Shown: positions 1 to 64,000, counted from the first letter of the stretch. The stretch is 64,000 nucleotides of DNA from Platanthera guangdongensis (GCA_039583875.1 CM077159.1:106417295-106481294); one strand, 5' to 3'. Made by a program: numbers and translations. Notes: generated from the sequence alone by a model not told the origin.

Positions 1-1430
1 ACTTCCAGAGGGATACACCATAGAATTTGCGTATTGTTCCAACACCTCCTTCTTTAGAATAATTGTTGGCTCTTATAAGGCAAAATCTAAGCAGACGACA
101 TCTAGTTTCCTGATAACAAACATGATTTCTTTTATTGCTTCATGAAAGCCATTCCTTACTACCTTACTTCCTTCATACAGATAATAATTCTTCTTGGGAG
201 CAATTTTTTAGCACCTTGGAGATTCTAGCTGTCGCGAGAGCTGGAGAGTGCTGGACAGAGACTAGGGCAAAGTTTTTTGTGTACTTTAAACCTAAACACT
301 TTGGCCTATTTTATATGCTTTTATAACAAGAAGGAAATGAAGTGTTGCGTACCTGCATAAGTGTCAAGTTTATATCTGATTGAAGATATTCACGTGGCGA
401 TTGACGCCTAGAACAAAAGTTTTAGCGTGGTTACTTCCTAGGAAATCTCCATTAAACTCCCAAATCAAGCTCTCTTGAGCCGATTTATCTCCTAAACATT
501 GGATCTAAAGATCTAGCAACAAGGGAGAGGGTAGGAAGCTCACTTGGTTTCTGGCCATGGATCGTGTCCTCCTTGGCTGCTTGTCGTGTTCGAATTTCTG
601 GCAATATTGTGTTCGGTTTGTCGTTCTTCAGGAAGAGGGAAAAAGTCAGCTGATGAGAAAGCCTTTCTGAGTTCGGTTATCCTTATAAAAAAGTGGCTGG
701 TGATTTTGGGTTAAAAGTCTGCTTGCCATGTGTCACTCTCCCATAGGACCGCACTTTTTATAACATAAAATAAGTTTCCGAAAAGATAAAATGTTGTCCT
801 GTACAAATTTATAAGTACCATAAATGACTTGGCCGTGCAGAGAAACTACTAAGTCCATTCGTCGTGTATACTCGATGAATTTTCGGAATCACTCAATGAA
901 TCACCGAGTGCATTAAGTCCGTTACACGAGTCATCTCGATAAGTACACGTGTCCACTCAACGAATTTCATAAGTCAACTCCTGTTCACTCGATGATTTGT
1001 GGAGTCCTCTCGACGAATTCTCAACTCTTTTTGACCAATCATTTTGAAAAATTTCACAAGTCCACGCGAGTTCACTTGGCGAATTCGTCGAGTCTTTTCA
1101 AGTTCACACGAAGAATTCATCGAGTCATCTAGACTAATTCACGAGTCTTCTCGACTATTTCTCGAGTCATCTCGCCAAATTGACGAGTATTCTCGACTAT
1201 TTCTCATTTAATCTCGATGAATTCATGAGTCTTCTCCACTATTTCTTGAGTCATCTCAATGAATTCACGAGTCTTTTAAACTATTTCTTGATTCATCTCG
1301 ACAAATTCACACCAGGCTTGTTCTAACTGCCGTCCTTGGACTTGGGGTTCTCTCCCAACACTTTCTACTGGTTCAAGTCACCATAATGACCCCTAAACAC
1401 ACACGAGGGGGTATAGCTCGAAATGGTACG
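1..1430 (-). repeat. GYP-1 probable 3' LTR (first part, runs off the window)
   Basis: Non-coding DNA downstream (in sense) of the GYP-1 integrase tail. On the minus strand it starts near 1430 with TATAACGTACCATTTCG, which is similar to chromovirus LTR starts of the TGTAACGT kind with a decayed second base. It contains a palindrome array (840-1315). No second copy is visible at the right edge, which would be expected if the LTR is over 3 kb and the two window edges hold different parts of it. The LTR call is inference. Confidence 0.45.
840..1315. repeat. Palindrome array in GYP-1 probable LTR (CTCGTGAATTCATCGAG type)
   Basis: About fifteen imperfect copies of a short inverted motif. One half is ACTCG or ACTCGW, the centre is GAATTC, the other half CGAG or CGAGT, with units such as gacgaattc, cacgagtc and catctcga alternating every 20-30 bases. 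In the better part (1080-1310) a longer period of about 55 bases is visible, ending in 'actatttct'. Many copies differ by C-to-T changes at CpG. Confidence 0.7.
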
Positions 1431-1455
1431 TTATAAATCCTATAAACAAACAAAA

Positions 1456-1473
1456 GATTTCGTCCACGAAATC
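1456..1473 (-). other. Perfect 18-bp palindrome near the end of GYP-1 coding region
   Basis: GATTTCGTCCACGAAATC has perfect 8-base arms around CC. Read on the minus strand it matches the GATTTCGTGGACGAAATC-like motif often seen just after the integrase tail of plant chromoviruses and just before the 3' LTR, which fits its position here. The family link is from memory. Confidence 0.55.
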
Positions 1474-1601
1474 GAGCTAAGTCTACAGATAACAAATTAC
1501 AAAGCATACAAGGTAAATGTTTTAAATTTACCGTGTGGAAACAATGCCGGGTAGCATTGCTGCATAATATCTATAGGTTCCCGTGTGTACACCTCTTTTC
1601 C

Positions 1602-2060
1602 CTAGTTGGACCACAAGACCTTCACCAATGAAACACTTTTACTCCTCAGCCTTCGTACATCATAATCTATTATCCGCACCGGCTCTAGTTGTACAGACCT
1701 ATCAGGTGCCATAGGGCCAGATGTAGCGGTGAAAAATTTCTCAGGATGAAGTAGTGCTTTCCTAAGTGAATACATATGAAAGACATTATATAAGTTCTCC
1801 AATTCATGTGGAAGCTCCAGCCTATAAGCTAATGGACCAATCTTCTCCAAGACGGTGTAAGGCCCCATATACCTCAGGCTGAGCTTTATCCTCCCATGAA
1901 TACACGACACACCATCCATTGGCCTGAACTTTAAAAATACCTTGTCACCACTTGGAAATCCACCATCATGTGTTTTACATCATAGTACTTCGCTTTTCGG
2001 CTCCGAGCCTCTAGTATGTGATCTCAGATCAATCTAATCTTAGCATCGGTGTCATCGATG
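1602..2060 (-). pseudogene. GYP-1 integrase C-terminal part (GPY/F-type motif and chromodomain-like tail)
   Basis: The open stretch 1919-1602 encodes 105 residues with MGPYTVLEKIGPLAYRLELP, the GPY/F-type motif of gypsy integrases, then EPVRIIDYDVRRLRSKSVSLVKVLW, the start of the degenerate chromodomain-like tail of Tekay-type elements. Upstream (1920-2060) the frame continues with stops through residues such as DDTDAKIRLI and DHILEARSR, the usual linker after the catalytic core. The preceding core lies at 15540-16218, on the far side of COP-A, and the TSD TACTC marks the break. The tail would tether the integration complex to chromatin. It is a broken copy. Confidence 0.85.
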
Positions 2061-2065
2061 TACTC
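2061..2065. other. TSD of COP-A, left copy (TACTC)
   Basis: TACTC lies directly left of the LTR start TGAAAGTG and is repeated at 15535-15539 directly right of the other LTR end. This defines the insertion of COP-A into the GYP-1 integrase region. Confidence 0.85.
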
Positions 2066-3602
2066 TGAAAGTGCAAGTTAGATCTGATATACTCTAGAGG
2101 GGGGGGGGGGGGTGAATAGAGTATGGTGCTTGCTAAAAACTTTTTACAATAGTTGTTGTATTCCTAAGTGAACAGGGAAGCAAATGAACTACAACAACTA
2201 TTTAATCAAAAAGCAATCACAAACCACAGCCAGAAAACAAAAGAAAGTAAGCAACCAGATGACACAAGGAGCTATAGTGGTTCCCCAATCAACCTGGGTA
2301 CATCCACTCTTCTACCACCCTAGGTAGGAATCCACTGCAGGATGAGTTGATCAGGTGTCCTGGGCACCAATGAGCTTTTGATAAGGTGCTCAAAAACCAA
2401 ACCAGATTTTTTGATCAGGTGTCTTGCCACCATTGAGTTTTGACAAGGTCTCAGAAACCAGCACAAACTTTTGAAGGGAGTTTGATAAACCCTTTACAAC
2501 AGAGAGAGAGGGATGAGATGATCTTCTCTGTCAACAATCAGAGAGAAGATAGTGGATGTTGTCAAAGCTCCCCCTGATATCTTGAGTTGTTCAGGAAGTG
2601 AAGCTTTGCAGTAGGGTGATAGGCCTTCAGAAAATTTGAACTCCAGCAAAAGATGATTTCAGCAACAACTGAAATGTGTGGTGTCTGGAGTCTTGAATGA
2701 TGATGGCCTTTGAACACTGGAATCAAAAGGGATCTGAAAATTTCAGTGTGTTGATCTCCTTTTATGATGGTGTTCCTGTATGAATTCTAAGACTGAGAAT
2801 ATCTGCAACTCTTTCTCTTTCTGTTGTTATGATTGTTGTAAGAGTTGTTGTTGATGATGTTATTCTTCTATGTTATTATGTTTTTTAGCAGAATATGAAT
2901 ATCTCTTTTATTTCTTGGATTTGAATGAATATTTCTCTGTCTAAGATAACCGTTAGCCTGTCATAAACGACTTCCTTAACTGCATTTGTCTTCTGGAGGA
3001 AAGTCCAATAAAAATATTCCTTTGAAAATCCCTTGAAACTTGCTCCAGATTAATTGAAAACGGCTACAAGATCCTTGAAATAAATGCTGAGAATAATTCC
3101 ATAAATATCTGAATTTGAATCTTGAAAAACGTCGATCTCACCAAAAAAACGTCGAACTGAGCTCCACTATCATCGAACTAAGCTCAGAGAATGGACTTAT
3201 ACTGAAATAGAGATTGTCGATCTGAGCTCAACTATCGTCAAACTGAGCTCAGAGATAGAGAAACAAACTGGAGACAAGAACGTCGATCTGAGCTCGAAGA
3301 TCGTCGAATGGAGTTCGACGACTTGTTGAAGTTGAGCTCAGAGATCGTCGAATGGAGTTCGATGATTCGTCGAAGTGAGCTCAGCGATCTTCGAATGGAG
3401 TTCGACGATTCGTCGCACTGAGCTCGACGAAAGGACTTAGTCTCCTGAACTGAAATATCTGGTCTTGAGAGCAGCTTTCAAACCTAAATACTAACCCTTA
3501 GACTCAATTCTAATTGACCTTTAGATCTATACAAGGAGGTCAAAATAGATTTCCTAAAGACATAGTGATCCTTGCCCAAATCAGTAATAGGGTGTTCCAA
3601 CA
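2066..3602 (-). repeat. COP-A 3' LTR
   Basis: Near-identical to 14011-15534 over its whole length. In sense it starts TGTTGGAACACC at 3602 and ends ..CACTTTCA at 2066, the TG..CA form. A G tract of 14 bases (2099-2112) stands where the other LTR has 7. It includes a palindrome array at 3125-3430. Confidence 0.9.
3125..3430. repeat. CGACGA palindrome array in COP-A 3' LTR
   Basis: About ten copies of the paired motif TCGTCGA or gTCGAACT / gAGCTCGACGA, for example 3350-3375 and 3395-3428, arranged as short inverted repeats with GAGCTC or GAnTTC between the arms. The same array lies in the other LTR at 15060-15362 with a few base differences. Confidence 0.8.
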
Positions 3603-3618
3603 ATCTCCCCCTATTTGG
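3603..3618 (-). promoter_or_regulatory. COP-A polypurine tract
   Basis: In sense, AAATAGGGGGAGAT lies directly before the 3' LTR start TGTTGGAAC. This is the position and make-up of the plus-strand primer of LTR retrotransposons. Confidence 0.75.
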
Positions 3619-3805
3619 GTTAGGATTACTATTTACAGATATTGGAAAAATAAAAACATACAAAGCAGAGATATAATAAACAAGACATTGCAGAAACACA
3701 GACATTATCTCAGATAGTTCAGAAAACAAAATATACTGTCATCTTACAGAATCATTCTTTTTCCTTGCTCTTTATAAGAACTATTTCTCTGTTAGGATTG
3801 AGAGC

Positions 3806-6697
3806 TTACTTCTTAGATCTTCTATCATCAGCTGCACCTAAAGAGGTTTGTTGCTTTGGCCTGGGCACTACAGCTTCTGGATGCACCTTCATATAGCTTT
3901 CTGAATCAAAACATTTACTGGAGGAGTATCTCTCAAGCTCATTCTTTCTTTGATCTGATAAAGTAGTGATATTTGAAGTATCTTTTCCTTGTTCTCTAGC
4001 TTTCTTAATTTGGTCCAAAGCAGCCAATTCTTTCATTCTTGCTGTCCATGAGGTGGGGTTATTTTCTGGATCCTCAAATGGAATAGGAGGCTCATATCTA
4101 TTTGAAGGATTATCTGGAGGAGCTCTGGAAGAGACTAGTTCTTTCAGCTTATAAGGGAAGGGACCAGAAGTTGTGTCAGATGGACCTTGTCCTTCCCTTG
4201 GATAAGGATGTTGCCTGGAATATCCTTTGGAGTACACTTTGAGTTCTCTCTGATATTCTCTATACTGTCCTCTTCTGGACTGGTAACCTCTAGATTGATT
4301 ACCTCTATACTGGGATCTACCTTGAGGTTGATATGAAGTTTGGCTTCTGGCAGAGGATTGGAAAGCAGAACTACCACCTGCACCTGAATCAGGTGAGGGA
4401 GGAGGAGGAGGAGGATTAAAATGGGAAGATCCTTTGTCATACTTTCTTTTCTTTTTCATAGCCTTCAGTTGATTCCTGGAGTATTGCATCCAAGGTTCTG
4501 TGATAGGGCAATCATGCAGTATGTAGTATGGAATGTCATTTGTATCTTTTACTTTCTCTAGAGGAACTCTTTTCATAGCCTTGCTTCTGGCTTTCCTTTT
4601 CCTTGTAATTGTAGCAGAGGAATCATCTGAGTCAGTCCTGAACTGATCATTATCTGAGCTTGGAGGATTATCATATACTGCATCAATCCTTTTGAGATAA
4701 TCTTTTTGTTGTTGAGACTGAACAGAAGAAGCAGCAGAGACAGCAATAGTAGCAATAGCAGGAAGTGGAGTAGAAGCAATACTGGCAGAAGGAGTTGTGA
4801 CAGCAGATTCAGATACAACACTTTCAGAAACAGAGGCTACAGCAGCAGTAGTAACAAATGAAACTGGAAAATAAATTGTAGGAGCAATAGCAGCAGTAAC
4901 AGCAGGCTCAAAAACAAATGCCTCTATCATATGCATGTCCTCAAAAACATCAATATCAGAATTAACAGAAACATCAGTAACAGCAGGAGGAGCAGCAGTA
5001 GTAGGACTGTCAACAGTGTTGAAGGAATTTATATAAGAGCTTATTAAGCTGGGGTCACATCTGGAAATAGGCACAATGGCCTTAGTCAGATCTTCAGATT
5101 GCTGGACTGGCAGGCAGTTGAAGTATATAGAATCAAAAATTGATAACAGTGACCTGAGGTCCACTGTGAGGAATGCAATAGATGCAGCTGGAGCTTGGAC
5201 TGAAGATACAACAGCAGGCAATCTTTCAACTTAATGAGGCATCTCCCCCTGCCTAGATGCAGTGAGAACTGGATCAAGGCACCCATGAGAAGGGATTGCC
5301 TGAGAAGGAAGAATGGAAGAAAGCCTGGCAGACAGTTCCTGAACTGTTTTGAGAAGGAGAGCCAAAGAGGTCTCCAGCAAGAGGGATAGCTTTGGAGCTA
5401 TCAGCTCATATAACCTGTCTGCAAGGGCTGGAAGATCTACTTGCTCAAGAGGTACTTGAGCAGAGGTAGGGATGGATGAGGTAGCAATGAAGGGTGGAGC
5501 AGCAGGAGATGTGGTAGGAGAACCCGTGGATTGAGGGAATGATGGTTGGGAAATTGGAATTGTGGAGATGGAAGAGAGTGGAATGGAAATGGATGGTGTG
5601 AAGGATGGAAGAGCAATGATGTCTTAAATTAGTTGTTGATAAGAGGTGGATGAGGATGGTGGCTCAGGAGGGGATGAGGGAGAATCATCCATATAAGAAT
5701 CATCTATAAGAGTGAAAGATGGAATATGAGAGGATGAATCAATATCTAGGTGTGGGTAGTGATGTAGAGGATGGAAGAGTTCTTTAGTGAGTGGTGGAGT
5801 TTGAGAAGGAATTGAAGTTGGAGATTGGGTGGAGATTATGATGGTGGATGTGACTGTGGTAGATGAAACAAGAGGTGAAGGAGGAGGAGAAGAAACAGGC
5901 AAGTCTTCTACAGGGGCAGAAACCTGAGGGGAAGAGACTGAGGCAGTCCTAGTGCTTGAAGTAGAAATTGCAGAGGGCCTGCTGGGCTTGACAATCTGCC
6001 TGTCCCATTTTCCAAATAGGGCACAAGTAAGCCTCTTGGAGGCATTGATGTGCATCCCACTGGAAACAAGCAGTGCAGGGCATATGTGGTGAAGGAACGG
6101 CCCTAAAATTCTTCCAAAATTAATAAAGTTCTTGTTAATCTTTTTCTTAATCAAATCAAAGAAAACTTCTCCCTAGTTGAGTTGTTTCTTGTCCACTAGG
6201 GCACCCATCAGACAGAGTTGATACCTAGATATGGTATCATGAGCTGAGTGTTTGGCCAACAATACCTTGCCAACAACATCAGCTAGAAATCTATATTCAA
6301 CAGACTGATTTTTCTTCAGCAATTTGCTAAGGTTTGCTTCTGAGTGTCCCATCCTTTCAAGCATATTAGAATACTCTTCTCCAGAAAGTTCAACAGAATC
6401 TGCTCTAGACTTTAATTGAAAAACCTTTGTCAATGCAGCAGGTGTTAGAGATACCTGGTTTCCTGAGATGCTTCCAACCACTGTATTCTGATCCAGTTTA
6501 TGGGCAGTATACACCCATTCCTTAATCTCATCTGCAGCTAATTTGATCCTTGTGGTCATGATGGTAACTAGCTGTTGTTCTTTGAAAAGTTCCAGAATCT
6601 CCTTGAAGATTTGATCACTGTTGTTGAAAGAATCCATGTCGATATCAAATCCAGCATCAAATTTCATTACGGCCAAGATGGCGACTGAGACTGCCAT
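3806..6697 (-). pseudogene. COP-A third ORF (plant transposon-type domain plus Pro/Ser- and RG-rich tail)
   Basis: One reading frame of about 960 codons runs from ATG 6697 to 3806, cut by three in-frame stops (6173, 5624 and about 5232). The first 210 residues form a folded, mostly helical region (for example LTPAALTKVFQLKS, then GALVDKKQLN and FGRILGPFLHHICP) that resembles the 'putative plant transposon protein' domain also found in ORFs of other plant retrotransposons. The middle is rich in Ser, Pro and Thr. The end has a basic QGRSQYRGNQSRGYQSRRG stretch that could bind nucleic acid. SIRE-type elements are known for an extra, sometimes called env-like, ORF in this place; I see no clear signal peptide or membrane span. 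The same frame across all three breaks shows it was once a single protein. Its function is unknown. Confidence 0.7.
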
Positions 6698-6834
6698 TGA
6701 TTACTGCAAAAACGAACAAACAAACGACCAAGTGTAGAGAAGTTTGGAGGGAAAGAGAAAATTTGCAGAGAGTATGAAAGCGCAAAGGGAGAATGACGGC
6801 CGAAAAAATGAGTTTTATATTAGGGTTCGACGCA

Positions 6835-7110
6835 GAAAAGGAAAGATCGTTGAACTCTGTTCGACGATCTTGGCTTCTAAAGGAAACTGAAAGGTCATCA
6901 ATAGCATCGATCTCCGTTCGACGATATTGGAGAGCGTCGAGCTCCGTTCGATGATAGTTCAGAAAACAAAATCGTCGAGCTCCGCACGACGATCGCTGAC
7001 CTGAAGAAGGATAGTTAGCACTATCTGAGAAGCGCTGAACTCTGGTCAATGATTTCGGAAGTCGTCAATCTCCGTTCGACGATCTGGGGGAAATCGTCGA
7101 GCGCAGTTCA
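6835..7110. repeat. CGACGA palindrome array between COP-A pol and third ORF
   Basis: Repeats such as 'gttcgacgatc', 'cgtcgagctccg' and 'atcgtcgagcgcagttc' recur every 25-40 bases. The motif is the same as in the LTR array of this element, but the copies lie in the pol-ORF3 spacer and run into the start region of the third ORF on the minus strand. Confidence 0.75.
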
Positions 7111-7195
7111 GAGACCAGAAACACTCTATACACTAGAAAAAGCACTTTGATTTGGCTATTCTTGGTCATTTTTAGATTTTTGAAAATCTTGGATA

Positions 7196-8110
7196 TTATT
7201 TTAGACTTCCTCCAGCTAACGTTCCTAACTGATTCAGGAAGAATGTATGTTTCTTTTCATCCAAGGGTTTGGTGAAAATATCTCCCCTTTGCAAATCAGT
7301 TGAGATATATTGAAGTTCAATTTTATTTTTCTCAACATTATCCCTTAGAAAGTGATGCCTAATTTCTATGTGTTTTGTCCTAGTATGGAGGACTGGATTT
7401 TGTGCTATAGAAATATCACTGGTATTATCACAAAATATTTTAGACTTTTTTAAGTTGTAGCCATAGTCTAGGAGTTGGTTTTGAATCCACAATATTTGTG
7501 AACAACAACTACCTGCAGCCATGTATTCAGCTTCAGCAGTTGAAGTTGACACAGATGTTTGTTTCTTGCAAAACCAGGAGACAAGTCTGTCATCAAGAAA
7601 CAGACAAGTTCCACTGGTGCTTTTCCTGTCTATTCTGCATCCAGCATAATCAGTATCTGAAAATCCAGTTAAGTCAAATGCTGAGTCTTTTGGATACCAG
7701 AGACCTAGATTTGGACAACTTTTTACATACCTAAGAATCCTTTTTACTAAGGTTAGGTGTGACTCTCTAGGGCTTACTTGGAATATAGCATATAGGCATG
7801 TAGCAAACATTATGTCAGGTCTACTAGTTGTAAGGTACAATAAAGAGCCAATCATTGCTCTATATGTTGTCTGATCAATAGGTTTCCCATGTTCATCAGC
7901 ATTTAATACAGCATTGGTAGACATAGGTGTTTTCATACATGATGCTTCAGACACACCAAATTTCTTAACCAATTCTTTTGTATACTTGGTTTGAGAAATA
8001 AATATGCCTTCAGCATGTTGTTTGATTTGCAATCCTAGAAAGAAGGATAGCTCACCCATGCTACTCATTTCAAATTTAAAATGCATTAGGTTGGAGAACC
8101 TTCTGCACAA
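7196..8110 (-). pseudogene. COP-A pol: RT C-terminal part and RNase H
   Basis: A 304-residue open stretch. It begins in the RT connection (MGELSFFLGLQIKQ, then TPMSTNAVLN, YRAMIGSLLYLTTSRPDI) and continues into Copia RNase H (DLTGFSDTDYAGCRIDRKST, where the first catalytic Asp lies; AEAEYMAAGSCC with the Glu; IFCDNTSDISIAQNP with the next Asp; HTRTKHIEIRHHFLRD). It ends at a natural stop after FTKPLDEKKHTFFLNQLG, so the C-terminus is the usual one. It is in the same frame as 8114-10348, from which single stop codons separate it. Confidence 0.9.
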
Positions 8111-8113
8111 ATT

Positions 8114-8524
8114 TTAATCAGTAGAGCCAAATATAATATCATCTACATAGATTTGTACTAGTAGGGTATGGGACTTATGGGTTCTAATAAAAAGAGTTTG
8201 GTCTACTCTACCCCTTATAAACTCATTTTTTAGAAGAAAACATGCTAGGGTCTCATACCATGCTCTAGGAGCTTGCTTTAGACCATATAATGCTTTATGC
8301 AATTTGAAAACATAATCAGGATGAGTTGAAGAGATAAAACCTGGGGGTTGTCTGACATAGACTTCTTCTTTGATATCTCCATTGAGAAAGGCACTCTTTA
8401 CATCCATCTGGTATACTTTGAATCCTTTGTGTGCTGCATATGCTAAGAAGATTCTTATGGCCTGTAACCTTGCAACTGGTGCAAAGGTCTGGTCATAATC
8501 TATCCCTTCTTCTTGAGAGTACCA
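8114..8524 (-). pseudogene. COP-A pol: reverse transcriptase palm
   Basis: The open part (8407-8114) holds the Copia RT landmarks [36 protein letters not shown] and the catalytic [14 protein letters not shown] (YVDD). A stop at about 8111 separates it from the next segment. Upstream (8524-8408) the frame continues with the usual [19 protein letters not shown] stretch after a stop at 8525. The YVDD site itself is intact. Confidence 0.9.
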
Positions 8525-9649
8525 TTAAGCAACTAACCTTGCCTTGTTCCTTACAATGACTCCTTGATCATCTAACTTATTTCTGAACACCCACTTTGTT
8601 CCAACAATATAGTGATCCTTTGGCCTTGGTACTAGTTCCCAAACTTTGTTCCTTTCAAATTGATGCAACTCTTCTTGCATTGCAATGATCCAGTGTGGAT
8701 CTTGCTCAGCATCTTGAATGGATTGAGGTTCAATTTGAGAAAGGAAGCAAGTGTGCATCAGGTTTTGCTTGACCTGATTTCTAGTTTGCACACCAGCTAA
8801 GATATCTCCAATCACATGGGAGATTGGATGGTCTCTTGATGTTACTAAATCAACAGGAGATGTTGATTGTTCACCAACCTGTGTTGTTGTTTCCTCTAGT
8901 GGTACAACAACTGGCTCTTCAAGAAGTTTCTCTTCAAGATGTTGAATGTCTTCTTCATCTTCACTGCTTTCCTCTTTTTGAATGATTTGTAACTTGTCCA
9001 AGTCTTCAGTAAGAAAGTGTACCTGCAAAGGTTCTATGGTAGAAGTATTCTTCTCCTTGAAAGACATGTTAGATTCATCAAAAGATATATGAACAGATTC
9101 TTCAATTTTAAGAGTTGATTTATTATATACCCTATAAAATTTACTGATCATGGAGTATCCCAGAAACACTTCTTCATCAGCTTTAGCTTGAAATTTTGCT
9201 AAGTATTTCTTGTCATTATTATGAATGTAATAAATACAACCAAAAATTTTAAAGTAATCTACTTTAGGTTTCTTCCCTTTGAGTAATTCATAGGGAGTTT
9301 TGCCCTTCAGTTTATGTATTAAACTTCTGTTCAACACATAGTTGGAGGTGTTCACTGCCTCTGCCCAAAAGGATAGAGGAAGGTGAGCATCTGACAATAA
9401 TGTAGTGGCAGATTCAATAAGGGTTCTATTTTTCCTTTCAGCTACCCCATTTTGTTGAGGAGTTTTAGGAGCTGAGAAAGTATGCCTGATCCCTTCACTC
9501 TGACAGAACTCTTGCATAAGAAGAGAATCAAACTCTGTCCCATGATCACTTCTGATCAGGGTAATGTGAGTATTGAACTCAGTCTGTATGCATTTGAGAA
9601 ACTCTGTCAAACAATTAAAGTTATCAGACTTCTTCCTCAGAAAGAACAC
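8525..9649 (-). pseudogene. COP-A pol: integrase core and start of RT
   Basis: A 374-residue open stretch. It opens inside the integrase core (FFLRKKSDNF, IRSDHGTEFDSLLMQEFC with the second catalytic Asp, and TPQQNGVAERKNRTLIESA with the catalytic Glu), passes the integrase C-terminal GKTPYELLKGKKP and FLGYS motifs, an acidic linker, and reaches the start of RT ([27 protein letters not shown]). A stop replaces a Trp codon of the FTW motif at the join with 9650-10348. Confidence 0.9.
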
Positions 9650-10348
9650 TCATGTGAATCTAGAGAAGTCATCTACAACCACTAAAGTATAAGATTTCCC
9701 TCCTAAGCTTTGTACTGTAATGGGTCCAAAAAGATCCATGTGTAACACATACAAAATCCTAGGTGAATCACTCTTATTAAGTGACTTGAAACTATTTTTG
9801 GTTTGCTTGCCTAATTGACAAGCTCTGCAGAGTCCTTCCTTCTTGTAGGGGCCAGAAGGTAGTCCTCTAACAAGGTTGTCCTTGGATAGCCTAGCAATGG
9901 TTCTAAGGTTTATATGTCCTAATCTCTTATGCCACAGTTCATTAGGTCTACTAATAGAGTAAAACAAGCAAATATCTACTTTAGTTAAAAGAAAGTCTAC
10001 TAAATAGATGTTACCTTTCCTTTTACCTGTCAACACAGTTGTGTTGTTCTCTGATTTGATCTTGCATAAGGATTTGCTGAAAGTCACTTGGTAGCCTTCA
10101 TCACATAGTTGACTGATGCTGATCAAGTTGTGCTTTAGTCCTTCCATATAGGATACTTTCTTGAATGTGACTGTGCCAATCTGGACTGCACCATATCCTT
10201 TTGTTAGTCCAAAGTTTGAATCACTAAATATTACTTTGGGTCCAAGCTTGGCTTTGAAGGATGTGAAGTTGTCCTTGGTTCCTGTCATGTGCTTTGAGCA
10301 CCCACTATCCAGATACCATTGCTGGTTTGATGTTGGATAGGTCTTCAC
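9650..10348 (-). pseudogene. COP-A pol: protease, pre-integrase zinc region and first part of integrase
   Basis: A 232-residue open stretch starting at a GTG (10348). It holds the Copia aspartic protease motif WYLDSGCSKHMTG (catalytic DSG), the HNLISISQLCDEGY block, the HHCC pre-integrase region (LWHKRLGHIN .. CRACQLGKQTK) and the start of the integrase core (LHMDLFGPI with the first catalytic Asp, then VVDDFSRFT). The frame differs from the gag frame; the join at 10349-10388 is described separately. Confidence 0.9.
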
Positions 10349-10388
10349 CTACACATAAGACAATTTACTTATTTTTGACCCAGTTTAC
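10349..10388 (-). other. COP-A gag/PR junction: stop codon inside a 40-nt intron-like block
   Basis: In sense the gag frame reaches AAG, followed by GTAAACTGGG, a TAA stop and ..TGTGTAG, then GTGAAGACC in the PR frame. The block has GT..AG ends and is 40 nt. Leaving it out would join the gag frame exactly to the PR frame. COP-B has a 39-nt block of the same form at 28888-28926. It is short for a plant intron, so recoding or simple decay remain possible. Confidence 0.45.
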
Positions 10389-11237
10389 CTTGGGCCTAGG
10401 TTGATAACCTTTGAATTTAGAAATAAAAGATATCCCTGGTTGACTCTTATAGCCTTCAGGATGATATCTCCTTGGAGGTATTATCCATTCAGTATAAGGG
10501 TTAAATCTTTTGGATGAAGGACCCCTAGGTTTGGAATTTCATTTACCTTTGAAAAAGTTTTCAAAACTCTGATCTCTGCTCGACGATCGCTGAGCTGAGT
10601 TCGACGATCTTGGGTCAGATCGTCGAGCTCCGTTTGAAGATCGATTGTGGCAGAGTTCAGTGTTTAGAGATCGTCGACCTGAGTTCGACGATTTAGCCTG
10701 AGATCGTTGATCTGCATTCGACGATCGTCTAGCTCCGTTCGACGATTTCTGTTGAACTCTTGTTTTCTTGGGTAAGTCAGAATTCTTCCTAACTACCTCT
10801 ACAACTCCCTTACCTTTATCAGAGATAAATTTAATTGGGGTTGATAATACTATAGGTTGGCTGGATGAAGCACCCAAGCCCAGTGTACTATTGAATCTTG
10901 AGTTCACTGTGCTTGGGATGTCCATTAGCTTGATACTTCTCCCATTGAGGGATTCTTCAAGCTTTTTGGCCTCTGATAGCTCACTTTTCAGTGAAGCTAT
11001 CTGCTCCCTACAGCACTCCAACTCCTCAGAGAGTTTGATGTTTTCTGATTTTAAGGTACTGTATTCAGATAATTGATTTCTGAGAGAAATGATTTTCTTC
11101 TCAGATTTTAATAAATCTAAACATAGTGCTTTAAATTCACACTTACAGTCCTCAGAATTAAAATCAAAAGAACTTATTACCTGGTCCTCTTCAGATTGAG
11201 TCTCTGATTCAGATTCTGACTCTTCTGCATCAGAATT
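10389..11237 (-). pseudogene. COP-A gag C-terminal part with palindrome-coded SSN..RR repeats
   Basis: This continues the gag frame after the stop at 11238. It holds an acidic Ser/Glu stretch, a Leu- and Lys-rich helical part that looks like a coiled coil (ECCREQIASLKSELSEAKKL), the conserved LNGRSIKLMDIPSTVNSRFN block, and then a repeat region of peptides such as SSNGARRSSNADQRS encoded by the CGACGA array (10565-10755). A stop at 10539 follows FFKGK. The last piece (about 10538-10389) encodes the conserved WIIPPRRYHPEGYKS block before the PR junction. Confidence 0.75.
10565..10755. repeat. In-frame CGACGA palindrome array in COP-A gag
   Basis: About six units of the kind TCGTCGAACnnAGnTCGACGA, 30-40 bases apart, lie inside the coding frame. 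Their spacing keeps the frame and gives repeated SSN-x-x-RR(S) peptides. The motif is the one in the LTRs of this element (3125-3430) and in COP-B at 28455-28700, also in frame. Confidence 0.8.
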
Positions 11238-12377
11238 TTATTGTGAGGCATTGATAGCCATCATGCAGAATTCTTTTTCTTCACCATCATCCTCATCATC
11301 ACTTGAGCTGGATGAAGCTTCAGATTCTTCTTCTGTCTCACTCCAAATTTCAGCAACAAATCCCTTCCTTGTATGTTTGTTCATGCTGGAGGAGGGTTTG
11401 CCATTGCTGTTCTTCTTGAAGTCTTTTTCTTTTCTCCTTTCTTTCCTGTCCTTTTTGTCCTTGTTTTTGTTTTCTGGACAGTTAGGCACAATGTGGCCTG
11501 GTTTCCTGCAACCAAAGAAAATAATTTCGTTGTTATTTGATTTGTCATACCTTGGCTTGTCATGCTCTCTGTATGATCTTTTCCTGAAATCCTTCCTGGC
11601 CATTTTGTAAAACCTTTTGGCCAGAAGGCTTAGCAGCTCTTCATTGGGAACCTTGTCTTCAGGCTGATCTTCAGTGGCTTTGAAAGCTATTGATTTCTCC
11701 TTTCTTATAGCTGGTGAGGCAGCCTTCTGCTCTTCTTCTCTATTCTTGATGAGTAGCTCATAGGACTTGAGCTTGCCCAAGAGAGCTTCAATTGTGATCC
11801 CATTTAGGCTTCTGGCATCCTTGATTGGCCAGATCCTTGAGTCCCAAGTGCTTGGGAAGCACATTAGGATTTTATCATTTAGCTCAATCAATGAGATCTC
11901 TTTGTCCAAAGTTTTCTGCTCATTGACTATGAGACTGAGTCTATTATACATGTCTGCTACTGACTCAGCTTCTCCTTTCTTGAAATTCTCATACTGGGTT
12001 ATGAGATGAGATCTTCTATCCTTTCTCTCATCAGCAGATCCTGAGACTATCTCAGATAACTTGTCCCAGATGTCCTTTGCTGAGTTGCATTCAGCTACCT
12101 TTTGGAATATCTCATCAGACATAGTCTGGGCTAGAATGTTCATAGCTTTTGCATCAGCCAATTTCCATTTCTTTATTTCTGCATCTGTTCTTGAAGGAGG
12201 TGGAATAGCACTTGTACTTGTATTCTCTGGAGGTCTTGGACACACTGTCAAAAAAGAATTGAAAATGTCCTCATCATTAGAGTTCATGTACAGTCTAATC
12301 CTTGCCTTCCAAAGTGCAAACTTAGATAGATTGCACACTGGAGGTCTGGTGCTAGCATAATCTTTGTTTTGGGCCAT
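11238..12377 (-). pseudogene. COP-A gag N-terminal part (UBN2-type) with damaged zinc knuckle
   Basis: A 379-residue open stretch with ATG at 12377, about 120 bases after the primer site. The N-terminus DYASTRPPVCNLSKFALWKARIRLYM and the middle (AECNSAKDIWDKLSEIVSGS, RRSHLITQYENFKKGEAES, LMCFPSTWDSRIW) are the UBN2-type gag of SIRE-like Copia elements, which forms the particle shell. A zinc knuckle follows at about residue 287 as FFGCRKPGHIVPNC, where the first Cys of CCHC is Phe. Basic and acidic low-complexity stretches follow. It ends at a TAA, but the frame continues as gag to 10389. Confidence 0.9.
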
Positions 12378-12496
12378 GTTTTGTGAAGATTTAATTCTAA
12401 TAACGAAATCAAAACAAGCAGATCTAACTAGAGGGATCTTTGGGTTCAGGTGTTAGCCTGTGCAACCACTAAGGTGTGGTATTTTTAACCAACCTC

Positions 12497-12508
12497 GCTC
12501 TGATACCA
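12497..12508 (-). promoter_or_regulatory. COP-A primer-binding site (tRNA-Met type)
   Basis: In sense TGGTATCAGAGC, complementary to the 3' end of plant initiator tRNA-Met. It should touch the COP-A 5' LTR, but the bases to its right (12512 on) are the start of the plus-strand COP-E LTR instead. Confidence 0.85.
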
Positions 12509-12511
12509 ATT

Positions 12512-12877
12512 TGTTGAAGTTGGTGACCGGGCGGTCTGGCGGTCTGTCTTGACGGGTTGAAGACCGCGCGGTCTGGCGGTTTGTCTCAGCCGGCTTGGAG
12601 ACCGGGCGGTCTAACAGTCTCCCCTGACATCTCTCTTCTTCTCTTGTGGTAGCCGTGCGGTTTGCCCTTCCTCTGTCTAACCGCGCGGCTTGTGCGGTTT
12701 GTTTTGTATAGTCCGCTTAGTACTGTAAATTTTTTAGTCGCACATCTCTTATTTGTATTCTCTCATCTCTCCTCCATTCTATATAAGGGAGGGCATACCT
12801 TTGTAATAGATACATTTTTCAAATAATAAAGTTTCAGATTAAAACCATTTCTGCTTGTAGTTTGTTCGTTTCTAACA
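12512..12877 (+). repeat. COP-E LTR
   Basis: It starts TGTTGAAGTTGGTGACC and ends TTTCTAACA, followed directly by TGGTATCAGAGC. The first 190 bases repeat GACCGnGCGGTC-type palindromes (12526, 12561, 12599 and degenerate copies near 12650-12690) as in the COP-F LTRs. A 'tataaggga' stretch near 12781 may mark its promoter, but this is weak. Confidence 0.8.
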
Positions 12878-12889
12878 TGGTATCAGAGC
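12878..12889 (+). promoter_or_regulatory. COP-E primer-binding site
   Basis: TGGTATCAGAGC directly after the LTR end CTAACA. It lies in the opposite orientation to the COP-A site 370 bases to the left. Confidence 0.85.
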
Positions 12890-12929
12890 ACACGGTCTAT
12901 TCCTTCTAATTGTGTGCGCCCTCTGATTC

Positions 12930-13565
12930 TCGCCGCTTGTTTCTGATTCTTGCGACCTGTCTTTGCGGCTTGTCCTCTCTTCTGCCCGCTGCTCTTTTTC
13001 GCCGCGACCTGCTTCCTTCTAGCCGCCTGTTTGTTCCCTAGCTGTGCGGCCTGCTTCTGTTCGCCCGGATTGCGACTTGTTGTTGTCGTTGCTGCTTCTT
13101 GCTTCCTCTTCTCTTCTGTTCGCACGGACTTTTTAGTACGCGCGACCTCTTCCCCGCCGTGCCTTGGTCTGCTTCCTAACCGCTGCGGTTTCGCGCAGGT
13201 TGCTCTCTTCCTCTCCCTGCGGCTTTCCCCTTCTTTTTTCGCGACCTGTTTTCGCGATCTCCTCTATTTGCCGTGATTTCTTCTAAGTCGCCGCGACTGT
13301 TGACTTCTACCCGCTCCTTCTTGCTAGTCGCTCCGGCCTCATCTTTAGCCGTGCGCCTTGTTCTCCTCTGTTCGCCCGCCTTTTTTTCAAGCCGTGCGAC
13401 TTCTTTCCCTTTGCTTTGCTCTGCTTCTTGGTCGTGGCCTTCCTAGCCGCACGACCTGTTCTCTGTTCGCCTGCCTTGGTTTTCTCTTCTCCTCTTCGCT
13501 TAACCGTTCGGCTTCTTTCTCCTCCTCGCGGCTTGTTCTTATCGCCGCGGTTTGCTTCCATGGCT
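12930..13565 (+). repeat. COP-E leader with CGCCGCGACCTG-type repeats
   Basis: A pyrimidine- and CG-rich leader made of loose repeats of 'cgcgacctg', 'gccgtgcggc' and 'gcggcttgt' about every 25-35 bases. Open frames here on both strands are low in complexity and are not credible genes. The COP-F leader (60750-61030) carries the same kind of repeat. Confidence 0.6.
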
Positions 13566-13599
13566 TCCCCCTCCTCCAGACTGTCCGCCTTGATGATGT

Positions 13600-13905
13600 C
13601 GACACCACTCTCATAATGTCAACACAACCCTTCTTTATCTTCTCAACACAGCTTTTGCGGAATGTGTCGACACAAGTCCTATGTGTCGACACAATAGCTT
13701 CTAGTCTCGACAAAGTTGGTGTTGACAGAATTCTGGCGTATGTCGACACAAGTCCTTTGTGTCGACATAATTGTTGTTGACAGAATTCTGATGTGTGTCA
13801 ACACAAGTCATATGTGTCGACACAATTACTGTCGACAGAATTTCTGTGTGTCGACATAAGTCCTTTGTGTCGACACAATCTGGCTCCCGGTGTCAACACC
13901 ATTCT
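13600..13905. repeat. TGTGTCGACACA palindrome array
   Basis: About eight copies of the palindrome TGTGTCGACACA or shortened and mutated forms (for example near 13665, 13686, 13741, 13762, 13815, 13850 and 13870), joined by AAGTCCTTTG- or GACAGAATT-like spacers in a higher-order period of about 55-60 bases. The array lies in the last part of the COP-E leader. Confidence 0.75.
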
Positions 13906-13961
13906 ACTCAAGTGTTGTCACTTGTACTTAGAAACCTTTTTTTCATTTCCTTAACCTGCAC

Positions 13962-14010
13962 TGTTGGAACACCCTATTACTAATTTGGGTCAGGATCACT
14001 ATGTCTCTAG
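13962..14010 (+). repeat. Inverted tip of a COP-A-type LTR
   Basis: TGTTGGAACACCCTATTACT and the following 29 bases match the first 45-50 bases of the COP-A LTR, but in plus orientation, directly abutting the minus-orientation COP-A 5' LTR. The join is a head-to-tail foldback that normal reverse transcription does not make. The last 11 bases of the neighbouring LTR are missing. Confidence 0.75.
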
Positions 14011-15534
14011 GTTAGATCTGATATACTCTAGAGGGGGGGTGAATAGAGTATGGTGCTTGCTAAAAACTTTTTACAACAGTTGTTGTATTCCTAAGTGAAT
14101 AGGGAAGCAAATGAACTACATCAACTATTTAATCAAAAAGCAATCACAAACCACAGCCAGAAAACAAAAGAAAGTAAGCAACCAGATGACACAAGGAGCT
14201 ATAGTGGTTCCCCAATCAACCTGGGTACATCCACTCTTCTACCACCCTAGGTAGGAATCCACTGCAGGATGAGTTGATCAGGTGTCCTGGGCACCAATGA
14301 GCTTTTGATAAGGTGCTCAAAAACCAAACCAGATTTTTTGATCAGGTGTCTTGTCACCACTGAGTTTTGACAAGATCTCAGAAATAGCACAAACTTTTGA
14401 AGGGAGTTTGATAAACCCTTTACAGCAGAGAAAGAGAGGGATGAGATGATCTTCTCTGTCAACAATCAGAGAGAAGATAGTGGATGTTATCAAAGCTCCC
14501 CCTGAGATCTTGAGTTGTTCAGGAAGTGAAGCTTTGCAGTAGGGTGATAGGCCTTCAAAAAAATTTGATCTCCAGTAATAGATGATTTCAGCAACAATTG
14601 AAATGTGTGGTGTCTGGAGTCTTGAATGATGATGGCCTTTGAATACTGGAATCAAAAGGGATCTGAAAATTTCAGTGTGTTGATCTCCTTTTGTGATTGT
14701 GTTCCTGTATGAATTCTAAGACTGAGAATATCTGCAACTCTTTCTCTTTCTGTTGTTGTGGTTGTTGTAAGAGTTGTTGTTGTTGATGATGTTATTCTTC
14801 TATATTATTATGTTTTTCAGCAGAATATGAATATCTCTTTTATTTCTTGGATCTGAATGAATATTTCTCTGTCTAAGATAGTCGTTAGCCTGTCATAAAT
14901 AACTTCCTTAACTGCATTTGTCTTCTGGAGGAAAGTCCAATAAAAACATTCCTTTGAAAATCCCTTGAAACTTGCTCCAGATTAATTGAAAACGGCTGCA
15001 AGATCCTTGAAATAAATGCTGAGAATAATTCCATAACTGTCTGAATTTGAATCTTGAAAAACGGCGATCTCACCAGAAAAACGTCGAACTGAGCTCCACT
15101 ATCGTCGAACTGAGCTCAGAGACTGGTCTTAGACTGAAACAGAGATCGTCGATCTGAGCTCAACTATCGTCGAACTTAGCTCAGAGATAGAGAAACAAAC
15201 TGGAGACAACAACGTCGATCTGAGCTCGAAGATCGTCGAATGGAGTTCGACGACTTGTTGAAGTTGAGCTCAGAGATCGTCGAATGGGGTTCGACGATTC
15301 GTCGAAGTGAGCTCAGCGATCTTTGAATGGAGTTCGACGATTCGTCGTACTGAGCTCGACAAAATGACTTAGTCTCCTAAACTGAAATATCTGGTCTTGA
15401 GGGCAGCTTTCAAACCTAAATACTAACCCTTAGACTCAATTCTAATTGACCTTTAGATCTATACAAGGAGGTCAAAATAGATTTCCTAAAGACATAGTGA
15501 TCCTTGCCCAAATCAGTAATATGGTGTTCCAACA
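14011..15534 (-). repeat. COP-A 5' LTR
   Basis: It matches 2066-3602 nearly base for base but lacks the last 11 bases (TTGCACTTTCA in sense), where the inverted tip joins. It carries the palindrome array at 15060-15362 and a G tract of 7. Open frames on it (for example 14247-14655) are chance. Confidence 0.9.
15060..15362. repeat. CGACGA palindrome array in COP-A 5' LTR
   Basis: The same array as at 3125-3430, with differences mostly at CpG sites. Confidence 0.8.
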
Positions 15535-15539
15535 TACTC
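15535..15539. other. TSD of COP-A, right copy (TACTC)
   Basis: Matches 2061-2065. Confidence 0.85.
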
Positions 15540-16218
15540 CATTCACAATGCCTTAGGATCCTCATCTTGAACCCATGATAAAGTATCATTCTGATGCTTT
15601 CTTAGCAGTTATTATTATATGAGAACTCTACCAAAGGTAGAAGTCTCTCCCACGACTCTGTCCTATCCAAAACGCATAACCGTAACAAATCCTCCATTGT
15701 TTTGATTGTTCTCTCAGACTGGCCGTCAATCTGGTGGGTGAAAAGTCGTGCTAAATGTAAGGCGAGAACGAAAATATGCCCGAATTGCCTTCCATTCCTT
15801 ATAGGTGAAGCGACCATCACGGTCCGAGACTGCTATCTTGGGAACCTCATGATACCGAACGAACTGCTTTACAAAGAGACGCATAAACACATCAACATGT
15901 GACTCCTTCCTCATCAGGATAAACCTGGAAACCTTTGTCAAGCGATCCACAATCACCAAAATTGAGTCACTCCCTGAGCGAGATCGAGAAATAAAGTGTA
16001 TAAAATCCATAGAAATATCCTCGAACTTCCACTTTAAAATGGGCAGCGATTGCAACAATCCACCAGGGATCTTGCACTACACATTTACCTTCTAACAGGC
16101 CTCAAAGTGTGTAACACAGTTCATGATGTCTCTCTTCATTCCCTACCAAAATATGGTCCTCTACAAGTCAGTGTACATTTTGGAAATTTCAGGATGCACC
16201 GAATACTTGGTGCAATGA
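15540..16218 (-). pseudogene. GYP-1 integrase: zinc domain and catalytic core
   Basis: Read right to left it holds the end of the HHCC zinc region (CTKYSVHPEISKMY .. MKRDIMNCVTHFEAC), then the core: WKFEDISMDFIHFIS with the first catalytic Asp, VIVDRLTKVSRFI, AVSDRDGRFTYKEW with the second Asp, and, after a one-base frame change near 15730, IDGQSERTIKTMEDLLR with the catalytic Glu and LVEFSYNNN. The C-terminal part lies beyond COP-A at 1602-2060. The zinc region was hit by ATH-C: its first His block lies across the GCCTC duplication. In the cell this enzyme would insert element cDNA into chromosomes; this copy is dead. Confidence 0.9.
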
Positions 16219-16223
16219 GCCTC
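16219..16223. other. TSD of ATH-C, left copy (GCCTC)
   Basis: GCCTC lies directly before the LTR start TGATGAGGG. The matching copy is at 33078-33082. Confidence 0.85.
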
Positions 16224-17896
16224 TGATGAGGGATTTATATAGTTTTAAATTATATCCAAACTAATAATCTCGAAATTGGCAAGTGCACCTATCGAAATAT
16301 AGTATAGGAAATGTCGTATTCAAACTCAGGGACCGTTGAGTACTTGTACTCACAATGAAGAGCTATTATTTTATCGAATGGAAATTGGTTTTGCGAATTT
16401 GGTAAAGAAAATGTTAAACAAAAAGGAGAAATACGATGATAGGAAAGCTAGCACTTGATCTAGAATCCCTTTGGGTTAGAATAAATTTCCATGAAATTAG
16501 AAAAATGCAAGCATCTAAATTATTAACTTCGACCGCGAAGGTTCCATAGCTACGAATCACCTCTCTTGAGAATACACATTCGACTAACCTTAGGTTGATC
16601 GATTAAGGCCTCTCGGCCAGTAGAAAAACCTAAGCTTGCTTTAGGCGGTGAACCTCACTAATGTAATTGACTCCAATGCGGAAGAATTTTGCCTTCCTCT
16701 CTCGAGGGGTGCATGAAACTCCATTTATCCTTAAGTGATCTACTCGTATCCACAATCTCTCGGTAAATCTAGGATACGGATATGAGATCTAATAAACATA
16801 ATTTGCAACTTATGAATTCGATGAAATTAAAATCAAAGATAAATCAAAGTACATAAAAATAGAGTGCTTGATAATTCGTGATAAAAAGAAGAAATTTATT
16901 CCATTACAAAGTTAATCATGATCAAGTGCTAATTGAAAATTAGCTACTTATCATGATGAGAGAATTACATGAAAGGTTGAAGAGAGACATGATTAAAAAA
17001 AGAATTGAAATAAAGAGTTACACTATGAATTGAAAAATACAAGAAATAAAGTAAAGAAAACAGAACTAAAGCTCCCAAAAATCTCCTACTCAGCTTCTGG
17101 AATTGCCTGGATTTTATAGGCAAGTTTGCTGGATGGTCATGCCCCTAGGTCACGCCCGTGACCTAGGGCGTATAAGGTTTGAAACCGTCGTCTTCAAGTC
17201 CTGAAAACATTTGCGCGAAATCGCCAAAAATAGTTAATTGGCGGGTCACACCCCTAGGTCACGCCCGTGACCTAGGGCGTGACTTGTTGGTTGCTGAAAA
17301 TGACGGGAAGCAGAAATGGTGGGAATATCTCCGGCCATTGTTGGAAGGGTCACGCCCATGGTCATGAACGCGACCAAGGGCGTATAAGGCAAAAACCACT
17401 AGGCCTTGAAACTGCTGCATTAAACTTGGCATGCCTGGATGTCACGACTCACAGTCACGCCCATGACCAAGATGTCACGCCCGTGCCCGGGCGTGTAACT
17501 TTAATCTGATGTGGAGTGGAGGCCTGGATCATCATCTGCATGTCACGCCTAGTTGACACGCTCGGGTCAGCATGGTCACGCCCGTGACAAATGGGCATGT
17601 ACTTTTAATTGATGTGACACTGAGATCTGGAGCACGCGATGGGGACACGCTTGGATGTCACGCCCATGACCTGTCAGTCACGCCCATAGCCGGGGTATGT
17701 ACTTTGAATTTTTTTGGCTTTGTCCAGCTTTGTCTCCTGATCAATCCTGTAAACTCCATATTGAAATTTGCAGCCCAGATTGAACCTAAAATAAGAAATT
17801 AAAGAAATTAGATAATAAAATCATAAAATATATTTATAAACTAATTAATTATTAAATAAAAAATATATAAAAATATGAATAAAATTATAGTTATCA
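16224..17896 (-). repeat. ATH-C 3' LTR
   Basis: 1673 bp. It is the intact version of the LTR interrupted at 24600-33077. In sense it starts TGATAACTATAATTTTATTC and ends CCTCATCA. The middle (17130-17705) is a GTCACGCCCGTGAC array. Otherwise it is AT-rich and without coding sense. Confidence 0.9.
17130..17705. repeat. GGTCACGCCCGTGACC palindrome array in ATH-C 3' LTR
   Basis: Paired units GGTCACGCCC..TAGGTCACGCCCGTGACCTAGGGCGT, at 17140-17170, 17245-17280, 17350-17380, 17450-17500 and 17540-17705. Many copies show CACG to CATG decay. Confidence 0.85.
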
Positions 17897-17910
17897 AATA
17901 CCCCCATACT
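17897..17910 (-). promoter_or_regulatory. ATH-C polypurine tract
   Basis: In sense AGTATGGGGGTATT directly before the 3' LTR start TGATAACT. Confidence 0.7.
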
Positions 17911-19794
17911 TACTCGTTTGCTCGTCCCGAGAAAACAACTTTTCATAAAGCGTAGAAAAATTTTAACAGTAGAAACGAAAATTGAACCTAAGGAGTAGAA
18001 TGCGAAGTCTTATGCCTATGCATGTAGTTATTTTTGTAGAAAAACCTACTCAGCATACAAATTAGTTTTTACTTTTCTAAAATATGTTTTCACTTATTAT
18101 TTTTACTTCGAAAATGAAAACCCGGTAAATCTTAAAATCACATTTAGGGAGAAAGTAGCGTGCTTACTAAGATAACATTGCACAAATCGAAGATCGGGAT
18201 ACCCTCCATAGAAATCCATCAATGTCGATGGCCATAGGCTTGCCCTTTCACACTCTCGCCACGACACTATTTAACTTATAAGCACAAATCAGTAGGGCTT
18301 AACTAGGTTGAAATGTAGGTTTATGTTTTTTTTTGGTTTGGAAAATCAAATATAAAAACGATGGGTAGACACATCAAAACCTAGTGGGAGCTTGCACAAA
18401 AGAAATAAATTGAAGAACTCCGCCAATTCCTAAATTCCTTTGTTTCTTTTTCTTAACATGTTGGAGATTTTTTCAACTTCCTCTATTTATTTTCATTTTT
18501 ATTATCTATATTTTTTCTATTTTTTTGAGGAGGAATGAAAAATAAAACAACTTTTTTTTAATTAGCCACCAAAATAAAATGGCTCCTAATCACTCATAAA
18601 TCGGTTTTGTATATATAATTTCAAGCTCGGTCTTAGGTGTGTAATTAGGATGCTTTTTAGGCTTTGGTGAAGTTTTGGTGGAGCTAAAACAAAAGGAAGG
18701 GTATATGCTCAAATTGGCTTAGCAAAGATAAAACATTAGGTACGGGTGCAAAGGCTCAAACTGGCCAAAAGAAATGCCTAAATCCTTTTCATGCTAATGA
18801 GTTTAACCTATGTAAAGTCTTGAGAATAGCTAGAGGGAAAGTTCTAGACATCGAGAAAGAATACCACTTTCTTGATCCGCGAAATATCTCTCTAGTAAAC
18901 TTCTACACACTCTCATAAACTATTCTTAGATTTTACCGATTTCAAAGTAAAAGTAAAATAAACTATTTCTACGCATTTAGAAAAATTAAAATCTAATTAT
19001 ATGCTGAATGTTTAATTCTACTTAAATTCTACAAACATGTGCATTTGACTAGAAACACAACATGACCAATAGTTCTACTCCAAAATTCAAAATTCAATTA
19101 AAGTATCAAAAATCTTCTAAACACTATGTAAAAGTTGAATACTATGGATGTTGCATGTGAATAAATATAGAAATAAAGATTTCTCTAATTTTTAAATTAA
19201 CCCTAATTTTTTTGTTATTTCTTAGACTTCCCGAGGTATACCCTGTGAAGGGCTCTCACCGGTACGAGGAGGTAAGATGTGGTGATATCCCAAACGACCC
19301 TTTCTAAGAAATTTAATTTCGATTTTCTAATTTTTTTTGAATATTTTCATATTTTTGTTTGTTTTTGTTTTGTATTTTTGTGAATACTAAGTAAAAATAA
19401 AATTTAAAAATGGAAATTTTTTATGATTTTTTGGAAAATTTTTATGATTTTTTTGTATGTTTTGCTTGAGAAATATCCCCACATACTTAAACAATACATT
19501 GTCCCCAATGGAAAAAACAAAGAAAAGGCAAGGAGACTTCCCTAAAAAGGTCCATTCAGTACCAAAATGTACCTGTAAGACATGACTGAAGCAAAACATA
19601 TTTTTGATTTTTTGTTAAATAAAAGAAAAGATACAGGGCAAGTGAAAAGAAAAGATACAAAGAAAAAGATACATGGCAACCGACTACAACCCCAAAGAAA
19701 AAGAAACCTAATCCTCCTCACTATGGTGTCTCGTCCGCTGATAGTATGTCCGTAGGTCCTTAAACTCACGCTCAATACGTGCTATAGAAGAAGC
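17911..19794 (-). other. ATH-C long 3' non-coding region with block shared with ATH-D
   Basis: An AT-rich stretch of 1.9 kb without credible ORFs. The part 18120-18910 has blocks that match ATH-D 54540-55360 in order: 'ccatcaatgtcgatggccatag', 'cactctcgccacg', 'aaatcagtaggg', 'ggctcaaactggccaaaa' and 'catcgagaaagaataccac'. Conservation between two diverged Athila families without coding sense suggests an RNA-level role, such as packaging or 3' processing (inference). Confidence 0.55.
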
Positions 19795-20853
19795 TTAACT
19801 TTCCTCCAGCGTGGTAAATCGACTGTCAAAACTCGCAAAACGAGCGTCAAAATCGGTCTGCATCACGTCTAAGCGTGTGTGAATAGACCCAAACTGACGA
19901 TCCCAATATCTTTGAGGACCGGGCTCTGAAGAAGGATCCTGTGGTGCTGGTGGATTCTGGGGATAGTGTATAGTTCCACTAGGACCGCCACCGAAATCAA
20001 GATCAAGATCCCCGCCACTGACCGCTGGGGGGATAGCCTCAAACTCTCCATCACGTCGTCGCGCAAGGCCGAGGGCCTGGAGGGTCTGGAACTGGATGAC
20101 TTGCGGCGTCTGGACGCAGCTCAGTCGCGGAAGAGTATCACAAAGACCGATCTGCTTGGTGAGATAAGTGATGAAGTTCCCGTCGTGTACCGCTCCCAAT
20201 CTCGCATTTTCGGCCTGGTGTCGAAAGAAAATTGCGAGCAAATAACCAAGGTTGAGGGGGACCCGGTAAAACATAATATATAAATATAGTAAATCCGCCC
20301 GAGTCACCACTCCATGGCTGTCGCCGCGACCAGCAATAGTAAAGGTGAGGATGTTGTGGAGAATGCGCAAAGCAGGAGAAATGAGGTGGCTGCCTTTAGA
20401 TTTCTTAGCGGTATAGGGCGCGTTGTCATTACTGAGTTCCGCCCAATAGGTGAGAAGGTTGACATCGGGAGGGAAATCAGTAAGGAGACCGAGGTAGGCG
20501 GGAGATTGGGAGAAGGCCTCCGAGCAAAATCCCATGACGACATTGAGTTGTCTGATGGTGAGCTGATGCATCACCCCACACACGCGAAAGACGATGAAAT
20601 CGTCATTCGCCACCCAACGGAACTCAAATGATGCCAAGAACTCGACGGTGAGCTCAAGGAAGGCGTTCTCCGAAATGGAGAAGAGGGAACTCCATCCAGG
20701 GGTGGATAGGAATTCCCTAACCAAATCTGCTGCTCCAAATGTTGCAAGGATCGCCCATTCCAAGATGCGGAAAATGCCAAGGGGTTTGACGCGTAGGCGA
20801 TCGCTACGATCTTGCTGGGTTTGGTTTTCAAATAGGAGCTTGGATTCCACCAT
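19795..20853 (-). CDS. ATH-C downstream ORF (Athila ORF-1 / plant transposon-type protein)
   Basis: A complete 352-residue frame. Residues 1-60 are a basic start (QDRSDRLRVKPLGIFRILEW). Residues 60-245 form a domain with LELTVEFLASFEF, VFRVCGVMHQLTIRQLNVVMGF and LLYLYIMFYRVPLNLGYLLAIFFRHQ, as in the 'putative plant transposon' or Athila ORF-1 families. A Pro/Gly-rich stretch and a C-terminal heptad part (DARFASFDSRFTTLEES) follow. In Athila elements an ORF in this region after pol has been called env-like. Here it has no clear signal peptide, and the segment near residues 207-220 is hydrophobic but short. It lies in the promoter-distal half, directly after a palindrome-rich spacer. It is the only retrotransposon ORF in the window without an internal stop. 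Function is unknown; family match is from memory. Confidence 0.65.
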   Translation of the reverse strand: MVESKLLFENQTQQDRSDRLRVKPLGIFRILEWAILATFGAADLVREFLSTPGWSSLFSISENAFLELTVEFLASFEFRWVANDDFIVFRVCGVMHQLTIRQLNVVMGFCSEAFSQSPAYLGLLTDFPPDVNLLTYWAELSNDNAPYTAKKSKGSHLISPALRILHNILTFTIAGRGDSHGVVTRADLLYLYIMFYRVPLNLGYLLAIFFRHQAENARLGAVHDGNFITYLTKQIGLCDTLPRLSCVQTPQVIQFQTLQALGLARRRDGEFEAIPPAVSGGDLDLDFGGGPSGTIHYPQNPPAPQDPSSEPGPQRYWDRQFGSIHTRLDVMQTDFDARFASFDSRFTTLEES

Positions 20854-21958
20854 GGTGGGATCCGCGGGGTGTTCGGAGGAGGAAGCGGTGGAGCGAGGGT
20901 GGTGGCGAGGCCTTGTGGAAGGAGGAAAGAAAATAGGTGCTCGGGTTAGCTAGGGAAAAGAGGAGGGCTGGAAGGTGTGGATGAAGCTTAGGGGGAGAAA
21001 CCCTATTTATAAGGTGTTTTTTGTTGGTCACGCCCCACGTCACGCCCGTGACAGGGGGCCTGTACTTAAAGAAAAATAAAAAAAGGAATCCAATGCAACC
21101 TGCCTTGGATTCGCTGGTCATGCCCCAGAGTCATGCCCGTGACTCTAGGGCGTGTCACACAAAAAACACAGGCTGGCTGGAATCTGAGGCATTGACCAAG
21201 TCAATGCCTCGAATTCGCTAGACACGGCCTAGGGTCACGTCCGTGACCCTGAGGCGTGTAACTAAAAACGTTTAAAAAAACATTTGTTTTTTTTCATTGG
21301 GGCTTGGGGATTCCCGGGTCAGTTACGGCCGTGACTATCCTTTGTCACGGGTGTGACATGGATCGCCACGGGCATGACTAGGCAAAAAAAATTGTTGTTC
21401 CTAGTACATTTCGTCGAACGGGATTATGCTTTTGTCACGCCCGTGACCATTTAAGGTCACGCCCATGACTGTAACATAAGTTTGAATGGAGACCGGCGTT
21501 CGACGAAAACAACAACAGTGCTCGTGACCCACAGGTCATGCCCGTGACCCACAGGTTACGCCTGTGACATCAACGAGAGACGAATGAAAAACTGCTCTCG
21601 ACAAAACCGCTCTCGAGTTTCGCAAGATGAACTAAACACGGTTCTGTCATGCCCGTGACCCATAGGTCACAACCGTGACAGAGGCATGTGCGAACAGAAA
21701 TTTTTTTTTTGTTCCTCTTTTTTTCAAATATTTTTTTAAAATATTTTTTGACAGAAATAGAAGAAACAAAATAAAAATTACCAACATGAAGAACTCGCAT
21801 GAAGTTGACGTTCGAAGCCGATCGATCATCACGACACAAAGATTCTTCAAACATGCAAAAACTCAAAGATAAAAAATGAAAAAAAGGATAACTATGGGGT
21901 GCCTTCCACAAGCGCTTTGTTTATGGTCCTTGAGCTCGACCTTTGTGGTGTGTGCTTA
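20854..21958. repeat. ATH-C spacer with GTCACGCCCGTGAC array and remnant polyprotein tail
   Basis: Between gag-protease and the downstream ORF. From 21020 to 21680 about twelve GTCACGCCCGTGAC-type palindromes recur every 50-90 bases, the same motif as in the LTR. Two CGACGA-type pieces (21411 'cgtcgaacg' and 21495 'gttcgacga') are mixed in. At 21897-21950 the minus strand encodes SSRTINKALVEG, the short tail that follows integrase in Athila-type polyproteins. Here it follows protease directly, so pol is deleted. Confidence 0.65.
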
Positions 21959-23620
21959 CTATGTTATGGGCTTTTCAGATAGATAAGCCGACACAAATAC
22001 CGGAAGTTTGGAACCCTCCGCTAGAGATAAAAATTGTGAATGATCTAACACGTGTTCAAGTTCTAAAGTTGGAGGTTCCACAAACGAAGTTCTTAAGGGG
22101 TCACTACCTAATCTAAGAGTTTCTAAAATAGGTGCGCGTGTAATCAAATGGTTATTACTAATTTCATGAGAAATTAAATTTAAAGTTTCAAAATTGTCGT
22201 CATGAAAAATAGGCGAATAAAATTTTTCAGAAAATAAGATGGAGTCTTCTTCGAGAGAAGCCTTCAAATAGTAACATGAGTCGTCATTTGAGAGCGAATT
22301 TTTCATAGACAAGTCAATAGTAAAGGTAACTTCTTCATCTCTGACTCTAAGGAGAAGTTTTCGGTTACTAACATCTATAATGGCAAGCGCGGTGGCGAGA
22401 AAAGGGCGACCGAGAATGAGTGGTACCGCGGTGTCCTCTTCGATGTCAAAGATGACGAAATCTACCGCAAAGAAAAATTTGTCAACTTTGACAACCACAT
22501 CCTTAATAGTACCTATAGGGAGTTTGACAGACCGATCTGCCAATTGAATAAACATTCTTGTGGGTTTAGGCTCTCCTAATCCCAATTTCTTCACTAAAGA
22601 ATACGACATTAAATTAATTAAGGTGCCTAAATCGGCTAATGCACGTGTTACTAATAAATCCTCAAATAAACAAGGAATAGAGAAACTACCCGAATCGGGT
22701 AATTTCCTAGGAAATTTATTAAGTAAAACTGCCGAACACTCCGCGTTCAACTGAACCGTGGAGATATCTTCAAGTTTCTTTTTATTGGATAAAAGATCCT
22801 TGAGGTACTTGACATACTTTGACATTTGTGCTATTACATCGCAAAACGGTAAATTTATTTGAATTTGCTTAAACATATCTAAAAATTTACCGTAATGCTT
22901 ATCCACCCGGTCTTTTAGTATTCTAGAAGTATAAGGAAGAGGCGGTTGATAAGACTTTGGTTTATTATCATTAGAAGGCTTAGGGTGAGGAGAAGGTGAA
23001 GAGATTGTTACCTCCGTATCAACTGGAATTGGAGAAGTAGTTACCTCCTTCCCGCTTCGTAGAGTGATGGCTTTGGCTTGCTCCCTTGGGTTGGGCTCCG
23101 TGTTTCCCGATAGCGCTCCTTGTTGGCGATCAGAGAGCATTTTAGTGATTTGCCCAATTTGGTTCTCCAAATTACGAAGAGATCTGGTGAGATTGAGGAT
23201 GTTGGCATCATTTGTAGTTGTATATTTGGTGAACAACTCCTCAAGATTAGGAGCTTTTGGAGCCTGTGCTGGAAAATAACCGGGTGGAATTGTGTTTGGT
23301 GGGCGCGTCGCGTTCCCCGGATTACTCCAAGACAAGTGGGGGTGATTCCTTATACATGGGTGATAAGTATTACCAAAATTATTACCCGAATTATACGGTG
23401 GCCGATTCGAATTACCCATGTAATCCACATGTTCGGCAATGGTGGAAGGTTCCCAATATTGGGGTTCACTGGTAGGTGTAAACAAGGAAGAAAACATCTC
23501 GGCTATTTGTTTTTGTAGTTTCTCAACCTGGAGAGATAAACTTGAAACCGTATCGATTTCGTACATCCCGGCCGGCTTAGGTAGATGAGACCGGAGTGTA
23601 CTCCACTGATACGTGTTCAT
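21959..23620 (-). pseudogene. ATH-C gag C-terminal part and aspartic protease
   Basis: A 553-residue open stretch, in frame with 23854-23642 but after a stop at 23642. Residues 1-190 are gag tail with a Pro/Asn-rich YNSGNNFGNTYHPCIRNHP stretch and a LEELFTKYTTTNDANI..LRNLENQIGQ helical part. From about 215 comes the conserved LPYTSRIL..KHYGKFLDMFKQIQINLPF block. The retropepsin-like domain (about 300-430) has ALADLGTLINLMSYSLVKKL, in which the usual D-x-G-A active site reads DLGT, and the flap partner VPLILGRPFLATA. The frame ends soon after, where RT would be expected. Confidence 0.85.
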
Positions 23621-23641
23621 GGCCGTACCTTCTATAAGTTC

Positions 23642-24467
23642 TTAGGCGGCCGCCAGTGTTTTGTTGTTTAACGTTCCACCGGCGGCGATATCAATATGTT
23701 GTATCGTTTGTTGATTGGGACCATTATAGAAGGTTTGGATTTGCAACCAATCAGGGATTTCATGATGCAGACAACGGCGAAGCAATTCCTTAAATCGCTC
23801 CCAAGTATCATATAACGTTTCCGTATCAACTTTGGGAGAAATAAGTAATATCATTGCGCAACTTGGCCGTTTTTACGGGCGGAAAATATTTCGTGCGAAA
23901 GTTTTCCGTCATCTCGGCCCAAGTAGTGATTGAGCCTCTTGGTAGAGAACCCAACCACTATTTGGCTTTGGTACGCAAAGAAAAAGGAAAAAGCCTTAGC
24001 CGGATGGCATCATCCGAAACCCCATTAATTTTAAAAGTGTCACATATTTCTAGAAAGTTAGAAATATGTGCGTTGGGATCCTCATCTTGAAGCCCATCAA
24101 ATTATACATATTGTTGTACCATTTGGATGATGCTTGGCTTCAATTCAAAGTTATTGTTCGCAATAGTGAGACAAACAATACTTGATTGAGCATTATTCAA
24201 ATTTGGTCAAGCATAATAAGACATAGTCTGTTGATCATCCATATTTGGATTTTAGTCACCTAAAATTGAAGAAAATTAAAAAGATGAAGAAGTAGAAGAA
24301 GAAGAGGAAGAAGTAGAAGAAGAAGAAGAAGAAGAAGAAGAAGTGTCACCGATGGATTTCTCAACCAAGTCTGGAGAATTGAGATCGCAGAGTCTTAGAC
24401 GTCGCTGTAAGCTTTGCTCGATCTCCGGATCCAAATCAAGTAGATTTGACGGATTCCTTCGGGTCAT
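23642..24467 (-). pseudogene. ATH-C gag N-terminal part
   Basis: ATG at 24467 opens MTRRNPSNLLDLDPEIEQSLQRR, an N-terminus like that of ATH-D (YDPEIERTILARR), followed by a Ser run encoded by a GAA/TTC microsatellite (24280-24345). After frame breaks the Retrotrans_gag-type core follows at 24240-23860 (ANNNFELKPSIIQMVQQ, FDGLQDEDPNAHISNFLEIC, IRLRLFPFSLRTKAK) and continues at 23854-23642 (TLYDTWERFKELLRRC, QIQTFYNG). At least one frameshift (near 23860) and several stops are seen. Confidence 0.8.
24280..24345. repeat. GAA/TTC microsatellite in ATH-C gag
   Basis: An interrupted GAA run coding for poly-Ser on the minus strand. It explains the low-complexity protein start. Confidence 0.85.
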
Positions 24468-24575
24468 ACACCAAAATAAAACAAAATAAATTTTTTTGAT
24501 TTTGATTTTTTTAAAAAAACAAAAAGAAAATGATAAAACTAATAGATCCTTGCTTTCAAAATATCAACAAAAACT

Positions 24576-24593
24576 TCCCCGGCAACGGTGCCA
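24576..24593 (-). promoter_or_regulatory. ATH-C primer-binding site (Athila type)
   Basis: In sense TGGCACCGTTGCCGGGGA, six bases after the LTR end CATCA. This is the well-known Athila-type site, usually assigned to tRNA-Asp. Confidence 0.85.
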
Positions 24594-24599
24594 AAAACT

Positions 24600-24666
24600 T
24601 GATGAAGAATTTATATAGTTTTAAATTATATCCAAACTAATAATCTCGAAATAGGTTAGTGCACCT
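24600..24666 (-). repeat. ATH-C 5' LTR, first piece
   Basis: It matches 16224-16290 of the 3' LTR up to the target CACCT (24662-24666), where COP-B inserted. The LTR resumes at 31180. Confidence 0.88.
24662..24666. other. TSD of COP-B/TRIM-1 unit, left copy (CACCT)
   Basis: The uninterrupted LTR reads ..gtgCACCTatcg at 16280-16295. Here CACCT is followed by the COP-B LTR start TGTTGG. The second copy is at 31175-31179, right of TRIM-1. Confidence 0.85.
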
Positions 24667-26677
24667 TGTTGGATCCCTAGTTTGATTTGGGCTACGTTAA
24701 CTAAGTCACTAAGCTAGCATCATTTGACCCAACATGTATAGCCAGGGTCATAGTTGTGTCCTAGAGTCTAGGACAAGTCCTTAGAGTCAACAACACATGG
24801 ACCAGCTATCAACAAGACTGCCAGAGACTCAAAACTTAGAAGAATTCAAAGACTGTAAAATGAATTCGACGTTCGTCGAACTCAGGTCGACGATTGTCGT
24901 GCTCAGCTCGACAATCTCAGAGAAAATTCTCTGAGCTGAGCTCGACGAACTCTATTTTTTGGTCGATGAAAACTTGGACACTACAACAACACTTCAAGTT
25001 CAGAAAACATCAAGATATTCTAAGTCCTTGGAATCAGACTTTTGTCGACGAACTTAGTTCTCAGCTCGACGAACTCTATTCTTTGGTCGACGATCTTTGG
25101 TCTACCTTCTGCATTCTGTCCAAGACTATGTTCTCTAGACTCAGGTCGACGAACTTAGTTCTCTGCCCGACGATTTCTAGATTCTCTACTTCAACTTCTT
25201 AAAGCCAGAAGCTTTTCATATTTTTCTAAGTCCAGATTCATCTTCAGTCGACGAATTACAGATTCTCAGCTCGACGAACTTTGACCACTTTGGCTAGAGT
25301 TATCCAGCAACAATAAATGGTCCTCAGCTCGACGAAATCAAATTCTTAGGTCGACGATTTCTGGATACTTCAACTCTTTCATTTCAGAAGCATCTGTGAA
25401 TATTCTAAGTCCATAATCAACTCCAGTCGACGAAGCCAGTTATCAGCTCGACGAACTTTAGACACAGAAAAGGCAAAGTTTCTTAAGCATGTAGTTCTGT
25501 TATCAGATCGACGATCTTGGAACTCAGCTCGACGAACAGAAGTTATCTGATCGACGAACACAACAACTCAGCTCGACGAACTGTGGACTCAGCTCGACGA
25601 TTTTTGTCATCTGTTCGACGATTCCAGACTTAGTATTTCTTTCCTCTGTCCTCATTCTATGACAATAATTTCAGAATGATTAATGATAAAATATTATCTG
25701 AATATTACCGTTGGACGGTGCATTGATCACCACTTTCCTCAGAATTATTGCTTTCCATTTTTCCAAGGGACAGTTGGGGAAATAAATCAATGCAGTTTAT
25801 TTTCAAGGCCGCCATCATTGATTGCAGTAGAGGAATTCAAATTTCGAAAGACAAAGTTCTTCAGAAAATATAAAAGATATTTTTTTTCTTTTCTTGCAGA
25901 ACACAGCATACATAGAGACACACAGACACATAGAGAATTATAGTCAGTCTATCTTCAAGAGTTTCTCTGCTCCATCATTCTTTCACAGCTTTCTGATACA
26001 GAAAAGAAGCCCTAGGCCAGAGGCAGATCAGCTATTGAAAAAGAAGAACAATCAATGTAATTTAGGAGTCTTCTTTCTTTATCACTCCAGGAAACTTCAA
26101 AGGACAACAAATAATCCATCTGTTAAGAAGTTCCTGGAGATTTCTCTAGTCAAGGCTGCAGTTTGAAGGCCTACTCACCCTGTGCAAAGCTTCCTAGCCT
26201 AAATCCTTTTAAATCTCAGGGGGAGCTTTGACAACATCACTGAATCCACATAGTCTTTTCATTGTGATTAAGAAAAGAAGACTTTCATCACTTTCTCATC
26301 CCCACCTCTGTACAGGGTTTTAATTCCCTTCAAAATTATTCTGGTTCACAAGTCTCCTTCCAAAAGACTTGAGGATTGGTTTTTGAGCACTTGATCAAAA
26401 GCTCATTGGTGTCAGACACCTGATCAAAAATCTGAGTGGATTCCTACCAGGGTGGTAGAAGAGTGGATGTACCCAAGTTGGGGAACCATTATAAACTCTT
26501 GTGTTGTCTGGATGCCCATTTCTTTTATGTTCTTGATGTGGCTGTGATTATTAGGATTGCAGTTTATATTTAGTTAATTTTATTCCTGCACTAGATTAAA
26601 TCAGAAGAAAATTTAATAAACCCTGAATACTCTATTCACCCCCTCTTGAGCATTCCTGATCTAACAACTCACTTTTA
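24667..26677 (+). repeat. COP-B 5' LTR
   Basis: It starts TGTTGGATCCCTAG and ends ..ACTCACTTTTA, two bases before the primer site (expected CA end decayed to TA). Its start (TTTGATTTGGG) and end (CTCTATTCACCCCCTC.., GATCTAACA) are like the COP-A LTR. The second LTR is missing. It holds a palindrome array at 24860-25630; open frames inside it are chance. Confidence 0.82.
24860..25630. repeat. CGACGA palindrome array in COP-B LTR
   Basis: More than twenty TCGACGAA or TCGACGAT units, usually as CAGCTCGACGAAC or AGGTCGACGATC, irregularly spaced over 770 bases. This is the longest CGACGA array in the window. The half-site order (TCGTCGAACT..GGTCGACGA) gives local hairpins, for example near 24868-24910. 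Confidence 0.85.
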
Positions 26678-26679
26678 AT

Positions 26680-26691
26680 TGGTATCAGAGC
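26680..26691 (+). promoter_or_regulatory. COP-B primer-binding site
   Basis: TGGTATCAGAGC just after the LTR end, about 100 bases before the gag ATG. Confidence 0.85.
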
Positions 26692-26787
26692 AGGTTCCTT
26701 TGATTGTACAAGCTAACACTTGAACCAAAGATCCTTTGTTAGATCTAAATTTTATTTTTATTTCCATTTAGATTTATATACACAGCT

Positions 26788-28383
26788 ATGGCACAGAAAA
26801 ATGACTATGCAAGCACCCGACCTCCAGTTTGCAACCTAAATAGGTTTGCCATCTGGAAGGAAAGAATCAAATTGTACATGAACTCTATTGATGAATATAT
26901 CTACAATTCCATCTTGACAGGTCCTCCTCAAGCCACTGCATCTACCTCTACAGCAACATCTTCAAGCACAACTGCAGTTCCACCACCTGAGTGGACTGAG
27001 GCCCAGAAGAAAGCAAAGATTGCTGATGCCAAGGCAATGAACATACTGGCACAAGCAATGTCTGATGACATTTTTCAAAAGGTGGCTGAGTGCACGTCTG
27101 CAAAAGCAATCTGGGATTCACTCAACCAAATGGTGGCTGGCTCAGTAGATGAGAGGAAAGATAGAAGATAAAACCTCATCACATAATATGAAAACTTAAA
27201 AAAGGATGAAGCAAAAATAGTTGAAGTGATGTACAACAGGCTTAGCTCCATCATCAATGAGCTAAGGACCTTAGATAAAGAAATCACCTTGACTGAAGTA
27301 AATTACAAGATCCTTATGTGCTTCCCAAGCTCATGGGATTCAAGGATCTGACCCATAAAGGAGGTCAGAAGCCTAAATGAGATATCCACTAAATCTCTAT
27401 TAGGCAAACTAACGTCCTATGAACAGCTGATTAAATCCAGGGAGGAAGCTGAGCAAAGAACACCCCCTCCAGCAAGAAAAGAGCATATCATTGCTTTCAA
27501 GGCAGCTGAAGAGATAGAGACTCCTTCAACAAATGAAGAACTGATGAGTTTATTTGCCAAAAGATTCTACAAAATGACAAGAAAAGATTTCAGGAGGAAG
27601 TCATCAAGGCAGGATGACAAGCCTAGATATGATAAGACACCAACCAAAGAAGTTGTGTGTTTTGGATACAGGAAGCCTGGGCACTTCATCTCTGAGTGTC
27701 CAGAGAATCAGAAGAAAGACAAGAGAAGAGAGAAAGATACCAGGAGACAGCACAACAACATGCCATCTTACAACAAATACAAGAAGAAGGAGAAGGGCTT
27801 TGTGGCTGAAACCTGGAGTGAGACAGAGGATGACTCTACTTCTTCCAGCTCTAGTGAAGATGAGGAAGAGGTAAGGGCCAAGGAGGTTTGCCTTATGGAA
27901 ATTGATGCTTCTAGGAGACACTCAGAAGAAGAAGATTCAGAAAATGAAGCAGGTTCTGAGTCTGAGGCTGACAAGGTATTATCCTCTTTTGATTACAGTT
28001 CTGATTCCTTTAAATTTGAATTCAAAACAATGTGTATAGATTTAATTAATTCAGAAAAGGAAATCAAAACTCTTAGGGAAAAATTAGGAAACCTAGAGAA
28101 TGGTAACTCTGAAAATAATAGGTTAAAGGATGAATTGTGTTTAGCTAATGAACAAATAATACTGCTAAAGACTGAGCTTTGTGAGGCTAAACAACTTGAG
28201 GAAACTCTTAATGGAAGAAGCCTCAAGCTGATGGACATCACAAGCACTGTAAATGCCAGACTCAATGGCAAGCTAGGCTTGGGTGCTTCATCAAGTTTGC
28301 CTCGCATCCTCAAGAAAAATATCCTGACTACCCCCATCAAATTTGTCTCTGCTAAGGGGAAAGAAAAATTAAAGAAAAATTAA
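26788..28383 (+). pseudogene. COP-B gag (UBN2-type) with damaged zinc knuckle
   Basis: ATG at 26788 opens DYASTRPPVCNLNRFAIWKERIKLYM, very like COP-A gag. The frame is cut by a stop at 27169-27171 and by further stops near 27186 and 27349. It is open again from 27544 in the same frame to 28383. The zinc knuckle at about 27655 reads CFGYRKPGHFISEC, with the second Cys changed to Tyr, whereas COP-A lost the first. Acidic Ser/Glu stretches, a helical ENNRLKDELCLANEQIILLKTEL part (coiled-coil-like) and the LNGRSLKLMDITSTVNARLN block follow. Confidence 0.9.
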
Positions 28384-28926
28384 ACAATAGAAAATGTTCT
28401 CAAATCAATAGGTTTGAAAACCAAAAATCAGAAAACCTTAAGTAATAACAAGGTTCAGCAGAATTCGTCGAACTTAGATCGACGAAATGCAGCCAGTTCG
28501 TCGAACGCAGATCGACGAACTCTGAACGAAAACTATAGTTATAATTATTCGTCTAACTGCAATTGACGAACTCTGTATGGTTCGTCGAGCAGAGGTCGAC
28601 GAACGTGGGGCACAAAAAATGAACATGTTCATTCTCTGGGCAGAGATCGACGATCTCAACACAATTCGTCGAACTCTTGTCGACGAACACACAAAAATTC
28701 GTCAAAACCAGAAAGACTTAACCAAAATTTTAACTATAACAACAACTCAAATAATTCAAGGAAAGCATTCAATCCACTAGCTGATTGGGTTATACCACCT
28801 AGGAGATATCACCCTCTAGGATATAAATCCCAACCTGAATTTTCTATAATCTCTAGCTTTTCATTTCAGCAAAGCAAAGGACCCAAGGTAACCTGGGTCA
28901 AGAACAATTAATTATTTTCATTGCAG
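28384..28926 (+). pseudogene. COP-B gag C-terminal tail with in-frame palindrome repeats and intron-like block
   Basis: The gag frame goes on after the stop at 28381. Region 28455-28700 encodes SSN-x-x-RR peptides from CGACGA units; then comes NPLADWVIPPRRYHPLGYKS, as in COP-A. At 28888-28926 a 39-nt GT..AG block holds a TAA. Because 39 is a multiple of three, the PR frame after it is the gag frame. In COP-A the block is 40 nt and the frames differ by one; in both cases leaving out the block joins gag to PR in frame. Confidence 0.6.
28455..28700. repeat. In-frame CGACGA palindrome array in COP-B gag tail
   Basis: Five to six TTCGTCGAAC..AGnTCGACGAAC units, each a near-palindrome, in the same place of the polyprotein as the array of COP-A (10565-10755). 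Confidence 0.8.
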
Positions 28927-29691
28927 GTGAAAAGTTGTCCAGGAGTGAATCAACCATGGTACCTAGACAGTGGGTGCTCCAATCATATGACAGGCAGCAA
29001 GGACAATCTAACTAATTATAAGTCCAAGCCAAGACCAAAGGTTATCTTTGGGGACTCCAAATGTGGCCAGTCATAAGGCTATGGAGTAGTGAAGATTGAA
29101 GCAATTACTTTCAAGAAAGTTACCTATGTCAAAGGACTCAAACATAACCTCATCTCCATAAGTCAGTTATGTGATGAAGGTTATCAGGTACACTTTAACT
29201 CATCCTCTTGCATTATTTCTAATAAGAAAAATCAAATAGTTTTAATTGGAAATAGACAAGGTAACATATATTTAGTTGATTTTCTATCTACCACTTCTGA
29301 TATCTGCTTACTTGATATATCTAGTAATCAGAATGATTTATGGCATAAAAGGATAGGTCATGTAAACTTGAAAAATATTGCTAGGCTATCTAAAGACAAC
29401 CTTATTAGAGATCTACCTTCTGGCCCCTACAAGAAGGAAGGTCTCTGCAGTGCTTGTCAACTAGGCGAGCAAACTAAATCTAGTTTTAAATCTGTAAATA
29501 AAAGTGATTCACCTAGGATTTTGTATCTGCTACATATGGATCTCTTTGGACCCATTGCTGTACAAAGCTTAGGAGGGAAATCCTATACCTTAGTTATTGT
29601 GGATGACTTCTCAAGGTTCACTTGGGTATCCTTTCTGAGATCTAAGTCAGATACCTTCAAGATTCTTACAGATTTTCTCAGGACCATATAG
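28927..29691 (+). pseudogene. COP-B pol: protease, pre-integrase region, first part of integrase
   Basis: The PR motif WYLDSGCSNHMTGS (about 28962-29000) has an intact DSG. A stop at 29074 breaks the frame before GYGVVKIEAITFKKV. The open part 29089-29691 holds HNLISISQLCDEGY, the HHCC region (LWHKRIGHVN .. CSACQLGEQTK) and the integrase core start (LHMDLFGPIAV, VDDFSRFTWVSFLRSKS). It ends in a stop at 29689-29691. Confidence 0.88.
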
Positions 29692-30712
29692 ATTGAGTTC
29701 TCTACTCATGTTGCATTGATCAGAAGTGATCATGGTACAGAGTTTGAGTCTTTTCTTATGCATGAGTTCTGTGTGAAGGAAGGTATCAGACAATGTTTCT
29801 CAGCTCCTAGAACTCCCCAACAAAATGGGGTAGCTGAAAGGAAAAATAGGACACTCATTGAAGCTGCATGTACATTGCTTGCAGATACTTACATGCCACT
29901 AACATTTTGGTTAGAGGCTATAAACACTGCAAATTATGTCCTGAATAGAAGCCTGATACATAAACTGAAGAATAAGACTCCCTATGAATTACTTAAAGGG
30001 AAGAAACCTAAAATCAACTATTTTAAAGTATTTGGATGTATATGTTATATTCACAACAATAACAAAAGATACATTAGAAAGTTTGAGGCTAAGGCTGAAG
30101 AGGGAATTTTTCTAGGATATTCCCAAGTAAGCAAAGCCTATAGGGTTTTTAATAAATCATCATTAAAAATTGAAGAGTCCATTCATGTTTCTTTTGATGA
30201 AACTAACATGTCTTGCAAGGAGAAAGAGATTTCTACCAATAGCCCTTTGCAGGTACCTCACTTGTGTGAGAGATTGCATGAACTAAACCTTACCCAAAAG
30301 GTTCCAGCACATCCTTCTCCACAAGTTAATGAAGAGAGTGAAGATGAAAGCATTGAAGGAATTGAACTTCCTCTAACAGCAAACACAATTCCACAAGAGG
30401 AATTATTCCAAGATGTTGTTGCACAACCAACTCCACCCACTGATTTAGTCACACTTAGAGATCACCGAAGATCTCAAGTGATTGGAGACATATCAGTAGG
30501 TGTACAGACAAGACATCAACTCAATCAAGATGTGATGCATGTCTATTTTCTCTCTCAGGTTGAACCTCTATCCATCCATGATGCAGAGCAAGATCCCCAC
30601 TGGATCATTGCAATGCAGGAGGAATTAAATCAATTTTAGAGATGTAGAGTTTGGGATTTGGTTCCAAGACCCCAAGAATATCCAGTCATTGGAACCAAAA
30701 GGGTATACAGAA
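29692..30712 (+). pseudogene. COP-B pol: integrase core to RT start, truncated
   Basis: In frame with the previous segment. It holds IRSDHGTEFESFLMHEFC (second catalytic Asp), TPQQNGVAERKNRTLIEAA (catalytic Glu), TPYELLKGKKPKINYFKVFGC, an acidic linker and the RT entry [15 protein letters not shown]. After a stop at 30637 it reads WDLVPRPQEYPVIGTKR and breaks off at 30712, where the TRIM-1 LTR starts. The catalytic RT domain is absent. Confidence 0.88.
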
Positions 30713-30913
30713 TGTTGAGGTCCAGCAACGCCCCCCGGTGTTGGGAGGTACGGCGCGAGGCACTATGGCCCACACTAGTCGAACAGAAGGGTGTGTCCCT
30801 GGGCCTAACTGGCTGCCCCGTGGATCCTGCTGTACAGCTCTATAAAGGAGCGGTAGCGCCCTTCCTAACAGTCTGGGCTTTTGGGAGAGTTGGTTGCGCC
30901 ATGTTCCCTAACA
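30713..30913 (+). repeat. TRIM-1 left LTR
   Basis: TGTTGAGGTCCAGC..CCCTAACA. It differs from the right copy at roughly ten positions by eye and holds a 'ctataaagg' TATA-like stretch near 30839. Confidence 0.85.
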
Positions 30914-30914
30914 G

Positions 30915-30951
30915 TGGTATCAGAGGAGGTCACTGGTTCGAAACCCCGGGG
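30915..30951 (+). promoter_or_regulatory. TRIM-1 primer site with tRNA-like extension
   Basis: TGGTATCAGAGGAGGTCACT followed by GGTTCGAAACCCCGG. The second part looks like a tRNA T-arm or pol III B box (consensus GGTTCGANTCC, one change). TRIM-2 has the same layout with GGTTCAAGACC. The spacing is too short for a real internal pol III promoter. Confidence 0.6.
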
Positions 30952-30973
30952 TCGTTTCTGAGGGGGGGGGGAT

Positions 30974-31174
30974 TATTGAGGCCTAGCAACGCCATCGGTG
31001 TTGGGAGGTATGGTGCGAGGCACTATGGCCCACACTAGTCGAACAGAAGGGTGTGTCCCCTGGGCCTAACTGGCCGCCCCGTGGATCCTGCTGTACAACT
31101 CTATAAAGGAGCGGTAGCGCCCTTCCTAACAGTCAGGGCTTTTGGGAGAGTTAGTTGCGCCATATTCCCTAATA
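30974..31174 (+). repeat. TRIM-1 right LTR
   Basis: TATTGAGGCCTAGC..CCCTAATA, directly followed by CACCT. Confidence 0.85.
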
Positions 31175-31179
31175 CACCT
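31175..31179. other. TSD of COP-B/TRIM-1 unit, right copy (CACCT)
   Basis: Same five bases as 24662-24666, followed by the rest of the ATH-C LTR. Confidence 0.85.
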
Positions 31180-32123
31180 ATCGAAATATAGTATAGGAAA
31201 TGTCGTATTTAAACTCGAGGACCGTTGAGTACTTGTACTCACAAGGAAGAGCTATTATTTTATCGAATGGAAATTGGTTTTGCGAATTTGGTAAAGAAAA
31301 CGTTAAACTATAAGGAGAAATACGATGATAAGAAAGCTAACACTTGATCTAGAATCCCTTTGGGTTAGAATAAATTTCCATAAAATGAAAAAAATACAAG
31401 CATCAAAATTATTAACTTCGACCGCGGAGGTTCCATAGCTACGAAGCGCCTTTCTCGAGAATACACATTCAACTAACCTTATGTTGATCGATTAATACCT
31501 CTCGGCCAGTCGAAAAACCTAAGCTTGCTTTAGGCGGTGAACCTCACTAATGGAATTGACTCCAATGCGGAAGAATTTTGCCTTCCTCTATCGAGGGGTG
31601 CATGAAACTCCATTTATCCTTGAGTGTTCTACTCGTATCCACAACCTCTCGGTAAATATAGGATACAGATATAAGATCGAATAAATATAATTTGCAACTT
31701 ATGAATTCGATGAAATTAAAATCAAAAATAAATCGAAGTACATAAAAATAGAGTGCTTGATAATTCGTGATAAAAAGAAGAAATTTATTCCATTCCAAAG
31801 TTCATCATGATCAAGTGCTAATTGAAAATTAGCTACTCATCATGATGGGAAAATTACATGAAAGGTTGAAGAGAGACATGATTAAAAAAAGACTTGAAAT
31901 AAAGAGTTACACTATGAATTGAAAATGCAAGAAATAAAGTAAAGAAAATAGAACTAAAGCTCCCAAAAATCTCCTACTCAGCTTCTGAAATTGCCTGAAA
32001 GTTATAGGCAAGTTTGCTGGATGGTCACGCCCCTAGGTCACGCCAGTGACCTAGGTCGTGTAAGGTTCAGAACCGTCGTCTTCAAGTCATGGAAATGTTG
32101 GCGCGAAATCGCCAAAAATCATT

Positions 32124-32128
32124 AATTG
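32124..32128. other. TSD of TRIM-2, left copy (AATTG)
   Basis: AATTG before the LTR start TGAAGG; repeated at 32431-32435. The undisturbed site in the other LTR reads 'gttAATTGgcggg'. Confidence 0.85.
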
Positions 32129-32249
32129 TGAAGGATCAAGCGTATACCCAACTGCACCAAAAGCACGGACTGTTGGAAAGGGTGCTACTTAATTTCTTAA
32201 ATAAGTAGAAGAGCGCCACGGGTCAAGTGAAGGAACGCCGGACCCAACA
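32129..32249 (-). repeat. TRIM-2 LTR, left copy
   Basis: 121 bp, TG..CA; it matches 32310-32430. Confidence 0.88.
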
Positions 32250-32309
32250 ATTATCAGGATTTAATAGCGCTCCCCCGGTCTTGAACCCATGACCTGCTCT
32301 GATACCAAT

Positions 32310-32430
32310 TGAAGGATCAAGCGCATAACCAACTGCACCAAAAGTCCGGACTGTTGGAAAGGGTGCTACTTAATTTCTTAAATAAGTAGAAGAGCACTAC
32401 GGGTCAAGTGAAGGAACGCCGGACCCAACA
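32310..32430 (-). repeat. TRIM-2 LTR, right copy
   Basis: 121 bp, TG..CA; the primer site lies directly on its left side, so this is the 5' LTR. Confidence 0.88.
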
Positions 32431-33077
32431 AATTGGCGGGTCACGCCCCTAGGTCACGCCCGTGACCTATGGAGTGTCTTGTCGGTTGCTGAAAACAGCG
32501 GGAAGCAGAAATGGCGGGAATAACTCCGGCCATTATTGGAAGGGTTACGCCCATGGTCATGCCCGTGACCAAGGGCATGTGAGGTAAAAACCGCCAGGCC
32601 TTGAAAATGCTGCATTAAACTTGGCAGGCCTGGATATCACAACGTGCAGTCACGCCCGTGACCAAGATGTCACGCCCATGCCCGGGCGTGTAACTTTAAT
32701 CCGACGTGGAGTGAAGGCCTGGATCGTCATCTGCGTGAAACGCCCGGGTCAGTATGGTAACGCCCGTGACCAATGGGCGTGTACTTTTAATTGTCATGGC
32801 AGTGATCTCTAAAGCACGCGCCGGGGTCACGCTTGGATGTCATGCCCGTGACCTGTCGGTCACGCCCGTGGTCGGGGCGTGTACTTTGCATTTTTTTGGC
32901 TTTGTCCAACTTTGTCTCCTGATCAATCCTGTAAACTCCATATTGAAATTTGCAGCCCAGATCGGACCTAAAATAAGAAATTAAAGAAATTAGATAATAA
33001 AATCATAAAATATATTTATAAATAAATTAATTATTAAATAAAAAAATATAAAAATATGGATAAAATTAGAGTTATCA

Positions 33078-33082
33078 GCCTC
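33078..33082. other. TSD of ATH-C, right copy (GCCTC)
   Basis: Matches 16219-16223. Confidence 0.85.
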
Positions 33083-34813
33083 TCTCAGGATGTCTTCCCG
33101 GATCCGACCACCTGCAGGATTGTATAGTCAGTCATACAAATGAATGAGGTCATCTTTTAGTGTATATCCTTCCACTGATCCTCCTATAATTGCTTGGAAC
33201 ACAGGGGCCAAAGTAGCTTCCTTTCCTTGCTCTACCCGCATCTGGTCTTGAATGTCACAAACTATACTCATGGTGGTCAGATACTCCGTATAGGCATTAG
33301 GATAAACCTTAGACACCAGCGTAATCTCCATCTCTTCAAGTACTCTAGCCAACTTCACAACCATTAATTGGGACTCTGGGCTTGATAAAGGTGCCTTCTT
33401 GCTTACAGCATCCGCCACTAAGTTCTCTTTTCCAGGGTGATGGTTCAATGTAAATTCAAAATCACATAAAAACTCCAGCCACCATCGCTGCCTCATGTTC
33501 AGATCCTTCTGGGTGTAGATGTACTTCAAGTTCATATAATATGAAAATATCTATCTGTGGATGCCATATAAATAGTGTCTCCAAATCTTCATGGCGAATA
33601 AAATAGCTCCCTACTATAAATCATGCACTGGATAATTCGCGTCATGTTTCTTAGGCTGTCTAGAAGCATATGCAATCACATGTCCTTGTTGCATCAACAC
33701 CCCCATGCCCTAATATGATGCTTTAGTATAAATTTAGAATTCTTCCTTCACGGATGGCATGGTAAGGATTGGTGTGGAGGAAAGACGGTCCTTCATCACT
33801 TGAAATGCAGCTTCACACTTGGGTGCCGACGCAAAAAGGTACACACTTCTTTTTCAGGGCAGTGAGGGGATGAGCGATCTTCGAAAATCCTTCAACAAAC
33901 TTGTGATAGTACTCAGCAAGTCTGAGAAAAATTTGCACATCGATAGTTGACCATAAATGCAACCACTCCTTCATGGCATGCACCTTGGCCAGATCTACTG
34001 CTAATCCTGCACCACTTATAGTATGGCCCATGAAAGCCACTTCTCAGAGCCAAAACTCACACTTGCTGAACTTAGCAAACAAACAGTGCTGCTTTAGTTT
34101 CTTCAAAACTAAGGTCAAGTGCTCGGCATGTTGCTCCTCCGTCCTTGAGTAGACCAAAATATCATCAATAAATATGATGACAGAAGCATCCAAATACGGC
34201 TCAAACACCCTATTCATCATACCCATGAAGGAAGAATGGGCATTTGTGAGCCCAAACGGTATCATAGTGAATTCATATAAGCCATATCTCGAGCTAAACA
34301 CTGTTTTTTGAATATCCATATCTTCAATCCTTAATTGATAATATCCCAAGCACAAATCTTGTTTGGAGAACCAATGAGCTCCCACCAACTGATCGAATAA
34401 CTCGTCAATTTGAGGCAAAGGATAAGTGTTCTACACTGTTAATTGGTTGAGCTCCCGATAATATATTCATAATCGTAGTGATCCGTCCTTCTTCTTAATG
34501 AACAAAATAGGGGCTCCCCAAAGTGATGAACTTGGATGAACAAAACTTGACTCCACTAACTCTTACATCTGGACCTTAAACTCCACCTATTCCTTTGGAG
34601 CCATCTTTTAAGGGGTTCGAGAGATAGGCTTAGCACTCTACACTAGCTTAATCTGGAAGTCTACTTCCCTAGGCGGTGGTATTCCAGGTAGCTTTTCAGG
34701 AAAAACCTCAAGAAAATCCCGCACTAGTGGTACATCCTCCATTATTGTCAACATCTCTTTATGCTAAAAACATATCATATACACCTCATCCCTAGTTTAT
34801 GGGCCATAATGGC
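33083..34813 (-). pseudogene. GYP-1 reverse transcriptase, RNase H and linker to integrase
   Basis: Right to left: a decayed RT start (34813-34420), then the open RT core 34418-34044 with [38 protein letters not shown] and the catalytic [22 protein letters not shown]; 34040-33813 with FMGHTISGAGLAVDLAKVHAM and the RT connection; a decayed RNase H (about 33720-33540, with [14 protein letters not shown]); and 33535-33128 with QRWWLEFLCDFEFTLNHHPGKENLVADAVSKK, the RNase H end and linker. Stops and frameshifts separate the parts. The order places integrase next, across ATH-C. Confidence 0.9.
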
Positions 34814-35197
34814 CTAAATTGAAGACAATATAATTCGGGGTGTGAATCTAATACCTTGAAAAATTAGCTCAGAATCTCCATGTATCAAGGTGATCTGCTT
34901 TGTCGCACAATCAATCCTAACATAATACAAATCCAACCATGCCTTTCCCAGAATAAGATAGAATTCTGGCATCCCCAACACTGTTGCAAGGTTCTCGAAA
35001 AGCTTCCCTCCTATATATACATCCAAGCCACACTTGGCGGATGAGGTCATCTCGGAGCCCTCTAAGAGGCGTACTCTCTGAGTAACTCCAGTGAAATATT
35101 GCACGCCACTTAAATCCTTTACGAAGTCCGTTGGGACAAATGAACGGGTGGCACCGGTATCAAAAAGAGTGAGGGCTTCTCTCCCACTAACAACCAC
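34814..35197 (-). pseudogene. GYP-1 aspartic protease
   Basis: A 127-residue open stretch with SGREALTLFDTGATRSFVP (catalytic DTGA) and FYLILGKAWLDLY, the ILG-type partner near the C-terminus, followed by YVRIDCATKQITL. This is the gypsy retropepsin that sits between gag zinc knuckle and RT. The domain itself looks intact, but its polyprotein is broken on both sides. Confidence 0.88.
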
Positions 35198-35598
35198 GAT
35201 GCCTAAATGTTAAGTTATAACAATTTCAAAGCTTGGTTTTCAGCACAATCTTAGGCAAGCTAAGGATGAATGCTTATAAACATATCAATTGACTACAAGA
35301 TACCTGCAATAACGACCTGCGGGTTCCCCTCTTAAGTCATATCCAAAGCAAACACCTGCTCTCGTGTACGTTCAGGATTCCTTCCTTGTATTCCTCGTCC
35401 TCGACCACATCCTTGTCCTCCCTGAGCTGCTGGAGGAAACATCAGATGATTTAGAACATTCTAAATTACTTGCGGGCAAACATGCCGAATGTGGCCCGAC
35501 TGGTGACACTGGAAACAAACTTGCCTGATTGGCTCTCTGATTTGTTGATAGAGTTGAATCTGCCGTAGAGGATGCAGTGCTGGCTATGGGGAAGGATG
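35198..35598 (-). pseudogene. GYP-1 gag C-terminal part with CCHC zinc knuckle
   Basis: At 35517-35476 the minus strand encodes CFQCHQSGHIRHVC, a complete CX2CX4HX4C knuckle for RNA binding. The region after it (35475-35198) is decayed, with several stops. COP-F inserted just upstream at CTCCA; the gag N-terminal part lies at 61529-62344. Confidence 0.82.
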
Positions 35599-35603
35599 CT
35601 CCA
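35599..35603. other. TSD of COP-F, left copy (CTCCA)
   Basis: CTCCA before the LTR start TGTGCAAAC; repeated at 61524-61528. Confidence 0.85.
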
Positions 35604-36030
35604 TGTGCAAACAAGAAAAAGAAGACCAAAAATTTCGACTAACAAAATTTTATTATCCAAAAAATGTAATTATTACAAAGGTATGACGTCCCTTTTATAT
35701 AATAGAGGAGAGAGGAGAGATTACAAATTATTTTATGTGGGACTAATAATTACAGGAACAAGCAACTATACAATCCGCACAAGTCGTGCGATTAGACTAA
35801 CTGCCCGACAACCACAATGAAGAGAAGACAACCCGACTCTGTCTTCAAGTCGCCTGTGTCAAGCCGCCAAACCTCCCGGTCACCAATCAGCAACAACCAG
35901 CTAGTAAACTGCTAGAGAGAGACCTCCATACTGCGTGGTCTCCAAGCCCCCATGGGCAGACCGCCAAACTGCCCGGTCTCCAAGCTGCCAGGGGCAGACC
36001 ACCACACCGCCCGATCACCATACAACAACA
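35604..36030 (-). repeat. COP-F 3' LTR
   Basis: 427 bp; in sense it starts TGTTGTTGTATGGTGATCGG and ends GTTTGCACA. Its first third has GACCGCC..CGGTC palindrome units like those of the COP-E LTR. Confidence 0.9.
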
Positions 36031-36047
36031 CTCCCCCTCAAGATGGA
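36031..36047 (-). promoter_or_regulatory. COP-F polypurine tract
   Basis: In sense CCATCTTGAGGGGGAG directly before TGTTGTTG. Confidence 0.75.
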
Positions 36048-37819
36048 GCATATATATCAATCATGCCCATCTTGTTGCAATTGTGAAAAAAGGAAGCAGA
36101 CACAGGCTTGGTGAAGATATTTGCTAACTCATTGTCAGAGGTAATGATGGGAGTATAGATCTGTTTCTTCAGAATCTCTTCCCGAATAAAATGGCAGTTG
36201 ATCTCAATGTGCTTTGTCCTCTCATGGAAGACCAGATTTTTGGAGATATATATAGCATCCTTGTTGTCGCAAAACATAGGTAGAGGATGGTTGTAGACCT
36301 ATCCTAAGTCAAGCATGACAGCCCGCAACCACTTTAATTCACATGTGGTCGACACCATACTTCGATATTCTGCTTCTTCACTAGATCTGGAGACGACAAA
36401 CTATTTCTTGCTCTTCCAGCTCATAAGGTTTCCCCGCATAAATGTGCAAAAGCCCGGTGTGGACTTGCGATCTCCTTTGGCATCAGCATAACTAGAATCC
36501 GAGTATGCTTCAACATTCAAATGACCATTCTTTTGAAACAGTAGTCCTTTACCTAGTGCAACTTTAACATATTCCAATATCCTCAGGGCAGACTGCAGAT
36601 GACACTCCCTAGGAGCATGCATGAACTGGCTAACCATGCCCACAATGTAGGAGATGCCAGGTCTGGTTACCGTGAGATAAATGAATTTGCCGACCAGATG
36701 CCTGTACCTCGTAACATCTGATATAGGAGACGAGGCATCTGTCCAGGTTTTATCTTCTCCAGTAGCCATGGTGCATCAGGAATGTTTAGCCCCAGTCAAT
36801 CCTGTCTCTTTAACAAGATCAAGAGCATACTTACGTTGGGAGAGGACCAAGGAGTTTGGATTTCGAGAGATTTCTATCCCCAGAAAGTTTATTGGGGAAC
36901 CCATATCCTTCACGACTATGGGTTGACGGAGATGTTTCTTTGTCAAGGCTATCCCAGCCTAGTCATCTCTAGTGAGAAGAATATCATCCACATATACGAC
37001 AAGAACCACCAGACCCAAGGAGGTTTTGTGAATGAATAATGAGTGATCGGCTAAACTACTGGTAAAACCCATGGCCGCCATAATGCCACTATACTTGTCA
37101 AACCAAACCTGATGGCTTTGCTTTAGGCCATAGATGGTCTTCTTCAACCTGCATACCTATGTCTCCCCCTGAGCAACATACCCAGGAGGTTGATCCATGT
37201 AGATAGCTTCCTTAAGATCACCGCAGTGAAAGGCATTTTTGACATCCAGTTGGGAAATTGGCCAATCCCTATTGACAGCCACAGACAGGAGAACTCGAAT
37301 AGTGCTGAGAAGAGCAACGAGAGAGAAGGTGTGAAAATAATCAATACCATAAGTCTGAGTGAACCCTTTAGCGACAAGGCATTTCTTCTAATGATTAACA
37401 CTGCCGTCTGGACTCAACTTTACAATAAAGACCCATCGACAATCAACAAAATCGATGCCCAACGGAGGAGGAGCAATGGTCCATGTACCCTGCTCAGTGA
37501 GGGTTGCAATTTCCTCATCGATGACCTTCTTCAAATGAGGAATAACAAGGGATTCCTGGTATGTGCGGGGAGTGGCAGTGGCAGAGATCGCCAATGCAAA
37601 AGTCCTACGAGAATGTGTAAGATGAGCATAGGAAATAACATCAGCTAGAGAGTGCTGGGTACATGTTCGTACCCATTTGTGAGGAGCAATGAGAAGATCC
37701 AGGTCGGCGTGTTCCTCAGGTTTTGGTGCATTCGTGGTGGAGAGAGCTGGCCCGGGAGTATAGAGAGACGACTGTGGAGAAGAGGAAGATAGCAGAGGCG
37801 GGGAGAGAGGAGGAGGGGG
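36038..37819 (-). pseudogene. COP-F pol: reverse transcriptase and RNase H
   Basis: Right to left: PRTYQESLVIPHLKKVIDEEIATLTEQGTWTIAPPP (RT entry, 37594-37388), then after a stop the [17 protein letters not shown] and [18 protein letters not shown] blocks (37401-37144, partly out of frame), KKTIYGLKQSHQVWFDKY and LVVYVDDILLTRDD (catalytic YVDD, 37147-36959), RHLVGKFIYLTVTRPGISYIV (36769-36401), and RNase H with VEAYSDSSYADAKGDRKST, EAEYRSMVSTTCELKWL and MFCDNKDAIYISKN (36277-36038). At least four stops and some frameshifts. The C-terminus ends close to the polypurine tract. Confidence 0.88.
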
Positions 37820-37824
37820 TGGTG
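37820..37824. other. TSD of COP-G, left copy (TGGTG)
   Basis: TGGTG before the LTR start TGAAAGTTTTG; repeated at 51087-51091. Confidence 0.85.
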
Positions 37825-38929
37825 TGAAAGTTTTGATTTCAAGAACAGCTAATCACCTGGGGGGGGGGGTGAAAAGGTCCAATTCCAAAAACTTATGCAA
37901 CTAATCGATTAATATCACATCATAGCAATCTCATCACAATCAAAACCAGCACAGCATAGTACACAAAATTTTATAGTGGTTCCCCAATTGATGGGTACAT
38001 CCACTTTCCCCCTTCACCTATCTAGTAGTATACTAGATTCAGCCAAACTTCCTTCTATCCTTCTCAGATCGTCAGATCTTATAGCTCAGAGCCCAACCGG
38101 CTCCTACAAGTCGGGCACAAGCCCTATCACTCAGATCACCAAGATCCTACAACTCAAGTTCTTCCCAAGAACTCTACCACAGAGTGACTCCACACTCCTA
38201 CAGCTCAGGCAATCCTGCCCTACCTCAGTGAGAATCCACACACCTATAACTCAGGTAACTCCTGCTCTAGCTCAGCCTTTATAACACAGGCTTACAATTC
38301 AGGCCTTAGCCTTACAACTCAGATTCAGAATTAATCTTACAAAGAAATATTAAAGATGATGAATTACATACACCAGAGAAAATTGTATGTGCCTATCTAG
38401 CTGCACTGAGTAGATATCAGCCCTAACTTCTTCTTCACAGCAACAAGATGATATAGAGATCTTAAAATGATGCCCGGCTTATTCTGGAATCAACTAGCAG
38501 ATGAATCTGCTTCTTCTTCTTCAGGAATATCCTGATCTGGACTGAGCAGATTCCAGCCCTTCCAACTTCTTTGATCCAGCAAATTGATCTTCAAATTCTG
38601 GCTCGGCTTAGATCAGGAAGATATCTTCAGCTAGGGCATGCCTACGCTGATTCGTCTCTCTCAGAGTATTACTCTAAACCTGCTAGAGTAGATGTTTATT
38701 GCACCAGAAAACTCAGAAGCCCTTCAGATTTGATCTTGAAGTTCTTGGCTTCTGCAATAATGGTGGAGGAAGACGACGAACTCCGCTTCTCATTGTAGAC
38801 TGACGACGACGTTAATGTCGATTTGCATCGAACCTGAACTTTGTTGACTTGTTGACTTTGCTGAGTCAGCATCATTCTGGTCTTAGCCAAAATCAACTAA
38901 CCTTTTTGAAATCCTGCTTTCGACAAACT

Positions 38930-39190
38930 TCAAGCTTAGCTCGAGAAAATCTGAACACTGCTTGACGAAACAGTGGAGCTGAGATCGACGAATTCTTTTA
39001 GATCAGTTCTTTCTTCACGTGAAGGCTGATGTCGACGAACTTCGAGCTCAGCTCGACGAAATCTGACCTCTGGTCGACGATTCTAATAGCTGAGTCCTTC
39101 TTATAGGTAAAAGCTGAGATCGACAAACTCTGTACTCCGGTCGACGAAAGCTAAGCTCAGCTCGACGAATGGTAGAATCAACGATTCTGT
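38930..39190. repeat. CGACGA motif cluster in COP-G 3' LTR
   Basis: Eight to ten units such as AGCTCGACGAA, GAGATCGACGAA and GGTCGACGA. The partner cluster at 50030-50310 is more decayed (for example 'gattgacgaa', 'gatcgatgaa'). Confidence 0.8.
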
Positions 39191-39230
39191 ACTTGGAATT
39201 TTTTTTTGCTTTGCATGATGGCGTTGAGAG

Positions 39231-39235
39231 CGTTG
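39231..39235. other. TSD of SOLO-H, left copy (CGTTG)
   Basis: Repeated at 41615-41619. The other COP-G LTR reads 'gagagCGTTGagtgag' without insertion. Confidence 0.85.
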
Positions 39236-41614
39236 TGTAACAGCCCATTTTTCAGGCAAAGTTTTTGGGGTGATACGGCCTGGGACACGGGCGTGTCCCA
39301 GGGAGTGTCCTGCGTTCGACGAAGTGTTCGGGAGGAACAGTCGATGAGTGGTCGACAAAATTTGGTCGATGATCGTCGAGCGCTTAGGATACGGACTGTG
39401 ACACGGGCGTGTCACAAGGCGTGTCAGCGCGGTCGATGAACTTAGCCCGACGAATTTGAGCTGCGGCGTGTCTAGTGTCGTATTATGGGCACACGGCCTG
39501 AGACACGGGCGTGTCATAGGCCATGTGAGTCTCGGGTGATTTTGAGATTGTGCACCCTGATGAACACGGCCACAGATACGGGCGTGTCTGAAGGCGTGTC
39601 GGTTGACACGGCCCGTGACACGAGCGTGTCACATAGGCGTATCACTGGATTGGGTAAGTTAGTTGAGCACCACTTGAGGCACACGGCCTGGGACACAGAC
39701 GTGTCACAGGCCGTGTCATTCAAAAATTGGGCTTTTGTGGAAAAATCGTGGTCGTTCGTTCCTTCAGCTGGGATCCAATGGCTGAGCTGCCTCCCTACTT
39801 CCTTAAGGCTGTGGATAAGAAGGGAAATCTCATTTTGATTTTGGTCATCTCTTTCAACATTCCTAGTGAGAGAAAGGGAGAGGAAGGGGGAGGAGGAAAG
39901 GGGCTGGTCACTGGTGCTGCTGTAGTTTTCCGACGAAAGATCAGAGGCCGGCGTTACGGAGGAAAAGCTGTTGCGGATCTTCCTAGCCAGTTAAGAGTTC
40001 ATGTCACCGAAACGGTCTTCAAGGGTAATGACCTTTCTTCCTAGCCATGTGAAGGCTTCCTTTTTGGCATATGTATGTGATTCCCCCACCAAAAGGTGGC
40101 TGATTGTGGGAGTCTTTGGGTTGATTCATGGAATCCCCTTTGTTGGCATATAGATCCGGAAATGGAGTACGGAATAGGCATGCTGTGTGAAGCCCATCTG
40201 GACAGGTTGGTCTGGATTGGTGATGTTGTATATACGAACCAGAGAAGACTCTGTGATAAACATGTAGAGTAGGAGTCAACGGGTTAGACCTGTGAAAGGA
40301 AGTAGCAGGAAGTACTGGAGTGATAGTCTAGGAAAATACCCGTATAATGCTTGTGCTGCTTGTGCTGCTTGTGCTATTGAGTTCGACCTGTGAATGGAAG
40401 TAGCAGGAAATACTGGATTGGACTTCGAGGAAATACCATTTGTAATGCTTAATGTTCATGAGAAGTCCACCTGTGAAGATAGTAATAGGAAGTACTGGCG
40501 TGGTAGCCAGGAAAGACCCCTGACATTTGTGATATTTGCGGTGTCCACCTGCGAAGAGAGTAGCAGGAAGTACTGGTGTGCCCAGGAAAGACCCGCTAAT
40601 ATTGTGAGAGAATGGGTGTAAGAGTTATGCCCAGGCTTAAATGCCAGAACAGGATCCGTGAGACCTACCCGCGCCTTTATTTAGCCGCGAGTACGCCGTA
40701 CTCGGTGATGGCACGACGATTTGAGCAACGGGGGGTGGAGGATACGACCTGCGCTATGTCCGTCCGACGTGAGATCAGAAAGTGCGGTCTGTTGGAGCGC
40801 ATAGCAAGAGTCTTAGGCCTACGCGTCGTGATACAATGGGGGGCTACGGGCCAATCCCGGTTCACTAAGACTATAAAACTCCGGCTGCACGCCATGGAGT
40901 AAATGCTCAAGGGAGTTGCCGTTGGGCTGTGACCCTGATACGGTGGTGGGCAACTGATTTGCAAGTACACCAAGAATGTGCCCTGAGTGCACAAACTATT
41001 GGGCTGGGTGGCTGAAGGTTGTGATGACATGTGTGCGTGAAAGCACATTATATGATATATACATACATGCTTGTGATATGCTATGCCTGCAGGGAAGATT
41101 ACCGCTGCCCCAAAAAAGGGGTAGGGTCGTTATAATTTGGTCAGTTAAATGCTGACCGTTGCCTTTGTTTGCCACCGTTGGGTGGATTGTCCCTATACAG
41201 GTGCTGGAGAGCCAAGCGGGACAAAAAAGGGTTGATGTCCCTACTGCTTTAGCTGCTGCTGCTGTTAGCCCTCAAAGGCTCATTTTGATAAATATTATGT
41301 TTTCTTTTGATGTGGCCGGCCTGCGTGCCAATGTTTGGGCCACTGTTTGAAAGCCCTGTAAGTCCATAAGGCCAACTCTTTATGTGTATTGTAAGACATT
41401 CCAATGATGTATAAAATGTGGAGTTTTATATATTGGACATTAAAGTGAGGAGTTCAAATATAGTGTTATAGGCTTCCGCTAGAATGCAATGTGTTAGGTG
41501 CTCTGCGCTACTCTGGAATCACTCTGTAGCTTCATCATCTGTTTTGTGGTATATGCTGTGGGGCTCCGGCCGGACCTTCTAGTATATATTATATGAACGG
41601 ATGGGGTTGTTACA
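39236..41614 (+). mobile_element. SOLO-H: solo LTR of a chromovirus-like gypsy element
   Basis: 2379 bp from TGTAACAGCCC to GGGTTGTTACA, flanked by CGTTG, with no internal coding domain, primer site or second LTR: the product of recombination between two LTRs. The TGTAACA..TGTTACA ends are as in Tekay-type chromovirus LTRs. Its 5' part holds a GACACGGGCGTGTC array; a 'taccgctgccccaaaa' stretch lies near its end. Orientation is inferred from the ends. Open frames inside are chance. Confidence 0.8.
39265..39725. repeat. GACACGGGCGTGTC palindrome array in SOLO-H
   Basis: Units ACACGGCCTGGGACACGGGCG/TGTC at about 39275, 39395, 39490, 39560, 39605 and 39680, each a hairpin of GACAC/GTGTC with a GC centre. 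CGACGA-type motifs (39315, 39340-39380 and 39430-39460) are mixed between them. Confidence 0.8.
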
Positions 41615-42185
41615 CGTTGAGTGAGTTTGCCTCTCTCATTGATTCTGGACTTGGCCGATTTTTTGGATTCTTTATAGTGAGGCTATGACAGAATAACCTT
41701 GACTCAACGCTTCTAGCTGCATGGCATTGAGTGAGTTTAGCTCACTCAACGCTTCTGGACTTGGCCAATTTTCTCAGGCTTTGTCACAGCGATCTCAACT
41801 CTTTCTTCTCAGCGGTCTCAGCTGTCTCAGCACTTTTTGCTGAATGGAATTGAGTGAGCTTGCCTCACTCAATGTATTTGGACTTAGGTAATTTTGTCGC
41901 ATGCCTTCTCTCAGCGCTATTAGCTGGATGGCTTGAGTGAGCTTGCCTCACTCAACGCTTTTGGACTTAGGTAATTTTCCTACCTACCTTCTCTCAGCGC
42001 TATTAGCTGGATGGCATTGAGTGAGCTTGCCTCACTCAACACTTTTGGACTTAGGTAATTTTCTGAGTTTCCAGCTCCACCTTGAGTCCACCTATCATTT
42101 TCTCAGCGCTTTTTGCTGAATGGCGTTGAGTGAGCTTGCCTCACTGAATGCTTTTGGACTTAGGTAATTTTTTGAGTTTCCAGCT
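41615..42185. repeat. GTTGAGTGAGC..CTCACTCAAC hairpin array, COP-G 3' LTR
   Basis: Five to six units. Each has a perfect or near-perfect hairpin GTTGAGTGAG-CTTGC-CTCACTCAAC followed by GCTTTTGGACTTAGGTAATTTT. The spacing of the best copies is about 84 bases. Partner array at 50340-50950. Confidence 0.85.
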
Positions 42186-42352
42186 CCACCTTAAGTTCAC
42201 CTGTCATTCTCTCTTGGACTAGCTGTCCAATCATTGTGACAAAGACTAACCTGTATGCATAAACTTAACCATACATCAAATACAACTATGTCTATCTCAT
42301 TGATATATTTGACATCATCAAATCAGGGCCATTGGGATCAATGGACCCAACA

Positions 42353-42998
42353 ATCTCTTCCTATTTGAAGATATCAAAACCACTGATCAAGCTTCTTTAG
42401 TCAATGAGATACACATTACATAGGCAATAAAAAAATATTTATATTAAATTTAGTGAAATGAATTTTACCTACTCCCCCTGGATTTCTGCAGGGTGAGTTA
42501 CACCTTGGAGGATTACCTCTTAGCTTGATCTCCCCATGACTTTCTCCCCCTGTGTTTCTGCCATTAATGAGCTTGATCCTTTCTGATATTCATCTTCTAT
42601 CTCTCCCCCTTGAGCTTGAACAACCAAAGTTAAACATGACCTCCATCTATCCTCATTTTTGACCTCTTCAGATAGTTAGGAAGGAGCATCAGGTATTTTT
42701 CTCCCCTCGTTTTCTCCCCCTAGCTGATGTAAATGAAGCCAGGATTGAAGCTGCCAACATGCCCCTTATACAAGACTGACTTGTATATCACTTGATACTA
42801 CTTGACAACACTTGAAATTCAGTATCACTGGAAACTCTCTACACCACAAGAGAAGACTACTTGAAAGTCTCTAGTCCTGCAACTGCTGATACCACTTGAG
42901 AAGAAGCATCTTCTCTCATCTTGCTTTCCACTAGGTCTGCAGGACCTGTAAAAAGAACAAACCTGTACCAAGCATATTACCTTAGGGAGTACCTGAAG
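42353..42998 (-). promoter_or_regulatory. COP-G 3' spacer with repeated polypurine tracts
   Basis: No coding sense. In sense it holds the purine tract next to the LTR (AAATAGGAAGAGAT at 42353-42366) and four upstream blocks of AGGGGGAGAA or CCAGGGGGAGTA near 42474, 42544, 42604 and 42712. SIRE-like elements are known to have more than one such tract. Confidence 0.6.
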
Positions 42999-43748
42999 CT
43001 ATTCTAAGTTCAACATACCCAACTCAATTTTGAAGGTGTTGTACTTGGCTTCATCTAGAGACTTAGTGAAGATATCTGCAACTTGCTTATCAGTGGAGAC
43101 AAACTCTAGGCAAATGTCTTCTCTCTCAACATGCTCCCTAATAAAATGATACTTAATTTCTATATGCTTAGTCCTGCTATGTGAAACTGGATTCCTAGCA
43201 ATAGAAATTGCACTAGTAGAATCACAGTATAGAGGAGTTCTACTTATCTTAATGCCATAGTCTTCAAGCTGATGCTGTATCCATAGCAATTGAGCACATC
43301 AGCTACCTGCTGCAATGTACTCTGACTCTGCAGTGGAGATAGCAACACTAGTCTGTTTCTTCTTTCTCCATGACACCAATCTTCCACCTAGAAATTGACA
43401 TGTACTAGTGGTACTTTTCCTGTCTTCCTTACAGCCTGTAAAATTTGCATTTGAAAATCCAGTTAGCTCAAAATCTTTATTCCTAGGGTACCATAGACCA
43501 AGATCTGGTGTCCCCTTAAGATATCTTAAATTTCTCTTTGCAATAGAATAAAGATATTCTTTAGGGCATGCCTGATACCTAGCACAGATACATAAAGAAT
43601 ACATGATGTCAGACCTACCAGCAGTCAAGTATAGAATGGAGCTAATTATCCCTCTATACAAAGACTCATCAATAGGTTTCCCTGCCTCATCTTTGCCTAC
43701 ATGCATACTTGACCCCATTGGAGTTCTCATGGTTGAGGCATTCTCCAT
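42999..43748 (-). pseudogene. COP-G pol: RT C-terminal part and RNase H
   Basis: Open segments 43748-43299 and 43289-42999, same frame, one stop between. Holds STMRTPMGSSMHV, YRGIISSILYLTAGRSDIMY, ELTGFSNANFTGCKEDRKST (first RNase H Asp replaced by Asn in SNANF), AESEYIAAGS with the Glu, LYCDSTSAISIARNP and HSRTKHIEIKYHFIREH. Ends with the usual ADIFTKSLDEAKYNTFKIELGML. Confidence 0.88.
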
Positions 43749-44473
43749 ACCATATTTATTAATTAACTCTCTTATGAACTTAGACTAAGATATGGACAAG
43801 CAATCATCAGTCTGTCTTACTTGGAGTCCCAAGAAGAATTTTAGCTCACCCTTGGTGCTCATCTAAAACTTCCCTTGCATAAGTTTGACAAACTTCCTGC
43901 AAAGGTTATTTTCAGTAAATCCAAAGATAATGTCATCGACATATTTCTGGAATAAGATGACCTTGCCCTTAGATTCCCTAAGGAATAGGGTCTTATCTAT
44001 TTCCCCCTTTAGAATTTGTTCTCAATGAGGAAAGTAGACAATGTTTCATACCATGCTCTAGGGGCTTGTTTCAACCCATATAGAGCTTTCTTAAGCTTAT
44101 AAACAAAATTAGGAAAGTGAGGTTCTACAAAACCTAGTGGCTGATCCACATATACTTCCTTTTTTAAGTCTCCATTCAGGAATGCTGACTTCACATCCAT
44201 CTTAAAGACTTTGAATCCTTGATAGGCAGCAAAAGAAAGGAATAACCTTATTGCTTCCAGCCTTGATACTGGGGCAAAGGTTTGGTCAAAATCTATTTCT
44301 TCTTCTTGCCTATAGCCTTTTGCAACCAATCTAGCCTTATTTTTGACAATAATGCCATTCTCATCTAGCTTGTTCCTGTAGATCCATTTTGTTCCCATGA
44401 CATTATGTCCCTTTGGTCTGGGAACCAGCTCCCAGACTCTACATCTTTTGAACTGATTCAGCTCTTCCTGCAT
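43749..44473 (-). pseudogene. COP-G pol: reverse transcriptase
   Basis: Open from 44473 to 44009: [86 protein letters not shown] and [16 protein letters not shown]. After a stop the rest lies in shifted frames, with [11 protein letters not shown] (intact YVDD) near 43935 and KGELKFFLGLQV near 43840. Confidence 0.88.
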
Positions 44474-45438
44474 AGCTTCAATCCAGTAGGAGTCTTTGAT
44501 AGCCTCTTCAAGCTTTTATGGCTCTATTTGTGATTGGAAGCTTGAACATAGAGCTGTGTTGATGCTCTTGCTCCTTATCTGGATACCATGTCTTACATCA
44601 CCAATGATTTAGTGTGCTGGATGGTCCCTCAAATGTCTCAAAGCTGGAGGCATTCTTGCTTCAGCTAGCTGTTATGCATTGTTTTCAGCCGGCTGTTCTT
44701 CATCCTCAGCTTGTGAGTCTTAAGATCCCCCTAGACAACACCCATCTTCTTCCTTATCTTGTCCTGCTTGATCCATTTCCCTGATGGTAAGCTTGTCCAT
44801 CACATCCTTTAAACCTACAAAACTAGAAGAGGTACTTGGTAGCTCTCAGTTAATTAGGTTTGACTCATCAAAGACAACATGTACTGATTCTTCTACAACT
44901 TGAGTAGTCAAGTTATATATCCTATATGCCCTACTATTGTTGCAGTATCCAACAAATATCCCTTTTTGGGACTTGGCAGCAAACTTAACACATAGGACTG
45001 ACCATTGTTTAGAACATAACACTTGCAATCAAAAATCTTAAAGTAGGATATATTTGGTTTTCTGCCTTTCAGAATCTTATAGGGAGTCTTCTTGTGGCTT
45101 TTGGCGATGGAAGCCCTGTTAAGGACATGACATGCAGTGTCCACTGCCTCAGCATAAAAATATTCTGTGAGAAATGTGTCACTTAAAATGGTTCTACCAA
45201 CCTCTATGATAGTTCTGTTTTTCATCTCAACAATCCCATTTTGTTGGGGTATTCTAGGAGAGTAGAACTCTTGATGAATCCCAAGCTCTTCATAGAATCT
45301 TGTCATGCATTCAGACTGAAACTCAGTCCCATGGTCACTTCTGATTTTGACTACAGTACTGTTATGTTCATTCTGAATTTGCCTAACAAATGTCTGGAAG
45401 ACATCAGAGGATTCAGATTTCTTTCTTAGAAAGAACAC
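44474..45438 (-). pseudogene. COP-G pol: integrase core and linker
   Basis: Open 45438-44908 with FFLRKKSESSDVFQTF, VKIRSDHGTEFQSECM (second catalytic Asp), RIPQQNGIVEMKNRTIIEVGRT (catalytic Glu) and TPYKILKGRKPNISYFKIF. A frameshift near 45000 moves the frame to the segment 45028-44846 (KGIFVGYCNNSRAYRIYN, VVEESVHVVFDES). The acidic linker to RT (44845-44474) is decayed. Confidence 0.88.
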
Positions 45439-45477
45439 TCAAGCAAATCTGGAAAAGTCGTCAACAACCACAAGGGT

Positions 45478-46155
45478 CTAGACTTTCCTACCTAGACTAT
45501 GAACTGGCATAGGACCAAATAGATCCATATGCAGGAGGTATAAACACCTCACTGAGCCTTTGGTATCAAGGCTCTGAAAGGAGGTCCTGGTTTGCTTGCT
45601 CTTTTGGCATGCTGTGCAGATACCCTCCTTGATGCACTTCACCTTAGAACCATTTCTCACTAACTTTTCATAAAAGAGTTTGCATATGGTCTTGTAATTT
45701 AGATGAGCTAGCCTCTTGTGCCATTGGACACAATGTGAAGCTTCCTCATCTACAACTAGGCATATAGGAGAATCCTTACTCTCACAAACAAAATTAAGAT
45801 AATAGACATTTCCTCTCCTAGTGCCCGTCAAGATGACCCCTTGGTCACTTGACCTCCTAATTTGGCACTCATCCTTGATGAAACAAATGTCATAGACAAG
45901 ATCACAAAGTTGGCTTATACTTATCAGGTTATGTTGCAAATCTTTCACATAAGCTACTTGTGTGATAATGATTATGCCATTAGATATCTTACCAAACCCT
46001 TTGGTTACTCCTCTTTTTGAACCACCAAAGATGACTTTGGGTCCATTTTCAACTGGAGTGAACTCCTTCAGCATGCTCCTTGTTCCATTTATGTGACTGG
46101 AACATCCATTATCCAAGTAACATATAGGGGTATTACCACTTGGACTCACCTGCAA
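45478..46155 (-). pseudogene. COP-G pol: protease, pre-integrase zinc region, integrase start
   Basis: A 225-residue open stretch. The protease motif reads CYLDNGCSSHINGT, with DNG instead of DSG, which would weaken or destroy activity. It continues with HNLISISQLCDLVYD, the HHCC region (QWHKRLAHLN .. CTACQKSKQTR) and LHMDLFGPMPVHSLGRKV, then a stop. The gag frame ends in a TGA just before it (46163), as in COP-A and COP-B. Confidence 0.88.
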
Positions 46156-46162
46156 AAATAGA

Positions 46163-48700
46163 TCATCTTTCCTTAGGACCCCAATTCTTATTGGGTCCTA
46201 GGTGCAGGTTAGACTGAATTTGAACATGCCTACCTGCAGCTCTTCTGACAGGTAAACTGGCATTATTTCTCTGGACACTCTTATTGTGACAGCAATCAAT
46301 AGCATAGTGACCCACTTTGCCACAGCACCAGCACTCATAAATATTGTACCTTCTTTTGAGGGCTGGCTTTACAGCATAACAGTATGCAGCTCTCATTCCA
46401 GCAGGTACAGTAGCCTTTTTCTTAAGTCTTCCAGCCACAGCCTGATTTGGGATTTGTCTGGCAGTATAGGTACTAGGGATATCTTGGACCCTATCAACAG
46501 CTGCCTTCTTTTCAGAGTGCAAGCTCCTAATAGCATCAGATATACCCAAGTCTGGTGTGCTGACAGACTTTCCTTTAGTCTGATTGTGGACTGGCAAACT
46601 TTGAGAATGGGCTGCAACCTTATTTTTGAGTGTTGGGGCTGGTACACCAAACACAAATGGTCCAGGATGGGCCATTTGGATTTCTTCATGGGCTGCCTTG
46701 TAGGCACTAGCACCCTTACCATCCCTAACACCCTTGCCATTCCTAACACCATATTCCCAGTGACCATGAATGTTGTCATGGTCATACCTGTTAGATGGTA
46801 ACACCACTTTCCTGAAAGGAATTGAAGGCTTGGAGGCTAGTGGCTGCACTGGAGCATTGCCCTTCCTTTTGGAATAGGCAACTCTAGTTCTCCCTTTGAA
46901 TCCTAACACCTTCTTACCCTTTTGGGAGGAGAATGAATCAATCAAAAGCAATACTGAACATGGCTTTGAGAACTTAGCCACTAGCTCCTCCTTTTGGAGT
47001 TTACCTTCAAGATTCCTAATGTGGTTTTTTTTGAAGATGATTGTGCCCATCTGAATAACAGTGATGTTTTTCAGCTTGCTGACTTCTTGTATCTTTAGGT
47101 TCATCATTTTTGCTGAGTCTGAAATAGCCAAGTTCTGAGAGGCAATCTCCTCAGTCTGTTTTTTGGCTAGAAGCTTGATTCTCTTTAGTGCTTGCAGGAG
47201 TTCACCATAATTATCAATCAATTGATTGACATCTCCCTCAGATTCAGAGTCATCTTCATCTCTTGATGTAGATTCTTCTGATTCTGGACTAGTTAAATAA
47301 TCTGACACAGAAGGTGTATAATGTAACTTATTAGGGCCAGGCTGCTCCTGGCTAGGTCCTTCCTCAGTCAAAGCCATCAGCCCAAGACAATGGCTGGCTT
47401 CTTCTCCTTCTTCAGATTTGACAGCATCATCCGCATCTCTAGTGAATGCAGCCAGCATCTCTAAGAAGTCTGCTTCTATATATTCTTCTTCAGTAGTAAA
47501 TAGCCCAATGAGGGCTTCGTCTTCATCTTCCTCTTCTGACTCTGATGATGAGGAGTCAGTCTAACTCTTTTGCTTCTTGGAAATAAAGGACTTGTCCTTC
47601 TTGCCCTTTTGTGGATGTTCCTTCTTTCCACCAGCATCCTTTCTTTTGACAGTGCAGTCGGCTATGACATGCCCTAGCTTGCTGCAATAATTACACACCA
47701 GTTTAGAAGAAGTATGTTTACTAGGATTAGAGCCATACCTGTCCTATTTAGAGGATTTCTTTTTGCCCTTGTAGTAATCTTCTTTGGGATGAGAAGAAGA
47801 GGATGGCCTGCTTCTCCAGTGCTTCTTCTTCATAAATTTCTGAAGTTACCTAGAAAAGGCAGCAAAGTCTTCATCTGAAATGTGGCAGTCTGATGTGCTG
47901 GTATATGAGCTTTCTGACTCAGAATCAACAACTCTCCTTGGTGGAGAAGGAATATTTCTCCTGCTCTTCCTTGTGGCTTCAGCTTTGAAGGCAACTGACT
48001 TGTCTTTGACTGTAGGCTTGCTGATTTTCTCCTCCTCCTTTCTAACAGTCTGCTGCATTTCATAAGGCAGCAGCTTTCCAAATAGTGTTGGTGGTGGAGT
48101 GTCTGTAAGTCTGTCCACTTCTCTGATGGCACAGATTTTTGTGTCCAAGTCTTTAGTTAAAGACTCAAGGAACTTGTTATTCAATTCATAAGTGCTAAAG
48201 ACTCTGCCATATGTCTTCAACTCATTCACAATTCTGAAAAACTTCTCAAAGCACTCAACAATGCAATCTGACTTGTCCTGCTTGAAGCTTTCATACTCTT
48301 GATTGAGCATGGACTTCCTGTCCTCCCTCAATTCTTTAGACCCCTCCAGGTAGACAACAAGTGTGTCCCACATCTCTTTAGATGTCTTATAGTGGACTAG
48401 ATTTTGGAAGGTTGAGTCATCTATGACACTAACAATAATATTTTGTGCCCTCTTATCCATTGTAGCTAAGATGATTTCATCTTTAGTCATCTCAGAATTC
48501 TACTTTTGACTTTTCAGATTTTCATCAAGAACTGATGTCTTCATTGGGATGAAGGGCCCTTCCTGTACTGTGATGTATATCCTAGGATCAGAGACTTCTA
48601 TGAAAAGTCCGACCCTTTCCTTCTAGATGCCAAAGGTCTCCTTCCTGCAAAGAGGAAGTTTCATGGATCCAAGTTTTTTATGATTCTCACCTGAACCCAT
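46163..48700 (-). pseudogene. COP-G gag (UBN2-type, two zinc knuckles)
   Basis: One frame of about 845 codons from ATG 48700, with stops near 48625, 48502, 47846, 47742 and 47563. Open pieces are 48490-47846 (KTSKEMWDTLVVYLEGSKELREDRKSML, LNNKFLESLTKDLDTKICAI: UBN2-type) and 47458-46163. The first zinc knuckle CNYCSKLGHVIADC lies near 47690-47650; the second, CWCCGKVGHYAIDC, near 46340-46295. Between them are an acidic Ser/Glu region and a Leu/Lys-rich helical stretch. It ends GPKER and TGA, right before the PR frame. Confidence 0.87.
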
Positions 48701-48766
48701 CTTGGCCTTCTGATAGCTGCCCCAGGCGATCAAATCAGACTGTTAAGTCTATCTTGAGCAACCTCC

Positions 48767-48777
48767 CTCTGATACAA
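48767..48777 (-). promoter_or_regulatory. COP-G primer-binding site
   Basis: In sense TTGTATCAGAG two bases after the LTR end TTTCA; the usual TTGGTATCAGAG with one G lost or changed. Confidence 0.7.
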
Positions 48778-50029
48778 CTTGAAAGTTTTGATTTCAAGAA
48801 CAAATAATCACCTAGAGGGGGGGGGGGGGGGTGAATAGGACCAATTCCAAAAACTTAAACAACTAATCGATTAATATCACATCGCAGCAATCTCATCACA
48901 ATCAAAACCAACAAAGCACAACACACAAAAATTTATAGTGGTTCCCCAATTGATGGGTACATCCACTTTTCCCCTTCGCCTATCTAGCAGCATATTAGAT
49001 TCGGCCAAACTTCCTTCTATCTTTATCAGATCCTCAGATCTTACAGCTCAGAGCCTAACAAGCTCCTACAACTCGGGCACAAGCTCTACCACTCAGATCA
49101 CCAAGATCCTACAACTCAAGTTCTTCCTAAGAACTCTACCACAAAGTGACTCCACATTCATACAGCTCAGGCAATCCATCCATACCTTAGTGTGAATCCA
49201 CACACCTACAACTCATACAACTCTTGCCCTACCTCAGCCTTTATAACACTGGCTTACAATTCAGGCCTTGGCCTTACCACTCAGATTCAGAATGAATCTT
49301 AAAAAGAAATATTAAAGATGATGAAATACATACACCAGAGAAAACTCTCTGTGCCTGTCTACCTAGACTGAGCAGATATCAGCCCTAACTTCTTCTTCAC
49401 AACGATAAGTTGATACAAAGATCTTGAAATGATGCCCGACTTGTTCTGGAATCAACTAGCAGATGAATCTGCTTTTTCTTCTTCAAGAATATCTCCTGAT
49501 CTAGACTGAGAAGATTTCAGCCCTTCCTTCTTCTTTGATGCAACAAATTGATCTTCAGATTTTGGCTCAGATTGGATCGGGAAGATATCTTCAGCTAGTG
49601 CAGGACTAGGCTATTTCGTCTCTCTTAGATGATTACTCTAAACCAACTGGAGTAGTTGTTGATTGCATCAGCAAACTCAGAAGCCCTTCAGATTTGATCT
49701 TGAAGTTCTTGGCTTCTACAACAATGGCGGATGAAGACGACGAACTCTGTTTCTCGTTTTTTTAATCAGAAATTAATCCAATTAATTCATTGATTATTTA
49801 GAACTCGATCTCTTTTGCTATTTATAATCCCATCACATTGGCGAGATGATCGACACGTGTCTCAGTTTTAACGGTGGTTAAAACCTCAGCTATATTAACT
49901 TGAGATTCACTGTAGACTGACGACGACGTTAATGTCTATTTACATCGAATCTGAACTTTGTTGACTTGTTCACTTTGCTGAGTCAGCATCATTCTGGACT
50001 TAGCCAAAATCAACTAACTTTTCTGAAAT

Positions 50030-50310
50030 CCTGCGTTCGACGAACTTCAAGCTTAGCTTGATGAAATCTGAACTCAGATTGACGAAACAGTGAAGCTGAG
50101 ATCGATGAATTCTCTTAGCTCACTTCTTTCATCAGGTGAAGGCTGAGGTCGACTAACTTCGAGGTCAGCTAGATGAAATCTTAGCTCCTATCGACAATTC
50201 TGATAGCTGAGTCCTTCTTATAGGTAAAAGCTGAGATTGATGAACTCTAAACTCCGGTCGACAAAAGCTAAGCTCAGCTCGGCAAATAGTAGACTCAGCG
50301 ATTCTGGACT
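50030..50310. repeat. Decayed CGACGA cluster in COP-G 5' LTR
   Basis: Counterpart of 38930-39190. More C-to-T and G-to-A changes at CpG than in the 3' LTR, for example TTGATGAAA for CTCGAGAAA. Confidence 0.75.
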
Positions 50311-50339
50311 TGGAAATTTCTTCAGCTTTACTTGATGGC

Positions 50340-50950
50340 GTTGAGAGCGTTGAGTGAGCTTGCCTCTCTCAACGATTCTGGACTTAGCCGATTTTCTAGA
50401 TTATTTACAGTAAGGCTATGAAAGGATAACCTTGACTCAACACTTCTAGCTGTATGGCGTTGAGTGAGTTGAGCTCACTCAACGCTTCTGGACATGGCCG
50501 ATTTTCTCAGGCTTTGTCACAGCAATCTCAATTCTTTCTTCTCAGCGGTCTCAGTTGTCTCAAAGCTTTTTGCTGAATGGCGTTGAGTGAGCTTGCCTCA
50601 CTCAACGCTTTTGGACTTAGGTAATTTTCCTGTCTGCCTTCTCTCATCGCTATTAGCTGGATGGCGTTGAGTGAGCTTGCCTCACTCAATGCTTTTGGAC
50701 TTAGGTAATTTTCCTGCTTGCCTTTTCTCAGCGTTATTAGTTGGATGGCTTTGAGTGAGCTTACCTCAGTCAACGCTTTTGGACTTAGGTAATTTTCTGA
50801 GTTTCCAGCTCCACCTTGAGTCCACCTGTCATTGTATTAGCGCTTTTTGCTGAATGGAATTGAGTGAACTTGCCTCACTCAATGCTTTTGGACTTAGGTA
50901 ATTTTTTGAGTTTCCAACTCCACCTTGAGTCCACCTGTCATTGTCTCTTG
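50340..50950. repeat. GTTGAGTGAGC..CTCACTCAAC hairpin array, COP-G 5' LTR
   Basis: Six to seven hairpin units. Three consecutive ones (50570-50790) keep an 84-base period so well that the minus strand shows a 28-residue repeating open frame, which is an artefact of the repeat and not a gene. Confidence 0.85.
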
Positions 50951-51086
50951 AACTAGTTGTCCAATCATTGTGACAAAGACTAACCTGTATGCATGAACTT
51001 AACCATACATCAAATACAACTATGTCTATCTCATTGACATGTTTGATATCATCAAATCAAGACTATTGGGATTAATGGCCCCAACA

Positions 51087-51091
51087 TGGTG
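51087..51091. other. TSD of COP-G, right copy (TGGTG)
   Basis: Matches 37820-37824. Confidence 0.85.
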
Positions 51092-51784
51092 GATACGGTG
51101 GAGGAGGAGAAATCTTGGTAGGTGTAAATGTGATGGAGGGGACGGTAGGAGGAACATGAATATTAAGAAGAGAAGAGGAGACGGGAGAGAAATAGGACAC
51201 ATTTTTGAAAAAGTTATGTCCGCAGTGACGAACTAATTGCGAAGAACAGGGTCAAAACAACAATAACCTTTATGAGTGGTAGAGTAATCGAGAAAGACAC
51301 ATTTGGTGACACGTGGGGAGAGTTTATCATGGGTGGTTGAGGGAGAGTGCACAAAGGTCGTACACCCAAAGACACGCAGAGGGAGAGGAAATGGATCCTT
51401 ACCCGGATAGAGGATGGATAATGTGGTTTTACCATGGAGAACCGTGGAGGGAATGTGATTGATAAGATAGCAGGAGATGAGAACAACATAGCCCCAATAG
51501 GAGCGAGGAACCTGCATTTGTGTCATCAGAGTGCGCGCGACTTCGAGGATGTGATGTTTTTTACGTTCTGCCACGCTATTTTGCTTTGTGGTATAAACAC
51601 AGCTAGTTTGATGAATAATCCCATTTTGCATACAAAAAGAAGAAAAATTATGACTAAGATATTCCTTTGCATTATCAGAGCGAAAGATTTTAATAGTGAC
51701 ATCAAACTGAGTCTTAATCATAAAATAAAAGGATGTCCATATAGAGAATAATTCAAAGCGATCTTTTAAGAGATACACCCACAT
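51092..51784 (-). pseudogene. COP-F pol: integrase core
   Basis: Open 51784-51233 (183 residues): WVYLLKDRFELFSIWTSF, IKIFRSDNAKEYLSHNFSSFC (second catalytic Asp), TTKQNSVAERKKHHILEVARTLM (catalytic Glu), INHIPSTVLHGKTTLSILY and VFGCTTFVHSP. The usual PQQNG is changed to TKQNS. After the stop at 51233 a Pro/Ser-rich linker leads to the COP-G insertion point. Confidence 0.88.
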
Positions 51785-52788
51785 ACAATGGGAGAAATCG
51801 TCAATAAATGTTACAAAATATGAACTACCCAGACCTATGGTGAGGGTAGGAGCAGGACACCAGATATTGGAGTGAACTAGATCAAATGGATGGGAAGATC
51901 CACAACCTTGCTTCGGTGTGAAAGAGGAGCGGTGATGCTTGCCAAGATGACATGCATCACAGTTGAGAGGAGGACTCTACGGAGGAAGGTGGGGCAGAAG
52001 CTGACAAAGAAGCCATGGAGGAGCATGACCGAGGAGAAGGTGTCACTGGAGAAGATCAGTAGAAGAGGAGGAGAAGGCGGACAGAGCAGAAACATTGTCG
52101 AGGAAGTAGAGGTAGCCGCATGCGGTCCTAGTAGCAATCGTCCATTGGGAGACCGGATCCTGAAAAGAACAAGAAGTAGGAGTGAATGTGACGGAACACT
52201 GTAGTTGCTTGCACAGAGTTGTAACAGATAATAAATTGCAAGGAAACTTGGGCACGTAGAGGGTATCCAACAAGCGAAGAGACGGAGTGAATCGAACCAC
52301 TCCCGTCCAAATGACTGGTGAGGGAGAGCCATCCGCAATAAAGACCGGGGGCAACTGATCATTTGTTTCTAGGAGAGAAAAAACACCGAGGAATGCTAGT
52401 CATATGATTGGTAGCTCCAGTGTCGATCAACCATTTACCTTGAGTAACAACGTGGGCACTACCTGAGGACGTGACCACCGAGGCAGATTTCTTCGAAGAG
52501 GATGTGAAAGCATCTCCAGTGGGTCGAATATGAGGATGCTTCTTCCAACATCAATCAACCGTATGGCCGGTGCGGCTACTGTGAGAGTGGAGAAAACAGG
52601 AAGGACCGTGCTCGCCGTATTGATGGTTGCGGGCACCAGAGCCACTCCGCTGAATTTGGTGAGCATAGTGGTCCGGTTGAGGAGGGGAGAATAGCAGCTG
52701 ATGTTGTAGCAGAGAGGTAACCAGGGTGATGCAGACATCAGTGGCATCTAAGGTGGGAGAACCCGTCTCGCTAAGGATCTTTTGACGG
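51785..52788 (-). pseudogene. COP-F gag C-terminal part, protease and pre-integrase region
   Basis: Right to left: gag tail (MIRQKILSETGSPTLDATDVCITLV from 52793, then a Gly/Ser-rich part), a decayed zinc knuckle near 52575-52545 (RTGHTVD..CWKKHP, upstream Cys residues lost), the protease KWLIDTGATNHMTS near 52440-52400 with an intact DTG, and a pre-integrase region in shifted frames (DLVHSNIWCPAPTL-like codons near 51880). Stops are frequent. Confidence 0.75.
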
Positions 52789-52793
52789 ATCAT
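52789..52793. other. TSD of ATH-D, left copy (ATCAT)
   Basis: ATCAT before the LTR start TGATGCGTG; repeated at 60161-60165. Confidence 0.85.
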
Positions 52794-54320
52794 TGATGCG
52801 TGTAAATCGGCAAGCGCACCGGTCGCACAAGTAATAATGTTTGGGAATAAATCCCCGAGTGTCGGTCTCTTGAGGAATGCAATTAGCATAGAGCGGCTAC
52901 AGTTCAAAAAATATTGTTATGAGGGTTATACTTAGAAACGAGTAAAAAGGGGGCTTGAGAGATTATGGTTTCTTGATCTACTAAACTAATTAAAGCATGC
53001 GGGTCGAAGACACCGCTTCGCAAGGTGAGGTGAGAGTATCAGCCGCAATGCCGAACTTCGGTTGGGCGAGTGACCGGAAAGCTAATGGGTGGAAGTGTTC
53101 TTGTGCGGAGTGCAATCGGGTGAAACAAGGGTATGAAGTGGATGTGGAGTGGGCGAGGCGTATTCACACACACAACTCACAAGCATAAGAAAACTACAAA
53201 CATCCCATTAGATATAGAATAGAACATGTAGTTCATTACAATGTTATATCATTCCATACAACAGAGGAAGTGGAAGAAGTGTAAACCAATAGAGGGTGAA
53301 GATCCACCGCAGGTCGTGGCCGGAATAGCGAGTTGTCAATCTGCTTCCGGGCTCAGTCCGAGGAGGCTTCCGGTACCAACGAGCTGTCACCTCGAAGTCC
53401 TTTGAGTCCGTTCTTTAGGTTGTCTTCTTCTCCAACTCTGGTGAAAAGTTTGGAGTTGAGGTCGTCAATGGCTGGGAGCATTGCCAGAGGGTTTGGAAAG
53501 CTTCGGAATCGCCAGCTATGGACTCCCGATGAAGTTGGAGGTGATGGAGCAGTTGGAGAAGTAGAATGACACTTCCCGCATACTCCCTGATCACAGAAAA
53601 TGATGAGTGTTGACCTAAATCGTGGAGCGGGCCCTTAAATACGGAGGCAGCAAAAGTAGAGCACACGATCAGTGGCGCACGACCAGTGGTCGTGCGCACT
53701 GTCGGTCGATGATCGTGCGCAATTTCCAATTAAACCTGCAACTTGGAAAGAAACATCAATAGAAATGCGCACGATCAGTGGCGCACGACCGGTGGTCGTG
53801 CGCACTGAATCCACTGATCGTGCGATTGGTTAAGACAGAACTGCAGAAAGCAAGAGGTAAATGCGCACGAGCGGTGGCGCACGACCAGTGGTCGTGCGCA
53901 CTATGGCCAGTGCTCGTGCGATTACCCGAGCAGAATTTGGCAAAGGAGAATGTAATGCGCACGATCCGTGGAGCACGACTAGTGGTCGTGCGCAGTGAAT
54001 CTAATGATCGTGCGCAGTGTTCCTGTATCGTCGGGGTCTCCCGAGCAGTTCTGGAGCATGCACACGACCCATGCACCAGCAGAATAGGCAGATAGGCCAC
54101 CAAAAGTGCACACCACATTCTCAAGACATGGTTAAAGAACAAGTAAAACAAACGGAAATACCGAAACAACTAAAGCACACCGAAAACGGGCCGAAAGTGC
54201 ACTTACTCATGAAACAGACATAATAACAAATATGAACAAATAAAGATCTAAAGTGTAGTGCATCAATGAGAAAACTAGCCCGGATGAGTCCAAAAATAAG
54301 TATAAAATATGGACTCATCA
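52794..54320 (-). repeat. ATH-D 3' LTR
   Basis: It matches 58638-60160 along its whole length; TG..CA ends. Its open frames on the plus strand (such as 52997-53188) are repeated in both LTRs and have no family likeness. It includes a palindrome array at 53660-54060. Confidence 0.92.
53660..54060. repeat. GCACGACCAGTGGTCGTGC palindrome array in ATH-D 3' LTR
   Basis: Four units, each with a GATCAGTGGCGC start, the palindrome GCACGACCAGTGGTCGTGC and a trailing 'gtgcgcactg..gatcgtgcgc', about 105 bases apart (53665, 53767, 53860 and 53955). Confidence 0.88.
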
Positions 54321-54335
54321 CACCCCCAGACTTAC
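54321..54335 (-). promoter_or_regulatory. ATH-D polypurine tract
   Basis: In sense TAAGTCTGGGGGTG directly before TGATGAGT. Confidence 0.7.
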
Positions 54336-56158
54336 CCATTTGCACATCCCGAGCAAATCATCACTCCGTGGACTAGAAAATAGCTAGCTAGCTCAGAAAT
54401 TTCAAAGAAACGTAAGACGAGAAATCAAATACATCATGGGCATAGAAGATATAATAGAAAAACTTTTTAATTATACTACATAGTTTAAACTATTCGACAT
54501 GCGTAAATAAATATTATATTTGCTTAAAATTAGAATTCTGGAGAATCTTGCGGTCATGTGTAGGAAGAAAGTAGGCAGGCCACTAAGGTGAGCATTGCCA
54601 AAGATCGGAGCTCGTGATCACCTCCAAAGATATCCATCAACGTCGGGGACCATACGCTTGCACGTTCACACTCTCTCCACGGCGCGTGTTAGACTCAAGC
54701 GTGAATCAGTAGGACTTGTAGGAGAGAATGGGGCTTAGGCTAAAGTTTGGTAGTCAATGATAAACATGAAGGCTACACACAACCAAAGCGAGCAAACAAA
54801 AACCTAAACCAATATAGCCACTTAGGAATGTACGTGTGACACACCCCCAGACTTAGCTTGAAAACCGGGCGTGTACACGACCTAACCCGACCAAAATCAA
54901 TAAATAGGATGGGGATTTAATTCTCATAGCAATTCTTTCAGATTTTTCTTTTTCGCTTTTCTTCGTTTGCAATCCACAAACTTAGAAAGCAAAAAGTTTA
55001 CGAATTCATCACCACATTACCCGATTTCCACATATCACAACATCATCAAAATAGTAAATTAAAACACGCTCAAGCATTTGATTGTGATGGTTGGTTTAGC
55101 TTCAGGCTCTGGTGAATGTGAGTGGAGCTGAATCAAAGAAGGGGTAGACACAAATTTGGTGTGCAACGGTTAACGGGTAGGAAATGTTAAGCAATGCTCA
55201 AACTAGCCAAAATGATGGCCTACGTCATGCTCACTCTTGACTAACCGGGCACTAATGCTTCAAGAGTAGCTTAGGACAAGTTCTTAGCCACCGAGAAAGA
55301 TGATCCTTCCTCCTGACTCGAGCAATACAAGTCTAGTGGCGGCTACACACATTCCTACATTATCGTTCGATTACTCCATATTCATATTTTTGAGTAGTAC
55401 AAACAATATTTACATCTGCAGAAAAATATAAATCTATGAGCATAAAGAAAAATTAAATCTATACCATTTCTACAGAAACCATGATTACTCGATTAGTAGC
55501 ACTGCATGAGTTTCGAACTACTCTATCCTGAAATCATAAGCCAGCACCACTATTTTAAAGTTTGCACAAAAATAATACATTTGACTCGAGCTGCACGCGT
55601 GGGTAAGATCGCACTCGTGTGGGTGATTCAGTGTGTGCTACAGAGATTATGAAATAACTAAACAACGGACTGGTATGCAACAAAATGTGTTGTGTAGTGA
55701 CCATAGGCATGTTCTCCCCCCAGACTTAAATTCGACAACTAGAAAAAATGAGCATTCCAAATGTGAAAAAGAGCTAGGGTAAGAAGTATCTATGCTCAAA
55801 ATTGAGCATACCGGTCGTGCGACGAGATGTCCAAGTGCGGCCAAGTTGCCGCGCCTCAAAAACTCCGGCACCTGTGATTTAAATACATCCGCAAAACAAA
55901 GTATGGAACACACATATATATAAATAGAAGAAGAGCTCAAAAAATAGCACAGGACCAAATGGTCCAACATGGGTTGTCTCCCGAAAGCCCTTTTGTTTAC
56001 CGTCCTTAAGGTGGACCACATACCTGTATTAGCAGTTATAATAGAGAGTTCTTTGCAGTTGAAAAAAAAGAAAGAAGAAATAAAAACAGAGCGAACCAGC
56101 ATTCCATACACAGCAAGAAAACAGAAAGAGGAGGGTAAGTGGAATGAAGGTGTGGCAA
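54336..56158 (-). other. ATH-D 3' non-coding region with conserved block and polyprotein tail remnant
   Basis: No credible gene. 54540-55360 matches the ATH-C block at 18120-18910 in the same order. A second block with 'cacccccagacttagc' (54842-54860) repeats the purine tract sequence. At 55965-56015 the minus strand encodes LRTVNKRAFGRQPM, the short tail that follows integrase in Athila-type polyproteins, which shows that pol has been lost. Confidence 0.6.
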
Positions 56159-57412
56159 TCAACTATAAGCAGATTTGTGGTAAGTTTCTCCGGTGGGGTG
56201 CGAGGGGACAACAGATTGTCTTTTTGCGTTGGGGGTAGGGGTTTTCCCTTTACTTCGATTGCACTCTTTCTCGGGTCGGAAGGCAGTGTAGCTCTCGTCG
56301 CGTAAATGCTTTGCCTCTTTCAGTTTGTCCACTGTGGGAGACTTCCAATGGACGTAGTCTATGGGTTTTCCTATTTTTGTGGTTTGTGGCATCCTGTCCG
56401 GTACCATGTCGGTGATCGGATCTGCCCAAGCTACTGATCGCTTAACAGAGTTATCAGCAGTGTTATACAAATAAGTGTCAAGGGATTTCTCCCGAATAAA
56501 ACTCGGTTCGCCATGCTCAAAAACAGAGTTGGCTGGAAGTAGAAAGACAGCTGTGGCTTTGGCGTACTCGATCTCTTCTTTGACCAATAGCTCTTAATTC
56601 TCATCGATCTCTTGGGAGAGTCCTTTCTTTGTCTTCTCTTCCAGATGTGCTTCTTCCAATGTTGGGAGTCCTGAATCTATCTTGGTATCTGTGACACTCA
56701 GAAAATTGTTATTTTGGATGTGAGAGAAATGTATGGATGTGTTATCGAGGGTGGAATCTTCGGTCGGCCAAGTGACGCGTCCTTTGGAAAAGTCGAGGGA
56801 TTCGCCGCTGGCCGTCAGGAATGGGACTCCTAATATAAGAATAGAGTTATTTTCCATTCGTCCCAAAACCTGGAAGTCAGTGGTTATACTTTTTCTGTTG
56901 ACCTCGATTTCGACTTTCCGAACACCTCCCTCGGTGTCAACCAAATTTCCATTTGCTAAGATAAGCGACTTTCGGTTTTCAGTGTCAACTTGTAGGTGCA
57001 TCTTCGCAACATCTTGCAGGGTGAGGATGTTGCTGGACGCCCCAGAGGCGCATAATGCTGGGGTTTCGAAGTTGTTTATTTTACAATTGATGACGAGTTT
57101 GTTGCTTTTTCCCAAATTTTCCTCCCCAAGGCTTTTACCTTGTTCATGAGGGTTCTTTTCAGTGTTACAAGGTAAGGTGCCTTGGGTGCGCTCGGAGACC
57201 ACTTGGGCCAATTGGCCCAATTGTGCCTCCAGTTTGCGCATCGAGGCGGCTTGATTTGTCATGTTTGTTTGGGAAATTTCAACGAATTTCTCGAACATCT
57301 CTTCCAAAGAACCTTTTTTAACGGCGGGGGGCCCTTGAGAATAATTTGGTTGAGGCGGCCGCGGTTGGCTTCCGGAGGCATACGCATCGTTTTGATGCTG
57401 CCCCGGTGCCAT
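56159..57412 (-). pseudogene. ATH-D gag tail and protease-like domain
   Basis: Open 57412-56594 (272 residues), then a stop and 56587-56159 in the same frame. It begins in the Gln/Asn/Pro-rich gag tail, has a helical KKGSLEEMFEKFVEISQTNM..MRKLEAQLGQLAQVV part as in ATH-C, and then a retropepsin-like domain: ETPALCASGASSNILTLQDVAKM, where the catalytic Asp of the D-x-G-A motif is Ala, and NSILILGVPFLTASGESLDF as the partner. The protease is therefore probably inactive. After it comes VFLLPANSVFEHGEPSF and a Lys-rich end of unknown function. Confidence 0.8.
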
Positions 57413-58512
57413 CTTTGTCCAGATGCGTTAGGATTCCAAGAAAAGTTGGGGTGGTTTCTCACCCCCGGGTTGTATGTGTTTCCGTAAGGCACTCCCCTAT
57501 TTTGATTTGTTACAAAATTGACTGACTCATTCAGAAAAGAAGATTCATCTGGTACCTCAACTCCTAGGCATTCAAAGCTGTGGTGGTCGGTACTTCCGCA
57601 ACCTTGGCATGAGATTGCCATCACTGGTTCGGTGGGCTTGGGGATATCCACGGCGAATACTCTGCTTGTGCTTCGTGGGATGTTTCTTCTAGTGGTCCAG
57701 TAAGCGCTGTGGGTGGCGATGTCTTGTAAGATTCTCAGAGCATCATCTGGAGAAAGGTTCATGATTGTTCCTCTGGAGGCGGCATCGATCATGGCTCAGT
57801 GGTGAGGATCAATAGCGAAGTAGAAATTCTCGACCAGGTTCCACGTTTGGAATCCATGGTTAGGGCACTTCCTCAGCAGCTCGTTGAAATGCTCCCAAAC
57901 TTCAGCTAAACTTTCTTGATCGGCTTGCCGGAAGTTGGCTATTACTCGCCTCATGCTCACGATCCGATCTACCAGATGGAACTTAGCTAGGAATTTTGTG
58001 GTCAAAGCCTCCCAGGTGGTGGCTGTTCCAGGTGGGAGGGAATGAAGCCATGTCTTTGCTTTGTCCCTTAGTGAAAAAGGGAAGAGGCGAAGCTTAACTG
58101 TGTTGTCCGGGATTCCAGCGTAGCGGAACGTAGCGCAAATTTCGGATAATTCCACCAGGTGTAGATGGGCGTCTTCAGTAGCCATTCCTGAGAACTGAGC
58201 GTTGTTCCGAATGATATTCAGGATAGCTGGCTTAATCTCGAACTGTTGGTTGGTGATAGCAGGTCCGAAACCGGGGTATATGCTCCCGATGGTAGGTGTA
58301 GTGTAATCCCTCATGATGCGGATCTGGGGAGGGTTCACTTCATTTTCATCGCCATTTCGGTCGCCAGGAGGTATTCCTCCAACTTGGTTGCCGACATCGA
58401 TATTCAGCTGGTCTCCCATTGGGGATAAAGTGATGGCTGCGGCGTGTCTTCGTGCTAAGATAGTACGTTCGATCTCTGGGTCGTAGGCTACAAGATCTCT
58501 TGTGGCTCGACC
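57259..58512 (-). pseudogene. ATH-D gag core with zinc knuckle
   Basis: The frame starts upstream of ATG 58419, since LVAYDPEIERTILARRHAA (58500-58440) is conserved with ATH-C. The open part 58419-57796 holds the Retrotrans_gag-type core: FEIKPAILNIIRNNAQFSG, LHLVELSEICATFRY, VKLRLFPFSLRDKAKTWLHSLPPGT and WEALTTKFLAKFHLVDR. A stop at 57796 interrupts; 57792-57259 continues in frame with a knuckle-like CQGCGSTDHHSFEC. A frameshift near 57410 leads to the tail segment. Confidence 0.88.
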
Positions 58513-58613
58513 CTGTATTCACTGCGGCAAACACTACAAAAGGAAACAGCAATCAAAAACACTAACTCTTATAACAATATTTTTAGTCATCCTGAGTCGC
58601 TCTATAGTTGCAT

Positions 58614-58631
58614 TCCCCGGCAACGACATCA
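58614..58631 (-). promoter_or_regulatory. ATH-D primer-binding site (Athila type)
   Basis: In sense TGATGTCGTTGCCGGGGA, six bases from the LTR end. Same place as in ATH-C, with two to three base changes. Confidence 0.8.
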
Positions 58632-58637
58632 AAAACT

Positions 58638-60160
58638 TGATGCGTGTAAATCGGCAAGCGCCCCGGTCGCACAAGTTATAAAGTTTGGGAATAAATCCCC
58701 GAGTGTTGGTATCTTGAGGAATGCAATTAGCATAGAGCGGAAACAATTCAGAAAATATTGTTATGAGGGTTATACTTAGAAAAGAGTAAAAAGGGGGCTT
58801 GAGAGATTGTAGTTTATTGATCTACTAAACTAATTAAAGCTATGCGGGTCGAAGACACCACTTCGCAAGGTGAGGTGAGAGTATCGGCCGCGATGCCGAA
58901 CTTCGGTTGGGCGAGTGGCCGAAAAGCTAATGGGTGGAAGTGTTCTTGTGCGGAGTGCAATCAGGTGAAACAAGGGTATGGAGTGGATGTGGAGTGGGCG
59001 AGGCGCATTCACACACACAACTCACAAGCATAAGAAAACTACAAACATCCCATTAGATATAGAATAGAACATGTAGTTCATTAATGTTATATCATTCCAT
59101 ACAACAAAGGAAGGGGAAGAAGAGTAAACCAATAGAGGGTGAAGATCCACCGTAGGTCGTGGCCGGAATAGCGAGTTGTCAATCCGCTTCCGGGCTCAGT
59201 CCGAGGAGGCTTCCGGTACCAACGAGCTGTCACCTCGAAGGACTTTGAGTCAGTTCTCTAGGTTGTCTTCTTGTCCAACTCCGGTGGAAAGCTTGGAGTT
59301 GAGGTCATTAATGGCCACGAGCTTCGCCGGAGGGTTTGGAAAGCATCGGAATCGCCGGCTACGGACTCCCGATGAAGGTGGAGGTGATGGAGCAGCTGGA
59401 GAAGTAGAATGGCACTTCCCGCGTAGTCCCCGATCGCAGAAAATGACGAGTGTTGACCTAAATCGTGGAGCAGGCCCTTAAATACGGAGGCAGTAAAAGT
59501 AGAGCGCACGATTAGTGGCGCACGTCCAGTGGTCGTGCGCACTGTCGGTTGATGATCGTGCGCAATTTCCAATTAAACCTGCAACTTGGAAAGAAACACC
59601 AACAGAAATGTGCACGATCAGTGGCGCACGACCGTTGGTCGTGCGCACTGAATCCACTGATCGTGCAAAATGGTTAATACAGAACAACAGAAAGCAAGAG
59701 GTAAATGCGTACAAGCGGCGGTGCACGACCAGTGGTCGTGCGCACTATGGCCAGCATGCGATTACCTGGGCAGAATTTGGCAAAGGAGAATTTAATGCGC
59801 ACGATCCATGGCGAATGACCAGTGGTCGTGCGCAGTGAATCCAGTGATCGTGCGCAGTGTTCCTGTATCGTCGGGGTCTCCCGAGCAGTTTCGGAGCACG
59901 CACATGACCCATGCACCAGCAGAAGAGGCAGATAGGCCATCAAAAGTGCACACCACATTCTCAAGACATGGTTAAAGAACAAGTAAAACAAACGTAAATA
60001 CCGAAACAACTAAAGCACACTGAAAACGGGCCGAAAGTGCACTTACTCATGAAACAGACATAATAACAAATATGAACAAAAAAAGCTCTAAAGTGTAATG
60101 CATCAACAAGAAAACTAGCTCAGATGAGTCCAAAAATAAGTATAAAACATGGACTCATCA
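58638..60160 (-). repeat. ATH-D 5' LTR
   Basis: Matches 52794-54320; a few percent of bases differ by eye. Confidence 0.92.
59500..59905. repeat. GCACGACCAGTGGTCGTGC palindrome array in ATH-D 5' LTR
   Basis: Four units matching 53660-54060. One unit (about 59710-59760) has lost part of its tail. Confidence 0.88.
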
Positions 60161-60165
60161 ATCAT
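60161..60165. other. TSD of ATH-D, right copy (ATCAT)
   Basis: Matches 52789-52793. Confidence 0.85.
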
Positions 60166-60720
60166 GTCATAAGACTCGGGAAGTCGTAGAAGATAGCACA
60201 CAACCAGAAGCTCCTAGAAGTGCTTGTATTTCTTAGTCAGATCCACCGATAAGGGGAGATTCTGGAGAATCTTGGCTCCGAGAGCCTGAACTTGTTGTTA
60301 AGCAACATCAGGAGGTGTGGAGGGACGAGCAACGAGGTCCACATACAAAGTATAGATGCGAGACGTCTGAGCCACCTTTGAGTAGAGAGCGGCAAGATGA
60401 AGCCATTCTTGACTCTTTCATCATGATGGATGATGGGGAGGCACTCATCAGAAAGGCTGTTAGCCACCCAAGTGTAAATAAGAGCGTCTCTAGCGTCCCA
60501 ATCATCAAAGTGAGCGGAGTCTGGAGGAGGAGGGTCATTAGTGAGATGATGGTGTTTGCGTTGTGAGTGGAGAAGAAAGGTGAAGGAGACACTCCAGTCC
60601 GGGTAGTTAGGACCGATGAGTTTGGAAACAGTGCCAAGGTTGCCCGAAGGAGTATGAGGAGTAGGAGGAGGAGGAGGAGGACTGGCGACAGGAGTAGTAG
60701 TGGTAGAGGTATCGGAGGGA
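60166..60720 (-). pseudogene. COP-F gag N-terminal part
   Basis: Read across three frames: a Thr/Pro-rich start, then LGTVSKLIGPNYPDWSVSFTFLLHS, DDWDARDALIYTW, ANSLSDECLPIIHHDE and FRLSEPRFSRISPY, as in Copia gag proteins of the kind that begin with a W..W gag-N block. Open pieces are 60637-60308 and 60467-60237. A (GGA)n run near 60660-60680 codes for the proline stretch. ATH-D breaks it at ATCAT; it continues at 52793. Confidence 0.75.
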
Positions 60721-61087
60721 GCGGCGAGAAGGTTAGGTCACGACGACTAAGAGTAGGGAACGACTAGACAAACAGGTCGTGGCGAGAAGAATAAGTCATG
60801 ACGAGAAGAGGAGGCATGGCGACTAGGAACAGGTCGCGGTAAGAAGAACAAATTGCGACGACTTAAGAGCTGGTCACAGTGATAATAAAGGGTAATCGAA
60901 GAGGTCGCGCGCACAAAGGTCAACAAAAAGGATGAGAAAGAAAACACACGAATAGGGCGCAAACAGGAGTGCGAAACAAGCCGCGAAGACAGGTCGCGAG
61001 AAGGAGCAAGCCATGAAGACAAGTCTCAAGAAGGCTGGTTGCGCGGATAGAGGAAGCTCATAGAATCAGGTGGAAAAGATCGAGTCC
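60721..61087 (-). repeat. COP-F leader with CGCGACCTG-type repeats
   Basis: In sense, pyrimidine-rich with repeats 'tcgccgcgacctg', 'cttctcgccacgacctg' and 'cgcgacctgtc' every 30-40 bases. It matches the character of the COP-E leader (12930-13565). No credible ORF. Confidence 0.65.
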
Positions 61088-61098
61088 CTCTGATACCA
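61088..61098 (-). promoter_or_regulatory. COP-F primer-binding site
   Basis: In sense TGGTATCAGAG directly after the LTR end TTTGAACA. Confidence 0.85.
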
Positions 61099-61523
61099 TG
61101 TTCAAACAAGAAAAGAAGACCAAAAATTTGAACTAACAGAATTTTATTTTCTAAAAAATGTAATTATTACAAAGGTATGACCTCTTTTTTATAGAATGCA
61201 GGAGAGAGGAGAGATTACAAATAAGCAATGTTGGACTAATAATTATAGAAACGGAAAACTATACTAGCCGCACAAGCCGCGCGGTTAGACTAATCGCCCG
61301 ACAACCACAATGAAGAGAAGATAACCTGACACTATCTTCAACTCGCCTATGTCAAGCCTCCAGATCACCCGGTCGCCAATCAGCAACAACCGGCTAGCAA
61401 ACCGCTAGAGAGAAACCGCTAGAGCGCGTGGTCTACAAGCACCTAGGGACAGACCGCCAGACCGCCCGGTCTCCATGCCACCAAGGGAGGACCGCTACAC
61501 CGCCCGGTCACCATACAACAACA
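61099..61523 (-). repeat. COP-F 5' LTR
   Basis: 425 bp, matching 35604-36030. In sense TGTTGTTGTATGGTGACCGG..GAACA, with GACCGGGCGGTC-type palindromes in the first 100 bases. Confidence 0.9.
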
Positions 61524-61528
61524 CTCCA
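61524..61528. other. TSD of COP-F, right copy (CTCCA)
   Basis: Matches 35599-35603. Confidence 0.85.
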
Positions 61529-62344
61529 TTCTAAAATTCTAACGGAAGCATCCGCTGCCTCTTTGGTTTCCTTGTCCACCTCTAGTATTCAATCTCCTTC
61601 TGAAGCTGGGCCTGCTTCCATCACACCCTCTACAGGTCTCGTACCACTAGTCTGGACTGCAAGATGGTCCACCTCTAATCTTTTTGCCCTATCTATTATC
61701 CGAGAGAGGCTAGAGTCAGCTATAAATAATAAAGCCTACCTCAGGGGGTCTCGTAAACCTTTGTAAAAATGCTTCGCGTACCCAGAGTTATCTAAATCAT
61801 AGGAATCAGAAAACCTAACAAGTTGCTGGAACTCTCGTTGGTACTCCACAACTGATTTAGGTCCTTGTTTTGACTGCAAAAACATTTCTTCAATTTCATC
61901 TCGAGCAGTAGAAGGAAAAAATGCTCTAAGAAGGCATCAAAGAACTAATTCTAGCTGATGTTAGTGTATACACATCGTTCAAAATAGGATCCTATATGGG
62001 ACTTCTGCCACCTCTTTGCGTGTGACTCTAGGACGGACACAACTAAAGAAACAACCATAATGACTAGACATCAGATTTTGGCCATCAACTCTTGCATAGA
62101 ATCCAACCATTCTTTTGTGTGGACAGCTGACTATGTCTCATGGTAAGTAGGTGGAGAAAGAGCTCGGAAGGTACTCAGCTAATTGGAAACGGGGGCCTGT
62201 TGTTGCACCGGGGCCTGTTAAGACTTGAAGGCATCTAAAATCGTAGTTATAGTCTGCCCCAGCTCCGACTGCTAGAAGGGAGTAGGGATTAGAGGAACAG
62301 GAATGCCTGTAGCTGGCTCCATATGTACCAAAATCTACTAACAA
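61529..62344 (-). pseudogene. GYP-1 gag N-terminal part
   Basis: Minus-strand fragments in several frames: LSTFRALSPPTYHET (62180-62130), the gag core entry; SVVEYQREFQQLVRFSDSYDL and HFYKGLRDPLR (61870-61760), the classic Retrotrans_gag stretch; and LSRIIDRAKRLE (61720-61680) leading to the Ser-rich tail. Heavily decayed. The C-terminal part with the zinc knuckle is at 35198-35598. Confidence 0.75.
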
Positions 62345-64000
62345 AATATGGATTTTGGGTTAGGTTTTCTCAACTTTGTGTAACGGGTGGACATACTTAC
62401 TATGAATCACAAATGGGCATACCACGTCTTTTGCTAATCCTGTTTGTCCGCAAACCGAATATTCAAGCGGGGGTAACACCATGTTCAATGACCTATTAGT
62501 CGCAGGATCAGTGCAAACTGATATCAATTATAAAACCCCCCTCCCGGAACACAAAACACAACCGAGGGGAGTTTTATGGCCAAAACAACCTCTTTGTGGT
62601 AGCATCAGTGCACGAGCTAATCTGTACAAAAAGTCGCCTATTATGTCGGCTAATATGATATCACAAATGCCAACCCAACCAAATGAAGAACATAGAAATC
62701 ATATTCCATAATAAGTAAATGTCCAAAATAGTACATCAATAATAAGAAGCTACATCAGCTCCTCAAATATCAGAGTACAAAAATCGGACCAAGGCTACTT
62801 CACAATGCTCACAACTCACATTAGTCATAGAAAGAAGTGTGGGTATTATCGTATCAGGCCTAGTCCCCCTGGCCTGGCTATCCTCCTACATAGGGCACTG
62901 CTGGTATACCGCTTGCGGAATATCCTCCAAAAATGCTAGATGTAGCAACTGTTAGTCAGAAAGAATAAGTGGCTATGACATCTGCTCACCCCGACGATGC
63001 TTAGGCACTGGATGGAGGAAGAGAAAAAGGAGCACAATATAATAGTAATATATATATAACAAATCAAATGACAAGAGATCATTAAATATTCAATAGTACA
63101 TGTATAAATAGTACGTCAATAGTAAGCAAGTAACAATGATAGTAATCAAAATATTAAAAGGTACATCTACTCTAACAGCATATTAATCAAAAGTATAGAA
63201 TTTAACTCAACTTATAAATATGCCCATATATATTTATAAGTTATGGATTAGGTACGTCAAAGTAACTGATGATATAAAAGTGACCATACAAATTTATATG
63301 ATGAGGATCTTTTGTGGTGCAATACAATGTTATTAAATGTATGCAATATGTTGACTAACCCACCTAGACACACACAAACACTAGCTTTGTCGACATAGAT
63401 CTTTAGTTCCCACTTTTCGAGCATGTAGCTAACCTCCCAAGCATCACTTGTCTTGGACAAACGGTGACAGTGGAGCAAACATCTCCACTACTAGGCGGGC
63501 ATACACACTACCATGCCTAGGTCTTCATACGCCTCAACGCTAAAAATATAATATCATAGCCCCTGTGTACTACGACTCAAAAGAGGACTTGGGTTGATGT
63601 GCACCAAGAGCTCAGTCCAACTGGGCTAAAACTGACACAAATGGGGTATTTGGGAGTGAATTCCAAAGAACCTAGCCTAACCATCCACTGGCACAGAAGG
63701 ATCCTTTGGAAGTGAGCACCAAAGGACCAAGCCCAACCGCCCAAGGTCTAGCTGCCAGCTCTTGTCGGTGTGATGACTGGCGAGCCCATAGACCTGCCAC
63801 CAAAAAATCAACGCAGGATCATATACCGTGTGTCAACACAGACACAAACCCATGCAAATCACATTTAACATGCCATCATTCATTATAGGGCTCCAATCGA
63901 GTCCCTTCATATTTAACAAAGGATGACAAACTATCTTAATCACTACACCAATCCCTCACTACTACCTGTAGGGAGTTAACATAACTCTAAGTAGTGAACT
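62345..64000 (-). repeat. GYP-1 leader and probable 5' LTR (last part)
   Basis: No coding likeness found. By position, upstream of GYP-1 gag in sense, it should hold leader, primer site and 5' LTR. I cannot find a clear TGGTATCAGAG. A CCCGTTACA stretch in sense near 62382-62394 may be the LTR end. A short direct repeat occurs at 63598-63750. This remains uncertain. Confidence 0.35.
63598..63750. repeat. Short degenerate tandem repeat, period about 62
   Basis: Three copies of 'gtgnaccaaagnaccnagcccaaccg..' (63598, 63655 and 63714) separated by 57-62 bases, within the probable GYP-1 5' LTR. Confidence 0.5.

Follow-up and report, generated by a model that had tools for sequence, protein, structure and literature searches.

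Retrotransposons and their arrays

The window, the whole 64,000-nucleotide stretch of Platanthera guangdongensis DNA analyzed here, is occupied by several unrelated retrotransposons that carry dense clusters of short, mostly CpG-bearing words (arrays). COP-A (2077..15540, minus strand) is a Sirevirus-like Copia element with Pfam gag, INT, and RVT_2 matches and LTRs at 2077-3608 (truncated) and about 13965-15540 that are 95.6% identical; the COP-E fragment (12508-13964) sits within it. The COP-A 3' LTR array of TCGTCGA/TCGACGA (3120..3440, minus strand; other LTR copy at 15040-15370) has 6 and 9 heptamers against about 0.7 expected and a CpG o/e of 1.6. A linker array (6810..7130, minus strand; 5 heptamers against 0.47 expected) lies upstream of ORF3, with a TATAAAA (6813..6819, minus strand, TATAWAW scan) between the array and the ORF3 ATG at 6697. 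The third ORF region (3806..6697, minus strand, in pieces 6173-6697, 5624-6154, and 3806-5221) has zero Pfam domains above cut-off; its N-terminus matches P0025, and all 8 of the 8 matches to piece 3806-5221 are from Platanthera. By eye, this region looks basic and RG-rich. A further array is in frame within gag (10560..10760, minus strand), where SSNxxRR repeats are coded by TCG TCG / CGA CGA.

COP-B (24668..30712, plus strand; Pfam) is also Sirevirus-like, has lost its 3' part, and is nested in an ATH-C LTR, with the PBS AATTGGTATCAGAGC, which COP-A also carries, at 26680. Its LTR array (24850..25640, plus strand) contains 18 TCGACGA and one TCGTCGA, with many of these words directly repeated at intervals of 21-23 bp, and its in-frame gag array (28440..28710, plus strand) codes for SSNxDRR repeats in mixed orientations, with 10 inverted repeats against 0.8 expected. 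The third Sirevirus-like element, COP-G (37825..51086, minus strand), has SOLO-H nested in one LTR. Its minus-strand LTR arrays have two parts, part a with 6 and 1 copies of TCGACGA (38760-39238 / 49900-50340) and part b with GTTGAGTGAG..CTCACTCAAC (41600-42200 / 50340-50930), and a TATAAAT lies nearby (about 49820-49826, minus strand, TATAWAW scan). The COP-A 3' LTR edge has the PPT signature AGGGGGAG-AT-TG, as AGGGGGAGATTGTTGG, and the COP-G site reads AGGAAGAGATTG, two mismatches from the AGGGGGAG octamer. That octamer occurs four times in the COP-G linker and twice in that of COP-A and is absent from their gag/pol; COP-B is without a linker region. ATTGG followed by PBS TATCAGAGC is present in COP-A and COP-B as an exact ATTGGTATCAGAGC, and COP-G reads AGTTGTATCAGAGG. 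Directly before ATTGG, at the LTR-end CA, COP-A has one extra A, its LTR also being split off by the COP-E fragment, and COP-B has TTTTA.

The remaining elements are of several types. The Ty3/gypsy element GYP-1 (807..1315, minus strand) has a TATAAAT at about 807-813 and an array of ∼21-bp repeats at 840-1315 with 76 direct 8-mer pairs against 6.8 expected and no inverted repeats against 1.9; an integrase SH3 domain at 1605-1979 (Pfam SH3_Tf2-1, 8.9e-21) identifies gypsy pol. COP-E (plus strand) has an LTR with GACCGCGCGGTC-type palindromes, a TATATAA at 12780, a PBS at 12878, a C-rich leader, and an TGTCGACA array (13590-13905, plus strand; 15 within one mismatch against 0.6 expected). SOLO-H is a solo LTR (39239 to about 41602, ends TGTAACA..TGTTACA, TSD CGTTG) whose array (39239..39760, plus strand) has GACACGGGCGTGTC, 5 inverted repeats against 1.2, 5 matches to CACGGGCGTG within one mismatch against 0.08, and two TCGACGA/TCGTCGA against 0.18. 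ATH-C has an ATHILA ORF-1 family ORF (19795..20853, minus strand; PF03078, 4e-7, 29.7 bits, cut-off 20.2), assigning it to Athila. Its LTR array of GTCACGCCCGTGAC (17112..17720, minus strand, including a TATAAAA at 17112-17118) has 7 inverted repeats against 1.5 and 8 matches to CACGGGCGTG within one mismatch against 0.04; the second LTR copy (32000-33000) is interrupted by a TRIM-like element. The same decamer forms a linker array upstream of ORF1 (21000..21720, minus strand; 14 inverted repeats against 1.8), and in this single copy a TATAAAT (21005..21011, minus strand) lies between the array and the ORF1 ATG at 20853. The ATH-D LTR array (53640..54060, minus strand; second copy 59480-59900) has nested palindromes around CACGACCAGTGGTCGTG in units ∼94-106 bp apart, with 5 inverted repeats against 1.0.

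Repeat content and copies elsewhere in the genome

Scanning the window for inverted repeats (arms of 6 or more, loops to 8, 128 bins of 500 bp, dinucleotide shuffles) gave 305 against 143 expected, with z>2 in 39/128 bins and z>4 in 11; fresh shuffles gave 34 and 12 bins, respectively, and an excess of like size is present in a 40-kb sample of the genome. When 17 arrays were scored individually (loops to 10, 200 shuffles), the observed count was matched by at most 3/200 shuffles in 10 of them: COP-B gag, COP-G part b, SOLO-H, the COP-E LTR, leader, and post-leader arrays, COP-F LTR, ATH-C LTR, Athila linker, and ATH-D LTR. No significant excess over the 200 shuffles was seen in the other seven, GYP-1 (0 observed), the COP-A LTR, linker, and gag arrays, COP-B LTR, COP-G part a (9/200), and COP-F leader. 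Among 12 non-array controls, at most 1/60 shuffles reached the observed count in four (COP-A pol, COP-B pol, COP-G body, and 33100-35590; 1.6- to 2.3-fold excess). Direct 8-mer repeats exceeded every shuffle in 17/17 arrays, compared with 4/12 controls (COP-A pol, the COP-A ORF3 region, COP-G body, and the rest of SOLO-H). The short-word cluster is therefore the general feature, with an inverted-repeat excess in about half of the arrays.

An earlier note on this DNA described arrays of CpG-rich palindromes in nearly every retrotransposon family; as a whole, its observation is partly confirmed and its interpretation partly supported. Clustered short repeats, mostly with CpG, are indeed at or near the places that it named, and their presence in unrelated families, in LTR, linker, and leader, holds. 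CpG richness is not universal, the two copies of COP-G part b having CpG o/e values of 0.40 and 0.49. Palindrome density exceeds that of shuffled controls in 10/17 arrays and not in 7/17, and palindromy is not the constant feature, as the COP-B LTR and COP-G part a LTR arrays consist chiefly of direct repeats, often 21-23 bp apart. Exact matches in the window number 3 for GGTCACGCCCGTGACC, 3 for GCACGACCAGTGGTCGTGC, 3 for GACACGGGCGTGTC, 4 for TGTGTCGACACA, 1 for GACCGCGCGGTC, and 68 for TCGACGA plus TCGTCGA; the GYP-1 motif in its quoted form, CTCGTGAATTCATCGAG, has none. The earlier note did not list the array in the Athila linker (21000-21720) or those in frame in gag, nor did it mention the words common to different elements and the CpG-poor bodies. 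Compensatory changes in the palindrome arms, the check proposed there, were sought in six arrays and found in the Athila linker (p=0.002 and 0.014), with mixed or borderline values for ATH-C (p=0.010 for contiguous runs, 0.14 for matched positions) and SOLO-H (0.05 and 0.08) and none in ATH-D, COP-G part b, or COP-E.

Further copies were sought in the 4.2-Gb P. guangdongensis genome, and for both families that were searchable the arrays are present in other family members. The COP-B LTR array gave 58 matching pieces from 40 scored candidates of 7,324, and the COP-A linker array has 40 scored matches of 5,018 candidates, counting the window itself. The COP-A gag array is matched at 13 of the 14 genomic places fetched.

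Shared words, CpG distribution, and constraint

Six arrays in the three Sirevirus-like Copia elements have CGTCGA (from TCGACGA) among their top words, and TCGACGA recurs in SOLO-H-like stretches, with TCGACGA/TCGTCGA counts of 18 against 1.25 expected in L196 and 7 against 0.18 in L180. By their LTR ends, SOLO-H, L196, and L180 are candidate Del/Tekay elements. There is no PBS match in the 5 kb beside L196, where by eye an opposite-strand Copia RT-like frame stands alone. CACGGGCGTG is common to the SOLO-H-like stretches and an Athila-type element. Fast motif turnover, which the earlier note proposed, is thus not supported as a rule, and a palindrome private to each family is partly wrong in view of these two words but fits ATH-D, COP-E, COP-G part b, and GYP-1, which use others; for GYP-1, ATH-C LTR, ATH-D, and COP-E, the 9-mers in common with the Sirevirus-like arrays do not exceed those of shuffles. 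In element sense, COP-B has mostly TCGACGA and COP-G TCGTCGA, so either orientation is used. Neighboring words are spaced at 21-23 bp, about two helical turns, in 10/17 gaps in COP-B and 3/5 in COP-G, although even spacing could also come from tandem duplication, and longer 73-74% duplications are present inside the COP-B LTR array.

CpGs are largely restricted to the arrays, which contain 104 of the 123 in COP-A (in 10% of its length) and 69 of the 80 in COP-B. Ten ORF pieces have 0-3 CpGs each, compared with 17-77 under a synonymous null, and since CAG and CTG in these bodies are at 0.78-1.22 of dinucleotide expectation and 1.06-2.18 of mononucleotide expectation, the strong depletion is CpG specific. 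The in-frame gag arrays use codons that are otherwise avoided: CpG-bearing Ser/Arg codons are 18/30 inside the COP-A gag array and 0/175 outside, and CpG-bearing gag codons in COP-B are 21/31 inside and 2/115 outside. ATH coding regions are CpG rich (o/e 0.94-0.98 in two), yet these elements have arrays.

Transversions are rarer in motifs than in spacers in the COP-B LTR (1.2 versus 4.9%, p=3e-9), COP-A linker (0.6 versus 1.6%, p=0.001), COP-A gag (0.5 versus 1.6%, p=0.02), and COP-B gag (1.3 versus 4.4%, p=0.02), a contrast for which a motif had to be intact in one or both copies of each pair, which mildly biases it toward constraint. Transitions are no lower at motifs than at spacers in the COP-B LTR and COP-A linker comparison. 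Decay at CpG, also proposed earlier, is evident in 30 COP-A linker copies, where 46/53 changes at motif CpG columns are C>T/G>A. Motif CpGs there are more divergent than G/C in the array spacers (0.055 versus 0.023; 0.036 versus 0.032 outside the array) and therefore seem to become methylated once the element has inserted; in LTR pairs, the CpG excess within arrays is only weak (74/359 versus 148/911, p=0.07).

TATA position and proposed roles

When second LTR copies are included, 17 array positions can be scored, and within 120 nt a TATAWAW lies downstream of six and upstream of none (background 6%; binomial p about 3e-4), including those preceding COP-A ORF3 and Athila ORF1. In COP-A the TATAAAA is exact in 29/30 copies, 122 nt upstream of the ORF3 ATG. 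The strict TATAWAW is not beside the other 11, among them the COP-A, COP-B, SOLO-H, and ATH-D LTR arrays, the second ATH-C LTR copy, COP-F LTR, COP-E post-leader, and either gag array.

Host-factor binding sites are the likeliest role for the arrays, which are probably multi-copy cis-regulatory modules read by host DNA-binding factors in the LTR and at a likely second promoter, the words being selected while spacers drift. We infer host factors, promoter activity, and a second transcript; clustering, word sharing, TATA position, motif constraint in two families, CpG restriction to arrays, and the in-frame array come from computation. The arrays would act as upstream activating sequences with many sites each, placed in LTRs and in several cases immediately preceding a TATA box, and at least some of the factors would be dimeric or cooperative. 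An array repeated ahead of a downstream ORF would supply the second promoter in the Sirevirus-like Copia element and the Athila-type element. Arrays would grow by local duplication, with selection keeping the short word in replicating lineages, and the same words could have converged or been exchanged in different lineages because the same host factors are used. The in-frame gag arrays, the least explained, may either bind these factors within the gene or act as RNA elements. It is possible, if doubtful, that a host CpG-sensitive factor provides an on/off switch for several lineages and for the internal ORF3/ORF1 transcripts, the Sirevirus-like Copia bodies having been purged of CpG except almost solely in arrays of the 7-bp word, which is also in SOLO-H-like LTR arrays and the gag frame.

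Hairpins in genomic RNA, for packaging or for recoding near gag/pol, or small-RNA templates that trigger silencing are an unlikely role. Folding (14 arrays and four non-array controls, 20 shuffles each) is strong on the sense strand of COP-A gag (z -6.2), COP-B gag (-7.2), SOLO-H (-9.5), Athila linker (-11.7), and ATH-D (-11.9) and antisense in the COP-B LTR (-5.1), and maize Sirevirus palindromes are reported as small-RNA hotspots (PMC10760457, PMC5311732). However, three of the 14 arrays fold little in sense, COP-B LTR (-1.4), COP-G part a (-1.2), and COP-E LTR (-1.4), two of them with TCGACGA; one of the four controls reached -6.1, and motif orientation is opposite in COP-B and COP-G sense RNA. 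The RNA-hairpin role suggested by the earlier note thus does not suit every array, those of the COP-B LTR and COP-G part a differing in this from the gag arrays. A methylation platform, in which the promoter beside an array is controlled by a host protein that reads CpG in its methylated or unmethylated state, would account for CpGs purged from bodies and concentrated in arrays (104/123 and 69/80; 0-3 per ORF piece, with CpG-specific depletion), but we consider it distinctly unlikely, as CpG-rich ATH elements in the same window have arrays too, COP-A linker motif CpGs seem to be methylated after insertion (0.055 versus 0.023), and the CpG excess in LTR-pair arrays is weak (p=0.07).

That the arrays are functionless by-products of U3 slippage and unequal exchange is quite improbable: array content does differ among COP-B copies (split matches) and direct repeats exceed shuffles in 17/17 arrays, but motif transversions are 2.6- to 4-fold lower than in spacers, identical words recur in unrelated arrays, and the TATA bias and the codon exception within gag stand against it. 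An element-encoded, VANC-like binder, with the ORF3 product binding the arrays and countering silencing, is highly improbable; VANC proteins target short motifs that lie in tandem repeats of noncoding DNA (PMC5735166), and the COP-A ORF3 region, which by eye seems basic and RG-rich, has an array and a TATA of its own ahead of it, but COP-G and SOLO-H-like stretches have the word with no ORF3 noticed on inspection, COP-B being truncated.

Palindromic arrays in Sireviruses (2010) and CpG islands in Del LTRs (2014) have been described before, and the orchid arrays widen a feature reported mostly for a single group of plant retrotransposons. The repeated motifs (RM boxes) of Sireviruses have a core CGG-CCG in 12/13 elements with RMs, are described as absent from classic Copia elements, and accompany a hypothesized but not conclusively identified pre-ENV promoter (Bousios et al. 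2010, PMC2829016). The layout of COP-A resembles this, with linker array, TATAAAA, and then the ATG of ORF3, which is in the ENV position and is a putative envelope gene, and the PPT/LTR signature is present. Unlike the elements in that account, the core here is TCGACGA rather than CGG-CCG (CGTCGA is among the top words in COP-A, COP-B, and COP-G part a, and the COP-A and COP-B LTR arrays are not significantly palindromic), one array sits within the gag reading frame, a TATAAAA is conserved at the pre-ORF3 site, and arrays are also present in gypsy and Athila-type elements and in one Copia LTR that does not have the Sirevirus PBS junction. If the promoter reading is correct, promoter arrays would be a wider plant LTR retrotransposon design beyond Sireviruses, and the third ORFs of both Athila and Sireviruses would have internal promoters, as previously hypothesized for Sireviruses (PMC2829016). 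Different elements may be using one host switch, and the common words would let the host factor be pulled out directly.

Maize Sirevirus LTRs likewise have palindrome arrays in the cis-region but with a different word (Bousios et al. 2016, via PMC10760457, PMC5311732). Del LTRs have a variable CpG-rich 5' region (Cruz et al. 2014, PMC4029996), as does SOLO-H, but short palindromes or Sirevirus-common words are not described in that account, and a word search for "palindrom" in its main text gave no match. VANDAL/VANC targets are also short motifs built up by tandem repeats in transposon noncoding DNA, but VANDAL is a DNA transposon with its own binder, and the target YAGTATTAY is without CpG (PMC5735166). 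In the heat-responsive ONSEN LTR, a host factor similarly reads an LTR motif and CG sites have been lost, but its promoter is without CG and CHG (PMC3907296), whereas here the body is CpG poor and the arrays are CpG dense. This combination makes a link between methylation and activity testable within one genome.

Repeated words and their arrangement

The window is made up of nested LTR retrotransposons, in a genome of 4.25 Gb in 274 contigs, and the earlier note had claimed that nearly every family in it carries its own array of short CpG-rich palindromes. In the main the arrays are real. The window has 305 inverted repeats against 143 expected, and a sample of the genome (20 stretches, each 2 kb long, taken at round-number positions on 20 contigs) has 189 against 89, both above the shuffled controls. 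In the sample, 22 of 80 bins have z > 2 and 10 have z > 4, with 34 and 12 of 128 bins for the window in the same run; the excess is thus not local to the window. Of the claim, the palindromes themselves stand only in part: direct 8-mer repeats exceed every shuffle in all 17 arrays tested, but inverted repeats are enriched in 10 (4 to 12 fold, with the observed count reached in no more than 3 of 200 shuffles). Of the 12 regions used as controls, four have an excess of inverted repeats (1.6 to 2.3 fold) and four an excess of direct repeats. A palindrome is thus just one way in which a repeated word is arranged, rather than the constant; evidence for dyads from covariation between arms, which the note had proposed as a check, comes mainly from the Athila linker array preceding ORF1.

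An unbiased 6-mer ranking places CGTCGA, part of the 7-bp word TCGACGA, in the top five of six arrays of the Sirevirus-like Copia elements (COP-A LTR, linker, and gag; COP-B LTR and gag; and COP-G part a). Exact TCGACGA/TCGTCGA occurs 5 to 19 times in each of these arrays against 0.3 to 0.7 expected, with the exception of the second COP-G LTR copy (1 versus 0.1). Outside the window, arrays in two of the 20 sampled stretches have 18 versus 1.25 (L196) and 7 versus 0.18 (L180), and L186, a relative of COP-A, has 10. L196, which starts with TGTAACA, is taken as putatively LTR-like; L180 is 70% identical across 177 columns to SOLO-H (39239-41602), a solo LTR with ends TGTAACA..TGTTACA and a CGTTG target duplication that sits inside a COP-G LTR array and has two copies of the word versus 0.18 expected (shuffle maximum 2).

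The decamer CACGGGCGTG is the core of the arrays in the LTR of the Athila-type ATH-C and in the Athila linker, and its reverse complement, CACGCCCGTG, is present 10 times in L196 and 4 times in L180. SOLO-H has five CACGCCCGTG/CACGGGCGTG sites at one mismatch or fewer against 0.08 expected. The 9-mers in common with the ATH-C and linker arrays number 25 versus 5.8 for SOLO-H and 23 versus 5.0 for L180, both above every shuffle, and 20 versus 8.0 for L196, which is not beyond the shuffle maximum of 21. Sharing of 9-mers with the Sirevirus-like arrays is above every shuffle in four of eight sets: L196, L180, SOLO-H, and the Athila linker, where A-runs account for part of it. The other four sets are not above every shuffle (the Ty3/gypsy element GYP-1, the ATH-C LTR, ATH-D, and the Copia fragment COP-E). 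We rejected sharing of TCGACGA by GYP-1 (2 exact versus 0.6 expected; common 9-mers, 21 versus 18.9), which has 12 versus 5.0 at one mismatch (shuffle maximum 9).

The literature describes palindromic CpG arrays in Sireviruses (PMC2829016) and CpG islands in Del LTRs (PMC4029996), and it includes the view that the cis-regions of many different elements often consist of repeat arrays (PMC10760457); words common to several lineages are new as far as our searches show. Two explanations from other sources were set aside: the abstract and one passage of PMC4963935 do not describe the attachment sites at LTR ends as inner LTR repeats, and palindrome-targeted insertion has a reported effect of mostly 0.1 to 0.3 bases (PMC6911290). 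A pattern scan of viral contigs gave at least 120 stretches among the matches listed, and tblastn confirmed no relatives there.

CpG distribution and divergence of the word

CpGs of the Sirevirus-like elements are concentrated in the arrays: 104 of 123 in COP-A (COP-E fragment left out), in arrays covering 1,174 of 12,007 bases, and 69 of 80 in COP-B, in 1,062 of 6,045 bases. Of the 60 CpGs in COP-G, counted as the internal part plus one LTR, only 31 are in the LTR array; 18 are elsewhere in the LTR and 11 are in the body. Ten ORF pieces from the Sirevirus-like elements have 0 to 3 CpGs against means of 17 to 77 under random synonymous coding, and four pieces of other elements are within 1.4 sd of that null. 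COP-A has a CpG-free run of 3,361 bases, and 26 of 30 COP-A linker copies have at most 7 CpGs in both 1,500-base flanks; the other four have 48 to 80 in one flank, perhaps from other insertions. We found no CpG-free Sirevirus bodies in the partial literature library, and bodies that are poor in CpG, with most of it confined to arrays, are new so far as it was searched. In these bodies CAG and CTG stand at 1.06 to 2.18 of mononucleotide and 0.78 to 1.22 of dinucleotide expectation. The Athila gag-pro region (21959-23620) has the reverse pattern: CpG is normal, and CTG and CAG are at 0.20 and 0.56, respectively, of the mononucleotide expectation.

With the window's copy as reference, transversions are fewer at motifs than at spacers in the COP-B LTR (12/1,001 versus 220/4,485; 7 other copies), the COP-A linker (9/1,498 versus 281/17,652; 29 copies), and the gag arrays (COP-A, 3/634 versus 74/4,509; COP-B, 3/236 versus 51/1,167). 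Transitions are not lower at motifs (COP-B LTR, 5.2 versus 5.4%; COP-A linker, 7.9 versus 2.3%), in keeping with CpG decay. This comparison replaces one in which motifs were conditioned on the reference copy and spacer differences were counted both ways, which gave motif A/T values of 1.0 versus 10.6% and 0.3 versus 3.7%, and motif versus spacer CpG values of 6.1 versus 8.8% (COP-B, p=0.15) and 9.5 versus 7.0% (COP-A linker, p=0.005). Between LTR pairs in the window, the CpG excess is weak inside arrays (74/359 versus 148/911, p=0.07) and clearer outside (45/208 versus 195/1,621, p=3e-4).

Near the C terminus of gag in COP-A and COP-B, the array is in frame and encodes SSNxxRR repeats. CpG is present in 18 of 30 Ser/Arg codons inside the COP-A gag array and in 0 of 175 outside; in COP-B the counts are 21 of 31 and 2 of 115. 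The array was matched in 13 of 14 places fetched from 29 other COP-A copies and in 4 of 6 COP-B places, some copies having stops in the array frame. This points to the nucleic acid being constrained, and not just the peptide. Compared by eye, two gag relatives, P0002 and P0009 (the latter from P. zijinensis), have repeats of the forms SSNGDRR and SNxxRR at the equivalent place; a query with the C-terminal portion of gag from P0002 matched only P0002 itself. The partial library, with no search aimed at in-frame gag arrays, yielded none, and to that extent they are new.

Proposed DNA sites, RNA structure, and TATA boxes

The same word differs in motif orientation and dyad order from array to array, 21- to 23-bp spacings are common in direct-repeat arrays, and in 3 of 14 arrays the sense strand folds only weakly. 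Folding is strong in others; one of four controls itself has z -6.1, and the antisense strand of the COP-B LTR has -5.1. We read the arrays as putative DNA-level sites, with RNA roles possible for the gag hairpins.

In element sense, 6 of the 17 array positions are followed by TATAWAW at no more than 120 nt (GYP-1, COP-A linker, COP-G LTR, COP-E LTR, ATH-C LTR, and Athila linker), whereas none has it on the upstream side; the background is 384 of 6,388 windows; the 17 include second LTR copies and are used in place of a hand-picked subset (6/11). Two of the six precede internal ORFs, COP-A ORF3, whose TATAAAA (6813-6819 in the window) is exact in 29 of 30 copies, and ATHILA ORF1, whose TATA (21005-21011) is known here from one copy. 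An internal promoter for Sirevirus ENV is supported but not conclusively identified in PMC2829016. From the literature searched, the presence of array-TATA-ORF units in a Sirevirus-like element as well as in an Athila-type one appears new. A relationship between the two ORFs was rejected (best BLASTP E value, 0.71; no Pfam link). The COP-A ORF3 region (3806-6697) encodes a Pro-rich, basic, RG-rich protein that, judged by eye, resembles nucleic-acid-binding proteins more closely than an envelope, and all eight matches to its 3806-5221 piece are from Platanthera.

Nested and composite insertions

COP-B, the 3' half of which is missing, is fused with an LTR-PBS-LTR unit of TRIM-like type (30715-31172), and the composite (24668-31172) has CACCT on each side within the ATH-C LTR, as if one chimeric cDNA had inserted. 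A COP-E LTR, with PBS and leader (12497-13970), lies exactly between the COP-A 5' LTR and the COP-A PBS; PBS-like sequence adjoins the COP-E LTR on either side, and inspection by eye shows no clear target duplication. The ATH-C LTR also contains another small TRIM-like element (32129-32431), and pieces related to it occur several times in one sampled stretch outside the window (L192).
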